A stretch of 64,000 bases of DNA from Zea mays (Eukaryota > Streptophyta > Magnoliopsida > Poales > Poaceae). Positions 1 through 64,000 of the stretch are shown here, one piece after another; within the stretch, counting starts at the first letter, position 1; each line of letters begins with the position of its first letter. A model generated the notes under the pieces. It was not told where the DNA came from. It saw only the letters and a list, made by a program, of their open reading frames with translations, and searched no databases. A program made the translations under genes and the position numbers. Where the stretch lies: NCBI RefSeq assembly GCF_902167145.1, contig NC_050101.1, forward strand, positions 111,133,789-111,197,788, read 5' to 3'.

Positions 1-187
1 AATGCAAACATTCGTATATGTCAGTATAATACACACAATGTATGTAATGCTTGTAGTTAGTTTTGTTTGCAGGGGAAAGTTTTTAAATTTGGTGTATACA
101 TGTCGTGTATATATGTGTCCAATTATTTGACTCTTGGATGTGTGATGAGCTAAGTGGGGTTATATTGTGGGTTTTTGGCACAGTAGG

Positions 188-1110
188 TCACTTACTGTAG
201 AATACTACTACGAGAGCCTCATTGGCGATATGAACCCACGTGCTCATCCACCCAATATCCACGCTCCATCTGGGGTGAAAGCATGCAAAATTATGTATCA
301 AACACGCAAGTATGTAGAGGCCATGCATAAAAGAACACATTTTATTTATATCTTATCCATGGACGGAATCGGGTAAATTTTTTAGATCTGTGAACTTACT
401 GCTTCATTGTATGATGTGTGTCCCAGCCGACAAACACCATCCTGACGTACATGGAGCCCGCCGCGAAGGCGAAATGGAAAAAGCCATACCCATATGATAC
501 GTCGTCTTCTGACTCTACAATGTTTCATAACTGCATGGAAGGTTTGAGGCATTTTCAGACAAGCATCATGTATATATCAATGATAGGTCACGGTAGAGAA
601 TAAGCTGGGAACTGACCATAGATTTGGATCCACCAGGATGGAGCCAAGACAGAGATGAGAGAACAGACCATGAAGAGGGCAATCTTCACTGGCCACCACC
701 CGGAGTGCCATGAATTTCTCAACTCATTCACCTTGCCGGTGCGTACAGTGGAGAAGAACATGGTCATAAAAAAGAGCTGGGCGATTTGTTAAGGTCAGAG
801 CAATCATAATACAGAAAATTGTTAGATAAAAAACAATGTTGTTTAAACTGTTTAGTAGTCTAGGGATACAAAGAAGGCATGGCTTGCCACGAGCACGCTT
901 TCAACCGCGAGACAACCCCGGTCACCCTGACATCCGCTGAGTCGCTGCTTCAGGTGATATGATACGGTGTTCTCTCGTGCGAACCACGCAGACAGGTTCG
1001 CCAGGAGGAAGATAGCCGCATACAGGTATCTGACATTCATAGGGCTGAGGCCCTGACAGTGGCAGGAGAAGACACAGTTCATCGTCATCCGTGATTTGCT
1101 TGGCGGCCTG
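188..1110 (-). pseudogene. SERINC (serine incorporator / TMS membrane family) gene fragment, internally deleted
   Basis: Four exon-like blocks on the minus strand read as pieces of a plant SERINC protein, a multi-pass membrane family linked to serine incorporation into lipids. Block 1 (about 1050-870) has the N-terminal membrane segment YLYAAIFLLANLSAWFAR and a Cys-containing loop. Block 2 (776-616) carries FFSTVRTGK, NSWHSGWWPVK and IQIYG. Block 3 (514-400) has YGYGFFHFAFAAGSMY and FVGWDTHHTMKQ. Block 4 (269 to about 191) has DIGWMSTWV and then ends early at a TGA at 188-190. GT/AG splice sites fit at 869/777, 615/515 and 399/270, and the reading phase is kept across the first and third introns. 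The central part of the family (several membrane segments, roughly 200 residues) is missing between blocks 2 and 3, where only about 100 bp remain. Family assignment is by recognition of conserved motifs. I infer a non-functional gene copy or captured gene fragment. Confidence 0.72.
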
Positions 1111-1433
1111 CAGCGGATATATATTTCATTATTCACACTATTGCTATACGAGAATAATACACCGATGTTATGGTTCTCGTCGGTCTACTTCATCTTATCT
1201 TGTGTTGTTCTGGCGCCGACAACCTTACTGTGAAACTATCTATCCTTTCTCTGTAGTATATTCTCGTATTCCTTCGATCACTAGCACTAGGTTATGAACT
1301 CTGGCGGCCAGTGAGTTATTCAAATAATGTTGTTGTTCCTGTTATTATTATCGGAATCAATTCGTTCTTCACTGAAATGCTTTTGCTTCCAACAGTAGTA
1401 AGTATATGATAGTAGGTCGTCATATGTCACGGT

Positions 1434-1540
1434 AGGGAATAAGGGAACTGACCATAGATTTAGATCCATTAGGATGGAACCAAGATAGAGATGAAAGAAC
1501 AGCCCATCTCAAGAGGGCAATCCTTCTCTGGCGAAGAGCT
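1434..1540 (-). repeat. Partial duplicate of SERINC exon 2
   Basis: This stretch repeats about 590-693 at roughly 85% identity by eye, including the piece that encodes KIALFMVC to IQIYG in the gene fragment and the start of the following intron. It lies about 845 bp further upstream in gene sense. Frameshifts and a stop break its frame, so it is a decayed local duplication and not an extra exon. Confidence 0.65.
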
Positions 1541-1854
1541 ATCTATCCTCTCCAATACAACTGGCGAGGCGAGTGCAGTTGTGAGCCCGATGAACGACGG
1601 GGGTGTGCTGGCTATCTGTCTAATGCAACGAGCGACACGAGTGATCAAGCAGCTACCGTTGTAAGATGCAAGCAAGAGTTTGTTCATATATATAGGCACA
1701 GGGTAGGATCGAAGCGAATCAGAGACCTATTCTAGTCTACCTCTCGTCGTCCATTTTCTGCTATTGGCTCACAGAATCATAAGAGGTAGCACGCACGCAT
1801 AGGCGTGTGTCAATCTGCATGCGCAAGCACAACGCCGTATAGGGATCTGCCATT
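1541..1854. other. Unassigned spacer
   Basis: I see no convincing coding or structural feature here. Short ORFs on the minus strand (for example 1469-1699) overlap the duplicated SERINC piece in the wrong frame and show no family motif. The 1111-1433 stretch on the other side of the duplicate is likewise unassigned. Confidence 0.4.
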
Positions 1855-2023
1855 GCTCAGCAACATCCGCCAGCACTAACCACCGTGGGCGGAGGACCCA
1901 ATATTGCTTGGCCTTGCTCAACCAATACCTTGATTCAATTCAATAAAATACTAGTAGTAGAAATATAAATCTCTATCCCACGCTCTATTGTTCCTAGCCG
2001 ACTAGGACTACCTCCGCTTAGCT
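1855..2023. repeat. 169-bp direct repeat, copy 1
   Basis: It pairs with 2327-2495 in direct orientation, same length, offset exactly 472 bp, about 85-90% identical by eye. Both copies share the core AATAAAATACTA, then GTAGAAATATAAATCTCTA and TGTTCCTAGCCGACTAGGAC. No coding potential is visible. It could be a local segmental duplication or the two ends of an unrecognised small element. Confidence 0.7.
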
Positions 2024-2037
2024 CCACGAGCCTTCAG

Positions 2038-2304
2038 GCCACTTTGGTTCAGTTTTCTTCGGACCAGCTTTTCTCAGAATCTAGCTGTAGAGAGAATCTG
2101 GTTGTGGAAAGAATTTGAGTATCGTGGGGATTATGTGCGGAGGAAGATTAAGTAGGTCCAAAGGGTTTAGGATCTAAAAAGTGATGGATTTCTACTATCG
2201 TGACGACTCGACCGATTTTATGCTCATATTGATTTGGATGGTTTTTACCAAAATGATTCTTATAGATGTGGTTAGAAGCTGAAAAAAGCCAAAACAAATG
2301 AGGC
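2038..2304. mobile_element. Possible hAT-like MITE between the two 169-bp repeats
   Basis: The left end (GCCACTTTGGTTCAGTTTTC) and the reverse complement of the right end (GCCTCATTTGTTTTGGCTTT) are loosely alike. The AGAATCTAGCTGTAGAGAGA motif just inside the left end is of the kind seen in grass hAT-type miniature elements. I could not find an 8-bp target duplication, so the boundaries and class are tentative. Confidence 0.3.
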
Positions 2305-2326
2305 ATTCGTGTCTGCCCAATCACCA

Positions 2327-2495
2327 GCTCCGCAACACCCGCCAGCACTAACCACCATGGGTGGAGGACCCTATATTGCTCAGTCTTCCTCAAGCAATAA
2401 CTTGATTCAACCCAATAAAATACTAATAGTAGAAATATAAATCTCTACCCCACAATCTATTGTTCCTAGCCGACTAGGACTACCTCCTCTTAGCT
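2327..2495. repeat. 169-bp direct repeat, copy 2
   Basis: Second member of the pair described at 1855-2023. Equal length with no net indels suggests a fairly simple duplication event followed by point substitution. Confidence 0.7.
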
Positions 2496-2700
2496 GCATA
2501 CAGGTCTTATGGGCTATGCCCAATTTCACTGGGCAACCTGTTGTGCTGGTAGGCTTGGGCCTGGTATAGAACTCTGTACAGTCTGGGCTCGCGAGTCTCT
2601 GAAGGTGATGGGCTGTCAGCTGGTCCGAGCTCGAGGTTGAAGAGAAATACAGAGACGAGAGATGTGGTATACATACAAAGCATGTCACGTCACCTACATG

Positions 2701-3867
2701 TGGCTCCACGCCATTTTTTTTGTAATTTGGTCCTTTTTGAGTTTTATTTTCACAAATACGTCCTTTTCGGTTTCATTTCAAAAAATAGACCCTTGCCTCG
2801 TCACCATCACTATTGGCACCGAGGTCGAACGTGTAGGCGTCGCGCGTAACTGACTTGGCGAGCTGACGTGGCAGACAACTCGGTGTCGTGGATCTTGGGG
2901 CCGAGCTCGGCGCCATGGATCTTGGCGCCGAGGTATTTAATACCGGTAACCATCTCCTTCCTCCACTTCATTCGTTTTCCTCCATCTCCACTACCGCTGC
3001 CGCCTGCTCCCGATAGCCTGCGCGCCGCCATCCCACACGCCATCACGCCCCCCGGCTCCTCCATCCTGCACGCCGCCGCGCCGCCGGCCCCTCCCTTCCC
3101 GACGCCCAGCCCACCGCCTCTTCTCCCGCCCGCCCGCCACGGCCGCTCGTCCGCCCGTCCCACCGTCGGGCTCTCTCGCCGTCGCCCAGCCGTCCCAGCG
3201 GCTCGCTCGGCCCATCCGCCAGCCGCCCCTGCCACCCCGTCCGGCAGCGCCCCGTCCGCCCCGGCTACCCACTCGCCAGCCGCCCCGGCCGCCGGCCTCT
3301 CCCGCCCGGCCGCCCGCCCTCCCTCCCGCACGCCGTCGTAGCGCCCCCGACGCGCCCCCAGCCCGCTGCTCGGCCGCCCGTCAGCCCTGACCACTCCAGC
3401 CCTTCGATCTTGCCACCCGACCGTCCCCGGCAATGCTCTCCATCGCCCAGTAATCCATTCTCCATCCTTTATTTATTTGTAATAATTATCATTGATAAAT
3501 TCTTAGTAGTTAATAGTTCGTTATTATTGGTAAATTGTTACTCCACCGCAGTGGTATTTTGTAGTTAGGTATTAGTTAGTTATTATTTTGTATTAGTTTA
3601 CAATTATTTATTAGGTATTAGATAGTTTATAGTTAGTCATAGTGGACGCGGTTATCCACTAACCATCAAAATTGGCCACGTCACCGCCACGTTGGAGCCA
3701 CGCAGAACGTTGTACACGCAAAGTAATTGGCGCCGAGACGTACTAGCTCGGCGCCAATGTCGATGGCGCCGAGCTGAGGGTCTAAATTTTGAAATAAAAC
3801 CAGAAGGGACGTATTTGTGAAAATAAAACCTAAAAAGGACGAAATTATAAAAAAGACGGTGGCTCCA
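2701..3867. mobile_element. 1.17-kb inverted-repeat element with GC-rich core (MULE-like, non-autonomous)
   Basis: The ends are inverted repeats: TGGCTCCACGCC at the left, and TGGAGCCACCGTC as the reverse complement of the right. The similarity continues inward through GTCCTTTTTGAGTTTTATTT and TCACAAATACGTCC on both sides and then through diverged GGCGCCGAG-rich sequence, giving arms of about 190 bp. The core (2990-3350) is over 75% G+C with Pro/Ala/Arg-rich open frames on both strands. An AT-rich segment with GTTAG/TAATAG motifs follows (3465-3640). Long arms plus a GC-rich, gene-like core resemble Mutator-like (Pack-MULE) elements. I did not resolve a 9-11 bp target duplication, so the class is an inference. 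Confidence 0.55.
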
Positions 3868-3925
3868 CGGCACACACATTTCGCTAGCTGTGATTGCCAC
3901 ATGTAGCAGAAAAAGAGATCCTGTA

Positions 3926-4008
3926 AATCAGAGATCTCTTCCAGGTCCTGCTTCCCGGCCGCCACTGGCTTGGCTCCGTCCATCCCATAAATCAGAGATC
4001 TCTTCCAG
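3926..4008 (+). repeat. Short direct repeat pair
   Basis: The 21-bp string beginning TAAATCAGAGATCTC occurs at 3926-3946 and again at 3988-4008, 62 bp apart, identical as read. No function is evident. It lies between the inverted-repeat element and the Ty3 pol remnant. Confidence 0.75.
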
Positions 4009-4149
4009 TTGCATGGTCTCCAGCGCAGGCGGAGCAGCGGAGGGTCGAGGGTTGGCGCCGCAGCGGTGGCCCCCGTCACGCCTTTTGCCTGATCTGGCCG
4101 TCTGGGAAGCGAAGATCAGGGAAGGAAGCCAAGCGATGACCTCATCAAC

Positions 4150-5483
4150 GATTTTGTATAGGTTTTCAACAGCATGAGGGGCTACCGTTGGAAGTTTAAC
4201 CCGAAGAAATGTGTGTTCGGGGTACCAGCTGGGAAGCTTCTCGGATTCATTGTTAGCTATCGAGGGATCGAGGCTAACCCAGAGAAGATTGAAGCCATTT
4301 TGAGGATGGAACCGCCCGATAACAAAAGAAGGTACAAAAGCTCACTAGGTGCATGGCGGCGCTAAGTCGTTTCATCTTACGACTTGGCGAAATAGGAATT
4401 CCATTCTATAAGCTACTCAAGAAGGTGAACAAATTCTAGTGAACTCTAGAGGCTCAAGAAGCACTCAAAAAATTCTTGACCACCCCACCAGTTCTCAAGC
4501 CACCCTACCAAGCTAATGCCAATCGCCCGGCTGAAGATTTATTGGTATACATCTCTAGCACGACTCACGTGGTAAGCACCTCGTTGGTAGTAGAGTGGGT
4601 ACAAGAAGGACATGCATATCGAGTTCAGCACCTCATCTACTTAATTAGCGAGGTCCTCGAGCCCTCTAAGATCAGATATCCCAAGGTTTAGAAGTTACCG
4701 TATGATGTATTGTTCACTGCACGAAAGTTGCGCCAATATTTGGACGACCACAAAGTCATAGTGGTTACAGGCTTCCCGATAGGAGACACACTCCGCAACA
4801 GAGAAGTAGTGGGGAGGACAACCAAGTGGGCGTGTGAACTTGGAGCTCATGACATAGAGTTCCGACCTTGCACGATGATCAAAACTCAGGCTTTGGTGGA
4901 CTTTATATCAGAATGGACTGAATAACATATCCCTAAAAACCTCGAATCAATGGAGGTCTGGAAGATGTACTTTGATGGGTCACTAAAGCTATAGGGAGTA
5001 GGGGCTAGAATCCTCTTCATGGCCACTGAAGGAGATCAGCTCAAGTACGCGTTGTAGCTTCTATTTCCAGCTTCCAACTATGTAGCAGAGTATGAAGCCT
5101 TGATACATGGACTCAACATTGTTGTCTCACTTGGGATCAAGAGATTGACGGCTTATGGGGATTCCGTAGTTGTCATCAGTCAGGTCAACAAGGGTTGGGA
5201 CTGCTCCACCGATTCAATGGGCAATTACTGTGCGGCAGTCAGGAAGATTGAAGATAAATTCGAAGGCTTAGAGTTCCACCACATAGAAAGAGATCGCAAT
5301 GCAGCAGTAGATACTCTATCAAAGCTAGGATTGAGCCGGGCACAAGCTCCATCAGGCATCTTTGTCCAGGAGATACAACACCCGAGTATCGCATCGGGGC
5401 CAGCGGAGGAATGCAAGGCCCACTACGTAGTCATAGGATTGGAGAAGTATTGTACAAGAGAGGGGCCGCTGGAGTCTTTATGA
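4150..5483 (+). pseudogene. Ty3/gypsy pol remnant (RT end, RNase H, second RNase H)
   Basis: Translated pieces in shifting frames follow the order of a Tat-type Ty3 polyprotein. At 4174-4365 is the end of reverse transcriptase (KCVFGVPAGKLLGFIV, EANPEKIEAI). At 4476-4925 is the RT RNase H (YLISEVLEPSKIRYP, ARKLRQYL). At about 4950-5483 is a second, archaeal-type RNase H (MYFDGS, AEYEALIHGL, RNAAVDTLSKLG). Several stops and frameshifts separate the pieces; stops are visible after PKV (4689-4691), SEWTE (4923-4925) and in the MYFDGS region. No LTR, gag or integrase accompanies it. It is a truncated, long-dead fragment, related to but clearly diverged from the minus-strand element at 10513-24254. 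Confidence 0.82.
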
Positions 5484-6063
5484 AATGCATCGATTCAGGC
5501 ATTGGTATGCACTTTGACTGAACTTGAGACAGAAATATTGAATTTATATGAGCACACACACCTAGATAACAACACAAAGCCTCAGACACATCTCATGATT
5601 CATGAATGCACATTCAAATAGCTAACTAAATTTATAGCACATAAATTCCAAATCATCTCAAATCTCATGTTTAGGCACCATATATCTAAAGAAAAGAAAC
5701 ATACCAATCCCTAGATATTCGATGAAGATGATAGTGTTGTCGAGTTAAATGTTGGTCCTTCCACCTTTGGTCCTTTCCTCTCCAAAATTAACCACCATGA
5801 CCTATGCAAACTGCAAGCGCACAACAATATGAAACAATGAGAGCCAATCGTGCTATAAGAAAAGCAGAGGCAATCATCTAGGTATTAAAAGAAAAACATA
5901 GCACATGCCGATGTAGAGTATTCAGCCACCACAGATGAGCGCAGGGGCCTACACGGTGGAGGCACGGACAAGCACAGGGGCCATGGTGGTGGAGGCACGG
6001 ACGAGCGAGGGGGCACGACAGTGGCAACGCGGACAGATAGGGGAAGCAACATGAGGGTAGATG
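5484..6063. other. Unassigned spacer
   Basis: AT-rich to about 5880, then increasingly GC-rich with GGAGGCACGGAC and related motifs. I see no gene, terminal repeat or RNA structure I can support here. Confidence 0.4.
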
Positions 6064-6209
6064 TCACAGACACTACCAAGGTATAAGTCAAGGGCGCGGC
6101 TGTTGGAGGCAACATTGTCTTGGACACACACCAGCCTCTGTTGTCGAATCCAAAACAGTGCTACCTCCAATAGCCGCGCCCTCGACTTGTACCTTGGTAG
6201 TGTCTGTGA
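6064..6209. repeat. Hairpin-forming inverted repeat (47-bp arms)
   Basis: The left arm 6064-6110 (starting TCACAGACACTACCAAGG) matches the reverse complement of 6163-6209 at about 43 of 47 positions, with a 52-bp loop. A transcript through it on either strand would fold into a long stem. It is followed to about 6560 by GC-rich sequence with irregular GGATGCGAATGCGCAGGG-type repeats and no convincing gene. Confidence 0.75.
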
Positions 6210-6559
6210 TAGTAGACGAAGCATATGAGCGACGACCACAGAAGAGTAGGGGCGGCAGCCACGGATGAGCAGGGCGACAGGGGCGGCGCGGATTAGTAGG
6301 GGCTGCAGCGCGAGGGTGGAAGAAGCAGGGGCTGGGCGGTGGCGACGCTCGCAAGGATGGACGCGAATGCGCAAGGGCGACACTTGTAGGGATGGATGCG
6401 AATGCGCAGGGGTAGGCTGGGTGGCGACACTCGCAGGGACAAACAAGATGTGCGGGGACAGGATCCACACGGGCGCACGGCGGCTACAGATGAGCAAGGA
6501 GCCGACGCTCGATCTGTTTTTAGGTCATCAAGGGTCCGAGGAGTACGCGGGAGGGATAT

Positions 6560-6851
6560 AGATGGCCAAATGGACCATGTCTAATGGGCTGGCATGAGGC
6601 ACGACCCATTTAATAGTGTCGTTTGCCAGCCCGGCATGAAGGCGTGCCGCGCTACGACCGTCGTCCCGGCACGTAGTGCCAGTCCGGCCAGCCCGGTTGT
6701 TTTTTGTTTTTAATTAACCAGTTTACATATATATAATACCTATCCATTATTTGGCATGTATCAAATGTGGCTCACCTAGTTAGCTAGACTGGCTAGCAGC
6801 GTTTACTGGAGTGCGCAAGTTTGAATCCTATTTCCTACACAGTTTTTTGTT
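6560..6851. other. GGGCC-rich stretch with a tRNA-like (SINE-like) piece
   Basis: Positions 6570-6710 are built of GGGCTGGCA, CCAGCCCGGC and similar palindromic GC motifs. Then 6770-6830 reads TGGCTCACCTAGTTAGCTAG followed about 45 bp later by AGTTTGAATCC, which resemble the A and B boxes of a tRNA-derived SINE promoter (B box with two changes from GGTTCGAATCC). No poly-A/T tail or target duplication could be fixed, so this is only a suggestion. Confidence 0.28.
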
Positions 6852-6993
6852 GCTTTTTCCATTTAAAAGAAACGACCCACAATGGCTAACAGACCGCCCA
6901 ACACAATTAGTAGCCGGTGGCTGGGTCACGGCTACGGCACGCAGGCCTAATGGGCCATGTCTTAAATGGGCCGGTCGGACCGCTTGTTTGGTC
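6852..6993. repeat. 142-bp direct repeat, copy 1
   Basis: It pairs with 8112-8253 (same length, offset 1260 bp). Both contain CCATTTAAAAGAAAC, GGTCACGGCTACGG and a run ending GTTTGGTC, at about 80% identity by eye. The two copies bracket the SAUR pseudogene. No open frame is shared. Confidence 0.7.
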
Positions 6994-7504
6994 ATCTATA
7001 GAAGGGATCACTAAAAAATTGTTCCCCAAAACTTGTTATTAGTTGTAGTTGAAAAAAATTTGTTGCTAAAAAAATATAAACCCACATCAGTATGCTAATA
7101 ACTTATCCTAATATTTTTGAAACACCAACTTAGGCCACAGATACATATTCGGCACATCCATTTTGCATCAACATTCAGAGTTCTGATTTTATATTTGCCA
7201 TCTTTATCCATGTTCGTCATGCATACACAAGGAAAAGAAATCCAAATGTTTTCCATTGCAGAGTATCCAATGACCGATTACCAGCGACATTGATACGACG
7301 TGCAAAAGTTCTAAAGACTGATACAACCACTAGCTCCACATGTAGCAGCGGCATCAGTCTTTAACTCCAAATGTTTGCCATTGCAGAGTATCCCAGCTGA
7401 TGAAGCCAGTAACACTTAACACAGCCTCTATGATGATGAGGGATGAGGCACACACCCATCATGTTGGTCGGCCCGCCGCCGACCCCGACGCCCAGCTACC
7501 ACTA
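6994..7504. other. Unassigned spacer
   Basis: AT-rich sequence with one short internal repeat (CCAAATGTTT(T/G)CCATTGCAGAGTATCC at about 7241-7270 and 7367-7392). I see no other feature. Confidence 0.35.
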
Positions 7505-7785
7505 TGACGACGACGACGGTGGCCTAGAAGTCCTCGCTTCGGGATGCGAAACTTGCCGGCCTGCACGAAGGTGAACTCCTCAGCGGCGGGCTCCATGATC
7601 TCCTAGAATGTCGACTGGCTGAGGTAGCTCGTGCGCACCACGAACCGGCGGGACTTCGTGCCCACGTACACGGCGAAGTACCCCTTGGGCACCACGCCCG
7701 CCCGTCGCCGCCGCCGCGGCGCCGCCTCTCCTTGGTTGTCCACCAGCAGGGATGCGCTCTCTCGGGACTGGTGCTCCCTCTCCGC
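7505..7785 (-). pseudogene. SAUR (small auxin-up RNA) family pseudogene
   Basis: The minus strand encodes the SAUR core PKGYFAVYVG (about 7663-7692), then SRRFVVRTSYLSQ and AAEEFTFVQAGKFRIP. This is the signature of small single-exon auxin-responsive proteins thought to act by inhibiting PP2C.D phosphatases. An in-frame TAG at 7603-7605 interrupts the frame after YLSQSTF. A later frameshift puts the C-terminal motif EDF-stop-ATV in another frame, with a second TAG at 7524-7526 where the family has Gln. No ATG fits upstream and a TGA is present near 7790. Both TAG codons fit a CAG-to-TAG change. The family call rests on motif recognition; the gene is dead. Confidence 0.75.
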
Positions 7786-8060
7786 CTCTCAAGTTTCTCG
7801 CCGCCACTTACGCTTCTCGCCGTTCATCCACCAACAAAAATACATGTGAGGCAAAAAAAACGCAGGAAGCAACTAGATGCCCCCGTGCTGAGAGGATTGG
7901 GGAGGAATCCAGGACGCGGATATTTGGAGGAGAGAAAGCTGGATATTGGCGACGCGAAGATATTGGGAGAAAGAAAGGGGAATTGTTGGAGGGCTCAAAA
8001 TGGGCTTTCCCCTAATAACCATTTTACGGGTTAGTTTATTGGTACTGTTGGAGTTACTCT

Positions 8061-8302
8061 AAGGTAAGGAGAGAGAAATCTGCACTAAAACTTTGGAACA
8101 ATTTTTTTTTGCTTTTTTCCATTTAAAAGAAACAGCTCACAACGGCTAACAGGTCGTCCGGCACGATTAGCAGCGGGTGCCTAGGTCACGGCTACGGTAC
8201 ACGGGCTTGATGGGTCATGTCTTCAATGGGTCGTGTCGGACGCTAGTTTGGTCGAGGGAATAAGGTAAGGAGGAAAAAAATCTACACTTAAACTTTGGAA
8301 CT
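8061..8302. repeat. Short direct repeats flanking repeat copy 2
   Basis: AAGGTAAGGAGAGAGAAATC and the following AAACTTTGGAACA (8061-8100) recur with small changes at about 8262-8302. They bracket the second 142-bp repeat copy (8112-8253), as if a roughly 200-bp unit was duplicated or inserted here. Confidence 0.6.
8112..8253. repeat. 142-bp direct repeat, copy 2
   Basis: Second member of the pair at 6852-6993; see that entry. Confidence 0.7.
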
Positions 8303-8334
8303 CGCGCGTATGGGTTGTGGCGCGCGCGAATTGT

Positions 8335-8601
8335 TTTTTTGTTGGCCCTACAGACTTTAGCCGACACTATTGAGTGGTTTACATAACCTATGCCGACGCA
8401 TATACTGTCTACTATGTTTCGCCGACAGTTTATATGTCAAAACTAAAATGTCGACGTATAACGTGTTGTCCTACTAAGCAATTGCCGACATATGAGGTGA
8501 GGGTACAAGACAATACAATTGCCCACACATAATATATACGCCGTCAATATTTAGTTTTTGCCCACACTTCATAGGGCCCAAAAGTGTGTCATGCTGTAGT
8601 G
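8335..8601. mobile_element. CACTA-type terminus (remnant)
   Basis: Read on the minus strand from 8601 inward, the sequence starts CACTACAGCATGACACAC and then shows repeated GCCGACA/GTCGACG motifs in both orientations (8352-8530). A CACTA pentamer followed by subterminal repeats is the pattern of En/Spm-class ends. The opposite end is not visible, so it is a remnant or a small deleted element. Confidence 0.4.
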
Positions 8602-8942
8602 CATCACTACATCCCCATCTTTGTCCCCCCATCAATTTAATTTACTCTAAATTAGTACCTCGACATGTTAAAATTATATGAAAAACAGAACACATAACCT
8701 AGTATAGTTAGCAAACTAAAGTTTAAAGTTGATGGCTCTTGTTAGTTTAAATCTTACTTATTTCATTTAGATTGATTTGGTACAATCAATTTGTATTTGG
8801 CTTCAAATATTTTATTTTATAACCGGGGTGGAGATGGAAAAAAGGCTCCCTATGAGCATTCGGATAGGGACGGAATTTTTTTCTCCTCCCGGCGATGGGG
8901 ATGGAGAGCCATCACAGACACTGTAAAGTTCCACTACCATAA
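8602..8942. other. AT-rich flank of the Harbinger element
   Basis: AT-rich to about 8815, then GGGATGGAGATGG-type sequence. I see no gene. The last three bases (8940-8942, TAA) are the left target duplication of the Harbinger element. Confidence 0.45.
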
Positions 8943-9465
8943 GACTGTCTTCAACGCTTGCCCCCATGTACCCCCTCCCCTATCACTGTATTCTGTTCAG
9001 GGGCTACAGTGCACCCCTAGCCCCTTCACCGGCATCCTCTTCCTCCTCCTCTCCCCTCCCAATTTCTTCTCTCTCCCGTTAAATGGATGGGCACGCTACG
9101 GCGGAGACCGTACCCGCAGCCGCTTCCTTCGCACACAAGTGCGCGCACTCGAAATACTCCAACGACGGAGCTCCACGCGAACCACGGGCGACCGAACCGC
9201 CGCCGGAGAAGGTACCCCTCGATCCGTCCTCGCCCGCGAATCGTTTGTCTTCGTCCGGCCACCTAGCAGCAGCGGGGGTCCTCCACGCGAATCCACCGTC
9301 TGGATTCGCGGACCGGCGACCCGGGCGATCCGTGCGAAGACGCCACCGCCGCTCCTCTCTGTCCGCCGGCACGTCGGCTGCGGGGTGGAGGTCAAAGGGA
9401 GGTCATCGATATGCCGACAGATCTACGCTCAACCGATCTGCGTCATTCAAGCTTCAAGGTCCAAG

Positions 9466-10351
9466 GTAAGCTTCGTCCCATCTCCATGTTCTACACCTCG
9501 GTTTCAATCCGTGTGGCAAAAAAATGTACCTTCGATTAGCACTAGGGTTTACATGTACTTAACTTATTTGAGTGCTACGATTCAAGTGTTCATCGCCTAC
9601 TTAACTTATTAGGGTTACGGTTTAAGTCCGATCTCCGATTGGGCTATTGTTTATGTACAAGAACAAAGTTTGATATTATTGTACACTTAGATCTGAACTT
9701 ATACTTAATCACGTATTGCTAACTGATCCATGCTACTCATGTACAACATTTATGCTACTTGTAGTATGGTACAAAGGAAACAACATTTGAACTGTTCTGT
9801 CATTTATCCTGTGGTTTGTATGTTGTTTGGTCTATGTTGGTGCTAGAGAAATGCATGTTAATCTTCCTATTCGAACAACTAAGTAGTAGTACCGTTAAAT
9901 TCCCCAACTGAACCCCTTGTTCCTTTCATATCCATTTCTTTGAATTGGACTAAGAACTTCTGTCTATGAATTGGACTTAGTGAACCTACAATTACGAGTA
10001 GTCTTTCCTTACATGACAAAACCATTGCATGCAACTAACGAAACCTTTACTTATTCTGTAGCTTCATAAAATTATTTGATTAGTTCACGTCCACTTCATC
10101 TAATTGAGGTTCTAAATCCTTTTTCGCTGTTGTGTGTGATTTAATGGTTTCTGTGCAACTTTAGTTTATTATATGCAACGAACATATGTACCAACAAACA
10201 GGTCAACATGTTTATATAATGTGTATACATACTTTAGCATTGTAGGGCCACAAATGTATGGTGTTTGGTAACTGATATCAACACTTTCATTTCACTAATT
10301 AGTAAAAACAGTGGCCCTAATGTTTTCATGTATGCTCCTTGTCTAGCCAAG
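9466..10351 (+). other. Probable intron within the Harbinger 5' region
   Basis: AT-rich, stop-dense sequence between a GTAAGC donor at 9466 and an AG at 10350-10351 preceded by a pyrimidine-leaning tract. No other feature seen. The intron call is inferred from phase compatibility of the flanking open frames. Confidence 0.4.
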
Positions 10352-10512
10352 GAGATTCTGCTTGAGGATAGGAATCAAGATGAGCAGCCATGATGCCAAA
10401 GTGCTGCAAAACTTGGTCCTTAATCTTGCATCCTCAGTGGAAACTCGTTCATTCAATATTAGAAGCTATCTAGAAGAAGCTTTCAGGCATTTGGGTGATG
10501 AGCATTACCTTT

Positions 10513-12115
10513 TGTCGGCGTTTCGAGACTGGGGGGGTCCCTGGGCCGACGAGTAAACTGTCGCCGCGTGCCCCAGCCCAGCTGGGTCGGCGCGAGACAG
10601 AGCATGAAGGGGGGAAACAAAGGAGGGAGACCGGCAAAAGGGGAAACCCGCGGCCTTCGTGTTGTCCTGCGCCCAGGTCGGGTGCGCTTGCTGTAGGGGG
10701 TTACAAGCGTCCGCGTAGGGAGAGAGCGAGGGACTCTACGCGTCGCCCCGTCCTCCCGTGCGGCCAACCCTCTCTAAGAGGGCCCTGGTCCTTCCTTTTA
10801 TAGGCGTAAGGAGAGGATCCAGGTGTACAATGGGGGGTGTAGCAGTGTGCTAACGTGTCTAGCGGAGGAGAGCTAGCGCCCTAAGTACATGCCATCGTGG
10901 CAGCCGGAGGGGTTTTGGCACCCGGTTCGTGTGGTGTCGTGGCCGTCGGAGGAGCGCTGGAGCCTGGTGGAGGGACAGCTGTCGGGGCTGTCAAGTCCTT
11001 GCTGACGTCCTCCTGCTTCCGTAAGGGGGCTGAGAGCCACCATCGTCATGGAGCGTGCGGGGCGCCATCATTACTTATCTGGCGGAGCGAGCCAGATGGA
11101 ACGCCGGTCTTGTTTCCCGTAGCCTGAGTCAGCTTGGGGTAGGGTAATGATGGCGCCTCCTGTTGACGTGGTCAGTCCGTGCCCTAGGTTGGGCGATGTG
11201 GAGGCTCCTCCGAGGTCGAGGTCGACTCTGTCTTCCGAGGCCGAGGTCGAGTCCGAGCCACTGGGTCGGGCGAGGCGGAGACCGTCGGCTGAGGCCAGGG
11301 CTGAGTCCGAGCCCTAGGGTCGGGCGAAGCGGAGTTCGTCGTCTTCAGGGGCTGAGCCCGAGTCCGAGCCCTGGGTCGGGCGGAGCGGAGTTCACCGTCT
11401 TCAGGGGCCGAGCCTGAGTCTGAGCCCTGGGTCGAGTGGAGCGGAGTTCGCCGTCTTCCGGGTCTTAGCCCGAGTCCGAGCCCTGGGTCGGGCGGAGCGG
11501 AGTTCGCCGTCTTCCGGGGCTTAGCCCGAGTCCGAGCCCTGGGTCGAGCGGAGCGGAGTTCGCCGTCTTCCGGGGCTTAGCCCGAGTCCGAGCCCTGGGT
11601 CGGGCGGAGCGGAGTTTCCTATGGTGCCTGAGGCCGGGCCTGACAGCCTGTCAGCCTCACTCTGTCGAGTGGCACAGCAATCGAAGCGGCGCAGGCGGCG
11701 CTGTCCTCTTGTCAGGCCGGTCAGTGGAGTGGCGAAGTGACTGCGGTCACTTCGGCTCTGTCGACTGGAGGACGTGCGTCAGGGTAAAGGTGTATGGCCA
11801 CCTTTGCATTAAATGCCCCTGTGATTTGGTCGGTTGGCGTGGTTATCTGGCCGGGGTTGCTTCTTGGCGAAGACTAGGCCTCGGGCGAGCCGGAGGTATG
11901 TTCGTCGCTGGAGGGGGGCCTCGGGCGAGACAGAGATCTTTCGGGGTCGGCTGCCCTTGCCCGAGGCTGGGCTCGGGCGAGGCGTGATCGAGTCCCTCGA
12001 ATGGACTGATCCCAGACTTAGTCGCACCCATCAGGCCTTTGCAGCTTTGTGCTGATGGGGGTTACCAGCTGAGAATTAGGAGTCTTGAGGGTACCCCTAA
12101 TTATGGTCCCCGACA
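10513..12115 (-). repeat. 3' LTR of the Huck-like element (in element sense)
   Basis: 1603 bp, TG...CA ends in element sense. It matches 22704-24254 except for roughly 2-3% substitutions (mostly transitions) and repeat-number differences. It contains a tandem array of a 56-bp unit (GGGTCGGGCGGAGCGGAGTT...) at about 11317-11612, with five full units here against four in the other LTR. A TATA-like TATAAAAGG (minus) lies near 10794-10802. Confidence 0.92.
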
Positions 12116-12132
12116 GTAGCCCCCGAGCCTCG
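12116..12132 (-). other. Polypurine tract of the Huck-like element
   Basis: In element sense the sequence immediately before the 3' LTR is CGAGGCTCGGGGGCTAC, a G/A-rich primer for plus-strand DNA synthesis. Near-copies occur further inside at 12245-12262 and 12432-12447. Confidence 0.75.
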
Positions 12133-15100
12133 AAGGGAGTGTTAATACTCGCTTGGAGGCTTTTGTCGCACTTTTTTGCAAGGGGACCAGCCTTTCTCGG
12201 TTGCATTACGTTCCGGTGGGTGCGCGCGAGCGCACCCGCCGGGTGTAGCCCCCGAGGCCTCGGAGGAGTGGTTTGACTCCTCCGAGGTCTTAATGCCTCG
12301 CACAATGCTTTGGCTGGTCTGGTCGTTCCCTCATGCGAGCTGGCCGTAGCCCGGGTGTACGGTCGGGTCCCAAGTTCTCGGGCTGGTATGTTGACGCTGT
12401 CAACGGTTTGGCCGGAGCCGGGTTTGCGAGAGCAGCCCCCGAGCCTCTGCACAGGGCGAGAGGACGGTCAGGGACATACTCGACTTTTTTACATACGCCC
12501 CTACGTCGCCTTTCCACAAGGAGGAGGGGGGGAAAGCGCCATGTTGCCCTCGGAGGGCGCCGAACATGGTGTCTCCGGTGAGCTGCTGGCGGGTAATCCG
12601 AGCGGACGTCCGTGCCCCATTTGCTAGGGGTCGGCTAGAGGCCCAGAGGCGCGCCTAAAAGTACCTGCGGGTGATCTGCCGGACCCGGTCCCCTGTCGAC
12701 GGGGTCCGAGGGCTCGATGCCTCCCTCTGATGGGATTCCGTTACAAGATCGTTCCCGCTGGTCTCGGAAATGTCCTAGGGTACCTCGGGAGCGCAGCCCG
12801 AGCCTTGGTTATGTATCGAACGTACCCATGGTCATCCCTCGCTCTGTGTCTGAGGCGGCTGCGAACCCTTCGAGGGCTAGCCTACGAACCCCTGATCAGT
12901 AGTGGGCGCGGAGCCCGAGTAGCCTGAGGCGGTCGTTGAACCCTTCCGAGGGGCCGACCTTCGAACCTCTGACCAGTAGTGGGTGTGGAGCCCACGTGCT
13001 CTGAGGCGGCTGTTGAACCCCTCCGAGGGGCCAGCCTTCGAACCTCTGATCAGTAGGGAGGCTCGGAGCCTGGTTCCTTCACGAAGAAGGATCCTTTTCG
13101 GGGTATCCCCCTTTCCCTGTCCCTGTTGCAAGAGAGAGAAAGAGGAAAAGGAAAAGGATACGAAATCGAACGACATGGCGTACCTTTTTTGACGCGGTCA
13201 TTATGGCGAAGGCGAAGCGTCGCTTGCTTCTCCTGCCAGAGGCGCTGCCTGTCCCGCCGCGGAGTTAATGCGACGGGGCGAGTGGTTCGCGGGGCAGCCG
13301 TTGCGCGTGCGCGAGCCATTCTAGGAATGGAACATGGGCGCGTCGTCTTCACGCCGTGAGAGAGGGTTCTCTCGCTGCCCCCGGATGGGACGTAAGCTTG
13401 GCTGACGACGTGACCGCTGCTCCTGCCCGCCTGCCACCGCCATTATTGTCGGCCCATTTTTGGCCGCATCGACCGTCGCGCCAGGCTGGCGCTGCTGGGT
13501 CGTGCGTAGGGTTGCCTCGAGTCACGGTACTGGTTCCGCAGTCGAGGAGGCGTGGCAGTGGCGCGGGTGGCGGTGCAGTTGCTCGCACGTAGCATCCGGC
13601 GCGCCGGTTGCATGACGCGTGGGCCTGGGCCTCCATGCTGGGCGTGTTGGATGTCGGAGAGGTGCGCCCACTTGGCGCGGTTGCATGTCGCCTGCATGGC
13701 TGCCCGCCCTTTCGCCCGCTGGTCTGGGCAAAAGTGGAGGACTGCTTGTAACCGCTGGGCGGTTGCATGCACCACGCGCAGCGGTTTGGCTTCTTCTACT
13801 CTGGGCCAGCTTGCATGACGCGTGGGACCCAGCCCCCGCTCCGTAGGGGAGGACCTTGGAGCGTGTTTGAGAAGACTCAGCCCAGGACGGCTGGGGACGC
13901 AAGTAGGGAGAGTCGCCTTTAAAAGGAGGGTGACCCCCCTTGAAAGGCGACCATGTCTTCGCGCTCCCTTATGCATCGTGTCTTTCCACCTTCCGAGCCC
14001 TCGGATGGGAGATGCCCGCAATCCTTCCGCCTTGTCGTTGGAGGGACACAACTCCGTGAGAGTCGGTACCTTTCAGCCATCGTTCGGCTTCAAGGATTTT
14101 CATCATGCAGCCCGGTTGCACCCCTTCGCCAGCGATCACCCAAGACGGTGACCTCCAGTTCGATGGCGGGGGAAAGCAAACCGGGCCGCGACCTCTGCCC
14201 CTCCCTCAGCCTCAAGGATTTTCATCATCAGTGCTGGGGAGGGGAGTGTGCCGAGTTGGGGTCGGCCCCTGCGTGGGCGGTGGCCCGCTCCTTCCCTCAG
14301 TGATCGGGGAGAAGGGCGTTCGCCGTTCGCGGCGCTGGCAGCTGCCGCGTGCCTGGCTCTCGGACCCGAGCGGCTTCGGAGCCGCTCCCGGCGCCGCCTC
14401 CCGCCACGGCAGCTGGAAGAGGTTCTTCCGCCGACGAGATAGCCGGGGCCGCCCACGAACCGACCTCCAACTCTACGGCCTTCTGCCCGTCCTTGCCTCA
14501 CGAGTTTGGGCACGGGCGGGGGCCTCATGGCAGCAGCATCCGCCCTGAGGCCATCGCTGCTGCTGTTCGGCCCCCCGGAGCAGAAGTCGTCATCGTCGTC
14601 GCTGCTGGGGCGGGTGACGGCGAGCCATCCGTCGGTCTTCTGTTACTCCGCAGGCCCCCCAATCGAGTGGGGTTGTTCGTACCTGCGGAGATGGAACCGG
14701 AGTTCCGTTTGTAATGGCACCTTGAATGCCAGTGTTTTTGTTTATTGTGGCTGTCGGGGCCTGAACATGTATGTATTTTTGGCGCGGAGCCGTGTTTTTT
14801 CCTCATTTTCGAGCACTAAGACTCGCTTGTCGATTGTCTGAACCGCTTCACCAAGCGTGAGTCGCCCCATGCAAAGGTGACAAGTGAGGTATCCGTATCC
14901 CGGAGGCGTAGGAGTCCCTCGGCTCGGTCGGCCTTGCTATCCGAGGCTTCTCTTGCTTAGTTAAAAGAACCCCTCGGCCGCTCTTCGATGAGCCGAAGCC
15001 AGGGGTAGCGGTGTAAGCGCGAACAAAGGCAGAGTTGGCTCGAAAAGAAGACTTGGTCGGCCGAAGCCTGGCCGGGTCGTCCGTTAGCGGGACTGACGCC

Positions 15101-16037
15101 GGAGTTGATCCGCCGAGGCCTCGGGCCGGGCTGATGTCTTTGGGGGACAGCTGGCCAAGGCCTCGGGTGACCAGCTGAGCCGCCTGCTCGAGCCCGACTC
15201 TGGGAGAAGACCCTGGCGGCGATGGCCCGGGCGTGATAGAGATGTTGTCCTTCAGAGTGGAGATCCTCGGACCGCGTCGCCGTCCGAGGCTAGGTCGGAC
15301 CTCGCCGAAGGTGTAGTTGACGCCGAGGGTGCTGCTGCTCCCTTCAACTGTGAAAATCCGAACCTGCAGGATTGGATTATCTTGTAGTGTGCGTTTTCTG
15401 CGGCCGCCAAGGCCCAAACACACCCTCGCCGTGTTGTAAAGCTGCACTTCTTTTCCTCTTGTTTCGAGTATCTGGACTTTTCCGTCGGTAACAGAATTGT
15501 CTGTGCGAGCGAGAGTTGCTTTTCACGGAAGGTGATGAGTGAGGTATCCATATCCCGGAGGCGTAGGAATCCCTCGGCTCGGTCGGCCTTGCCGCTTATG
15601 CGCACTCTTGCCCGTCCATAGGGTTCTGCCACCAACGCAGTCGAGAAGGCCCGAAGAATCGCTTCGGCAGAGGGGCTTTCGAGCGTGAAGACTTGTTCGA
15701 TCCGCGGAATCGCTTATCCGAACGCGAGTTACTTATCGCAGAAGGTGATGAGTGAGGTATCCGTATCCCGGAGGCGTAGGAGTCCCTCGGCTCGGTCAGC
15801 CTTGGCTGCTTACGTGTACTCCGTCGTTTTCAGGATCCACTTTCGAAGTAGTCGAAAAGCACGAAAGACATTCTAGCAGAAAGGATCTTTTTTCGAGGAA
15901 AAAATTCGACGCAGAGGGGGTTGGTTCCCCCCTTTTAGGCCCCGAGGGAGGGTCGGGCTTTGCCGAGGCAAGGCTGACCCTTCCTTGATGACTAAACTTT
16001 GCGTGGGAGCGAGGTATATGAACAACTTGAAAGCATC
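12133..16037 (-). other. Long non-coding 3' region of the Huck-like element
   Basis: GC-rich sequence between the end of pol and the 3' LTR. It holds three tandem units of about 75 bp at 12850-13075 (each with CTGAGGCGG, then CGAACC(T/C)CTGA(T/C)CAGTAG). A 63-bp unit is dispersed three times at 14874-14936, 15529-15591 and 15742-15804 (core GAGGTATCC(G/A)TATCCCGGAG). A duplicated CAAGGATTTTCATCAT motif occurs near 14090 and 14213. ORFs of up to about 150 codons exist on both strands but look like by-products of high G+C. I see no recognisable protein. Confidence 0.6.
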
Positions 16038-19000
16038 TTAAGGGTAAAAGCGACGTAGCTGTTGGATGTTCCAAGCGTTGCTGTAGACCTCGCCTTGACC
16101 GTTGGCCAGCTTTTATGTTCCAGGCTTCAGAACTTTGGCGATGACGAACGGCCCTTCCCAGGGAGGCGTGAGCTTGTGCCGCCCTCGAGCGTCTTGTCGC
16201 AGCCAAAGCACCAGGTCGCCCACCTGGAGGTCTCGGGACCGAACCCCTCGGGCGTGGTAGCGTCGCAGGGACTGCTGGTACCGCGCCGAGGGTAGCAAGG
16301 CCATGTCCCGAGCCTCTTCCAGCTGGTCCAGCGAGTCTTCTCGATTAGCTTGGTTGCTTTGGTCGGCGTAGGCCCTCGTCCTCGGGGAACCGTATTCTAA
16401 GTCTATGGGCAAGATGGCCTCGGCCCCATAGACTAGAAGGAACGGCGTGAAGCCCGTGGCTCGGCTCGGCGTTGTCCTCAGACTCCAGACCACCGAGGGG
16501 AGTTCCTTCATCCATCGCTTGCCGAACTTGTTGAGGTCGTTGTAGATCCGAGGCTTGAGCCCTTGTAGAATCATGCCGTTGGCACGCTCTACTTGCCCAT
16601 TCGTCATGGGGTGAGCCACGGCGGCCCAGTCCACCCGGATGTGGTGATCCTCGCAGAAGTCCAGGAACTTTCTGCCGGTGAACTGGGTGCCGTTGTTGGT
16701 GATGATGGAGTTCGGGACCCCAAAGCGATGGATGATGTTGGTGAAGAACGCCACCGCCTGTTCGGACCTGATGTTGTTTAGGGGTCGGACCTCGATCCAC
16801 TTGGAGAATTTGTCGATGGCGACCATCAGGTGCGTGTAGCCCCCGGGTGCCTTCTGCAAGGGGCCGACGAGGTCCAGACCCCACACAGCAAAAGGCCAGG
16901 TGATGGGTATCGTCTGTAGAGCCTGAGAAGGCAGGTGGGTCTGCCTCACGTAGAACTGACACCCTTCGCAGGTGAGGACAATTATAGTGGTGTCGGCCAC
17001 CGCTGTCGGCCAGTAGAAACCTTGTCGGAAGGCGTTTCCGACAAGGGCTCAAGGTGCGGCGTGATGGCCGCAAGCCCCCGAGTGTATCTCTCATAGGAGC
17101 TCCTGACCTTCGGCGATGGGGATGCATCGCTGGAGGATGCCTGAGGGGCTACAGTGGTAGAGCTCCTTCCCGTCCCCCAGTAAGACGAACGACTTCGCAC
17201 GTCGTGCCAACCGCCGAGCTTCAGCTCGGTTGAGGGGTAGCTCTCCTCGGTGGAGATATTGCAGGTACAAGGTCTGCCAGTTTCGATTAGGCGTGACCCC
17301 GCTTCGCTCCTCCTCAACGCGTAGTGCCTCACCCTCGGGGGTCGAGGGTACCTCGGGCTGAACCGAGGGTGCCTCGGGCCGAGCCGAGGGTGCCTCAGAC
17401 TGAGCCGAGGGTACCTCGGGCTGGGCCGAGGGTGCCTCGGGCTCGGACGTGTCGTCGATCTTGACGGAGGGTTGATGCAGGTCTCGGGAGAAGACGTTCG
17501 GGGGAACCGTTGTTCACCCCGAGGCTATTTTAGCCAGCTCGTCCGCAGTCTCGTTGTAGCGTCGGGCGATGTGGTTGAGCTCAAGCCCGTAGAACTTGTC
17601 TTCCAGGCGCCGAACCTCATCGCAGTAGGCCTCCATCTTCGGGTCGCGGCAGTGGGAGTTCTTCATGACTTGGTCGATGACGAGCTGCGAGTCACCGCGA
17701 GCGTCGAGGCATCGGACCCCTAGCTCGATGGCGATGCGCAACCCGTTGACCAGAGCTTCGTACTCATCCACATTGTTGGACGCCGGGAAGTGGAGGCGTA
17801 GCACGTAGCGTAGATGCTTTCCGAGGGGCGAGATGAAGAGCAGGCCTGCGCCCGCTCCTGTCTTCATCAGCGACCCGTCGAAGAACATGGTCCAGAGTTC
17901 CGGCTGGATCAGAACTGTTGGGAGCTGGGTGTCGACCCATTCAGCCACGAAGTCCGCCAGGACCTGGGACTTGATGGCCTTCCGAGGGGCGAACGAGATT
18001 GTTTCACCCATGATTTCCACCGCCCACTTTGCGATCCTACCCGAGGCCTCTCGGCACTGGATGATCTCCCCCAGGGGGAAGGATGACACCACAGTTACCG
18101 GATGAGACTCGAAGTAGTGTCGCAACTTCCGCCCCGTCAGGATCATTGCGTACAACAGCTTCTGAATTTGTGGGTAGCGGATCTTGGTTTCGGACAGTAC
18201 CTCGCTGATGAAGTAGACTGGCCTCTGGACGGGCAATGCATGCCCCTCTTCTCGTCTCTCAACCACAATCGCGGCGCTAACCGCCTAAGTGGTCGCGGCG
18301 ACGTAGATCAAGAGGGCTTCTCCGGCAGCGGGGGGCACCAAGATGGGCGCGTTTGTGAGGAGCGCCTTCAGGTTCCCGAGGGCTTCTCCAGCAGCGGGGG
18401 GCACCAAGATGGGCGCGTTCGTGAGGAGCGCCTTCAGGTTCCCGAGGGCTTCCTCGGCCTCAGGGGTCCAAGTGAAGCACTCGGCCTCCCTTAAGAGGCG
18501 GTACAGAGGGAGGCCTCTTTCGCCGAGGCGTGAGATGAAGCGGCTCAGAGCCGCAAGACATCCCATGACTCTCTGTACGCCTTTCAAGTCCTTGATGGGC
18601 CCCATGCTGGTGATGGCCTCGATCTTCTCCGGGTTGGCTTCGATGCCCCGCTCGGTGACGATGAACCCCAAGAGCATGCCTCGGGGTACCCCGAAGACAC
18701 ACTTCTCGGGATTAAGCTTCACGCCTTTCGCCTTGAGACATCGGAATGTCACTTCAAGGTCTGAAAGGAGGTCGAAGGCTTTCCTCGTCTTGACTACGAT
18801 GTAATCGACGTAGGCCTCGACCGTCTGGCCAATGTGTTCGCCGAACACATGGTTCATGCACCGCTGGTATGTCGCACCCGCGTTCCTCAAGCCGAACGGC
18901 ATGGTGACATAGCAGTACATGCCGAAGGGTGTGATGAAAGAAGTCGCGAGCTGGTCGGACTCCTTCATCCTGATTTGGTGATACCCTGAGTAGGCATCGA

Positions 19001-19950
19001 GGAAAGACAGGGTTTCGCACCCAGCAGTGGAATCCATGATTTGATCGATGCGAGGCAGAGGGTAGGGAACCTTCGGACATGCTTTGTTTAGACCAGTGTA
19101 GTCTACACACATCCGCCATTTCCCTCCTTTCTTTCTCACTAGCACAGGGTTGGCAAGCCATTCAGGATGGAATACCTCTTTGATGAACCCTGCCGCCATT
19201 AGCTTGTGGATCTCCTCGCCTATGGCTCTGCGCTTTTCTTCGTCGAATCGGCGCAGAGCCTGCTTGACGGGTCGGGCTCCGGCTCGGATATCCAGCGAGT
19301 GCTCGGCGACATCCCTCGGTATGCCAGGCATGTCCGAGGGACTCCACGCAAAAACGTCGGTGTTTGCGCGGATAAAGTCGATGAGCACTACTTCCTATTT
19401 GGGGTCGAGCTCGGAGCCGATTCGGATCTGCTTGGAGGCATCGCTGCTGGGGTCGAGGGGGACGGACTAAACCGTCTCCGCTGGCTCGAATTTGCCGGCG
19501 TGGCGCTTCACGTCTGGCACCTTCTTGGAGAGGCTCTCCAGGTCGGCGATGAGGGCCTCGGATTCGGCGAGGGCCTCGGCGTACTCCACGCACTCCACGT
19601 CGCATTTGAACGCGTGTCGGTACGCGGGGCCAACGGTGATGACCCCGTTGGGGCCCGGCATCTTGAGCTTGAGGTAGGTATAGTTGGGGACGGCCATGAA
19701 CTTCGCGTAGCATGGCCTCCCCAGCACTGCGTGGTAGGTTCCTCGGAACCCGACCACCTCGAACGTGAGGGTCTCCCTTCGGAAGTTGGAGGGTGCTCCG
19801 AAGCAGACGGGAAGGTTGAGTTGTCCGAGGGGCTGGACGCGCTTCCCAGGAATGATCCCGTGGAAAGGCGCAGCGCCTGCCCGGACCAAGGTCAGATCAA
19901 CGCGCAGGAGCCCAAGGGTCTCGGCGTAGATGATGTTGAGGCTGCTGCCT
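16038..19950 (-). pseudogene. pol of the Huck-like element (protease end, RT, RNase H, aRNase H, integrase)
   Basis: One frame continuous with gag. Reverse transcriptase (about 19390-18290) has the usual LxxCxDYTGLNKACPK start and FLDAYSGYHQI, but the catalytic box reads YVDY (18801-18812) where the family has YVDD. RNase H follows, with ETKIRYPQIQKLLYAMI. The second, archaeal-type RNase H (about 17900-17520) has MFFDGS, DEYEALVNGL and ETADELAK. Integrase has its zinc-finger region at about 17100-17030 and then a catalytic core in which the second aspartate is Asn (TNNGTQF, codon 16695-16697). The glutamate box GQVERANG is kept. In-frame stops lie at 19395-19397, 18285-18287, 17514-17516, 17091-17093, 17049-17051 and 16113-16115, with no frameshift. 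A 66-bp tandem duplication lies at 18320-18451. The element cannot move by itself. Confidence 0.88.
18320..18451 (-). repeat. 66-bp in-frame tandem duplication in pol
   Basis: 18320-18385 and 18386-18451 are adjacent copies differing at two bases. They duplicate 22 residues (EALGNLKALLTNAPILVPPA plus two) between RT and RNase H and keep the frame. Related elements normally have one copy here, so this is probably a later replication slip or unequal exchange. Confidence 0.9.
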
Positions 19951-22643
19951 CCGTCCATGAGGACCTTGGTGAGCCTGACGTCGTCGATGATGGGGTCGAC
20001 AACGAGCGGGTATTTCCCCAGGCTCGGCACGTGGTCGGGGTGGTCGGCTTGGTCGAAGGTGATGGGCTTGTCGGACCAGTCTAGGTAGACTGGCGCCGCC
20101 ACCTTCACCGAACAGACCTCCCGACGCTCTTGCTTGCGGTGCCGAGCCGAGGCGTTTGCCGCTTGCCCACCGTAGATCATGAAGCAGTCGCGGACCTCGA
20201 GGAACTCTCCTGCCTGGTGATCTTCCTTCTTGTCGTCGTCGTGGGCCCTACCACCCTCCGCGGGTGGCCCGGCCCTGTGGAAGTGGCGCCGAAGCATGGC
20301 GCACTCCTCGAGGGTGTGCTTGACGGGCCCCTGATGATAGGGGCACGGTTCCTTGAGCATCTTGTCGAAGAGGTTGGCACCTCCGGGGGGTTTCCGTGGG
20401 TTCTTGTACTCGGCGGCGGCGACAAGGTCCGCGTCGGCTGCGTCGCGTTTCGCTTGCGACTTCTTCTTGCCTTTCTTCTTGGCGCCGCGCTGAGTTGATG
20501 CCTCGGGGGCATCTTCCGGTGGGCGGCCCTGGGGCTGCTTGTCCTTCCGGAAGATAGCCTCAACCGCCTCCTGGCCAGAGGCGAACTTGGTGGCGATGTC
20601 CATCAGCTCGCTCGCCCTGGTGGGGGTCTTGCGACCCAGCTTGCTGACCAGGTCGCGGCAAGTGGTGCCGGCGAGGAACGCGCCGATGACATCCGAATCG
20701 GTGATGTTGGGTAGCTCGGTGCGCTGCTTCGAGAATCGCCGGATGTAGTCCCGGAGAGACTCTCCCGGCTGCTGTCAGCAGCTTCAGAGGTCCCAGGAGT
20801 TTCCAGGGCGCACGTATGTGCCCTGGAAATTGCCGGCGAAGGCTTGGACCAGGTCGTCCCAGTTGGAGATCTGCCCCGGAGGCAGGTGCTCCAACCAGGT
20901 GCGAGCGGTGTCGGAGAGGAACAGGGGGAGGTTGCGGATGATGAGGTTGTCATCGTCCGTTCCACCCAGTTGGCAGGCCAGCCGATAGTCCGCGAGCCAG
21001 AGTTCCGGTCTCATGTCCCCCGAGTACTTTGTGATAGTAGTCGGGGGTCGGAACCGGGTCGGGAACGGCGCCCGTCGTATGGCGCGGCTGAAAGCCTGTG
21101 GACCGGGTGGTTCGGGCGAGGGACTCCGATCCTCCCCGCTGTTGTAGCGTCCCCCACGCCTGGGGTGGTAGCCTCGGCGCACCCTCTCGTCGAGGTGGGC
21201 CCGACGGTCGCGGTGATGGTGCTCGTTGCCGAGGCGACCCGGGGCCGCCGGCGCTGTGTTGCGCGTGCGCCCGGTGTGGACCGAGGCTTCCCGCATGAAT
21301 CGGGAAGTCGCGGCGCGATGTTCCGAGGGGTACCCCTGCCTTCAGGAGGTGGAGCTTTCGGCCCGTCGGACCGCGGCGCCCTCCAGGAGATTCTTGAGCT
21401 CTCCCTGGATTCGCCGCCCCTCGGTGGTTGATGGCTCCGGCATCGCGCGGAGAAGCATTGCTGCTGCCGCCAGGTTCTGGCCAACACCACTAGAAGCGGG
21501 TGGCGGCCTCATCCTGACATCGTCGGTGATCCGGTGCTGGAAGCCCTGGGGTAGGTGACGCACTCCTCTGGCCGGAGGTTGGCCCCCCCATTCCTGTCCG
21601 ATGTCCCGACTAATTGGCTCAAGCGTTCCTGCTCCCTCGTCGAGCCCGGCCTACACCCCGCGGATTTGCTCGAGATGTGGGTCATGACCCCCCGCCTGAA
21701 CGGGGACCACAGCTAGCTCCCGTAGGATGTCAACGCGAGGCACAGGCCTAGGGAGATCACCGTCCTCCGGCATACCAAGATGGTTGCCTTCGGAGGGACC
21801 CCCTAGATTGATGTGGAAACATTCACGACTTGGGCCGCAGTTCTCGTCGCCGAGGCTGCGGCTACCGTCGGAATAGTCGGAAAGGCAGTAGTCGCATGCG
21901 GTCATGAAGTCCCGCATGGCACTGGGATTACCAAGTCCGGAGAAATCCCAATAGAAGTCGGGCACGTCATCTTCCTCGGACCCCGAGGGCCCGTAGGTCG
22001 AGGCGTCCGTCAGCCGGTCCCAGGGTGACCGCATACGATACCCCAGAGGATTTGGACTCGCCCCTACGAGAGCGCCCACCAAAGCGAAGTCACTTGGCGG
22101 GTCGAGGCCGAATCCAAAAGGTGTGAGACGGGAATCGGTGGGTACCTCTTGGTCGACGGGCGGTGACGAAGTCACGTCAGGGACGGACCGCACCGTCGTC
22201 TCAGGTTCGAGGGTGACGCCCAGCAAGCCTTTCGTGAGTGTGCTGGCGTCGTCCGTTTGCTTGGAATTGGCTTGTTGCGGGGAGACGACGCTCGTCTTCG
22301 TCTCGAACGCGACGTCGATGCCCAACGCGCCCCCCGTTGGGGCGCCGGCGCCGCCGACTTGCTCGACAGCCGACGAGGTGCCGCCTCCTGCTTGGCCTTG
22401 GTTGCCCTGGCTCCTCCTCCGTCGGTGGGGGAGAGGACGGGGCGAGCTCGGATGTTGTTTTTCCACCACGCGGGGAAGGCGTCGTCGATTCCGCCGCCGG
22501 CGGGCGGGCTGTCGGCCGCCATTGTCGCTGTCGCTCGGCGGGGGAAGGAGTATCATGTCGTAGCTGCTGTCGGGGGACATGAACTCGAGATTCCCGAAAC
22601 GGAGCACCGTCCCGGGCTGGAGAGGTTGCTGGAGACTGCCCAT
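19951..22643 (-). pseudogene. gag and protease region of the Huck-like element
   Basis: I take the start at ATG 22643, the first in-frame ATG after the primer site; the open frame continues up into the LTR but that part is not plausible as protein. The N-terminal part is long and acidic/Ser/Pro-rich. The capsid-like region is at about 21080-20640 (YSGDMRPELWLADYRLAC, LFLSDTARTWLEHLP, SLRDYIRRFSKQRTELPN). A zinc-knuckle-like CPYHQG...HTLEEC lies near 20330, after a Lys-rich stretch. The protease-like motif VLMDGGSSLNIIY (near 19940) has DGG where most Ty3 elements have DTG. In-frame stops occur at 21651-21653, 21342-21344, 20784-20786, 20775-20777 and 19467-19469, all TGA or TAG, with no frame change. 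Confidence 0.85.
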
Positions 22644-22683
22644 CTCGAGCTTGACGGGAAGCTGTTCGTCAACACAAAGCAGG

Positions 22684-22701
22684 CCCCTACCTGGCGCGCC
22701 A
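22684..22701 (-). other. Primer binding site of the Huck-like element
   Basis: In element sense TGGCGCGCCAGGTAGGGG begins two bases after the 5' LTR end. Position and the leading TGG fit a tRNA primer site. I have not assigned the tRNA. Confidence 0.8.
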
Positions 22702-22703
22702 AC

Positions 22704-24254
22704 TGTCGGCGTTTCGAGACCGGGGGGTCCCTGGGCCGACGAGTAAACTGTCGCCGCGTGCCCCAGCCCAGATGGGTCGGCGCGAGATGGAGCGTGAAGG
22801 GGGGAAACAAAGGAGGGAGACCGGCAAAAGGGGAAACTCGCGGCCTTCGTGTTGTCCTGCGCCCAGGTCGGGTGCACTTGCAGTAGGGGGTTACAAGTGT
22901 CCGCGTAGGGAGAGAGCGAGGGACTCTACGCGTCGCCCCGTCCTCCCGTGCGGCCAACCCTCTCTAAGAGGGCCCTGGTCCTTCCTTTTATAGGCGTAAG
23001 GAGAGGATCCAGGTGTACAATGGGGGTGTAGCAGTGTGCTAACGTGTCTAGCGGAGGAGAGCTAGCGCCCTAAGTACATGCCATCGTGGCAGCCGGAGGG
23101 GTTTTGGCACCCGGTTCGTGTGGTGTCGTGGCCGTCGGAGGAGCGCTGGAGCCTGGTGGAGGGACAGCTTTTGGGGCTGTCAAGTCCTTGCTGACGTCCT
23201 CCTGCTTCTGTAAGGGGGCTGAGAGCCACCATCGTCATGGAGCGTGCGGGGCGCCATCATTACTTATCTGGCGGAGCGAGCCAGATGGGACGCCGGTCTT
23301 GTTTCCTGCAGCCTGAGTCAGCTTGGGGTAGGGTAATGATGGCGCCTCCTGTTGACGTGGTCGGTCTGTGCCCTCGGTTGGGCGATGTGGAGGCTCCTCC
23401 GAGGTCGAGGTCGAGTCTGTCTTCCGAGGCCGAGGTCGAGTCCGAGCCACTAGGTCGAGCGAGGCGGAGACCGTCGGCTGAGGCCAGGGCTGAGTCTGAG
23501 CCCTGGGGTCGGGCGAAGCGGAGTTCGTCGTCTTCAGGGGCTGAGCCCGAGTCCGAGCCCTGGGTCGGGCGGAGCGGAGTTCACTGTCTTCAGGGGCCGA
23601 GCCCGAGTCCGAGTCCGAGCCCTGGGTCGAGTGGAGCGGAGTTCGCCATCATCCGGGGCTTAGCCCGAGTCCGAGTCCTAGGTCGGGCGGAGCGGAGTTC
23701 GCCGTCTTCCGGGGCTTAGCCCGAGTCCGAGCCCTGGGTCGGGCGGAGCGGAGTTTCCTATGGTGCCTGAGGCCGGGCCTGACAGCCTGTCAGCCTCACT
23801 CTGTCAAGTGGCACAGCAGTCGGAGCGGCGCAGGTGGCGCTGTCCTCTTGTCAGGCCGGTCAGTGGAGTGGCGAAGTGACTGCGGTCACTTCGGCTCTGT
23901 CGACTGGAGGACGTGCGTCAGGATAAAGGTGTCAGGCCACCATTGCATTAAATGCCCCTGCGATTTGGTCGGTTGGCGTGGTTATCTGGCCGGGGTTGCT
24001 TCTTGGCGAAGACTGGGCCTCGGGCGAGCCGGAGGTATGTTCGTCGCTGGAGGGGGGCCTCGGGCGAGACGGAGATCCTCCGGGGTCGGCTGCCCTTGCC
24101 CGAGGCTGGGCTTGGGCGAGGCGTGATCGAGTCTCTCGAATGGACTGATCCCAGACTTAGTCGCACCCATCAGGCCTTTGCAGCTTTGTGCTGATGGGGG
24201 TTACCAGCTGAGAATTTGGAGTCTTGAGGGTACCCCTAATTATGGTCCCCGACA
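22704..24254 (-). repeat. 5' LTR of the Huck-like element (in element sense)
   Basis: 1551 bp and homologous to 10513-12115. The tandem 56-bp array is at about 23506-23755 with four full units. As the upstream LTR it holds the element promoter. The terminal dinucleotides are intact and the duplication CCTTT follows at 24255-24259. Confidence 0.92.
22984..22992 (-). promoter_or_regulatory. TATA box in the 5' LTR of the Huck-like element
   Basis: TATAAAAGG in element sense, about 290 bp before the LTR end, with GC-rich flanks. Its position and match to the plant TATA consensus make it the likely core promoter. Confidence 0.6.
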
Positions 24255-24438
24255 CCTTTTAAATGCACTACTTGCAATTCGAAAGGAGGTCCACCTGATG
24301 GAGCAGGATGCAATAGAGAGCAAAGCAAGGTCAGACCCAGAGAAGGAGAGGATGGAGGAAGAAATTAAACTTGTGGAGCCTATCAACCCAGTTCCTAGAC
24401 AATTTCCTTTCACCCCCTACCTCACCAGAATTGTATGA

Positions 24439-24742
24439 GGCCAGTGACAAAGACTCGTACGACTCCGACAGGTCCACTAGGTATAGCATTTGGAACCTGT
24501 AATTGTGGTTGGTTGACCAAGGTCTTAGTAGTACTAATGCATCCAAATAAATAGGACTTTCTGTGTTATGTCTGTGATGCATGGGTAACCGATGTACGAA
24601 TGGTTGAACCTTATGTTCCTTTTGTATTAAACATATGTGGAATGCTGGAACCTTATGTTCCTTTTCTATAAACTGTCATCTTTCTACTTCAAGTTTGTTA
24701 TATGTCGTCCACATTAATTTATTGCTGTATTTCATTCCTAGA
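24439..24742 (+). other. Spacer between the unknown ORF and ORF1 of the Harbinger element
   Basis: Possible 3' UTR of the first ORF. It has an imperfect direct repeat (GAACCTTATGTTCCTTTT at about 24605-24622 and 24649-24666), then a T-rich tract and an AG directly before the ORF1 ATG, which could be an intron end in the ORF1 leader. Confidence 0.4.
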
Positions 24743-25801
24743 ATGGCTGACAACAACAGAAACACACCTATTCGTCGTACTGGTGCTAGCCCCAATACAG
24801 GTAACCAGATTTTTCCCCCACCTATGTGGGAACCTCAGTTGTGGCAGGGCCAAGGTGTAGACCCAACCCATCCTTCTACATTTACTAGTCCTACATCCCA
24901 GATGACCAATCCTAACTGGTCCCAGGGAGCTAATGACACATCTTCATATCCCTTTAGGAATGCATGGAACCCATATTTCGGTATGATGAATCCTGGGGGT
25001 CCTCCACCACAAACATCATTTGCTCAACCCCAGTTTGTAGTACCCACTCCATGTCCCCCCCCCCGTTTATACCCATGTCACCAACCAGACTGATCCTATC
25101 AATTTTGAATCAGAAGCCGAGCACAGTGTCCAGGAAGTTAACAGCCCTACCAAACCTACAGACACACCTGGGACAGTTAGGAGGACTAAGGAACAGAACT
25201 TTAAACCTGATAAAGACCTTTTGCTTTGCAAAACTTGGCTAGAGATTACTAGTGACCCAGTCATTAGCACAGGGCAGAGGAAGGAGGGGTTATGGGCTAG
25301 AATTGAGAAAAGGTACAATGAACTTAGAGGTGAGTATCCAATGAGACTTAATAGGGCTTTGAGCAGCAGATGGGACAAAATAAGAGGTGAAACAGGCAAA
25401 TTTGCTGGATTCTATGCTAGAGTCCTCAGGGAAAACCAGAGTGGCCTAACAGATAACGATAAGGTACAATTACATTCCTTCCTACTTCTTCATTTCTGCT
25501 GGCATTATAGTGTAGTTACTGTTATTCGTGAGCTCACAAATTTGTTTTATTGTTGTGTAGACTTCGAAAGCTGCAACTCTATATGCTAGCTCACAGAAAA
25601 AGCCTTTTCATTTCATGCATTGCTGGACGCGCCTAAAAAATGAACCGAAATGGGATGCCATGGTTCATGGAACACCCTGGAGAGGCCAAGCGGGAATGGA
25701 GCCTGTTGGTAGTCGTGCACCATCAGGTTCAGTGAATGATCTTGAAGATGAGGAAGGGGGTTCAAAAGGAAAGAGGCCATTAGGACGTGACTCCACGAAA
25801 G

Positions 25802-28507
25802 TGTAACGCCCCGAATTTTGCAGTTGAATTTTTTCTTTTCTTTACTCGCCAAAATTCGGGCGTTACCTTTTCCTTTTCTTTTTCCCCTCGCTAAACCTTG
25901 ACCTTTTCCAAAGTTCTAGCGGGATTCGGTTTGGATCTCCCGTGTAGGAAAAACCCTAAATACTTTATGCTGTTTGATGCACCATGCCGAACCTTGCATT
26001 TCTTTTGATTGCTTTGAAAGCGCAATTGCATTCATGTAGAAAGATCGGATTTCGAAAATGTGGAGAAGATCTTTTCTTTCTTTTTTCTCCCTCTCTTTTT
26101 TCTCTCCTCTTTTTCTCTCTCCCCCGCGCCGTGGGCCGACCCCGGCCGGCCCAGGCCCCTGCGCGCCCCCCCCTTGGGCCCAATAGGCCCAGCCGCCCCC
26201 CCCCTCTTTCCCTTATTCCCTAACCCTCTCCCCCCTCATTTTTTCCCTCTCTCTCCCTAAGCCGCCGCCCCTACCCCTGCCCTACCCGCCCCCTGCCCTA
26301 GGTCGCCGCGCCGCCCCCTGCCGCCGGCCGCCCCTCGCCGTCGATCCCCGACACCGGTGAGCCCCCCTCCTCTCTCTCTCCCTCCTCCCTCTCTCCCCTC
26401 TCCTCCCTCCCCTTCCCCTCGCCGCTCGGCCCCATGGCCGGTTCGGCCGCCCGCCCCACCCCGCCGGCTCGGCCGCTCGGCCGCCCCGCGCCCTGCCCCG
26501 CGCCCTGCCCCGCGCCCCTGCGCGCCCAGCGGCTCGGCCGCCCCGCCCCCTGCTCGGCCGGCTCGGCCGCCCCCTGCGCCGCCCGCCCTCGCCAGCCCGG
26601 CCGCCCGCCGCCGGCTCAGCCGCCCGGCCAGCCCCGGCCGCGCCCGCGCCCGCGCCCCGCCTAGGGCCGGTTCAACCGCCCTAGGGCCGGTTCAACCGCC
26701 CCCCCCCCTTCTGTTTTTTTTATTTTTTTATTTACTTTCTGTGATCATAATTACTGTATTTTAAGTAGGCTAATCACTGTTCATGCTATGGGAAAATAGG
26801 AAGTTTAATTTAAAATTCCGTTATGTTATTGATTCACGTAGTTAATTGTTTACCCTGTGCAATGTTGATCAACTAAAAGTGATTAGGTTTCCATCAGTAT
26901 ATATAAATATATATAACAGAATTATTTTGTTAAAAACCAATTGTGTCATTAGTGCATAAGATTTAACCCCCTGCGAGACCTTTCCCCGTTTCTTTCTAAC
27001 CATAACAAATGCGTTATCGAATGTCATACTTGATGCATATTCGCTTTATTTGTTATCTTGTATGGTGTACTGTTCTTTTTTATTAAATATGTGGATGTAT
27101 GTATGTATGTTTGCGCTCGCATAGAGAACGATCCGGTCGAAGAGCCCGAGGAATTCGCAGGAGAAGCCCCTGAGCAGCAGTCGTTTGGTGGAGGCAAGTG
27201 TCCTTTGACCTATCTCTGTCCTATTCATTCTTTAATTCACCTCCCGCATTACACATTTATACCTAAGGATTGACTAGCTTTTGTTATCCATGTCCTTGTT
27301 TACCTATTTGGGTCGGATTATTACTACTTAGTCTGATGCTATTGCTCAACTCTAATCAATGAACATGATGTGATTATCTATGATACGCTGTTTTCCCGTT
27401 CTTCTTTATGATTATACTTGTGGTTTTCAAGGGGACTCGAGCGGTTTCTCGAGTGCCTCTCCGTAAGGACCTGTTCTATGGATGACCGCCCGGGAAAACA
27501 GTGCAACCATGAGGGTGGAATGGGGTGCCCTTAGCTGAATAATTAGAGGATCCGGGGTGTAGTTCACTTAGCCGTCGTGCCGTCAATGGGGCTCGGTGTA
27601 TGCGGCTCGCTCTGCCAAGTTTGGGTTCGCCCCTTGGGGAGGAGTGCGGTGCATTTAGGAAACCTAACGGGTGGCTACAGCCCCGGGGAATCTTTGTAAA
27701 GGCTACGTAGTGAAACCCTGCCTATTCACCTTGGTAGTGTTTAAGGGTTTGATCGGCCCGAGGCAAGAGGGAATCACGGCTTGTGGGTAAAGTGCACAAC
27801 CTCTGCAGAGTGTTATGAAACTGATATATCAGCCGTGCTCGCGGTTATGAGCGGCCAAGGGAGCTCCAGTGATTAGTGGTACTTGATCAGAGACATTGTG
27901 GTACAGGTGGTTATGAGATTGATGGTTTTGGTTATGACTATGGTGCTGGTAAGTGGTATTCTTTCCGTTTGGAAAGGGTACATCGGGTTAATAACTTGGG
28001 TAATGCTAAAACTTGGCTTTCTACTAGTAAATAATAATCTGACCAACTAAAAGCAACTGCTTGACTTATCCCCACATAAAGCTAGTCCACTACAGCCAAA
28101 CAGGATACTTGCTGAGTATGTTGATGTGTACTCACCCTTGCTCTACACACCAAACCCCCCCCAGGTTGTCAGCATTGCAACCACTGCTCAGGCGAAGATG
28201 AAGCTGTGGAAGGAGACTTCCAGGAGTTCCAAGATTACGACGAGTTCTAGGTGTGGGTTAGCGGCAACCCCCAGTCGGCTGCCTGTGAAGGCCGCGGTTA
28301 TCTACGTTTCTTTTCCGCACTTTGATTTATTGTAAGGACTATATGGACGTCTCAGACGTATGATGTAATCGACTATTATCCCTTTTTAATACTATTTTGA
28401 GCACTGTGTGATGATGTCCATATTATGTAACTGCTGTGTACGTGAATAACTGATCCTGTCACGTACATGGTTCGCATTCGGTTTGCCTTCTAAAACCGGG
28501 TGTGACA
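25802..28507 (+). repeat. 5' LTR of the chromovirus
   Basis: 2706 bp. It opens with an internal inverted motif (CCCCGAATTTTG ... CAAAATTCGGGCG at 25810-25863). It then has a pyrimidine-rich and extremely GC-rich segment (26070-26710) followed by AT-rich sequence. Proline/alanine-rich frames in the GC-rich part (for example 26357-26764) are repeated in the other LTR and are not credible genes. I could not place a TATA box with confidence. Confidence 0.93.
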
Positions 28508-28511
28508 TAAG

Positions 28512-28529
28512 TGGTATCAAAGCCGTGCT
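28512..28529 (+). other. Primer binding site of the chromovirus
   Basis: TGGTATCAAAGCCGTGCT starts four bases after the 5' LTR. TGGTATCA(G/A)AGC is the usual site complementary to the initiator methionine tRNA 3' end. Confidence 0.85.
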
Positions 28530-28768
28530 GACTGTAGGACCGCTAACCTAGAGTAGAATGGTCGTTCTAAGGATTATAGACCTCTGTCTCTTCCTTGACT
28601 TTGATATCCCTTCAAAAAGTTGGTCATACTGACCAAACCTATGTTCTACTACATATTATACCTTGCTGAAAATTATGTTTTATTCTGATCCTTCATTTAC
28701 TTATGATTCATTACTTGCTGGTCATATTAATTCTGTTCTCACCCTTTTGCTTGCGATGTCTTTTGTAG

Positions 28769-29782
28769 ATGGCTCGACTTAGACACACTGCACGAAAGTC
28801 AGTCATCCCTTTCTTACCCTCCCGCCTTGCTGAGCGTCCGCTTCGCCGTCCCGTGGCCGGACAGTCCAGCCACTTGGAGAGACTACACCACCGCCTGCGT
28901 GAGGAGCAGGAGCGTCGACGACAGGAGCAGCAGAGCTCTTCCCTCTCGCTCCACCAGGAGATAGAGTCTGTGAGGAGCTGCTCCCCTGTGCTTCCTCTGG
29001 AGCCGCCCCCTGCACCACCACTGGGCGTCCCAGCTTCTGGAGTAGCTGCTGGAGGAGACCCAGACGACGGAGGTGGCGACGACAGCTCGAGCCACGACAC
29101 CGACTTCTCTGCTAACCCTGAGCCGGAAGGATGGGTTGCTCGACCCATCACTCGCGACGCTGCTCGCGGGTGTCACTTCCATGATGCGCTCGACACCCTG
29201 CTACGTCGGGCATTTGACCGGCATACTTGGTCCGTCGAGTATCGCTGTGTGGTCTACCAGCATAGTCGCGGGGTCTACCCGGACCGCTGGGAGGCGACTT
29301 GCTTGGTGCGCTGCCCGGAGGACAGTCTCCAGGGTGCAGAGGCCTGTTCAGAGCACTATTCTATCTCTGAGCGGGACTCAGCTGAGGCAGCCATGCAAGA
29401 TGCTGCACGGCGTGCGCTTTCGCACTACTGCTCGGTTTTCGGTGGGGCAGCTGACGGTCTTGACCTGAAGTATTACCCCCGCCGTTCATCTGGCAGCACA
29501 GGAGGCGTGATTGTCTCACCTGTCGGTGAGGGCAATCCTAGGTTGAGCAGCACAGTCAACCTAGCCGCCGTGCTAAACACGGAGCTGGACCATGCACTAG
29601 ACGAGCTGAGTAGGGCTCGTGCTGAGATCGCCCTGCTGCGGGCTGAGCGCGCGGAACGTCGTTATCTGGACGGTGGTTCCCCCGCTCCCGTTGGGACTCA
29701 GCACCCGTACCGCTCACCTCAGCGTGGACACCAGTCTTATGGCAATCCCGACTGCAAGACCAAGATAAACCTAGAACCATAG
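28769..29782 (+). CDS. ORF0-like leader protein of the chromovirus (337 aa)
   Basis: An intact frame between the primer site and gag, starting MARLRHTARKSV and ending KTKINLEP. An extra ORF before gag is known in rice RIRE3/RIRE8-type elements; its function is not established. The N-terminal third is Arg-rich (HRLREEQERRRQEQQ) and then Pro/Gly/Asp-rich. The middle (about residues 130-235) looks folded: FHDALDTLLRRAF, SVEYRCVVYQHSRGVYP, WEATCLVRCPED, then SAEAAMQDAARRALSHYCSV. That strand-strand-strand-helix arrangement, with an Ala-rich final helix, recalls a double-stranded-RNA-binding fold, which is my inference only. A heptad-like ELDHALDELSRARAEIALLR near the end suggests a short coiled coil. 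Confidence 0.75.
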   Translation: MARLRHTARKSVIPFLPSRLAERPLRRPVAGQSSHLERLHHRLREEQERRRQEQQSSSLSLHQEIESVRSCSPVLPLEPPPAPPLGVPASGVAAGGDPDDGGGDDSSSHDTDFSANPEPEGWVARPITRDAARGCHFHDALDTLLRRAFDRHTWSVEYRCVVYQHSRGVYPDRWEATCLVRCPEDSLQGAEACSEHYSISERDSAEAAMQDAARRALSHYCSVFGGAADGLDLKYYPRRSSGSTGGVIVSPVGEGNPRLSSTVNLAAVLNTELDHALDELSRARAEIALLRAERAERRYLDGGSPAPVGTQHPYRSPQRGHQSYGNPDCKTKINLEP

Positions 29783-30189
29783 ATCGTTAGAGTTGGATCT
29801 TGTAATTAATACGAAATAAATATATACATAGAAGCTTCAGTCTTAGCGTTAGTCTCGGTCTTAGTTAGTTTTAGTTAGACAGGGTAGTTTGCTATATCCT
29901 GTGCATTTATGTTTGTCATGATGAACTATGTTTGGTTTGGATCTTTGTAATGATTGTCACCAGAGTGTGGGTATCCCCTGCATTTTGGTTTACATACTAT
30001 GTCAATAAAGTTAGTTATATAGTTGGGAAACCCATTATTCTCCTTTCCTCTTTATCTGAGAAGCTGTGTGGTCTGTGTTGGAGATCAGTGAAGATGCTCA
30101 TCTGTTCAGTGCTGTTGGAGAATTCTATACTCTTTTCTTATGCTGCAAGCTTTGCCAGATCAGTTCTGATGTGTGGTCGCATTCTGCAG

Positions 30190-33100
30190 ATGTCAGAGAA
30201 CAGGCGTAGAGGAGGAAGGCGTGCTCAGCAGGAGCGAGCCGCTCCGCAGGATGAGGTGCCCCAGCAGCAGCACCTGCCGCCCCCGCCCCCGATGTCGATC
30301 GAGCAGATGTTTCTGATGCAGACTCAGGCAGTTCAAGCCATCGGTCAGACTCTGGCCGCCATTCAGCAGCAGCAGCAGCAGCAACAGCAGCAAGCACCAC
30401 CCCAGCCTCAGATGCCTCAGATGCCTAGAGACAAGCGTGCTGAATTCATGAGAGGTCATCCACCAACGTTCGCTCACTCTTCTGACCCCATGGATGCTGA
30501 AGATTGGCTGCGCACTGTGGAGCGGGAGTTGCATACCGCTCAGTGCGATGACCGGGAGAAAGTCTTGTATGGTCCCCGTCTGTTGAGAGGAGCAGCCCAG
30601 TCATGGTGGGAGTCTTACCTCGCCACCCATGCCAACCCCGACACCATCACCTGGGAAGAATTCAGAGGTAGCTTTCGTCAGTACCATGTCCCTGCAGGTC
30701 TGATGACAGTGAAGAAGGAGGAGTTCCTGGCCCTTAAGCAAGGGCCATTGTCTGTCAGTGAGTACCGGGACAGGTTTCTGCAATTGTCTCGCTATGCTCC
30801 TGAAGATGTCAACACCGACGCCAAGCGACAGTACCGTTTCCTGAGAGGCTTGGTTGACCCTCTGCAGTATCAGCTGATGAACCACACTTTCCCGACATTC
30901 CAGCACCTGATTGATAGAGCGATCATGACAGAAAGGAAGCGTAAGGAGATGGAAGATCGTAAGCGCAAGATCAGTGGACCCCAGCCTGGAAGCAGCAGCC
31001 GCCCTCGTTTTTCAGGCAATCAACCTCAGCAGTTCAGGCAGAACCAGCGTCCACCTCAGCAGCATCAGCAGCGTCAGCAGTATCAGCAGTTCCAAAGGCA
31101 GTATCCTCAGAATCAGTACCAGAACCGTCAGAGCAATCAGTCAGGAGGTCAGTTTCAGAAGCAGAATCAGCAAGCACCTCGCCTTCCTGCCCCAGCAAAT
31201 CAGCAGAACAGTCAGGCAGCACCAGCTCAGGTTGGAAACAGAGCATGTTTCCACTGTGGAGAGCAAGGCCACTGGGTGATGCAATGTCCGAAGAAGGCAG
31301 CCCAGCAGCAGTCAGGCCCCAATGCCCCAGCGAAGCAGAATGTGCCTCCGCCTGGAGCAGGCAACCGCCCTCAACAGCGCTATAATCATGGAAGGCTGAA
31401 CCATTTGGAAGCTGAAGCAGTTCAGGAGACCCCCGGCATGACAGTAGGTATGTTCCCAGTCGATTCCCATATTGCAGAAGTGTTATTTGATACTGGAGCA
31501 ACACATTCTTTCATTACTGCATCATGGGTAGAAGCACATAATCTTCCAATTACTACCATGTTAACCCCCATTCAAATTGACTCAGCCGGTGGTAGAATTC
31601 GAGCTGATAGCATTTGTTTAAATGTAAGTGTGGAAATAAGGGGGATAGCGTTTCCCGCCAACCTTATAGTAATGGGTACTCAGGGAATAGATGTCATCCT
31701 AGGGATGAATTGGTTAGATAAGTACCAGGCAATTATCAGTTGTGATAAAAGGACAATCAAGTTGGTGTCCCCACTAGGAGAGGAAGTGGTGACCGGGTTA
31801 GTCCCGCCTGAGCCAAAGAAAGGAAGTTGTTATCAGATGGCTGTCGATAGCAGTGAAGCAGACCCAATTGAGAGTATCAAGGTTGTGTCTGAATTCCCAG
31901 ATGTGTTTCCAAAGGATTTACCGGGTATGCCACCAGAGCGGAAAGTTGAATTTGCTATAGAGCTTCTTCCTGGAACCGCCCCTATCTTCAAGAGAGCTTA
32001 CAGAATATCTGGACCAGAGTTGGATGAACTTAAGAAGCAAATTGATGAGCTGTCAGAGAAAGGTTACATTCGGCCAAGCACCTCGCCTTGGGCCGCTCCT
32101 GTCTTGTTCGTAGAAAAGAAAGATGGTACTAAGAGGATGTGCATCGATTACCGAGCTTTGAATGAAGTCACGATCAAGAACAAGTATCCTTTGCCTAGAA
32201 TAGAAGATCTGTTCGACCAGTTGAGAGGAGCCAGTGTGTTCTCCAAGATCGATCTAAGGTCAGGTTATCATCAGCTCAGGATCCGACCTTCGGACATTCC
32301 GAAGACGGCATTCATTACCAAGTATGGTTTATATGAGTTCACAGTGATGTCTTTTGGTTTGACCAATGCGCCAGCATTCTTCATGAACTTGATGAACAGT
32401 GTATTCATGGATTATCTTGATAAGTTCGTGGTGGTATTCATTGATGACATTCTGGTTTATTCTCAAAGTGAAGAAGAGCATGCAGATCATTTGAGGATGG
32501 TATTGCAAAGATTGCGAGAGCACCAGTTGTATGCAAAGTTGAGCAAGTGTGAGTTCTGGATCAGTGAAGTCCTGTTCTTGGGTCACATAATCAACAAGGA
32601 AGGATTGGCTGTGGATCCGAAGAAAGTGGCAGACATTCTAAACTGGAAAGCGCCAACGGATGCTCGAGGAATCAAGAGCTTCATTGGAATGGCCGGATAT
32701 TATCGGCGATTCATTGAAGGGTTTTCGAAGATTGCGAAGCCAATGACAGCGTTGCTAGGCAACAAGGTTGAGTTCAAGTGGACCCAGAAATGCCAAGAGG
32801 CCTTTGAAGCGCTGAAAGAGAAGTTGACTACAGCGCCCGTCCTAGTCTTGCCCGATGTGCACAAGCCCTTCTCGGTGTATTGCGATGCTTGTTACACAGG
32901 TTTGGGATGTGTGTTGATGCAAGAGGGAAGAGTTGTGGCTTACTCGTCCCGACAGTTGAAGGTTCATGAGAAGAACTACCCAATCCATGATCTAGAGTTG
33001 GCAGCAGTGGTTCACGCACTGAAGACATGGAGGCACTATCTGTATGGACAGAAATGCGATGTTTACACAGACCACAAGAGTCTGAAGTACATATTCACTC

Positions 33101-34773
33101 AGTCAGAATTGAACATGAGGCAACGAAGATGGTTAGAATTGATCAAAGACTATGAGTTGGAGATTCACTACCATCCAGGAAAAGCGAACGTAGTGGCAGA
33201 TGCTTTGAGCAGAAAGAGTCAAGTCAATCTGATGGTTGCTCGCCCGATGCCTTATGAGTTGGCCAAGGAGTTTGACAGGTTGAGTCTCGGGTTTCTGAAC
33301 AATTCGCGAGGAATTACAGTTGAGTTGGAACCTACCTTGGAGCGCGAAATCAAAGAAGCGCAGAAGAATGATGAAAAGATCAGTGAGATTCGGCGATTGA
33401 TTCTAGATGGCAGAGGCAAAGATTTTCGAGAAGATGCAGAAGGTGTGGTATGGTTCAAAGACCGCTTGTGTGTTCCCAATGTCCAGTCTATTCGGGAGTT
33501 GATTCTTAAGGAAGCTCATGAGACAGCTTATTCGATTCACCCTGGCAGTGAGAAGATGTATCAGGATCTGAAGAAGAAATTCTGGTGGTACGGAATGAAA
33601 AGAGAAATCGCAGAGCATGTGGCTATGTGCGATAGTTGTCGAAGAATTAAGGCAGAACACCAGAGACCAGCTGGATTGTTGCAACCGTTGCAGATCCCTC
33701 AGTGGAAATGGGATGAAATTGGTATGGATTTCATAGTCGGATTGCCTCGCACTCGAGCCGGCTACGATTCCATTTGGGTAGTAGTGGACCGCTTGACCAA
33801 GTCAGCCCACTTCATACCTGTCAAGACCAACTACAACAGTGCAGTATTGGCAGAATTGTATATGTCTCGGATCGTCTGTCTTCATGGTGTGCCAAAGAAG
33901 ATAGTGTCAGACAGAGGAACGCAGTTCACCTCTCATTTCTGGCAGCAGTTGCATGAAGCCTTGGGCACGCATCTGAATTTCAGTTCAGCTTATCACCCGC
34001 AGACAGATGGTCAGACTGAAAGAACCAATCAAATTCTTGAAGATATGTTAAGAGCCTGTGCGTTGCAAGATCAGTCCGGATGGGACAAGCGATTGCCTTA
34101 TGCAGAGTTTTCCTATAACAACAGTTATCAGGCCAGTTTGAAGATGTCACCGTTTCAAGCGCTGTACGGAAGGAGTTGCAGAACTCCGTTGCAATGGGAT
34201 CAGCCTGGAGAGAAGCAGGTGTTCGGGCCAGATATTTTGCTTGAAGCCGAAGAGAACATCAAGATGGTCCGAGAGAATCTGAAGATAGCGCAATCAAGGC
34301 AGCGAAGCTATGCAGACACAAGAAGAAGAGAGCTGAGCTTTGAAGTCGGAGACTTTGTCTATCTGAAAGTGTCACCGATCAGAGGAGTCAGAAGGTTCGG
34401 AGTGAAAGGCAAGCTAGCACCCCGCTACATTGGTCCGTATCAGGTTCTTGCAAGACGAGGAGAAGTGGCTTATCAGCTCAGTTTGCCAGAGAATTTGTCT
34501 GCTGTGCATAATGTCTTTCATGTGTCTCAGTTGAAGAAGTGCTTGCGTGTGCCGGAAGAGCAGTTGCCAGTGGAAGGTCTTGAGGTCCAGGAGGACTTGA
34601 CCTACGTTGAGAAGCCAGCTCAGATCCTTGAGGTTGCAGATAGAGTCACCCGAAGGAAGACCGTCAGAATGTGCAAAGTCAGATGGAGTCACCACTCTGA
34701 AGAAGAAGCAACCTGGGAGCGTGAAGATGATCTGATGGCTAAGTACCCAGAGCTCTTTGCTAGCCAGCCCTGA
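30190..34773 (+). CDS. Gag-Pol polyprotein of the chromovirus (1527 aa, intact)
   Basis: The start chosen is [14 protein letters not shown] at 30190. The frame is open from 29932, but that upstream part is leader sequence. Domains in order: Gln-rich linker; gag capsid part (about residues 125-240; [31 protein letters not shown]); zinc knuckle [14 protein letters not shown] (about 353); protease [10 protein letters not shown] (about 433); reverse transcriptase with FIDDILVYS (about 750); RNase H ([41 protein letters not shown]); integrase with HHCC finger ([10 protein letters not shown] ... CDSCRR) and D-D-E residues ([27 protein letters not shown]); C-terminal chromodomain-like [17 protein letters not shown]. 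All visible catalytic residues are present with no stop or frameshift, so this copy may be autonomous. Confidence 0.93.
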
Positions 34774-34795
34774 ATCTCGAGGGCGAGATTCTTTT

Positions 34796-34807
34796 AAGGG
34801 GGATAGG
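34796..34807 (+). other. Polypurine tract of the chromovirus
   Basis: AAGGGGGATAGG just upstream of the 3' LTR start at 34810. Confidence 0.75.
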
Positions 34808-34809
34808 TT

Positions 34810-37533
34810 TGTAACGCCCCGAATTTTGCAGTTGAATTTTTTCTTTTCTTTACTCGCCAAAATTCGGGCGTTACCTTTTCCTTTTCTTTTTCCCCTCGCT
34901 AAACCTTGACCTTTTCCAAAGTTCTAGCGGGATTCGGTTTGGATCTCCCGTGTAGGAAAAACCCTAAATACTTTATGCTGTTTGATGCACCATGCCGAAC
35001 CTTGCATTTCTTTTGATTGCTTTGAAAGCGCAATTGCATTCATGTAGAAAGATCGGATTTCGAAAATGTGGAGAAGATCTTTTCTTTCTTTTTTCTCCCT
35101 CTCTTTTTTCTCTCCTCTTTTTCTCTCTCCCCCGCGCCGTGGGCCGACCCCGGCCGGCCCAGGCCCCTGCGCCCCCCCCTTGGGCCCAATAGGCCCAGCC
35201 GCCCCCCCCCTCTTTCCCTTATTCCCTAACCCTCTCCCTCTCCCCCCTCATTTTTTCCCTCTCTCTCCCTAAGCCGCCGCCCCTACCCCTGCCCTACCCG
35301 CCCCCTGCCCTAGGTCGCCGCGCCGCCCCCTGCCGCCGGCCGCCCCTCGCCGTCGATCCCCGACACCGGTGAGCCCCCCCTCCTCTCTCTCTCCCTCCTC
35401 CCTCTCTCCCCTCTCCTCCCTCCCCTTCCCCTCGCCGCTCGGCCCCATGGCCGGTTCGGCCGCCCGCCCCACCCCGCCGGCTCGGCCGCTCGGCCGCCCC
35501 GCGCCCTGCCCCGCGCCCTGCCCCGCGCCCCTGCGCGCCCAGCGGCTCGGCCGCCCCGCCCCCTGCTCGGCCGGCTCGGCCGCCCCCTGCGCCGCCCGCC
35601 CTCGCCAGCCCGGCCGCCCGCCGCCGGCTCAGCCGCCCGGCCAGCCCCGGCCGCGCCCGCGCCCGCGCCCCGCCTAGGGCTGGTTCAACCGCCCTAGGGC
35701 CGGTTCAACCGCCCCCCCCCCCCTTCTGTTTTTTTTATTTTTTTTATTTTATTTTATTTACTTTCTGTGATCATAATTACTGTATTTTAAGTAGGCTAAT
35801 CACTGTTCATGCTATGGGAAAATAGGAAGTTTAATTTAAAATTCCGTTATGTTATTGATTCACGTAGTTAATTGTTTACCCTGTGCAATGTTGATCAACT
35901 AAAAGTGATTAGGTTTCCATCAGTATATATAAATATATATAACAGAATTATTTTGTTAAAAACCAATTGTGTCATTAGTGCATAAGATTTAACCCCCTGC
36001 GAGACCTTTCCCCGTTTCTTTCTAACCATAACAAATGCGTTATCGAATGTCATACTTGATGCATATTCGCTTTATTTGTTATCTTGTATGGTGTACTGTT
36101 CTTTTGTATTAAATATGTGGATGTATGTATGTATGTTTGCGCTCGCATAGAGAACGATCCGGTCGAAGAGCCCGAGGAATTCGCAGGAGAAGCCCCTGAG
36201 CAGCAGTCGTTTGGTGGAGGCAAGTGTCCTTTGACCTATCTCTGTCCTATTCATTCTTTAATTCACCTCCCGCATTACACATTTATACCTAAGGATTGAC
36301 TAGCTTTTGTTATCCATGTCCTTGTTTACCTATTTGGGTCGGATTATTACTACTTAGTCTGATGCTATTGCTCAACTCTAATCAATGAACATGATGTGAT
36401 TATCTATGATACGCTGTTTTCCCGTTCTTCTTTATGATTATACTTGTGGTTTTCAAGGGGACTCGAGCGGTTTCTCGAGTGCCTCTCCGTAAGGACCTGT
36501 TCTATGGATGACCGCCCGGGAAAACAGTGCAACCATGAGGGTGGAATGGGGTGCCCTTAGCTGAATAATTAGAGGATCCGGGGTGTAGTTCACTTAGCCG
36601 TCGTGCCGTCAATGGGGCTCGGTGTATGCGGCTCGCTCTGCCAAGTTTGGGTTCGCCCCTTGGGGAGGAGTGCGGTGCATTTAGGAAACCTAACGGGTGG
36701 CTACAGCCCCGGGGAATCTTTGTAAAGGCTACGTAGTGAAACCCTGCCTATTCACCTTGGTAGTGTTTAAGGGTTTGATCGGCCCGAGGCAAGAGGGAAT
36801 CACGGCTTGTGGGTAAAGTGCACAACCTCTGCAGAGTGTTATGAAACTGATATATCAGCCGTGCTCGCGGTTATGAGCGGCCAAGGGAGCTCCAGTGATT
36901 AGTGGTACTTGATCAGAGACATTGTGGTACAGGTGGTTATGAGATTGATGGTTTTGGTTATGACTATGGTGCTGGTAAGTGGTATTCTTTCCGTTTGGAA
37001 AGGGTACATCGGGTTAATAACTTGGGTAATGCTAAAACTTGGCTTTCTACTAGTAAATAATAATCTGACCAACTAAAAGCAACTGCTTGACTTATCCCCA
37101 CATAAAGCTAGTCCACTACAGCCAAACAGGATACTTGCTGAGTATGTTGATGTGTACTCACCCTTGCTCTACACACCAAACCCCCCCCAGGTTGTCAGCA
37201 TTGCAACCACTGCTCAGGCGAAGATGAAGCTGTGGAAGGAGACTTCCAGGAGTTCCAAGATTACGACGAGTTCTAGGTGTGGGTTAGCGGCAACCCCCAG
37301 TCGGCTGCCTGTGAAGGCCGCGGTTATCTACGTTTCTTTTCCGCACTTTGATTTATTGTAAGGACTATATGGACGTCTCAGACGTATGATGTAATCGACT
37401 ATTATCCCTTTTTAATACTATTTTGAGCACTGTGTGATGATGTCCATATTATGTAACTGCTGTGTACGTGAATAACTGATCCTGGCACGTACATGGTTCG
37501 CATTCGGTTTGCCTTCTAAAACCGGGTGTGACA
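34810..37533 (+). repeat. 3' LTR of the chromovirus
   Basis: 2724 bp, nearly identical to 25802-28507. Length differences are confined to C and T/A homopolymers and a CTCCCT repeat near 35235. Ends TGTGACA, then the duplication GAAAG. Confidence 0.93.
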
Positions 37534-37955
37534 GAAAGCATCAAGGAAGAAGGCAATGTCCAGTACTTCTTAGTCCACTGACTACCTTTCAAGAATCCAT
37601 GACATTCAAATAGCAAGATTGAAGCAAAGCGAAGAAAAATCAGAGCTAAAACAACAGAATATTGAGTTCTTGAAGGAGGTTGAACTCAAAAAGTTGGAGG
37701 TTCAATCCAAGGAAATACAAATGCAGGAAAGAAGAATGTTGATTGAAGAAAGGATCCGCAAGGACGAAGAGCTGACTAAACTCTAAGCTATGGATATGGA
37801 TGCATTACAAGAAGATTTGAGAGCTGTTTACATCGCGAGGAGGAAAGGTTTAATCGAGTATTTCATCAACAATCCAGTGTGACGAGTAGTACTGTATTTC
37901 ATAATATGTTACGAACCATGTTTCAGAGTTATTTGAGTTTATTTGGAACATTTTC

Positions 37956-38026
37956 TTCATTGTTCGAGAACATTTAGTTCATTGTTTGAGAACATTTACT
38001 TCATTGTTTGAGAACATTTGCTTCAT
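37956..38026 (+). repeat. 22-bp tandem repeat between the two Harbinger genes
   Basis: Three adjacent copies of TTCATTGTTYGAGAACATTT plus two bases (37956-37977, 37978-37999, 38000-38021) and the start of a fourth. They sit in the about 330-bp spacer where the ORF1 and transposase transcripts converge, possibly in the 3' UTRs. No other feature seen in 37883-38210. Confidence 0.8.
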
Positions 38027-38210
38027 ATTGTAATATTGTTTGTGACAATAAGGTTAATAACTTCATAATATTATATTTGACAATCAGGTTCATTCATACA
38101 AGAGACCAAGCAGAGCACATGTGCACTTTATTTGTAACAGATTCATGACATGATAAACTACAGACATGGAACACAGAACATGCGGCCATCATAGTTTGCA
38201 GAAAAGGGCT

Positions 38211-39595
38211 TCAACCCATTGACCCTCGACGTGCCCACAGGTGTTCTATGAGGTTGTGTTGCAACAACAAATATGTCGACTGACTAGTGATGTCCTGATC
38301 GGGTTCGTTTGGTAATTCAGACCGGATATGATTGTGTAGCCACTCGTTGCGTACCTCGGGAATATTATTACAAACTTCTGGGGGGCTAGTGGGCCCAATG
38401 AAATCCACGTTTGCTGCACCATCTCCTTCGTCCTCGACAATCATGTTATGCATAATAATGCAAGCAGTCATCATCTCAGCGAGGTGAGTACGATCCCAAC
38501 CATAAGCTGGGCCATGAAGAACTGCCCACCTCGCCTGCAATACTCCAAATGCTCGCTCTATATCCTTTCGACAACTCTCCTGCTTGGTTGTGAAGTGAAC
38601 CTTTTTCTCCTCAAATGGGTGACGAATTGCTTTGACAAAGGTTGGCCAATTTGGATAAATGCCATCCGCTAAGTAGTATCCGAAATTATACGTCGTACCG
38701 TTAATAGTGAAGTTCACTGGTGGCATAGTCCAATTAAGTAACTGATCAAACACTGGTGAACGATGCAGGACGTTCAGATCATTGTTAGTACCAGGCATTC
38801 CGAAAAAGGCATGCCAAATCCAGAGGTCATACCCAGCGAGTGCCTCTAGTATCATTGTTGGCCTCGAATTGCGCCCACAAAACTGTCCCCGCCATGCAGT
38901 AGGACAGTTGCGCCATTCCCAATGCATACAATCGATGGAGCCTAGCATTCCCGGAAACCCCCTTTCGACGTTTACACTTAGTATGCGAGCAATATCTTCG
39001 TGGTTAGGGATACGGAGGTAGCGTTCGCTAAAGGAAGAGATGATTGCACGACAGAAACGGATAAGACAGTCCCTAGCCGTAGTCTGGCCAATCTGTATGT
39101 ACTCATCGACCGCATCGGTTGGTAACCCGTACGCAAGGATACGCAAAGCAGCACATACTTTTTGCAATGGACCGAGCCCAGCTAAACCTGTTGCATCACA
39201 TCGAATAGTGAAATAATCGTCTTCTTGCTGAACGGCACGAAGGATACGTAGGAATAAAGGACGATGCATCCGAAACCTAAAACCCAAAACAAAGAAAAAA
39301 AATAAGATAACGAACCTCGAAATAAAAATAAAAGTATTACTTAGGAAATGTACCTTCGACGAAAAATATGTGGTGGATACACTGGATTAGGTCCGAAGTA
39401 GTGGTGCTTGATGAGATTTTCTCCAGCAGCGTGGTCCCCTTGGATAACTCGGCGAGGCAATGAAGAGAGCCTACGACGCGTGCTCGTGGCTCCTACTCCA
39501 AGGTGGTCAACATGTTGAGAAACCAAGAAGTTATCGATCTCATCGTCAGAATCATCGGATGACGAAGACAACACTAGGCTTTTGAATGAGTCCAT
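38211..39595 (-). CDS. PIF/Harbinger DDE transposase (435 aa, two exons)
   Basis: Exon 1 is 39595-39354 and exon 2 is 39276-38211, joined across a 77-bp intron (donor AAG/GTACAT, acceptor TTTTAG/GTTTCG) with the frame kept. The start is MDSFKSLV, followed by an acidic Ser/Asp stretch. A helix-turn-helix-like segment lies around DEYIQIGQTTARDCLIRF. The DDE-4 nuclease core has the expected residues: D in GSIDCMHWEW, D in GTNNDLNVL and E in KDIERAFGVLQARW. The C-terminal CIIMHNMIVEDE is typical. No stop or frameshift is visible, so the transposase could still be functional although its partner ORF1 is broken. It is convergent with ORF1. Confidence 0.92.
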
Positions 39596-40126
39596 GACGA
39601 GCTGAACTAAGAGTATGTACTACGTACTTTTGATGGAATGGCGGATGGTAGAGAAGAGATGAGTGTCTAGATGAGTGGAGCATGCCCGCAGGGGGACCTT
39701 ATTTATAGAGATGCTTTCGGTGTGTCAAGGAAGCCAGGAGGTCGTGGCTTGCTGTAGAAGCCAGTCGTGTGGTGCAAGCCACTCGTGTCGTGTACTAGAA
39801 GAATGCGAATTTGTAATTTTTAAAATGCATAAAATTCCAACGTATGAATACTAACGTATTAATACTAATTATGAAGTTTGCTATTTAATTGTGGACCAAG
39901 TTACGACCGTGTACTGTTCATAGCACAAATAAAAATAAAAATAATATTGGATGGTAGTTGAGTTAGTTGATGGTGAAAGTATATAATATTGGTGTGGTGG
40001 GGTATAGAGGTTTGATATAGGGGGAACCGCTGTAGAGCGTGGAGATATAGGGGGAGAGAAAACGCTGACGTGGCACATGAGTGGGATATAGGGGGAGAAA
40101 TTTAGGGGGAACCGTTGAAGCTAGTC
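39596..40126. other. Transposase upstream region and right end of the Harbinger element
   Basis: It contains the presumed transposase promoter (minus direction; a TATAAATA-like AATAAGGTCC context near 39697-39712, TATAAATAAGG on the minus strand) and the right terminal region. ATATAGGGGG occurs at about 40015, 40047 and 40086 before the terminal inverted repeat. Confidence 0.6.
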
Positions 40127-40129
40127 TAA

Positions 40130-40716
40130 GCTTCTATAGCTACTGTGCGTGTATCGGTATTGTACTGGAGCTTGTATGCATGGTGCATGCATGTATGTAT
40201 CTCTGGGCTTGTTCGTTTAGCTCTTAATTCATGTAGATTAAGTGAAATCAGGTGGGTTTAAATCTCAATTAAGTTAAATTTTTTATTAATTTTTTTCAGT
40301 ACTATCTGATCCATGTGTAATGAGGACAATGCCACGAGCTAAGAGAGCAGGTGCGTGCCTACTGCCCTGCTGCATGCATGTGGTGCTGGCCTGGCCGGTG
40401 TTGCTGAGGGAGGCTGAGCAGTGGTAATCCGTTGCGCTTGCGCAAGGAGATTGGCACACGCCTTGTGCGTGCTAGCTGCCGCCCAGCGCGGCCGGGCGAC
40501 CAAAGGTGTTGCCTAGTACGCTATAGTCTAGCTATCTCTTCTGGTTCTGTGAGCTAGCTTGGTAGCCACTCGGTGTGTGGGGTCAGTAATAGGGGACGAG
40601 GGATAAACTAATGAGTCAGCTATATATATATATGTAGAAGGCGGTGTGCTTGCTTTAGCTCTAGCTCTCATATAGTATAACTACGGGCAGGTGATGCGTT
40701 TTATGGGGGAGGCTAA
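40130..40716. other. Spacer beyond the Harbinger element
   Basis: No gene seen. A GGGCTTGTTCGTTTAGCTCT motif at about 40206 resembles a Tourist/PIF-type MITE end, but I found no partner. A short TA repeat lies at 40621-40634. Confidence 0.35.
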
Positions 40717-40842
40717 GACCTTGTTGGTTTGTGCCAGATTGGTGGATCGAAATGATTTCTAACCGGATTGCTTATATAATTTATATAAACTTTGATTAGC
40801 TGGAACAATTCTGGGTGCAATCCGACAGAAACAAACGAGGCC
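40717..40842. mobile_element. Tourist-like MITE (126 bp)
   Basis: The left end is GACCTTGTTGGTTTGTGCC and the reverse complement of the right end is GGCCTCGTTTGTTTCTGTC. TAA flanks both sides (40714-40716 and 40843-40845). Size, TIR type and duplication fit a PIF/Harbinger-derived miniature element. The following 270 bp up to 41112 hold an AT dinucleotide run near 40926-40943 and nothing else I can name. Confidence 0.7.
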
Positions 40843-41134
40843 TAAGGCGGAACCGAAACCATACATGTAGGTAAAGTGTATATACGTAACTCTGTCTAGA
40901 GTTTTAAAAAATATTTGAATACCTATATATATATATATATATAGTGATAGAGGGTTAGCTTAGTTCTGACAAATAGATAGTTTGCTTTAAAAGGGATTTT
41001 ATTAAGAGGATGTTGGACAGGACTGGCAGGAGATGTCATGTGCCGATGAGGAGTCTTATGTGGGGTTCCAAAAGCAAGAAAAGACAATCTGTTCAAATCC
41101 TATCAAATGAGACACTACCGGAATCCGGGCCTTT

Positions 41135-41460
41135 GCCGAGTGCCAGGCTCTTTGCCGAGTGCTTTTTATCGGGCACTCGACAAAGAATACTTTGCCGAGA
41201 GCCGCACTCGGCAAAGTCCTGCGCTCGGTAAAGAGCTTGTTTACCGAGTGCGGGACACTCGGCACAGAGGAACACTCGGCAAAGACTGCTTTGCCGAGCC
41301 GCAAGCGCTCAGCAAAGATGGCGCTCGGCAAAGGGCCATTAGCGGCCATCTACATCTGACGGCCGTCAGCCTTTGCCGAGTGTCAAATACCTGGCACTCG
41401 GCAAAGAGAGTCTTTACCGAGTGCCTTCTGTGGACACTCGGCAAAGCATATTTTTATTTT
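41135..41460. repeat. Left subterminal repeat array of the CACTA element
   Basis: At least a dozen copies of CTTTGCCGAGTG or CACTCGGCAAAG in both orientations, with variants such as TTTACCGAGTG. In En/Spm elements such motifs are binding sites for the TNPA protein. A second array continues at 42380-42625 inside the foldback. Confidence 0.88.
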
Positions 41461-41472
41461 TTTATTTTGACA

Positions 41473-42352
41473 ACCAAACTTTTTATGGTACGTTCCTACA
41501 CTATTTAGACCTATATGTACCATTTTGGGACAATTATAACAGTGTTTTCAATAGCTAGTAGATTTAGTTCATTTATTTGAATTTCTTCGGAAAATTCAGA
41601 TTTGAACTGCAGGTCACTCGAAACTTAGATAATCGTGCATGCAAAAATGATACACATGTTATTTAGCACTAGTTACGACTGATTTTAGGAGCGGACCGGA
41701 AACTTCTAGCAACATGCTCACTAAATATGGTCGTGAACTTACCATCCACATGTTTAAAAATTGTATAAAACACAAACAAAGTGAGAAAAACATGAAAGTT
41801 GTCCACGTGTCATGATATCATATATAGAGGCTGTGATAAAAATTTTAGAAAGTTTTGAGAAATCTGTGTTACACTATGTGTAGAAACCTAAGAGATTCAC
41901 ACATGAAATCATAGAGTTTCAATGTAGATCGCTTAGGTTTCTGCACATACTGCCTCACAACTTTCTCGAAACATTCTCAAATTTTTATCACAGCCTCTAT
42001 ATATGGTATCATGACATGTGGACAAGTTTCATGATTTTCTAACTATGTTTGTGTTTTATACAATTTTGAAACAGTTGCATGGCAAGTTCACGACCATGTT
42101 TAGTGAGCTTGGTGCTCGAAGTTTACGATCCGCTCCTGAAATCGGTCGTACCTTGTGCTAAATATCATGAATATCATTTTTGCATGCACGATTTTACAAG
42201 TTTCGAGTGACTTGCAGTTCAAATCTAAATTATCTAAAAAAATTCTATTAAACGAACTAAATCCAATAGTTATAGGAAACACTTTTATAATTGTGCCAAA
42301 ATTGTACATGTAGGTCTATATAGTGTGGGAACATAACACAAAAAGTTTGGTA
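41473..42352. repeat. Large foldback (420-bp arms) inside the CACTA element
   Basis: 41473-41892 and 41932-42352 are inverted copies separated by 39 bp. Matching landmarks include ACCAAACTTTTT/AAAAAGTTTGGT at the outer ends, GTCACTCGAAACTT/AAGTTTCGAGTGAC mid-arm and GAAACCTAAG/CTTAGGTTTC at the loop. Identity is about 85% by eye. A transcript would form a long double-stranded RNA, a plausible small-RNA source. It lies between the two left subterminal arrays, and could be an inserted foldback element or a native part of this family. Confidence 0.88.
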
Positions 42353-42379
42353 AGGAAAATAAAAAAAAATAAAAATATA

Positions 42380-42625
42380 ATGTGTCGAGTGTCTAAGGAT
42401 GGCACTCGGCAAAGACTTCTGTGCCGAGTGTCAGCCTTTATGCACTCGACAAACTACCTGAATCCTTTCTTTGTCGAGTGCCCGCCGTGGGGCACTCGGC
42501 AAAATACCTAAATCCATTCTTTGTCGAGTGCCCACGATCTGGCACTCGGCAAAGCATATTTAAAAATAAAAAAATATCTTTGTCGAGTGCCGGATCGCGG
42601 GCACTCGGCAAAGAACTTTAACTTA
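42380..42625. repeat. Second left subterminal repeat array
   Basis: Six or more further TTTG(C/T)CGAGTG / CACTCGGCAAAG motifs, interspersed with CCTGAATCC. It ends just before the GC-rich leader of the transposase gene. Confidence 0.85.
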
Positions 42626-42699
42626 CCCGCGGCAGGGCCGCTCTCTCATTCATCTCCTCCTCTGTCTCGCCCGCGCCGCCGCGGCTCACTCCTCTCCTC

Positions 42700-42985
42700 T
42701 CATGCGCCGCCGCCGCTCTCCCCGCGCCCTCCACCGCCGGCCGCGCCCGCCACCGTCGTTGCCCGTCGATGCCACGCCCTCCATCGCTGGCCACGCCCTC
42801 CACCATCGTTGCTCGGCGTCGTTGCCCGCCGACGTCGCGCCCTCCACCGCCGTTGCCCGCGCCCTCCATCGTCGGCCGTGCCCTCCACCGTCATTGCCCG
42901 CCGACTCCACGCCCTCCACCGCCGGCCGTGCCCTCCACCGCTGTTGCCCGCGCCCTCCACCGCCGGCCGCACCCTCCCCGCTGGT
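42700..42985 (+). repeat. GC-rich minisatellite in the TNP2 leader
   Basis: Irregular units built from GCCCTCCACCGCCGGCCGCG and GTTGCCCGCCGAC. All six frames are partly open because of base composition. I do not call a gene here. Confidence 0.65.
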
Positions 42986-43019
42986 GATTTAGTTGTTTTC
43001 ATATTATATTGTCATATGT

Positions 43020-43360
43020 AATTAGTGATTTTCATATTATATTATGTGTGTATAATGAATATAGTGGGTTTAGTGAGTTCATTATGTGTGTTTATTAAAT
43101 TTATACTACATGTTTATTGAATTTAGTGAGTTTATACTACGTGTTTATATTATGTGTGTATAATGAATTATGTGTGTTTATTGAATTAAGTATGTGTGTT
43201 TATTAAATTTATACTACATGTTTATTGAATTTAGTGAGTTTATACTACGTGTTTATATTATGTGTTTATAATGAATTATGTGTGTTTATTGAATTTAGTA
43301 TGTGTGTTTATTAAATTTATACTACATGTTTATTGAATTTAAGGAGTTTATACTACATGT
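43020..43360 (+). repeat. AT-rich minisatellite, probable intron
   Basis: Repeats of TGTGTTTATTAAATTTATAC, TACATGTTTATTGAATTTAG and TTATATTATGTGTGTATAAT, with a longer period of about 107 bp seen nearly three times. It lies upstream of the TNP2 ATG and probably within a leader intron. Confidence 0.75.
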
Positions 43361-43538
43361 GTCAATTACATATATTTGTGGATGTCAGCCATCGTACTGC
43401 TAGTTTTATTTGCAGGTTTTGGAAACATCCCCGTACATGGGAGGTGCTACCGAATTTTTTGTTGATAGGCTTGAGTTATTTTTTTGGCAGATGTCTTACA
43501 TGTTATATTAAACTATAGTCGGTTATATATGTTAGAGG

Positions 43539-46196
43539 ATGGAGGACCGTGAGTGGATGTACACGGGCCGTAGAGGAAGGAACGATGTCACCACTGAATG
43601 GATTAGAAAGACCGATGATTTCGTGGAACGGACATATGACGAAGCTGCTAAAGGAGCGAGTCTAGTCCCATACCCGTGCAGCAAATGTGCCAACCGGAAA
43701 AGAAAACCAAAGAAGGCCATGGTAGAACATATTTGGAAGAATGGATTTACGCCGGGCTATACTCGGTGGATATTTCATGGTGAAGCGCATCGTACGAGAG
43801 AGGAGGTGCTGAGACAACGTGTCGAGGATTATGACGCGGATGCGGGGGTAGCGGATGTGTTGAACGACTATCATGAGGCACAGTACACGGGAGGATGTAT
43901 GGATGACGAGCCAGAGCCGACTGCAAAGGCGTTCTACGACATGTTCGACGCGGCACAGAAGCCCCTTCACGGCCACACAAAGGTTTCTCAACTGGATGCC
44001 ATTGGGCGTGTAATGGCGTTCAAGTCGCAGTACAACATGAGTAGAGACGCATTCGATGGCTTGTTGACGGTTATTGGGAGCCTGCTTCCGGATGATCACG
44101 TTCTGCCAAAGAGCATGTACGAGGCACAGAAACTCCTTCGTGCACTCAAGATGACGTATGAGCAGATTCATGCTTGTCCGAAGGCTGCGTGCTATTTAGG
44201 AAAGAATACGCGAAGGAAAAGTACTGTCCCAAGTGTAAATCGTCTAGGTTCATGGAGGTAGACTCTGGTGATGGACAGAAGAGGCAGCTCGACATCCCCT
44301 TGACAATCCTACGACACCTTCCGTTCATACCGAGGATCCAGCGTCTGTACATGACAGAGGAATCCGCGAAACAGATGACATAGCACAAAAATGGGAAACA
44401 ATATAATTCTGACAAGATGGTGCACGCATCTGATGGTGAAGCATGGAAACACTTTGATGCTATTCCTCGTGAGAAAGCCGAAGAGGCTCGTAATGTACGT
44501 GTTGCGCTGGCCACAGATGGGTTCAATCCCTATGGAATGAGCGCTGCCCCGTACACATGTTGGCCCGTGTTTGTTATCCCAATCAATCTCCCCCTGGTGT
44601 GTGCTTTCAAAGGCATAATATATTCGTGTCGTTGATAATTCCCGGACACCCGGGGAATAAAATGGGCGTGTACATGGAGCCTTTGATCGATGAATTGGTA
44701 CGTGCCTGGGAGGAAGGGGTATGGACGTATGAACGAGCTACGAAGACAAACTTCAGAATGCATGTTTGGTACCAGTACTCCATGCATGACTTACCGACGT
44801 ATGGGCTATTCTGCGCCTGGTGTGTTCACGATAAGTTCCCATGCCTAGTTTGCAAGGAAGCTCTCAGGTTCATTTGGTTGAAAAAGGGTGGCAAATATTC
44901 GTCCTTCGATAAACATCGACAATTTCTCCCTCCTGACCATCCATTCCGCCTAGACATCAAGAACTTTACGAAAGGTGTCATAGTGACAGACCGCCCACCT
45001 GCAACGATGACTGGCACCGAAATTCGTCAACAGATAGATGGGATCGTGGCCAATACAGAAGGTGGTTTTGTGGGATATGGTGAGCAGAATATGTGGACAC
45101 ATAAGTCTGGCTTGACTCGGCTCTCCTATTACGACGACCTGCTCCTTCCACACAACATTGACATGATGCACACTGAAAATAATGTTATCGAGGCACTGTG
45201 GGCAACAATTATGGACATTCCTGATAAGTCAAAGGATAACGTAAAGGTAAGAGTGGATCTGGCAGCGTTATGTGATAGACCAAACCAAGAGATGAAGCCG
45301 CCAAGTGGTGGAAAGACATGGAGAAGGCCTAAGGCCGATTTTGTCCTAAGCAGGGCCAAAGAGATCCGTCTATGAACTCAATTTAGCGTCTTTTAACTTG
45401 CAAATACTTGCAGGGCCAAAGAGATCCGTCTATGAGTGCCGAGTTGAGACAAGTAGCCAACGACTTTGCTTATAGGGTCAAAAAATATTCTGGGTATGAC
45501 GTCAATGGATACCGTTTTCTCACAACAAACTACGACAAAAGTCGGCCCAATCGGAAAATAACGTGTTCTGGAGTCTTTATGTCCGGCCTTGACAATGTCG
45601 ATTATTTTGGACGAATCGAAGAAATATATGAGCTCAATTTTTATGGTTCCAAACCTCTTACTCCAGTGATATTCAATTGTCATTGGTTTGACCCTCAAGT
45701 GACAAGACGGATACATTCTAATCTTGGGATAGTCGAAATTCGACAAGATTCCACCTTACTAGGAGACGATGTCTATATCGTGGCCCAATAGGCCACACAA
45801 GTGTACTATCTCCCATATGCGTGCCAAACGAAAGAACATCTTAAGGGTTGGGATGTTGTGTATAAGGTATCGCCGCACGAGAGGTTACCTATTCCTAACG
45901 ATGAAGATTATAACTTAGACCCAGACACATATGATTGAGAGTTCTTCCAAGTAGATGGGCTAGAAGGGCGATTTGAGATAGACTTAACCGAAGCTATCGA
46001 AATGGACGTAGATATTGAAATGGTTGTTGATGAGGAGGATGATGAGGTGCAAAATGATAATGGCTTAGTAATTCTTGAAGGCAATGACATTAATGATGAA
46101 CTTGCGTCTTCCGATGATGTTGAGATTGAAATGGTTGATAGTGATGATGAGAGTTATGATCCGGCTAACCCCGACACATATGAAGATTATTTTTAA
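43539..46196 (+). pseudogene. TNP2-like (TNPD) CACTA transposase, internally deleted
   Basis: The start is MEDREWMYTGRRGRND, a transposase-associated domain with zinc-binding CSKCANRKRK (to about 43790). The Transposase_21 region follows (ACPKGC-type motif, KYCPKCKSSRFMEVD, IQRLYMTEESAKQM, DGFNPYGM, WCVHDKFPCLVC, HNIDMMHTENNVIEALW). Breaks: one base lost near 44191, TGG-to-TAG at 44381-44383, one C lost near 44590 and a TGA at 45373-45375. The end of Transposase_21 and the following DUF4218-type part are gone. The frame resumes at about 45411 with a DUF4216-type part (YFGRIEEIYELNFYG, FNCHWFDP) and an acidic tail to 46196, with further stops at 45789-45791 and about 45936. Dead gene; the family call is firm. 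Confidence 0.85.
45351..45435 (+). repeat. 25-bp direct repeat at the TNP2 deletion junction
   Basis: CAGGGCCAAAGAGATCCGTC and the next five bases occur at 45351-45375 and 45411-45435, offset exactly 60 bp. The second copy follows a normal intron-like 3' end (ACTTGCAG). The first sits at the end of the conserved transposase block. Confidence 0.85.
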
Positions 46197-46280
46197 CGTA
46201 ATGCTATATGACTTTTTATTTCGCACCTGTTTTTAAATATATCTTTTTATATGTGCTTATTTGTTTACTCTTAATTGCAG

Positions 46281-48304
46281 GTTTTTGGAGAAATATGGTG
46301 GGCGGTTGGCTGAGGAGGAGGAGCAGGACGGCGGACGAGGCAGAGCAAGACGAGTCACAACAGGCGGTGCAGCAGGACGACCTTGTCCAGCAGTAGGCGG
46401 TGCAGCTGGACGACGATGACCAGCAGCAGGACGACGATGAAGCTCAGCAGACCGCCTCAGGTTCTGGTGCCTCAGGTTCGAGGAGCATCTACCTGCGAGG
46501 TCCCGCGAGTCTCCCTCAGTGTCCTGTACTTCGGGACAGGCGGCCGCTGATTCGGCCGGATGGGGAGAGGCATGTAACTTTATGTTCTTCTTTCTTGTTC
46601 ATATTATGTGTTCAAAATCATAATATAAACTAATTATTTTTATTTATCACTTGGACAGGTCTTGGACGGTTGTGGATTATGATGGGGGTCATCGTCGCCT
46701 CCCCAATGGCATCCTCGGCCTGCTGTGCAGGGAACACTTCCCTGGACTGGTTGAGTATGCTGGAGTGACGGGCCCAGCCTACACCTTCGACCACTACGCC
46801 GTCGCCCCCAATGCAGTAGACCGGGACGGCCGGAAATTCAATAACAAGGCGGAGTGGGTGAAGCAAGAGCTGTGGGTAAGTCTTAGTATACTGTAAAATA
46901 TGTCGCATTTGTTGCAAATTCTTGAAATAATGTATGGATACATCTTTTTTGTATGCAGGATTTCTTTAGATGCGAGGCTGGATACGAGGCTAGGGCGGAT
47001 GTGGTGGCCACCACGAGCTGTAAGAAGCTCGTCGTGGACATGCACTATGAGGCCCAAATCTAGGCCATCGTCAGCTACCATGGCTTCGTCCTTGGGGAGA
47101 AGGTGACCAAGCAGCAAGCCCGAACCATGTCGTTGACCAGGGACCAGTACCTGCAGGTAAAGTCATGCATGTTTGGTACCATTACTCCATGCATGAATTT
47201 TATTTTATCTTCTAATATGCACTTTACGTGTTTACTTTGTAGATGATTCCACATTGGTGCGCCGCACATCCTCTGTGCTGGGAGCAGATGGTGGATAGGT
47301 GGTGTTCGGCTGAGTGGGACGAGGCGCACAACGCTAGCCGAGAACGACGTATGATGATGCAAGGTCCCTCCCACCACCAAGGCAGCCGGAGCCTGGGCCA
47401 ATATGCAGAAGCATGGGTAAGCCCTCTTTTTTATTTAGGTATATAACACTGGATTAGATATTATTTCTAACTATCTCGTTGGTTTTATTGTAGTCGGCGT
47501 CACATGGTGGCCGGCCTTGCTCCATCTTCTCGGCCTATGCTATGGCCCATAAGGGCAAGGCAACGTCTGACGTCACCTACAACCCAGATGACGGGCCCGA
47601 GGCCTACACCAACCCTGCCATCTACAACCGCCTTCATGACTACACCGCCATGGCGCAGGAGGTCCATGGCCCAGAATATGATCCGAGCACCGAGCAGATC
47701 GACCCCGATGTGCTCATGAGGGTCGGAGGAGGCAAGAGACATGGGTGGTACTGGATTGCCGATGGGGCAATCGACTCGTCCTCCACTCGCACTCTGTCTT
47801 AGGTGCGAGCAAGGAGCACGGGCTCGAGTCCAGCCATACAACCTCGGCACGACACCTCACAACATCGCATACAACAACTCGAGGTTAGTGCTTCTGTAAC
47901 TCGTCCTTCCTTGAGTTATATACCTTCTCTTTGAGTTACTATAACGTTGGCTTGTAATATTACAGACCCAACTAGAAGAAGAGAGGAGGGAATGTCAAGA
48001 GATGGAGGCAAGGATAATGGAGGAGCGGGAGGCGGCTGATCAGAGGATGGCGAAGATGTTCCAGTACATGCAGAGCCTTGGCGCCGCACAGGGTTTCGCT
48101 CCGCCACCTCCATTGTTCCCTGCAGTTGACCCTGCTCTGTTCCATACTCCTATGAGTATCAAAATTGTAGTTACATGTTGGTAATGCATCTGGTATAACA
48201 CATGCAATCTCTTCTCTGTGCAGGGCCAATCTGGGGCGGCATCCAACAACCCTCATGAAGGGTATAGCCCAACGCAGCACCAGTCCAACCGCCCACCTCC
48301 ATGA
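46281..48304 (+). pseudogene. TNPA-like (Ptta/En/Spm) protein gene of the CACTA element, multi-exon
   Basis: Exon-like blocks at about 46281-46575, 46660-46876, 46959-47156, 47242-47416, 47494-47884, 47966-48155 and 48223-48304, separated by short AT-rich introns with GTAAG and TGCAG/TATTGTAG ends. The first block starts near MVGGWLRRRSRTADE and is Gln/Asp-rich. The conserved core includes LPNGILGLLCREHFPG, FNNKAEWVKQELW, WEQMVDRWCSAEWDEAHNAS and DPDVLMRVGGGKRHG. A coiled coil (EEERRECQEMEARIMEERE) and a Pro-rich end follow. TNPA-type proteins bind the subterminal repeats and assist excision. In-frame TAG codons near 46394, 47062 and 47800 all sit where CAG is expected, so it is a pseudogene. 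Exact exon ends are approximate. Confidence 0.75.
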
Positions 48305-48579
48305 GAGTTATGTTTTTAGTGTTTCGAACACAAAACTTATGTTGAATACTTGTCAGAGCTTGTGAACTTGTGTTGATACTTCTGAACTTCTGTTAATACT
48401 GTTTGTGTTGAGAACCTCTCAACTTATGTTGAATACTTATGTCAGAATTTGTGTTAAAACTGTTTGTGTTGGCTATATATGTCTGTGATGATCTGTGATG
48501 TATATTTGTGATATCTGTGAAATATCTTTTGTTTGTTTGGATGGAATAGGGAAAACAAATAAAAAATGTGTGTACTGGT

Positions 48580-49060
48580 CATTTTGCCGAGTGTAACACT
48601 CGGCAAAGAGGTGCTTTGCCGAGTGTCAGGACCATAGCACTCGACAAAGAACCAAGACTTGGGCACCGGTATAGGTTCTTTGTCGAGTGTAATGGCTTTG
48701 GCACTCGACAAAGAAGCACGCTTTGCTGAGTGCCATAACAAGCACTCGGCAAAGTACCTGACACGGGGACCCCTCATGCAGATTCTTTGCCAAGTGCTGT
48801 CAGGCAGACACTCGGCAAAGGTAACTCCTTTGCCGAGTGTCACCTGGGACACTCGGCAAAGACACCGACTCCGTCACTCGGCGCTGTAACGGCTGCTTTT
48901 CTTTGCCGAGTGCCTGAGAAAAAGTACTCGGCAAACAAGGCTTTGCCGATGCACTGTGTGCCGAGCCCTCTTTGCCGAGTGCTACACTCGGCAAAGTCAT
49001 TGCCGAGTGTTTTTAAGGCTTTGCCGAGTGCTTCAGGCACTTGGCAAAGTCGTCGATTCC
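48580..49060. repeat. Right subterminal repeat array of the CACTA element
   Basis: Fifteen or more TTTGCCGAGTG / ACTCGGCAAAG motifs in both orientations up to the terminal inverted repeat. The preceding about 270 bp (48305-48579) are AT-rich, with repeated CTTATGTTGAATACTTGT-like units and no gene. Confidence 0.88.
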
Positions 49061-49067
49061 GGTAGAG

Positions 49068-49410
49068 AGAGTTATGTTTGACAAAAGAAAACTTTACAAT
49101 ACAGCCTTGGATGCACAATAAAGCTCCACACAGCTCAATGCATATAGTGTGTGTAGATGGGCTTGCCCAGTATGAGACCACTCACCTTACTCATCCTATA
49201 AATAGTGCATATATATAATTTTTGTTTCTCTATTTAATTTGATTCAAGACTCATTATCATTTGACAAACCAATGTAATTTTATAGCCTCTTGTGATAGGA
49301 GTTTTTTTTACATTATTGAGATCTTTCAAGGATTGAGGCACTTCAACAATCCTAAGTGACACCGTGAGCCACCAAATAAATGAGCTTGTTCAGATTCCAT
49401 TCACCATTAG
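49068..49410. other. Spacer right of the CACTA element
   Basis: AT-rich. A CCTATAAATAG at 49195-49205 resembles a TATA box, but no gene follows that I can support. Confidence 0.35.
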
Positions 49411-49809
49411 TGCAACATGTCTTACTTCAACAATATCATACAATAAACATGTCTACTCGTAGGTACATCTATATTATAACATATCATGGACCCAATTAAA
49501 GTGTCTGTGATGCCTTTCTAAAATCGGGCCAGGGTGTTGGTAACTGATCAAAAGCATTTAATCACTCCCATTCTTTAATACATTCAACATCCACCTTGTC
49601 CTTCTCGTTCTTGTGTGAAATGCACGAGTTGGATGGTGAATTTATTCAACAATGGGAGAGTGATTAATTTCTCTTGATCAGTTACCAACACCTCGACCCA
49701 ATTTTCGGAAGTCACCCCAGACACTTTAATTTTGCCATTCATATGTTGTAATATAGGCATGCCTACGATGGAGACATATTTGTTGTATGGATTCTGTTTG
49801 ACATGCTAA
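49411..49809. repeat. Foldback of about 400 bp (180-bp arms)
   Basis: 49411-49593 is the inverted partner of 49631-49809. The paired landmarks are GGTGTTGGTAACTGATCAA / TTGATCAGTTACCAACACC, AATTAAAGTGTCTG / CAGACACTTTAATT and ATTCAACATCCA / TGGATGGTGAAT. Identity is about 75-80% by eye and the loop is about 37 bp. No target duplication was identified. Confidence 0.8.
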
Positions 49810-49849
49810 GACACAATTCATTGGTATTCTTCAAGCCATACTCCTTGAT

Positions 49850-50119
49850 ATGACCATACCGACCAACATGCCAGCATCAGCAACCTTGTCGACCAATCCG
49901 GTAATCTCACTGAACTATACGCCAACCAAAGCCCTTACTGGACCAATCACTCGTAGCCGAGCGAAGAAGATACAACAAAAGGTGCACACGTTACTTTATA
50001 AATTTCAATTAAATACTAATGAGGACTTTATGCTACCTAAATCATGTATGTTGATGTTGCTTAGGTACACCAAAGAAGGGCAAAATTGGTTGTTTGAGGA
50101 TGTAAACGAATTTAAATGA
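49850..50119 (+). pseudogene. Retroelement polyprotein C-terminal remnant
   Basis: An 89-codon frame containing TGPITRSRAKKIQQKVHTLL and MLPKSCMLMLLRYTKEG. The (T/G)PxTRxRAK motif followed by a short Leu-rich helix is seen near the C-terminus of several plant LTR-retrotransposon polyproteins. Nothing else of the element is present. Recognition is by motif only. Confidence 0.5.
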
Positions 50120-50660
50120 AAAACTTGTCAACTGTAAAGTTTTATAACTTTTAGAGTTACAAGTTTTATTTTGGGTTTTTTCCATTCTAGGTTGTTTGCA
50201 AAATTTGAATTTTAAAATTTATAAAATTCAGATGCAATTTTGAGAGCCCAAATGATTTCAAATGAAAATGTTAAAACTACAAAGTTTTATAACTTTTAGA
50301 GGTCTGCAACTTATATTTTGATGATTTTTCCGAACGAGGTCATTTGAAAAACAAAAAAAAACGATTTCAAATTATTTCTACCAGCTGATTTTAAAGAAAA
50401 CCATCAGAGAAATTGTGCATTTTTACTAGTGGTTTTAAGAATCTACCAGTGAAAATATGGTTTCTACTATGGTTTTCTTAATAAAATCGCTAGTAAAAAT
50501 GCACAATTTCTACTAGCGGTTTTGAAAAGAAAACCACTATTAAAAACGTGTGGTGGTTCCTTAGGTCGGACTGACCATTTTATTTCACTGACGTTCGATA
50601 ACTAAACCGACCGTAAGAATTATACCTGCCGCGGATAAAGAGTTTGTTTATACCAGTAGA
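50120..50660. mobile_element. CACTA-type right-end remnant
   Basis: It contains TACAAAGTTTTATAACTTTTAG-like units and then CTAGTGGTTTT / AAAACCACTA(T)TAAAAA-type motifs in both orientations (50428-50545). It ends TACCAGTAGAG near 50651-50661, i.e. CTCTACTGGTA when read inward. Dense inverted short motifs before a CACTA-like end are typical of this class. The left end is not visible. Confidence 0.45.
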
Positions 50661-51207
50661 GTTAGACGACAGAACCCCCTAACCACAGCATGACATAATC
50701 TAACCCATTGCGAGCATCGGTGTGACAACCTTTTCTATACATGCTTCATCCATATTTTCCAATAATTAACGATGAGCGTGATAGATTCTTGGAAGAAACT
50801 TCAGTCTTGCCTTTTTAAACTTAAACAAATTAAAACCCTAATCAGAGCGGCCAAAATGTTGCAGGCAGGCGAACTAAGCAGCCGTGCGAATGAGGCCGTT
50901 CGAAGCAAGACCTCATCACAGTCATCATCGCGTGTATACCCAGTGTGTGGTTGATGGCGCATAGCGGATCTCGTGTTGTGTGTCCAATTTATTTTTTAGG
51001 AGCGACTGGTCGATGGGACAAAAAGGGATCAATTCATGGATAGAATAATTTTGAATTTGTCCCGAAAATATTAACGGTCAAATTTGTATGCACCTTATAA
51101 TCTGGGTAAACACTATCTAGTCTAGGGTTCTGGAACATGTGAGAGAGCTAGCTAGCTTGTAAGATCGTACAAGTACTTACACTAACAGAAAAAGGATACA
51201 AATTTAA
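50661..51207. other. Unassigned spacer
   Basis: No feature I can support. A 60-codon frame at 50772-50954 shows no family motif. The final TAA (51205-51207) may be the target duplication of the next element. Confidence 0.35.
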
Positions 51208-51262
51208 GACTGTGTGCAGCGGTTCCCTGAATTTCTCCCCAAGCTATATCTCACTTTTGCCC
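51208..51262 (+). mobile_element. PIF/Harbinger-like terminal inverted repeat (left end)
   Basis: GACTGTGTGCAGCGGTTCCC, then TGAATTTCTCCCC and CTATATCTCAC, closely follow the inward-read right end of the Harbinger element at 40126 (GACTAGCTTCAACGGTTCCC, TAAATTTCTCCCC, CTATATCCCAC). A TAA precedes it. I see no matching right end in the window; it may lie beyond 64000 or be lost. Confidence 0.6.
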
Positions 51263-52308
51263 TACCTCGTTAATATTTAGGGTTTTTTTACATTCGCGAC
51301 CCTAGTTGAGGTGCACACCTCATTTATATACCCGTTTTTTGTTGATACTCAGTTTTGGCGTCAAGATCGAAAGTTTCCTCGATTTGGTGCTCGGACGCCG
51401 TCTCTGTGAAAGAACGGGAGTGAAGGCCGTAACTGACAAGGGGAGCCCACAACCTATTGACATGTGGGCCCCTGTTCATCCCCTTAGAAGGGATTTTCCC
51501 CAATCGATTGAATTGACCAGATAGTTGAGCCCGTTCACCACCGCCCACGGCCACTCGTCCACCACCTACGACCACTCGTCCGCCGTCGTAGACTGCCGGA
51601 GTCCCGCCGCCGCAGACCGCCCACCGCCGGATCTGGAGGAGCCGGGCTTGACCAGGGTCAGGAGGACGCCGCGGCGCACACTGTGGAGGAGGAGCCGCAA
51701 GTAGCAGCCGCGCTCCCAGAGGGCACAACCTGCTCCTACGCGGGCCTCCCAGGTCCAGCGCGCGTCTCTGGCTAGCCGCTCTCCCCACTCTAGCGCCGGA
51801 TTTGCAGCTCCAGCGTGTCTCCAGCTCCAGCGCGCCTCCAGGTCCCCTCCAGGGCGCCTCCGGTCTCCCCACTCCATTGTGCCTTGGCTCCCCGCTCTCC
51901 TCACTTCAGCGCGTGGCTCTAGCTCTCTTCAAGAAGGTGAGGCTCTAATTGACAGGGGCATTGTGGCTATGGTCCTGATGAATTGTGGAGTAGATAGTGC
52001 GGCTCTCTGATCCATATGGAGTAGCCGAGTAGATAGTGTGGCTCTGGTCCATGTCACTTTCTTGATTGTAGTATTTAATTAGGATGTGTAGTTATTTCAT
52101 CCCTATTTAATATGGCTTCAGTGCCTCGGATTCCTAGTTAGTGCTGCTCCACTGCTAGTAGTGCTCCACGTGCTCGAATTGTACCTATTTGTTTAAGTAG
52201 GTAGTGGAGGCTCCTTTGTTTGTACTTTTTGTCTTGTATTGTTTGTAATTTGTGCTTGAGACAAATGCTCTAATTACTAACAATTATCTCTTTTTTTGTC
52301 AACTAGGA
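51263..52308 (+). other. GC-rich leader-like region and intron-like sequence
   Basis: 51535-51930 is GC-rich with CCACCGCC/CCAGCGCG motifs and resembles a 5' UTR. 51940-52300 is AT-rich and ends with a T-rich tract and CAACTAG directly before the open frame at 52309. No protein can be named in it. Confidence 0.4.
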
Positions 52309-52800
52309 TGAATTCAGACACTCATGTGGAAGCTCTTGAGGATGATGTCCTTAATAATGCTCATGAAGATGAGAGAATGTTTCCAGAGTTTATTGAAAAT
52401 GGTCATGCACGTGGGTATGACATGCTTGCACAATTTGAGGATAGCGATGATGAAGAGAGGGAGGAGAACCATACCATGGGTGTGCCCAATGATGTAGAAG
52501 ATGAGGATAGACTGATTGTTGATTGGGATAGAGAAATCTAAGTCTAGAAGAAGGCAATACTTTTCCAACCATGAGAGATTGCAGGAATGCACTCGCAACC
52601 TATTACATCAAAGGGGAATACGACTTTATCATTGATAAGAGTTCGCCCAAGAGATACACTGTGCATTGTTGGTTTGAGTGGTGTAAGTGGAGGATGCATG
52701 CCTCCACTATGAGGAATAGCACAATTGTTCAAGTTAAGGTCAACCCTTTTTCGCACACATGCCCAAGTGCCGAAAGAAAAGTGACAATTTTGGTACAATT
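52309..52800 (+). pseudogene. MULE (mudrA-like) transposase N-terminal fragment
   Basis: The first part (52309-52541) is acidic: MNSDTHVEALEDDVLNN, then FEDSDDEEREEN. A one-base frame change near 52535 leads into the MuDR N-terminal domain: FPTMRDCRNALATYYIKGEY, VHCWFEWCKWRMHAS and VKVNPFSHTCPS, a Cys/His zinc-binding DNA-binding region. The frame ends soon after, and the central DDE domain and zinc knuckle are absent. Only the first part of a Mutator-like transposase gene remains. 52820-52970 is AT-rich without features. Confidence 0.72.
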
Positions 52801-52974
52801 TTCTGTATATGTTATTTAATTTATTATATCTACTTACATATAAATTTTAATTAATTTTTTGAACTATGTTTTTTGCACTTACAGTTCAAATTCAAGTTTG
52901 TTTATTTGATTCAAAATAAAATAACTGGTCCATTAAAGTGTAATTACATATGACCTCGCCTAATAGAAACAAAG

Positions 52975-53100
52975 CGAAGTGTAGTGTGGTGTTGTGGTTG
53001 CTCATTGGCTTGCAAGAGGAGGTGTCGGGTTCGATCCCCTTTGACGCATTGAGGGGATGGTTTTGCTCCTTTTTTCTGCTTCCACGGTTGGTTTAGGCTC
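52975..53100 (+). mobile_element. tRNA-derived SINE-like sequence
   Basis: GTGTGGTGTTGTGGTTGCTC is followed about 30 bp later by GGGTTCGATCCCC, which matches an RNA polymerase III B box. A T-rich end (CTCTTTTTTTCTC, 53097-53109) follows. This resembles Au-type plant SINEs. The spacing and T-rich end support a SINE; target duplications were not found. Confidence 0.4.
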
Positions 53101-53703
53101 TTTTTTTCTCTATTTTTGAAGCCAGCGTCCAACAGATTTGCTGCTTGCAACCATAGTTTGTCGCAAAGAAAAGCACAACAATGAAAACCATAAAAGCAAA
53201 GAGGGCCCTAGTCTGATCCATAATCTTACCCAAATTTTCAGTTACTTTGCCTAAATTGTCACTTATTTTGACCAAATTTTCATTTATTTTCTTCAATTCG
53301 ACACCCAGTTTATCCCGATTCAAAATCAAATCCCTCGTAGTTGCCAACATCTCTCCCTTGAGCTGCTCTTCAACCCTGTCCCTTCCACCATCTTTACATA
53401 ATCATCCATCCACATGAAAAAGTTACAATTTTCTTGTACCTAAACAAGTAAACAAAAAAGATGAGAAACAAAACATCACATCGACAATAATTGGGAAAAA
53501 AGATGGGAATGAAAACAACCTTTCTAGGGTGTGGCTTGCTTTCGCACCTAGCAAACTCACAACCATAGTTCCCGTTCTCCCTTTTTTGATGTGCGTCTAA
53601 TGAGGGGCTCACACCGATCACACTTAGGGCAACGAATCAATGGCACCGACCCATACTTGGGCCACCCTTCTCCACCGTCGGCAGAGCTGCTCGCTCGTGA
53701 CAT
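53093..53703 (-). pseudogene. GRF-type zinc-finger, coiled-coil, single-membrane-segment protein (frameshifted)
   Basis: Exon 1 (53703 to about 53522) begins MSRASSSADGGEG and has IRCPKCDRCEPLIRR, then NGNYGCEFARCES, as in small plant GRF-type zinc-finger proteins. A frame change in the AAAAAAGGG run near 53583 breaks it. A donor after AGAAAG (about 53522) and an AG near 53394 join in phase to exon 2. Exon 2 has a heptad-like segment (LGVELKKINENLVKI, DNLGKVTENLGKIMD) and a hydrophobic helix (ALFAFMVFIVVLFF), then a short basic tail ending at 53093. Such proteins are numerous in grass genomes, often near transposons, and their role is not established. Confidence 0.55.
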
Positions 53704-53739
53704 TCCGCAAAAACTTACACACACATTCACTGAACAATT

Positions 53740-53875
53740 TAGGAGGGTCTGGACCTGTACAAGTTTCATACATTGCAAAGACATAAATTGCAAAGATATT
53801 TTAGAGGGTTTGGATATTGCAAAGACATTTTAGAGGGTCTGGACCTGTACAACATAAATTGCAAAGACTAAGCTC
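53740..53875. repeat. Irregular tandem repeats
   Basis: AGGGTCTGGACCTGTACAA (two copies), ATTGCAAAGACATAAATTGC-type units and TTTTAGAGGG(T/C)(T/C)TGGA recur three or four times in 130 bp. They could lie in the promoter of the minus-strand zinc-finger ORF. Confidence 0.65.
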
Positions 53876-53895
53876 TACTGAAATTGATGGATAAC

Positions 53896-55140
53896 TGTAA
53901 GGGAAATGTGCCCTTGGGCCATTTCTAGTATATTTTGGTGATTAAGTGTCCAACACATATTAAGTGGGTTATTATATGCCAAATGATGAATGAAGTGCAA
54001 ATCAACAAGAAGGTATGTTTCTAGACTTAGTACATTCATTTTGGGTACTAATAAAGTTACCTAAGTGCTAGAAACAGGAAAAGAAAAAGATTGGAAGAGA
54101 GTGCCTGTGTGCAGCTAAGACTTAGCTTAGTCTGGCACACCGGACTATCCGGTGGTGCACCGGACAGTGTCCGGTGTGCCAGGCTGGTCTTCGGCGAACT
54201 GGCCACTCTCGGGAAACTTTGGCGGCGTATGACTATAATTCACCGGACTGTCCGGTGGTGCACCGGACTGTCCGGTGAGCCAACGGCCGCCAGCGCAATG
54301 GTCAGCCGCCAAATCCGCGGGCGACGCGTGGCCCGCGCCAACGGTCGGCTGGGGGCACCGGACTGTCCGGTGTGCACCGGACAGTGTCTGGTGCGCCAAC
54401 CAGCCCAAAGTTGCAACGATCGGCTGCGCCAGGAATGGAAGGAAATCACGCACCAGACATGAACAGTGGCTATCCGGTGGCACACCGGACTTTCCGGTGC
54501 GCCACCTGACAGAAGGCAAGATTAGCCTTCCAAGAATGCCTCCAACGGCTCCTAGCTGCCTTGGGGCTATAAAAGGGACCCCTAGGCGCATGGAGGAGTC
54601 ACCCAAGCATACTTTGATCATTCTAAGTCTTCCACACTCCGTCTCCACGCACTTGATTGACTTTGTTAGTGATTTGAGCTCTGTTCTTGTAGTGAACTCG
54701 TTGTGCTTCATTCGAGATCAAGTCTTGGCTTGTGTGTGCGTATTGCTGCGGATTTGTGTGTGTTGCTTCCTACCCTTACTCTTGTGCTTTCACTTGATAT
54801 TTGTTGTAAGGGCGAGAGACTCCAACTTGTGGAGATTCCTCGCAAACGGGAAAAGAGATAAGCAAAGAAGAACATCGTGGTATTCAAGTTGATCATTGGA
54901 TCACTAGAAAGGGGTTGAGTGCAACCCTCGTCCATTAGGACGCCACAACGTGGAGGTAGGCAAGTGTTATACTTGCCGAACCACGGGATAAACTCGCGTG
55001 TCTTTTGTGATTGTTTTTCTCTGAGACTTGTGTTCGCAAGAGCTCGCTACTTAGCCATACTAACACTTAACCAAGTTTTGTGGCTATTAGTTGTTGAATT
55101 TTACAGCATCACCTATTCACCCCCCCTCTAGGTGCTCTCA
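53896..55140 (+). repeat. 5' LTR of the Sirevirus-type element
   Basis: 1245 bp. It carries a cluster of near-palindromic CACCGGACTGTCCGGTG motifs (54137-54510, about eight copies in pairs) upstream of the TATA box. It differs from the 3' LTR by a few percent by eye and by a roughly 35-bp deletion between two of those motifs in the 3' copy. Confidence 0.92.
54568..54575 (+). promoter_or_regulatory. TATA box of the Sirevirus-type element
   Basis: TATAAAAG in GGGGCTATAAAAGGGACC, just after the palindrome cluster. The same box is at 62124-62131 in the 3' LTR. Transcription would start about 30 bp downstream. Confidence 0.75.
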
Positions 55141-55142
55141 AT

Positions 55143-55154
55143 TGGTATCAGAGC
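55143..55154 (+). other. Primer binding site of the Sirevirus-type element
   Basis: TGGTATCAGAGC starts two bases after the 5' LTR, complementary to the initiator methionine tRNA 3' end. Confidence 0.92.
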
Positions 55155-55190
55155 CGTTCTCTTCACGCAAGGGACTAATCGCCCGAAGAG

Positions 55191-57555
55191 ATGGATCCTA
55201 AGGGAAAGGGGATGGTGGTCAATGATAAGGAGAAAGAGTCCATCTTCAACGAGCCGAGGGACGACAAGCCCACTGATTCTGGCTCGAGTCATAAGAAGAA
55301 GGACGGGAAGAAGAAGAGGCGCATCAAGAAGATCGTCTACTACGACAGCGACGAGTCTTCTTCTTCCTCAAGAGACAACGACTATGACAAGAAAAAGAAA
55401 CCGGTTAATTCGAATTTTTCATTTGATTATTCTCGTATTCCTTATAATTCCAATGCTCATTTGCTTTCCATTCCTCTTAGTAAACCTCCACACTTTGATG
55501 GAGAGGACTACGCTTTTTGGAGTCACAAAATGCGTAGTCATTTATTTTCTCTCCATCCTAGTATATGGGAGATAGTAGAAAATGGAATGCAATTCGACAG
55601 TACCGATAACCCTGTGTTTATCAATGAGCAAATCCATAAGAATGCACAAGCTACCACTATTTTGCTAGCATCCTTGTGCAGGGATGAGTACAACAAGGTG
55701 AGTGGCTTGGACAACGCCAAGCAAATATGGGATACCCTCAAGATATCGCATGAGGGGAACGACGCCATCATGATCACCAAGATAGAGTTGGTGGAAGGCG
55801 AGCTGGGAAGGTTCGCAATGATCATGGGAGAGGAGCCAACGCAAACATACAATAGGCTCAAGACCCTGGTCAACAAGATCAGGAGCTATGGAAGCACGAG
55901 ATGGACTGACCACGACGTCGTCCGACTTATGCTCAGATCTTTTACTGTCATTGATCCTCATCTTGTGAACCTCATCCGTGAAAATCCCAGGTACACAAAG
56001 ATGACTCCCGAGGAGATTCTTGGGAAGTTTGTGAGCGGGCGGATGATGGTGAAGGAAGCGATATGTTGATGATGCTCTCAATGGCCCTCTACCCGTCTAC
56101 GAGCCTCAAACCATTGCTCTCAAAGCAACAAGCAGCAGGGAGGCGCTACCTAGCAAGGTGGCACAAGTTGAGGCGGCCGGGCTAAACGATGATGAGATGG
56201 CCCTAATCATAAAGTGCTTCAAGACCACATTGAAAGGACGCAAGGAGTACCCTAACAAGAACAAAGCAAAGGGAAAGCGCTCCTGCTTCAAGTGCGGTAA
56301 GACTGGTCATTTTATAGCAAATTGTCCCGATAACTCTAGTGACCAGGAACAAGGAAAGGGCGGGAAGAAAGAGAAGAAGAAGAGTTATAGGAAGGCAAAG
56401 GGCGAGGCACACATCGGAAAGGAGTGGGACTCGGACTGCTCGTCTTCCGATTCCGACGACGAAGGACTCGCTGCCTCAGCCTTCAACAAGTCCTCTCTCT
56501 TCCCCAACGAACGCCACACCTGCCTCATGGCAAAGGAGAGAAAGGTAAGCGTTCATGAAACCCCTAAGTATACTACTTCAAGTGATGATGAATCTAGTGA
56601 TGATGAAGTAGACTATACTGAATTATTTAAGGGTTTAGATAGATCAAAAGTAGATAAAATTAATGAGTTAATTGATGCTTTAAACGAAAAGGATAGACTT
56701 TTAGAAAAGCAAGAGGATATATTATATGAAGAGCATGATAAACTTGTTAGTGCACAAAAGTCTCTTGTTTTAGAAACTAAAAGAAATGAATTGTTATCCT
56801 CTGAATTATCTGTGTGCCATGAATCAATCTCTAGTTTAAAAATTTTGAATGATGATTTAAATACTAAGCTAGAAGTTGCTAATAAATCTAGTTCATGTGT
56901 AGAACATGTTGTAATTTGTAATAGATGTAAGGACCTTGATGTTAATGCTTGTAATGAACATCTCATTGCTATTACAAAATTGAATGATGAAGTGGCAAGT
57001 CTTAATGCTCAACTTAAGACTTGCAAAAGTGACTTTGATAAGTTAAAATTTGCTAGGGATGCCTACATGGTTGGTAGACACCCCTCAATTAAGGATGGGC
57101 TTGGCTTTCGTAAGGAAGCCAAGAACTTAACAAGTCAAAGGGCTCCCATTCTCAACAAGGAGAGAGGGAAGGCCCCTATGGCTAGTAGCATTCAAAGGAA
57201 TCATGCGTTCATTTATAATAGAAATTTTTCTAGGAATGCTCATTATAATAGGAGTTATGATGCTTATGATTCACATGCTATGATTGCTTCAAGTTCTACT
57301 TTTGTGCATGGTAGAAGTAGGCCTAGGAAGGGAAATGTTATTCATCATGTGCCTAGGAAAATGCACAATGAATCTGCTACTGTTTTTCATGCCTGCAGCA
57401 CTGATTTTGTACTTTCATGTAAAAATAAGAAAGTGGTTGCTAGGAAGTTGGGGGCCAAATGCAAGGGAGACAAGACTTGCATTTGGGTCCCAAAGGATAT
57501 TGTGACTAGCCTTGTAGGACCCAACAAGAGTTGGGTACCTAAAACCCAAGCGTAA
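55191..57555 (+). pseudogene. gag of the Sirevirus-type element
   Basis: The start is MDPKGKGMVVNDKEKES, followed by a Lys/Ser/Asp-rich stretch. The copia gag core (UBN2-like) follows: PPHFDGEDYAFWSHKMRSHL, GLDNAKQIWDTLKISHEG, YNRLKTLVNKIRSYGS. At about 56058 the frame changes (the pattern fits loss of two bases in GCGAGATATG), so the next part is read in the +1 frame from about 56065. It has the zinc knuckle CFKCGKTGHFIANC (about 56284), an acidic Ser/Asp run, and a long coiled-coil segment (56640-57050) typical of Sireviruses. The block ends at TAA 57553-57555. The pol frame continues in phase after this stop. Confidence 0.87.
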
Positions 57556-57561
57556 ATTGTC

Positions 57562-60500
57562 TTGCAGGTTTATGCATCCGGGGGCTCATGCTGGATTATC
57601 GACAGCGGATGCACAAACCACATGACGGGGGAGAAGAAGATGTTCACCTCCTACGTCAAGAACAAGGATTCCCAGGATACGATTATCTTTGGAGATGGGA
57701 ACCAAGGCAAGGTCAAAGGCTTGGGCAAGATTGCCATCACAAATAAGCACTCTATTTCTAATGTATTTTTAGTAGAGTCGCTAGGCTATAATCTCATGTC
57801 TGTTAGTCAATTGTGCCACATGGGCTACAATTGTTTGTTTACAAATGTTGATGTATCTGTCTTTAGAAGGAGTGATGGTTCATTAGCGTTTAAGGGTGTA
57901 CTAGATGGCAAACTCTACTTAGTTGATTTTTCGAAAGAGGAGGTCGATCTAGATGCATGCTTAATCGCTAAGACTAGTATGGGCTGGTTGTGGCATCGCC
58001 GTCTAGCACATGTTGGGATGAAGAACCTCCACAAACTTCTAAAGGGAGAGCATGTGTTAGAACTAACAAATGTATCTTTCGAAAAAGATAGACCTTGTGC
58101 AGCTTGTCAAGTAGGTAAACAGGTGGGAAGTACTCATCACAGCAAGAATGTGATGACCACGTCAAGACCTGTGGAGCTACTTCATATGGACCTCTTCAGA
58201 CCCGTCGCCTATCTCAGCATCGGGGGAAGTAAGTATGGTCTTGTTATTGTTGATGATTTTTCCCTCTTCACTTGGGTATTCATTTTGCAGGATAAATCAG
58301 AAACCCAAGGGACCCTAAAGCGCTTTCTAAGGAGAGCTCAAAATGAATTTGAGCTCAAGGTGAAAAAGATAAGAAGCGACAACGGGTTCGAGTTCAAGAA
58401 CTTACAAGTGGAGGAGTACCTTGAGGAGGAAGGAATCAAGCACGAGTTCTCCGCTCCCTACACACCACAGCAAAACGGTGTGGTAGAGAGGAAGAACAGG
58501 ACACTTATAGACATGGCGAGGACGATGCTTGGAGAATTCAAGACGCCTGAGCTGTTTTGGTCGGAAGCTGTGAACACAGCTTGCCACGCCATAAACCGGG
58601 TCTACCTTCATCGCCTCCTCAAGAAGACCTCGTATGAACTTCTAACTGGTAACAAACCCAACGTTTCATACTTTCGTGTATTTGGGAGTAAATGTTATAT
58701 TCTAGTGAAGAAAGGTAGAAATTCTAAATTTGCTCCCAAAGCTGTAGAAGGGTTTTTGTTAGGTTATGACTCAAATACAAAGGCGTATAGAGTCTTCAAC
58801 AAATCATCGGGTTTGGTTGAAGTCTCTAGCGACGTTGTATTTGATGAAACTAATGGCTCTTCAAGAGAGCAAGTTGATCTTGATGATGTAGATGAAGATG
58901 ATGTTCCAACGGACGCAATTCGCACCTTGGCGACTGGAGATGTGCGACCATAGGAACAACAAGAGCAAGATCAACCTTCTTCCTCAACGATGGTGCACTC
59001 CCCAACTCAAGAAGATGAACAGGTTCATCAAGAAGAAGCGTGTGATCAAGGGGGAGCACAAGATGATCAAGTTATGGAGGAAGAGGCACCACGAGCCTCT
59101 CCAACTCAAATCCGAGCAACGATTCAAAAGAATCATCTCGTCGTCCAGATTCTGGGTGATATAAGCAAGGGAGTAACTACTCGCTCAAGACTAGCTAACT
59201 TTTGTGAGCATTACTCGTTTGTCTCTTCTATTGAGCCTTTCAGGGTAGAAGAGGCCTTGCAAGATCCGGACTGGGTGTTGGCCATGCAGGAAGAGCTCAA
59301 CAACTTCAAGCGAAATGAAGTTTGGACCCTGGTGCCACGTCCCAAACAAAACGCTGTGGGAACCAAGTGGGTGTTTCACAACAAGCAAGACGAGCACGGG
59401 GTGGTGACACAAAACAAGGCTCGACTTGTGGCAAAAGGTTATGCCCAAGTCGCAGGTTTGGATTTCAAGGAGAATTTTGCTCCTGTGGCTAGGCTAGAGT
59501 CTATTCTCATTTTGTTAGCCTATGCCACTCACCACTCTTTCAGGTTGTTCCAAATGGATGTCAAGAGCGCTTTCCTCAATGGGCCAATCAAGGAGGAGGT
59601 GTATGTGGAGCAACCCCCTGGCTTTGAGGATGAATGGTACCCCGACCATGTGTGTAAGCTCTCTAAGGCGCTCTATGGACTTAAGCAAGCCCCAAGAGCA
59701 TGGTATGAATGCCTTAGAGATTTCCTAATTGCTAATGCTTTCAAGGTTGGGAAAGCCGATCCAACTCTTTTCACTAAGACTTGTGATGGTGACCTATTTG
59801 TGTGCCAAATTTATGCCAATGACATAATATTTGGTTCTACTAACCAAAAGTCTTGTGAGGAGTTTAGCAGGGTGATGACACAGAAACTTGAGATGTCAAT
59901 GATGGGCGAGTTGAACTACTTCCTTGGGTTCCAAGTGAAGCAACTCAAGGACGACACCTTCATCTCCCAAATGAAGTACACTCAAGATCTTCTCAAGCGG
60001 TTTGGGATGAAGGACGCCAAGCCCGCAAAGGCACCAATGGGAACCGACGGACATGTCGACCTCAACAAAGGAGGTAAGTCTGTTGATCAAAAGGCATACC
60101 AGTCTATGATAGGATCCTTGCTTTATTTATGTGCTAGTAGACCGGATATTATGCTTAGCGTATGCATGTGTGCTAGATTTCAATCTGATCCAAGGGAGTG
60201 TCACCTTGTGGCCGTTAAGCGAATTCTTAGATATTTAGTTGCTACGCCTTGCTTCGGGATCTGGTATCCAAAGGGGTCTGCCTTTGACTTGATTGGATAC
60301 TCAGACTCCGATTATGTTGGATGCAAGGTTGATAGGAAGAGTACATCAAGGACGTGCCAATTCCTAGGAAGGTCCCTGGTGTCTTAGAGTTCTAAGAAAC
60401 AAACCTCCGTTGCCCTATCCACCACTGAGGGTGAGTACGTTGCCGCAGGACAGTGTTGCGCGCAACTACTTTGGATGAGGCAAACCCTCCGGGACTTTGG

Positions 60501-60765
60501 CTACAATCTGAGCAAAGTCCCACTCCTATGTGACAATGAGAGTGCAATCCGCATGGCGGATAATCCTGTTGAACACAGCCGCACTAAGCACATTGATATC
60601 CGGCATCACTTTTTGAGAGACCACCAGCAAAAGGGAGATATCGAAGTGTTCTATATTAGCACCGAGAACCAGCTAGCCGATATCTTTACCAAGCCTTTAG
60701 ATGAGAAGACCTTTTGCAGGCTGCGTAGTGAGCTAAATGTCTTAGATTCGCGTAACTTGGATTGA
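57562..60765 (+). pseudogene. pol of the Sirevirus-type element (protease, integrase, RT, RNase H)
   Basis: The protease-like motif is SCWIIDSGCTNHM. Pre-integrase is WLWHRRLAHVGMKNL ... CAACQVGKQ. The integrase core has D in LHMDLF, D in RSDNGFEF and E in NGVVERKNR. RT starts at about 59240 ([32 protein letters not shown]), but its catalytic box reads YANDII (59813-59830) where YVDDII is expected. RNase H has [16 protein letters not shown] and ENQLADIFTKPL. In-frame TAG codons lie at 58951-58953 (CAG expected) and 60385-60387 (TGG expected in the LVSWxSKKQ motif). The end is at 60763-60765. It cannot replicate on its own. Confidence 0.9.
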
Positions 60766-61537
60766 TTTATAGCATACATGTGTTTTATGCCCTTGATCAA
60801 GTTACTTTATGCATTTATGAGATTTATTGTTTATTTATGGTGCTCAAGTTGTGCAAGGGATCCCCGGACCTCACAAGTCCATGTGTGAATGGTGAACATA
60901 TTTAGGGGGAGAAGTGCTACAACTTGACCCTTAGAGACTAACATTTGTGCTTGAGTTTACTTGATGTAGTCTCAAAGGTGAATTAAAAGGGAAATGTGAA
61001 CTTGGACCAGGCAAAGACTTCCACTACACTCCAGTATTAACTCCAAGTTCATATCTATGCTCTTATTGCCGTTTTGCTCTTAATTGACAATTTTGGTGAG
61101 GCAATGGGGTTAAAGGGCCAATAATGATCCCGTTTTGGTGCTTAATGCCAAAGGGGGAGAAATTAAGGCCAAAGCAAATGGATCAGCTACCACTTGAGAA
61201 TTTTGAAAATAGTAGAGTTAGAACTTTTGATTTGTCAAAATACTCTTATTGTCAAAATTTGGTCTCTTGTGGAGAGAATGTTTGATTATGGGAAAAAGGG
61301 GGAGTTTTTGGCTCTTAATCATTTTTACTCTTGGATTATCTCTCTTTGTGCCCAAACAAGTGTGTTTGACTTAGAGATAGGAAAATGAATTTGATTTGCA
61401 AAAACAAACCAAGTGGTGGCAAAGAACGATCCAAATATGTCAAATCTTATCAAAGACTATTTTTGTTCTCAATTGCATTGATGTTGCACTTCTATTTTGT
61501 TGCTTTTTGATGTGTTGGCATAAATCACCAAAAAGGG
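60766..61537 (+). other. 3' untranslated region with multiple polypurine tracts
   Basis: Repeated purine tracts: TTTAGGGGGAGAAG (60900-60913), CCAAAGGGGGAGAAA (61148-61162), AAAAAGGGGGAG (61292-61303) and a last CACCAAAAAGGGG (61526-61538) cut by the LTR truncation. Multiple tracts are a known Sirevirus feature. Small ORFs here are not credible. Confidence 0.75.
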
Positions 61538-62697
61538 GTCCAACACATATTAAGTGGGTTATTATATGCCAAATGATGAATGAAGTGTAAATCAACAAGA
61601 AGGTATGTTTCTAGACTTAGTACATTCGTTTTGGGTACTAATAAAGTTACCTAATTGCTAGAAACAGGAAAAGAAAAAGATTGGAAGAGAGTGCCTGTGT
61701 GCAGCCAAGACTCAGCTCAGTCTGGCACACCGGACTGTCAAGGTGGTGCACCGGACAGTGTCCGGTGCGCCAGGCTGGTCTCCGGTGAACTGGCCACTCT
61801 CGTGAAACTTTGGCGGCGTACGGCTATAATTCACCGGACTGTCCGATGGTGCACCAGACTGTCTGGTGAGCCAACGGCCGCCAGCGCAATGGTCGGCCGC
61901 CAAATCCGCGGGCGACGCGTGGCCCGCGCCAACCGAACAGTGTCCGGTGCGCCAACTAGCCCAAAGGTGCAAAGGTCGGCTGCGCCAGGAATGGAAGGAA
62001 ATCGCGCACCGGACATGAATAGTGGCTGTCCGGTGGCACACCGGACTGTCCGGTGCGCCACCCGACAGAAGGCAAGATTAACCTTCCAAGAATGCCTCCA
62101 ACTGCTCCTAGCTGCCGTGGGGCTATAAAAGGGACCCCTATGCGCATGGAGGAGTCACCCAAGCATACTTTGAGCATTCTAAGTCTTCCACACTCCGTCT
62201 CCACGCAATTGATTGACTTTGTTAGTGATTTGAGCTCTGTTCTAGTAGTGAACTCGTTGTGCTTCATTCGAGCTCAAGTCCTGGCTTGTGTGTGTGCGTA
62301 TTGCTGCGGATTTGTGTGTGTTTCTTCCTACCCTTACTCTTGTGCTTTCACTTGATATTTGTTGTAAGGGCGAGAGACTCCAACTTGTGGAGATTCCTCG
62401 CAAACGGGAAAAGAGATAAGCAAAGAAGAACATCGTGGTATTCAAGTTGATCATTGGATCACTTGAAAGGGGTTGAGTGCAACCCTCGTCCATTGGGACG
62501 TCACAACGTGGAGGTAGGCAAGTGTTATACTTGCCGAACCACGAGATAAACTCTCGTGTCTTTTGTGATTGTTTTTCTCTGAGACTTGTGTTTGCAAGAG
62601 CTCACTACATAGCCATACTAACACTTAACCAAGTTTTGTGGCTATTAGTTGTTGAATTTTACAGGATCACCTATTCACCCCCCTCTAGGTGCTCTCA
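61538..62697 (+). repeat. 3' LTR of the Sirevirus-type element, truncated at its start
   Basis: It begins GTCCAACACATATTAAGTGG, which corresponds to about position 53947 of the 5' LTR. The first ~50 bp (including the terminal TG) and the last bases of the adjacent polypurine tract are missing. The rest matches to the end CTCTCA, followed by the duplication ATAAC. The intact duplication shows the loss came after insertion. Confidence 0.88.
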
Positions 62698-62849
62698 ATA
62701 ACTATGCTGAACTAAGCTCTATTGATTGATAACCACTGACACCTATCAGATTTACAAGATTCTTTCTCATTCCAAAAATTTCCAAACCTTCTATTTTGCT
62801 GCCTACTTCTAGAGATTTTCTTCAAACCCACAAAGAGAGATGAGATAAT
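62698..62849. other. Short segment between two retroelements
   Basis: It continues the sequence interrupted at 53895. AACTAAGCTCTATTGATTGATAACC resembles 53870-53895, so the insertion site itself holds a short imperfect repeat. No gene is visible. Confidence 0.4.
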
Positions 62850-63518
62850 TGTTGGGGGCCTTCGGCTTCTGAAGGTCCTCAAAAACATGATTTAACAATG
62901 TTTCTGGAGTAAAGTATGTTAACAGGTATCTTCGGACTCAGATCAAAAGCCACGGTATGAAGAAGCATAAGGAACACGAAGGTTGGCGTAGAGCCGAAGC
63001 TGTGCGTAGAAGAGCTTCGAAATAGCGGCGGAAAAGGAAACCGACTTAAAGATGAAAAACCAGATTAGACCTCGAAGAATTATCAAAGAGTTATTGATAA
63101 ATGTAAAGGGCATTAATGTAATTTTGCGTGGGCTGCGACCCATGCCTATAAATAGGTGAACAGTATCCCCGTACTGGGGACAGGGATTGGGCATTAGACT
63201 TTGCGACATACTCGTACTTTTACCTTCCCACGAGCTGAAGGTACATTTATAATTTGATATCATTTCTACTTTTTCATCATAATAAAATGGTAATGAGTTG
63301 ATAATAGTACATAACTTTTTATGTCATATTTTATGTTTTATATAATCCCATCTTCATTATTATATTTTATGCTTACGAAGGTATGTCCTTCAAAATCTTC
63401 GTCCGAAAATCATTATATCCTTAGGGAAATAATGCTTCGAAGGACGAAGGATATTAACATTTAACACTTTATGTTGCCTTGTTCTTGATTCATAGCATTT
63501 GAGAACAAGTCTCCAACA
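62850..63518 (+). repeat. 5' LTR of a Cinful/Zeon-like Ty3 element running off the window
   Basis: It starts TGTTGGGGGCCTTCGGCTTC and ends AGTCTCCAACA (669 bp), with a primer site directly after. GAAGGT/CTTCGGA motifs recur through it. The preceding five bases are ATAAT; the partner copy is outside the window. The family name is from memory of the LTR start. Confidence 0.75.
63147..63154 (+). promoter_or_regulatory. TATA box in the Cinful/Zeon-like LTR
   Basis: TATAAATA in GCCTATAAATAGGTGAAC, well placed within the LTR for the element promoter. Confidence 0.65.
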
Positions 63519-63519
63519 T

Positions 63520-63530
63520 TGGCGCCCACC
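63520..63530 (+). other. Primer binding site of the Cinful/Zeon-like element
   Basis: TGGCGCCCACC begins two bases after the LTR, a typical Ty3 primer site. Confidence 0.8.
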
Positions 63531-63592
63531 TCCGGTGAAATCACTTCCATTTTTTTGAGTCTTGAACACTTTCGGCAAGCATCACCTTCGTC

Positions 63593-64000
63593 ATGCCGCC
63601 GAAAAAAGCTTCAGCGACAGGGGCTGGTACTTTACAGCCGCTGGATCCCAATCAGGATGTCCTTTCTCTTAGAGAGGCCCAAAGCCAGAAGAGGAAGGCT
63701 GTCAGTCCAACACCTCCGGAGGATGACCTGGATCAGGAGATCCAAAACTTGGAGATCCTTCAGCAGCAGGTGCAACGCAAGAAGGAGAAGATGGCTCGTC
63801 TAGCTGATCTTTAGAGACAGATAGACGAAGCTTCTGAAGAGGTTCGTCATCTTGTTCAAGATGATCAAAGCCGAAGGCCTCCACGCAGAGAGCTTCATCA
63901 GGAAGGCTTCCACAATGAGGATGACTGGTATGAAGATTTCCATCATGGAAACTTTGCTTTTGATGATGCTTCTCCTCTCTCAACAGAATTGCAGGCTACA
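63593..64000 (+). pseudogene. gag (5' part) of the Cinful/Zeon-like element
   Basis: The start is MPPKKASATGAGTLQPLDPN, followed by a charged helical segment (QEIQNLEILQQQVQRKKEK). An in-frame TAG at 63812-63814 sits where CAG would keep the frame. Downstream the same frame continues open (DEASEEVRHLVQDD and so on) to the window end, so the break is a single nonsense codon. The capsid domain lies beyond the window. Confidence 0.65.

Follow-up and report, generated by a model that had tools for sequence, protein, structure and literature searches.

The window, i.e. the whole 64,000-nucleotide stretch of Zea mays DNA that was analysed, harbors a PIF/Harbinger element interrupted by two Ty3/Gypsy retrotransposons. 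In brief, the gene order is ORF0 (plus strand), ORF1 (plus strand, putatively Myb/SANT-like, three exons, with ORF0 within intron 1) and a transposase gene on the minus strand that converges on ORF1. The features are as follows, with strand given where there is one:

8940..8942: left target-site duplication TAA, read from the sequence
8943..40126: PIF/Harbinger element, whose own sequence (about 5.7 kb) is split into three pieces (8943-10512, 24260-25801 and 37539-40126), delimited by its termini, its duplications and joins that lack inserts in copies from the genome
8943..8956, plus: left terminal inverted repeat (TIR) GACTGTCTTCAACG, 12 of 14 bases matching the right end
9083..9465, plus: ORF1 exon 1, homologous to the start of maize protein P0203; open 383-bp frame in 13 of 20 copies
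10380..10512, plus: ORF0, first part, ATG at 10380; 66 database relatives; an open frame through codons 1-93 in 17 of 18 copies
10508..10512: CCTTT duplication, its other copy at 24255-24259, read from the sequence
10513..24254, minus: Ty3/Gypsy LTR retrotransposon 1, in ORF0; LTRs 10513-12115 and 22704-24254 (self-comparison; edges read)
24260..24502, plus: ORF0, second part; frame shift in a C-rich run before 24423 and stop at 24436-24438 in the window copy; the family frame ends at 24500-24502
24742..25463, plus: exon 2 of ORF1 (putative Myb/SANT region), frame-shifted at the C-run 25055-25064
25561..25801, plus: ORF1 exon 3, first part
25797..25801: GAAAG duplication, its other copy at 37534-37538, read from the sequence
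25802..37533, plus: Ty3/Gypsy LTR retrotransposon 2, within exon 3 of ORF1, with LTRs at 25802-28507 and 34810-37533 and an open frame of 1632 codons at 29875-34773
37539..37882, plus: remainder of ORF1 exon 3, its frame broken by stop codons near 37571 and 37784
38211..39595, minus: transposase gene, open over 435 codons; exon 1 39595-39354 and exon 2 39276-38211 in a splice model
40014..40120: subterminal repeats GATATAGGGGGA, putative binding sites
40113..40126, minus: right TIR, identified by its match to the left end and by the TIRs of genome copies
40127..40129: right target-site duplication TAA, read from the sequence

A preliminary description had proposed that the ends, 31 kb apart, form a TIR pair with TAA on both sides. 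Its coordinates are exact to the base, and the similarity of genome copies begins and stops close to them. The TIRs match at 12 of 14 and 16 of 20 bases, within the 14-25 bp length given for PIF/Harbinger TIRs in excerpts of PMC2213677. By itself, the TIR match carries little weight: the window contains five TAA-flanked pairs, 8943/40126 included, that match at 13 of 16 bases. Among random TAA pairs, 2 of 19,976 scored as high as 8943/40126. Within 2-kb stretches outside the genes this pair scored 14 and the runner-up 8, and none of 60 dinucleotide shuffles of these stretches exceeded 11. The ends are settled by the genome copies, which share both limits, and not by TIR statistics. With flank-inclusive queries, similarity begins at 8925-8942 in all 20 fetched copies, and it stops at 40119-40151 in the 13 whose fetched stretch includes the right end. 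Identical 3-bp duplications lie on both sides of 12 of these 13 (11 TAA or TTA, one TCA); the remaining copy, L022, has an altered right end and no matching duplication. The TIRs match at 12-14 of 14 bases in 19 of the 20 copies and at 8 of 14 in L011. A chance composite, with ends from different elements, could appeal to a TIR match that is not rare on window statistics alone; it is refuted by copies that are uninterrupted, possess both ends and matching duplications, and run through the joins without inserts, and we give it practically no credence.

The genome holds many relatives of the element, which belongs to a medium-copy maize family. Uninterrupted relatives, which the preliminary description had proposed to look for, exist as copies of about 5.9-6.1 kb with the predicted ends. 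Of 18 copies with ORF0, 17 have ORF1 and 17 the transposase; L010 gave no transposase match and L012 no ORF1 match. The proposal that both genes belong to one element is borne out by their joint presence in 16 of these 18 fetched copies. Thus, neither of the outcomes that had been named as speaking against the proposal, ends lying elsewhere or ORF1 and transposase in separate elements, was found.

Both inserts have an LTR pair, a 5-bp duplication, and reverse transcriptase and RNase H before integrase, as expected of Ty3/Gypsy elements. The duplications CCTTT and GAAAG had been described as perfect, and they are present to the base. No insert is found at the 10512/24260 join in any of the 18 copies reaching it, nor at the 25801/37539 join in 16 of 18, where L019 has one extra base; L010 stops before this join and L012 is deleted over it. 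Retrotransposon 1 inserted approximately 1.0-1.3 Myr ago and retrotransposon 2 approximately 0.04 Myr ago. The PIF element thus inserted at TAA and later, at these times, received one Gypsy element in ORF0 and a second in exon 3 of ORF1. The two had been called nested, which holds in that both lie within the PIF element, but they sit side by side and not one inside the other. Likewise, the interrupted frames do resume after the duplications so that the original order can be read, but the first of them is ORF0, a third gene that had not been recognised. Among 14 other paired copies, four have been lengthened to 13-37 kb, and nesting is therefore routine in these elements. Excerpts of PMC2213677 describe Medicago MtPH elements much lengthened by nested insertions, Gypsy among them; the TIRs differ from those found here, and no third gene is mentioned in those excerpts. 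In parts of PMC2773423, maize TE nests are described as LTR elements in a nested arrangement, the oldest lying at the base. Nested LTR elements are common to both, whereas the base of the present nest is a DNA transposon with readable genes. The nesting merely confirms, cleanly and with dates, a known process.

The predicted maize protein P0203 (XP_020393744) spans ORF1 exon 1 in the left piece as well as the middle and right pieces, with 32% identity to exon 1 over 128 residues, partly of low complexity. The first exon, at 9083, lies further left than previously seen. ORF1 matches Myb_DNA-bind_5 below the curated cut-off, and its relative P0203 passes for PF14303. The transposase is an IS5-like DDE transposase (PF04827, 1.2e-97; PF13359, 2.6e-11). 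Its putative D, D and E positions were recognised by eye. No transposase relatives were found in plasmids, and no ORF0 or transposase relatives were confirmed in viral and bacterial/archaeal contigs.

ORF0 encodes approximately 125 amino acids and is neither ORF1 nor transposase. The protein is predicted to fold as a helical hairpin (block-mean pLDDT 91-98 for residues 11-60) with a conserved tail DSDRSTRYSIWN. The acceptor CTTGTCTAGCCAAGG preceding the gene is identical in 17 of 18 copies. Owing to changes in the length of the C-run, the tail is read in another frame in about half of the copies. Five ORF0 proteins scanned against Pfam-A gave no match at the curated cut-off. Matches to solved structures were noise (best Foldseek E 0.53, best profile E 0.17). 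We found 66 database relatives, one being the window's own, listed under jgi, ena or lgn and named only as hypothetical protein; none came from ncbi, uniref or nr in a search reaching relatives with shared short exact words. A link between ORF0 and ORF1 through a shared longest source length of 22,205 (chance 0.003 for lengths of at least 10 kb, 0.35 for all lengths) was set aside and is superseded by the genome copies. A length of 2,112 shared by ORF0 and transposase relatives came from different sources, 59 of 120 transposase relatives having been compared.

Over 93 codons in 18 copies, the dN/dS of ORF0 is 0.29 (bootstrap 0.16-0.51); the shifted frames give 1.19 (0.60-2.96) and 1.72 (0.84-4.78), wide ranges that include 1. 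For the tail, the ELYEASDN frame gives 0.07 (0-0.37) and the remaining two frames 1.5 and 6.5, in 15 of 18 copies (L015 was excluded manually, and the pattern did not capture L024 and L025). A second test used the 30 database proteins, out of 66, in which the tail is read in a different frame: of 22 kinds of change, 16 are silent when scored in the ELYEASDN frame, where 23-34% was expected. Comparison of the copies shows, as judged from their substitutions, that ORF0 is under selection at the protein level. It should be noted that its dN/dS exceeds that of ORF1 and transposase: better-preserved copies give 0.087 for the transposase (seven sequences) and 0.067 for ORF1 exon 2 (eight copies), with 0.30 and 0.27 for ORF0 in the same copies. 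The uncorrected synonymous difference of ORF0 there is about half that of the other two genes (0.14-0.16 versus 0.26-0.28). Given both observations, part of the conservation may reflect constraint at the DNA or RNA level.

The identical gene order is found at L029-L031, with 31-34% identity in ORF0, 46-52% in ORF1 and 68-72% in the transposase (main matches), and at L032, with 56%, 57% and 75-82%, respectively. This comparison shows that at least three maize PIF lineages retain ORF0 at the same position, the two besides the window's own being represented by these four loci. A further locus, L033, has an open ORF0, yet tblastn matched neither ORF1 nor transposase within the 8.2 kb retrieved. 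The right end of the family 2 elements was not found in L029-L031. A right flank common to L029 and L030 raised the suspicion that these elements travel with a Copia element, which was rejected because the Copia start joins PIF at two different points.

Based on these observations, we consider it probable that the window element is a dead copy of a maize PIF/Harbinger transposon carrying three genes, not two. Having two genes only is the usual description of PIF/Harbinger elements, not a strict requirement, and the window element departs from it. The plant elements ZmPIF, OsPIF2, MtPH and PePIF1 are alike in their 3-bp TTA/TAA duplication, DDE transposase, ORF1 (here only putatively of Myb/SANT type) and length of approximately 4-6 kb, but the window element has the additional conserved ORF0. 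According to the portions consulted of the literature on PePIF1, its ORF1 and transposase are head to tail, whereas here they are convergent. Most TIRs shown in excerpts of PMC2213677 and PMC6327408 have a GTTTG core, AtPIF2 being without; the window TIR also lacks it, and a search of the flanks gave one GTTTG-type site (right side, 40845) and no pair.

An ordinary two-gene element with ORF0 as a fossil or captured host gene fragment in intron 1 would agree with published PIF elements, described with ORF1 and transposase only in excerpts of PMC5543537, PMC6327408 and PMC4482050. We regard this as quite improbable, since ORF0 is selected as a protein and its position is shared by three lineages whose transposases have diverged. 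A captured host gene was rejected, as none of the 66 relatives, within the reach of exact-word searching, is annotated, and conservation across lineages argues against it. Slightly less improbable, though still unlikely, is that ORF0 forms an alternative N-terminal part of ORF1: a candidate site AAG/GTCAGA in ORF0, whose phase by eye fits the acceptor AG/A ATG, could fuse the hairpin to the putative Myb/SANT protein. However, conservation of ORF0 continues beyond this site to the stop just past the conserved WN(L/I) motif, also in the relatives of 31-34% identity, and P0203 joins exon 1 straight to the rest of ORF1.

A bolder reading, to which we give somewhat less than even odds, is a three-protein system in a grass PIF/Harbinger clade. 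In it, ORF0, a hairpin with a DSDRSTRYSIWN tail made within ORF1 intron 1, would be a third factor that transposition requires or that controls it, and its age would be sufficient for lineages to have drifted apart to approximately 31-34% identity. In our main reading, transposase and ORF1 would, like their counterparts in other PIF/Pong elements, carry out cut-and-paste at TWA sites, with ORF0 as a small accessory protein of the transposition complex. Its hairpin may dimerise or dock on ORF1 or transposase, and its C-terminal motif could bind a partner. The ORF0 mRNA would arise either when exon 1 is alternatively spliced to the conserved acceptor CTTGTCTAG just upstream of the ATG or by transcription from a promoter in the intron.

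Models of PIF/Harbinger transposition involve two proteins, ORF1 and transposase, and we found no report of a third PIF gene in open-licence papers. ORF0 would provide TE annotators with a marker protein that Pfam-A misses, and its need in transposition would become directly testable. For this clade, the two-protein picture would have to change if abundant maize families carry a conserved third gene.

The preliminary description read positions 8943-40126 as one PIF/Harbinger transposon split by two LTR retrotransposons. These Ty3/Gypsy elements are retrotransposon 1 (10513-24254) and retrotransposon 2 (25802-37533). Every coordinate that the preliminary description gave for the transposon, its terminal inverted repeats (TIRs), the duplications and the inserts is correct in the window. 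On its own, the TIR pair would not have convinced us of an element, because five TAA-flanked pairs in the window, the 8943/40126 pair among them, match at 13 of 16 bases. Near the element's genes, the 8943/40126 pair stands out with a score of 14, the runner-up scoring 8, and none of 60 shuffles exceeded 11.

A search of the maize genome (2.18 Gb, 655 contigs) with the element's first 1001 bases gave at least 78 matches, with 40 of 151 candidates scored. Of the 39 scored places that remain when the window is excluded, 20 copies (L009-L028) were analysed. The ends were tested with queries that included 200 bases of flank. Uninterrupted relatives ending at 8943 and 40126 had been predicted, and similarity indeed begins at 8925-8942 in all 20 copies and stops at 40119-40151 in the 13 whose fetched stretch includes the right end; 12 of these 13 carry an identical 3-bp duplication flanking both ends. 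The site of retrotransposon 1 is free of an insert in all 18 copies that reach it (similarity in L011 and L020 ends before the site). The site of retrotransposon 2 is likewise insert-free in 16 of 18 copies, among them L019 with one extra base; the exceptions are L010, where the match ends short of the site, and L012, which is deleted across it.

The two LTRs of retrotransposon 1 diverge by 0.027-0.033 (K2P), the repeat-rich part excluded, and those of retrotransposon 2 by 0.0011, with 3 substitutions in 2704 bases. At the LTR substitution rate of 1.3e-8 per site per year, these values date the insertions to about 1.0-1.3 Myr and 0.04 Myr, respectively. The very young retrotransposon 2 retains a single open 1632-codon frame with Gypsy domains. 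The window also holds a Copia retrotransposon at 53948-62699, with an LTR identity of about 95%, and CACTA-type remnants with PF13963 and PF02992 at 43536-45375. Near these remnants are an imperfect 1.08-kb palindrome (41372-42453) and a 108-bp tandem repeat (43037-43360).

Pairing 40 left ends with 40 right ends, the latter being those scored of 797 candidates, gave at least 14 additional two-ended copies. Ten span 3.7-6.1 kb and four span 13.4-36.5 kb; judged from these end-to-end spans, stretching, presumably by insertion, is common in this transposon family. The nesting claim is true; as a nesting story it is ordinary, and PMC2213677 already reports PIF elements with nested Gypsy insertions.

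Two genes of the element are as follows.

Minus strand: transposase (PF04827), two exons, 435 codons open
Plus strand: ORF1, putatively Myb/SANT-like, three exons
9083-9465, plus strand: ORF1 exon 1, identified via the predicted maize protein P0203

Exon 1 is 32% identical to P0203 over 128 residues (E 7e-11, single comparison), and the similarity extends on through the middle and right pieces of the element. Thirteen of the 20 copies keep exon 1 as an open frame of 383 bp. The window's own ORF1 is disrupted by two stops, by a frameshift in a C-run and by the insertion of retrotransposon 2.

The frame cut by retrotransposon 1 is a third gene, ORF0, located between exons 1 and 2 of ORF1. Because it lies in the first intron of ORF1, it needs a separate transcript of its own. 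Upstream of ORF0, the 15 bases CTTGTCTAGCCAAGG recur unchanged in 17 of 18 copies and contain an acceptor-like AG that ends 33 bases 5' of the ATG. Read across the insert, ORF0 matches 66 database proteins (67 candidates), many of them 125-135 aa. These come from jgi, ena or lgn, have uninformative names, and include P0062, the window's own chimeric frame.

ORF0 is present in 18 of the 20 copies, and codons 1-93 are open in 17 of these 18. Its dN/dS is 0.29 (bootstrap 0.16-0.51), and two shifted frames gave 1.19 and 1.72 with wide ranges. The reading frame of the tail, ELYEASDNDSYDSDRSTRYSIWNL, varies among copies because the length of a C-run varies. In L009-L028 the tail falls in one of three frames, with about half of the copies outside the conserved one. 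In its own frame the tail has a dN/dS of 0.07 (0-0.37; 15 of 18 copies). This agrees with a further test on the 30 database proteins (of 66) whose tail follows the most frequent alternative frame: of the 22 kinds of change among them, 16 are silent when read in the ELYEASDNDSYDSDRSTRYSIWNL frame, where 23-34% is expected. However, ORF0 has a dN/dS three- to fourfold as high as those of ORF1 and the transposase, with about half as much uncorrected synonymous difference (0.155 against 0.275 for the transposase in L013, L017, L021, L025-L027 and the window). Part of the constraint on ORF0 may therefore act on something other than the protein, and an overlapping RNA or DNA constraint is possible.

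A genome search with ORF0 (150 of 333 candidates scored) gave, among the scored matches, at least 41 that span residues 1-125 with identities of at least 75%, of which 38 are stop-free, and at least 42 more at just 31-36% identity, 41 of them stop-free. Three loci hand-picked from the latter 42 (L029-L031) each have the order ORF0, ORF1 and converging transposase, with identities to the queries of 31-34%, 46-52% (main match) and 68-72%, respectively. Their ORF0 tail is SDSDRSTRNSYWN, and each has an upstream TIR-like GACTGACTGCARCG preceded by TCA, TAA or TTA. Locus L032 is intermediate and has the same order (ORF0 56%, ORF1 57%, transposase 75-82%, the two main transposase matches being in different frames). 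Given the retention of ORF0 and of the gene order in diverged loci, ORF0 is a long-standing companion of this transposon clade.

Locus L033 has an open ORF0 (55%) at L033:2162-2530 and DNA matching the element's middle piece as far as about 25,154; tblastn gave no match to ORF1 or transposase within the 8.2 kb examined. It is either a degraded element or a retained gene. Two pairs of like-oriented ORF0 homologues, the members of each 6.3 kb apart (C2:144864676/C2:144870951 and C5:193111595/C5:193117902 of the maize genome, G000), are possibly tandem elements. Similar Copia elements start at about 6266 in L029 and 6443 in L030, close to the transposase 5' end, a possible insertion preference.

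The AlphaFold2 model of ORF0 has long helices at residues 3-36 and 41-68, a short third helix and a low-confidence tail, with block-mean pLDDT of 91-98 over residues 11-60. ORF0 hit no Pfam family above its cut-off and no matching structure. The putative role that we favour for ORF0 is that of a small protein accessory to the transposition complex.

In passages from PMC2213677, PMC4482050, PMC5543537 and PMC6327408, PIF elements are described with two genes at most. Searches of open-licence PMC papers yielded, among the papers listed, no third PIF/Harbinger gene, ORF or protein; one may be described in a subscription paper or a Repbase entry. The value of the finding lies in the conserved third gene, at which the preliminary description's remark on interrupted frames had hinted.
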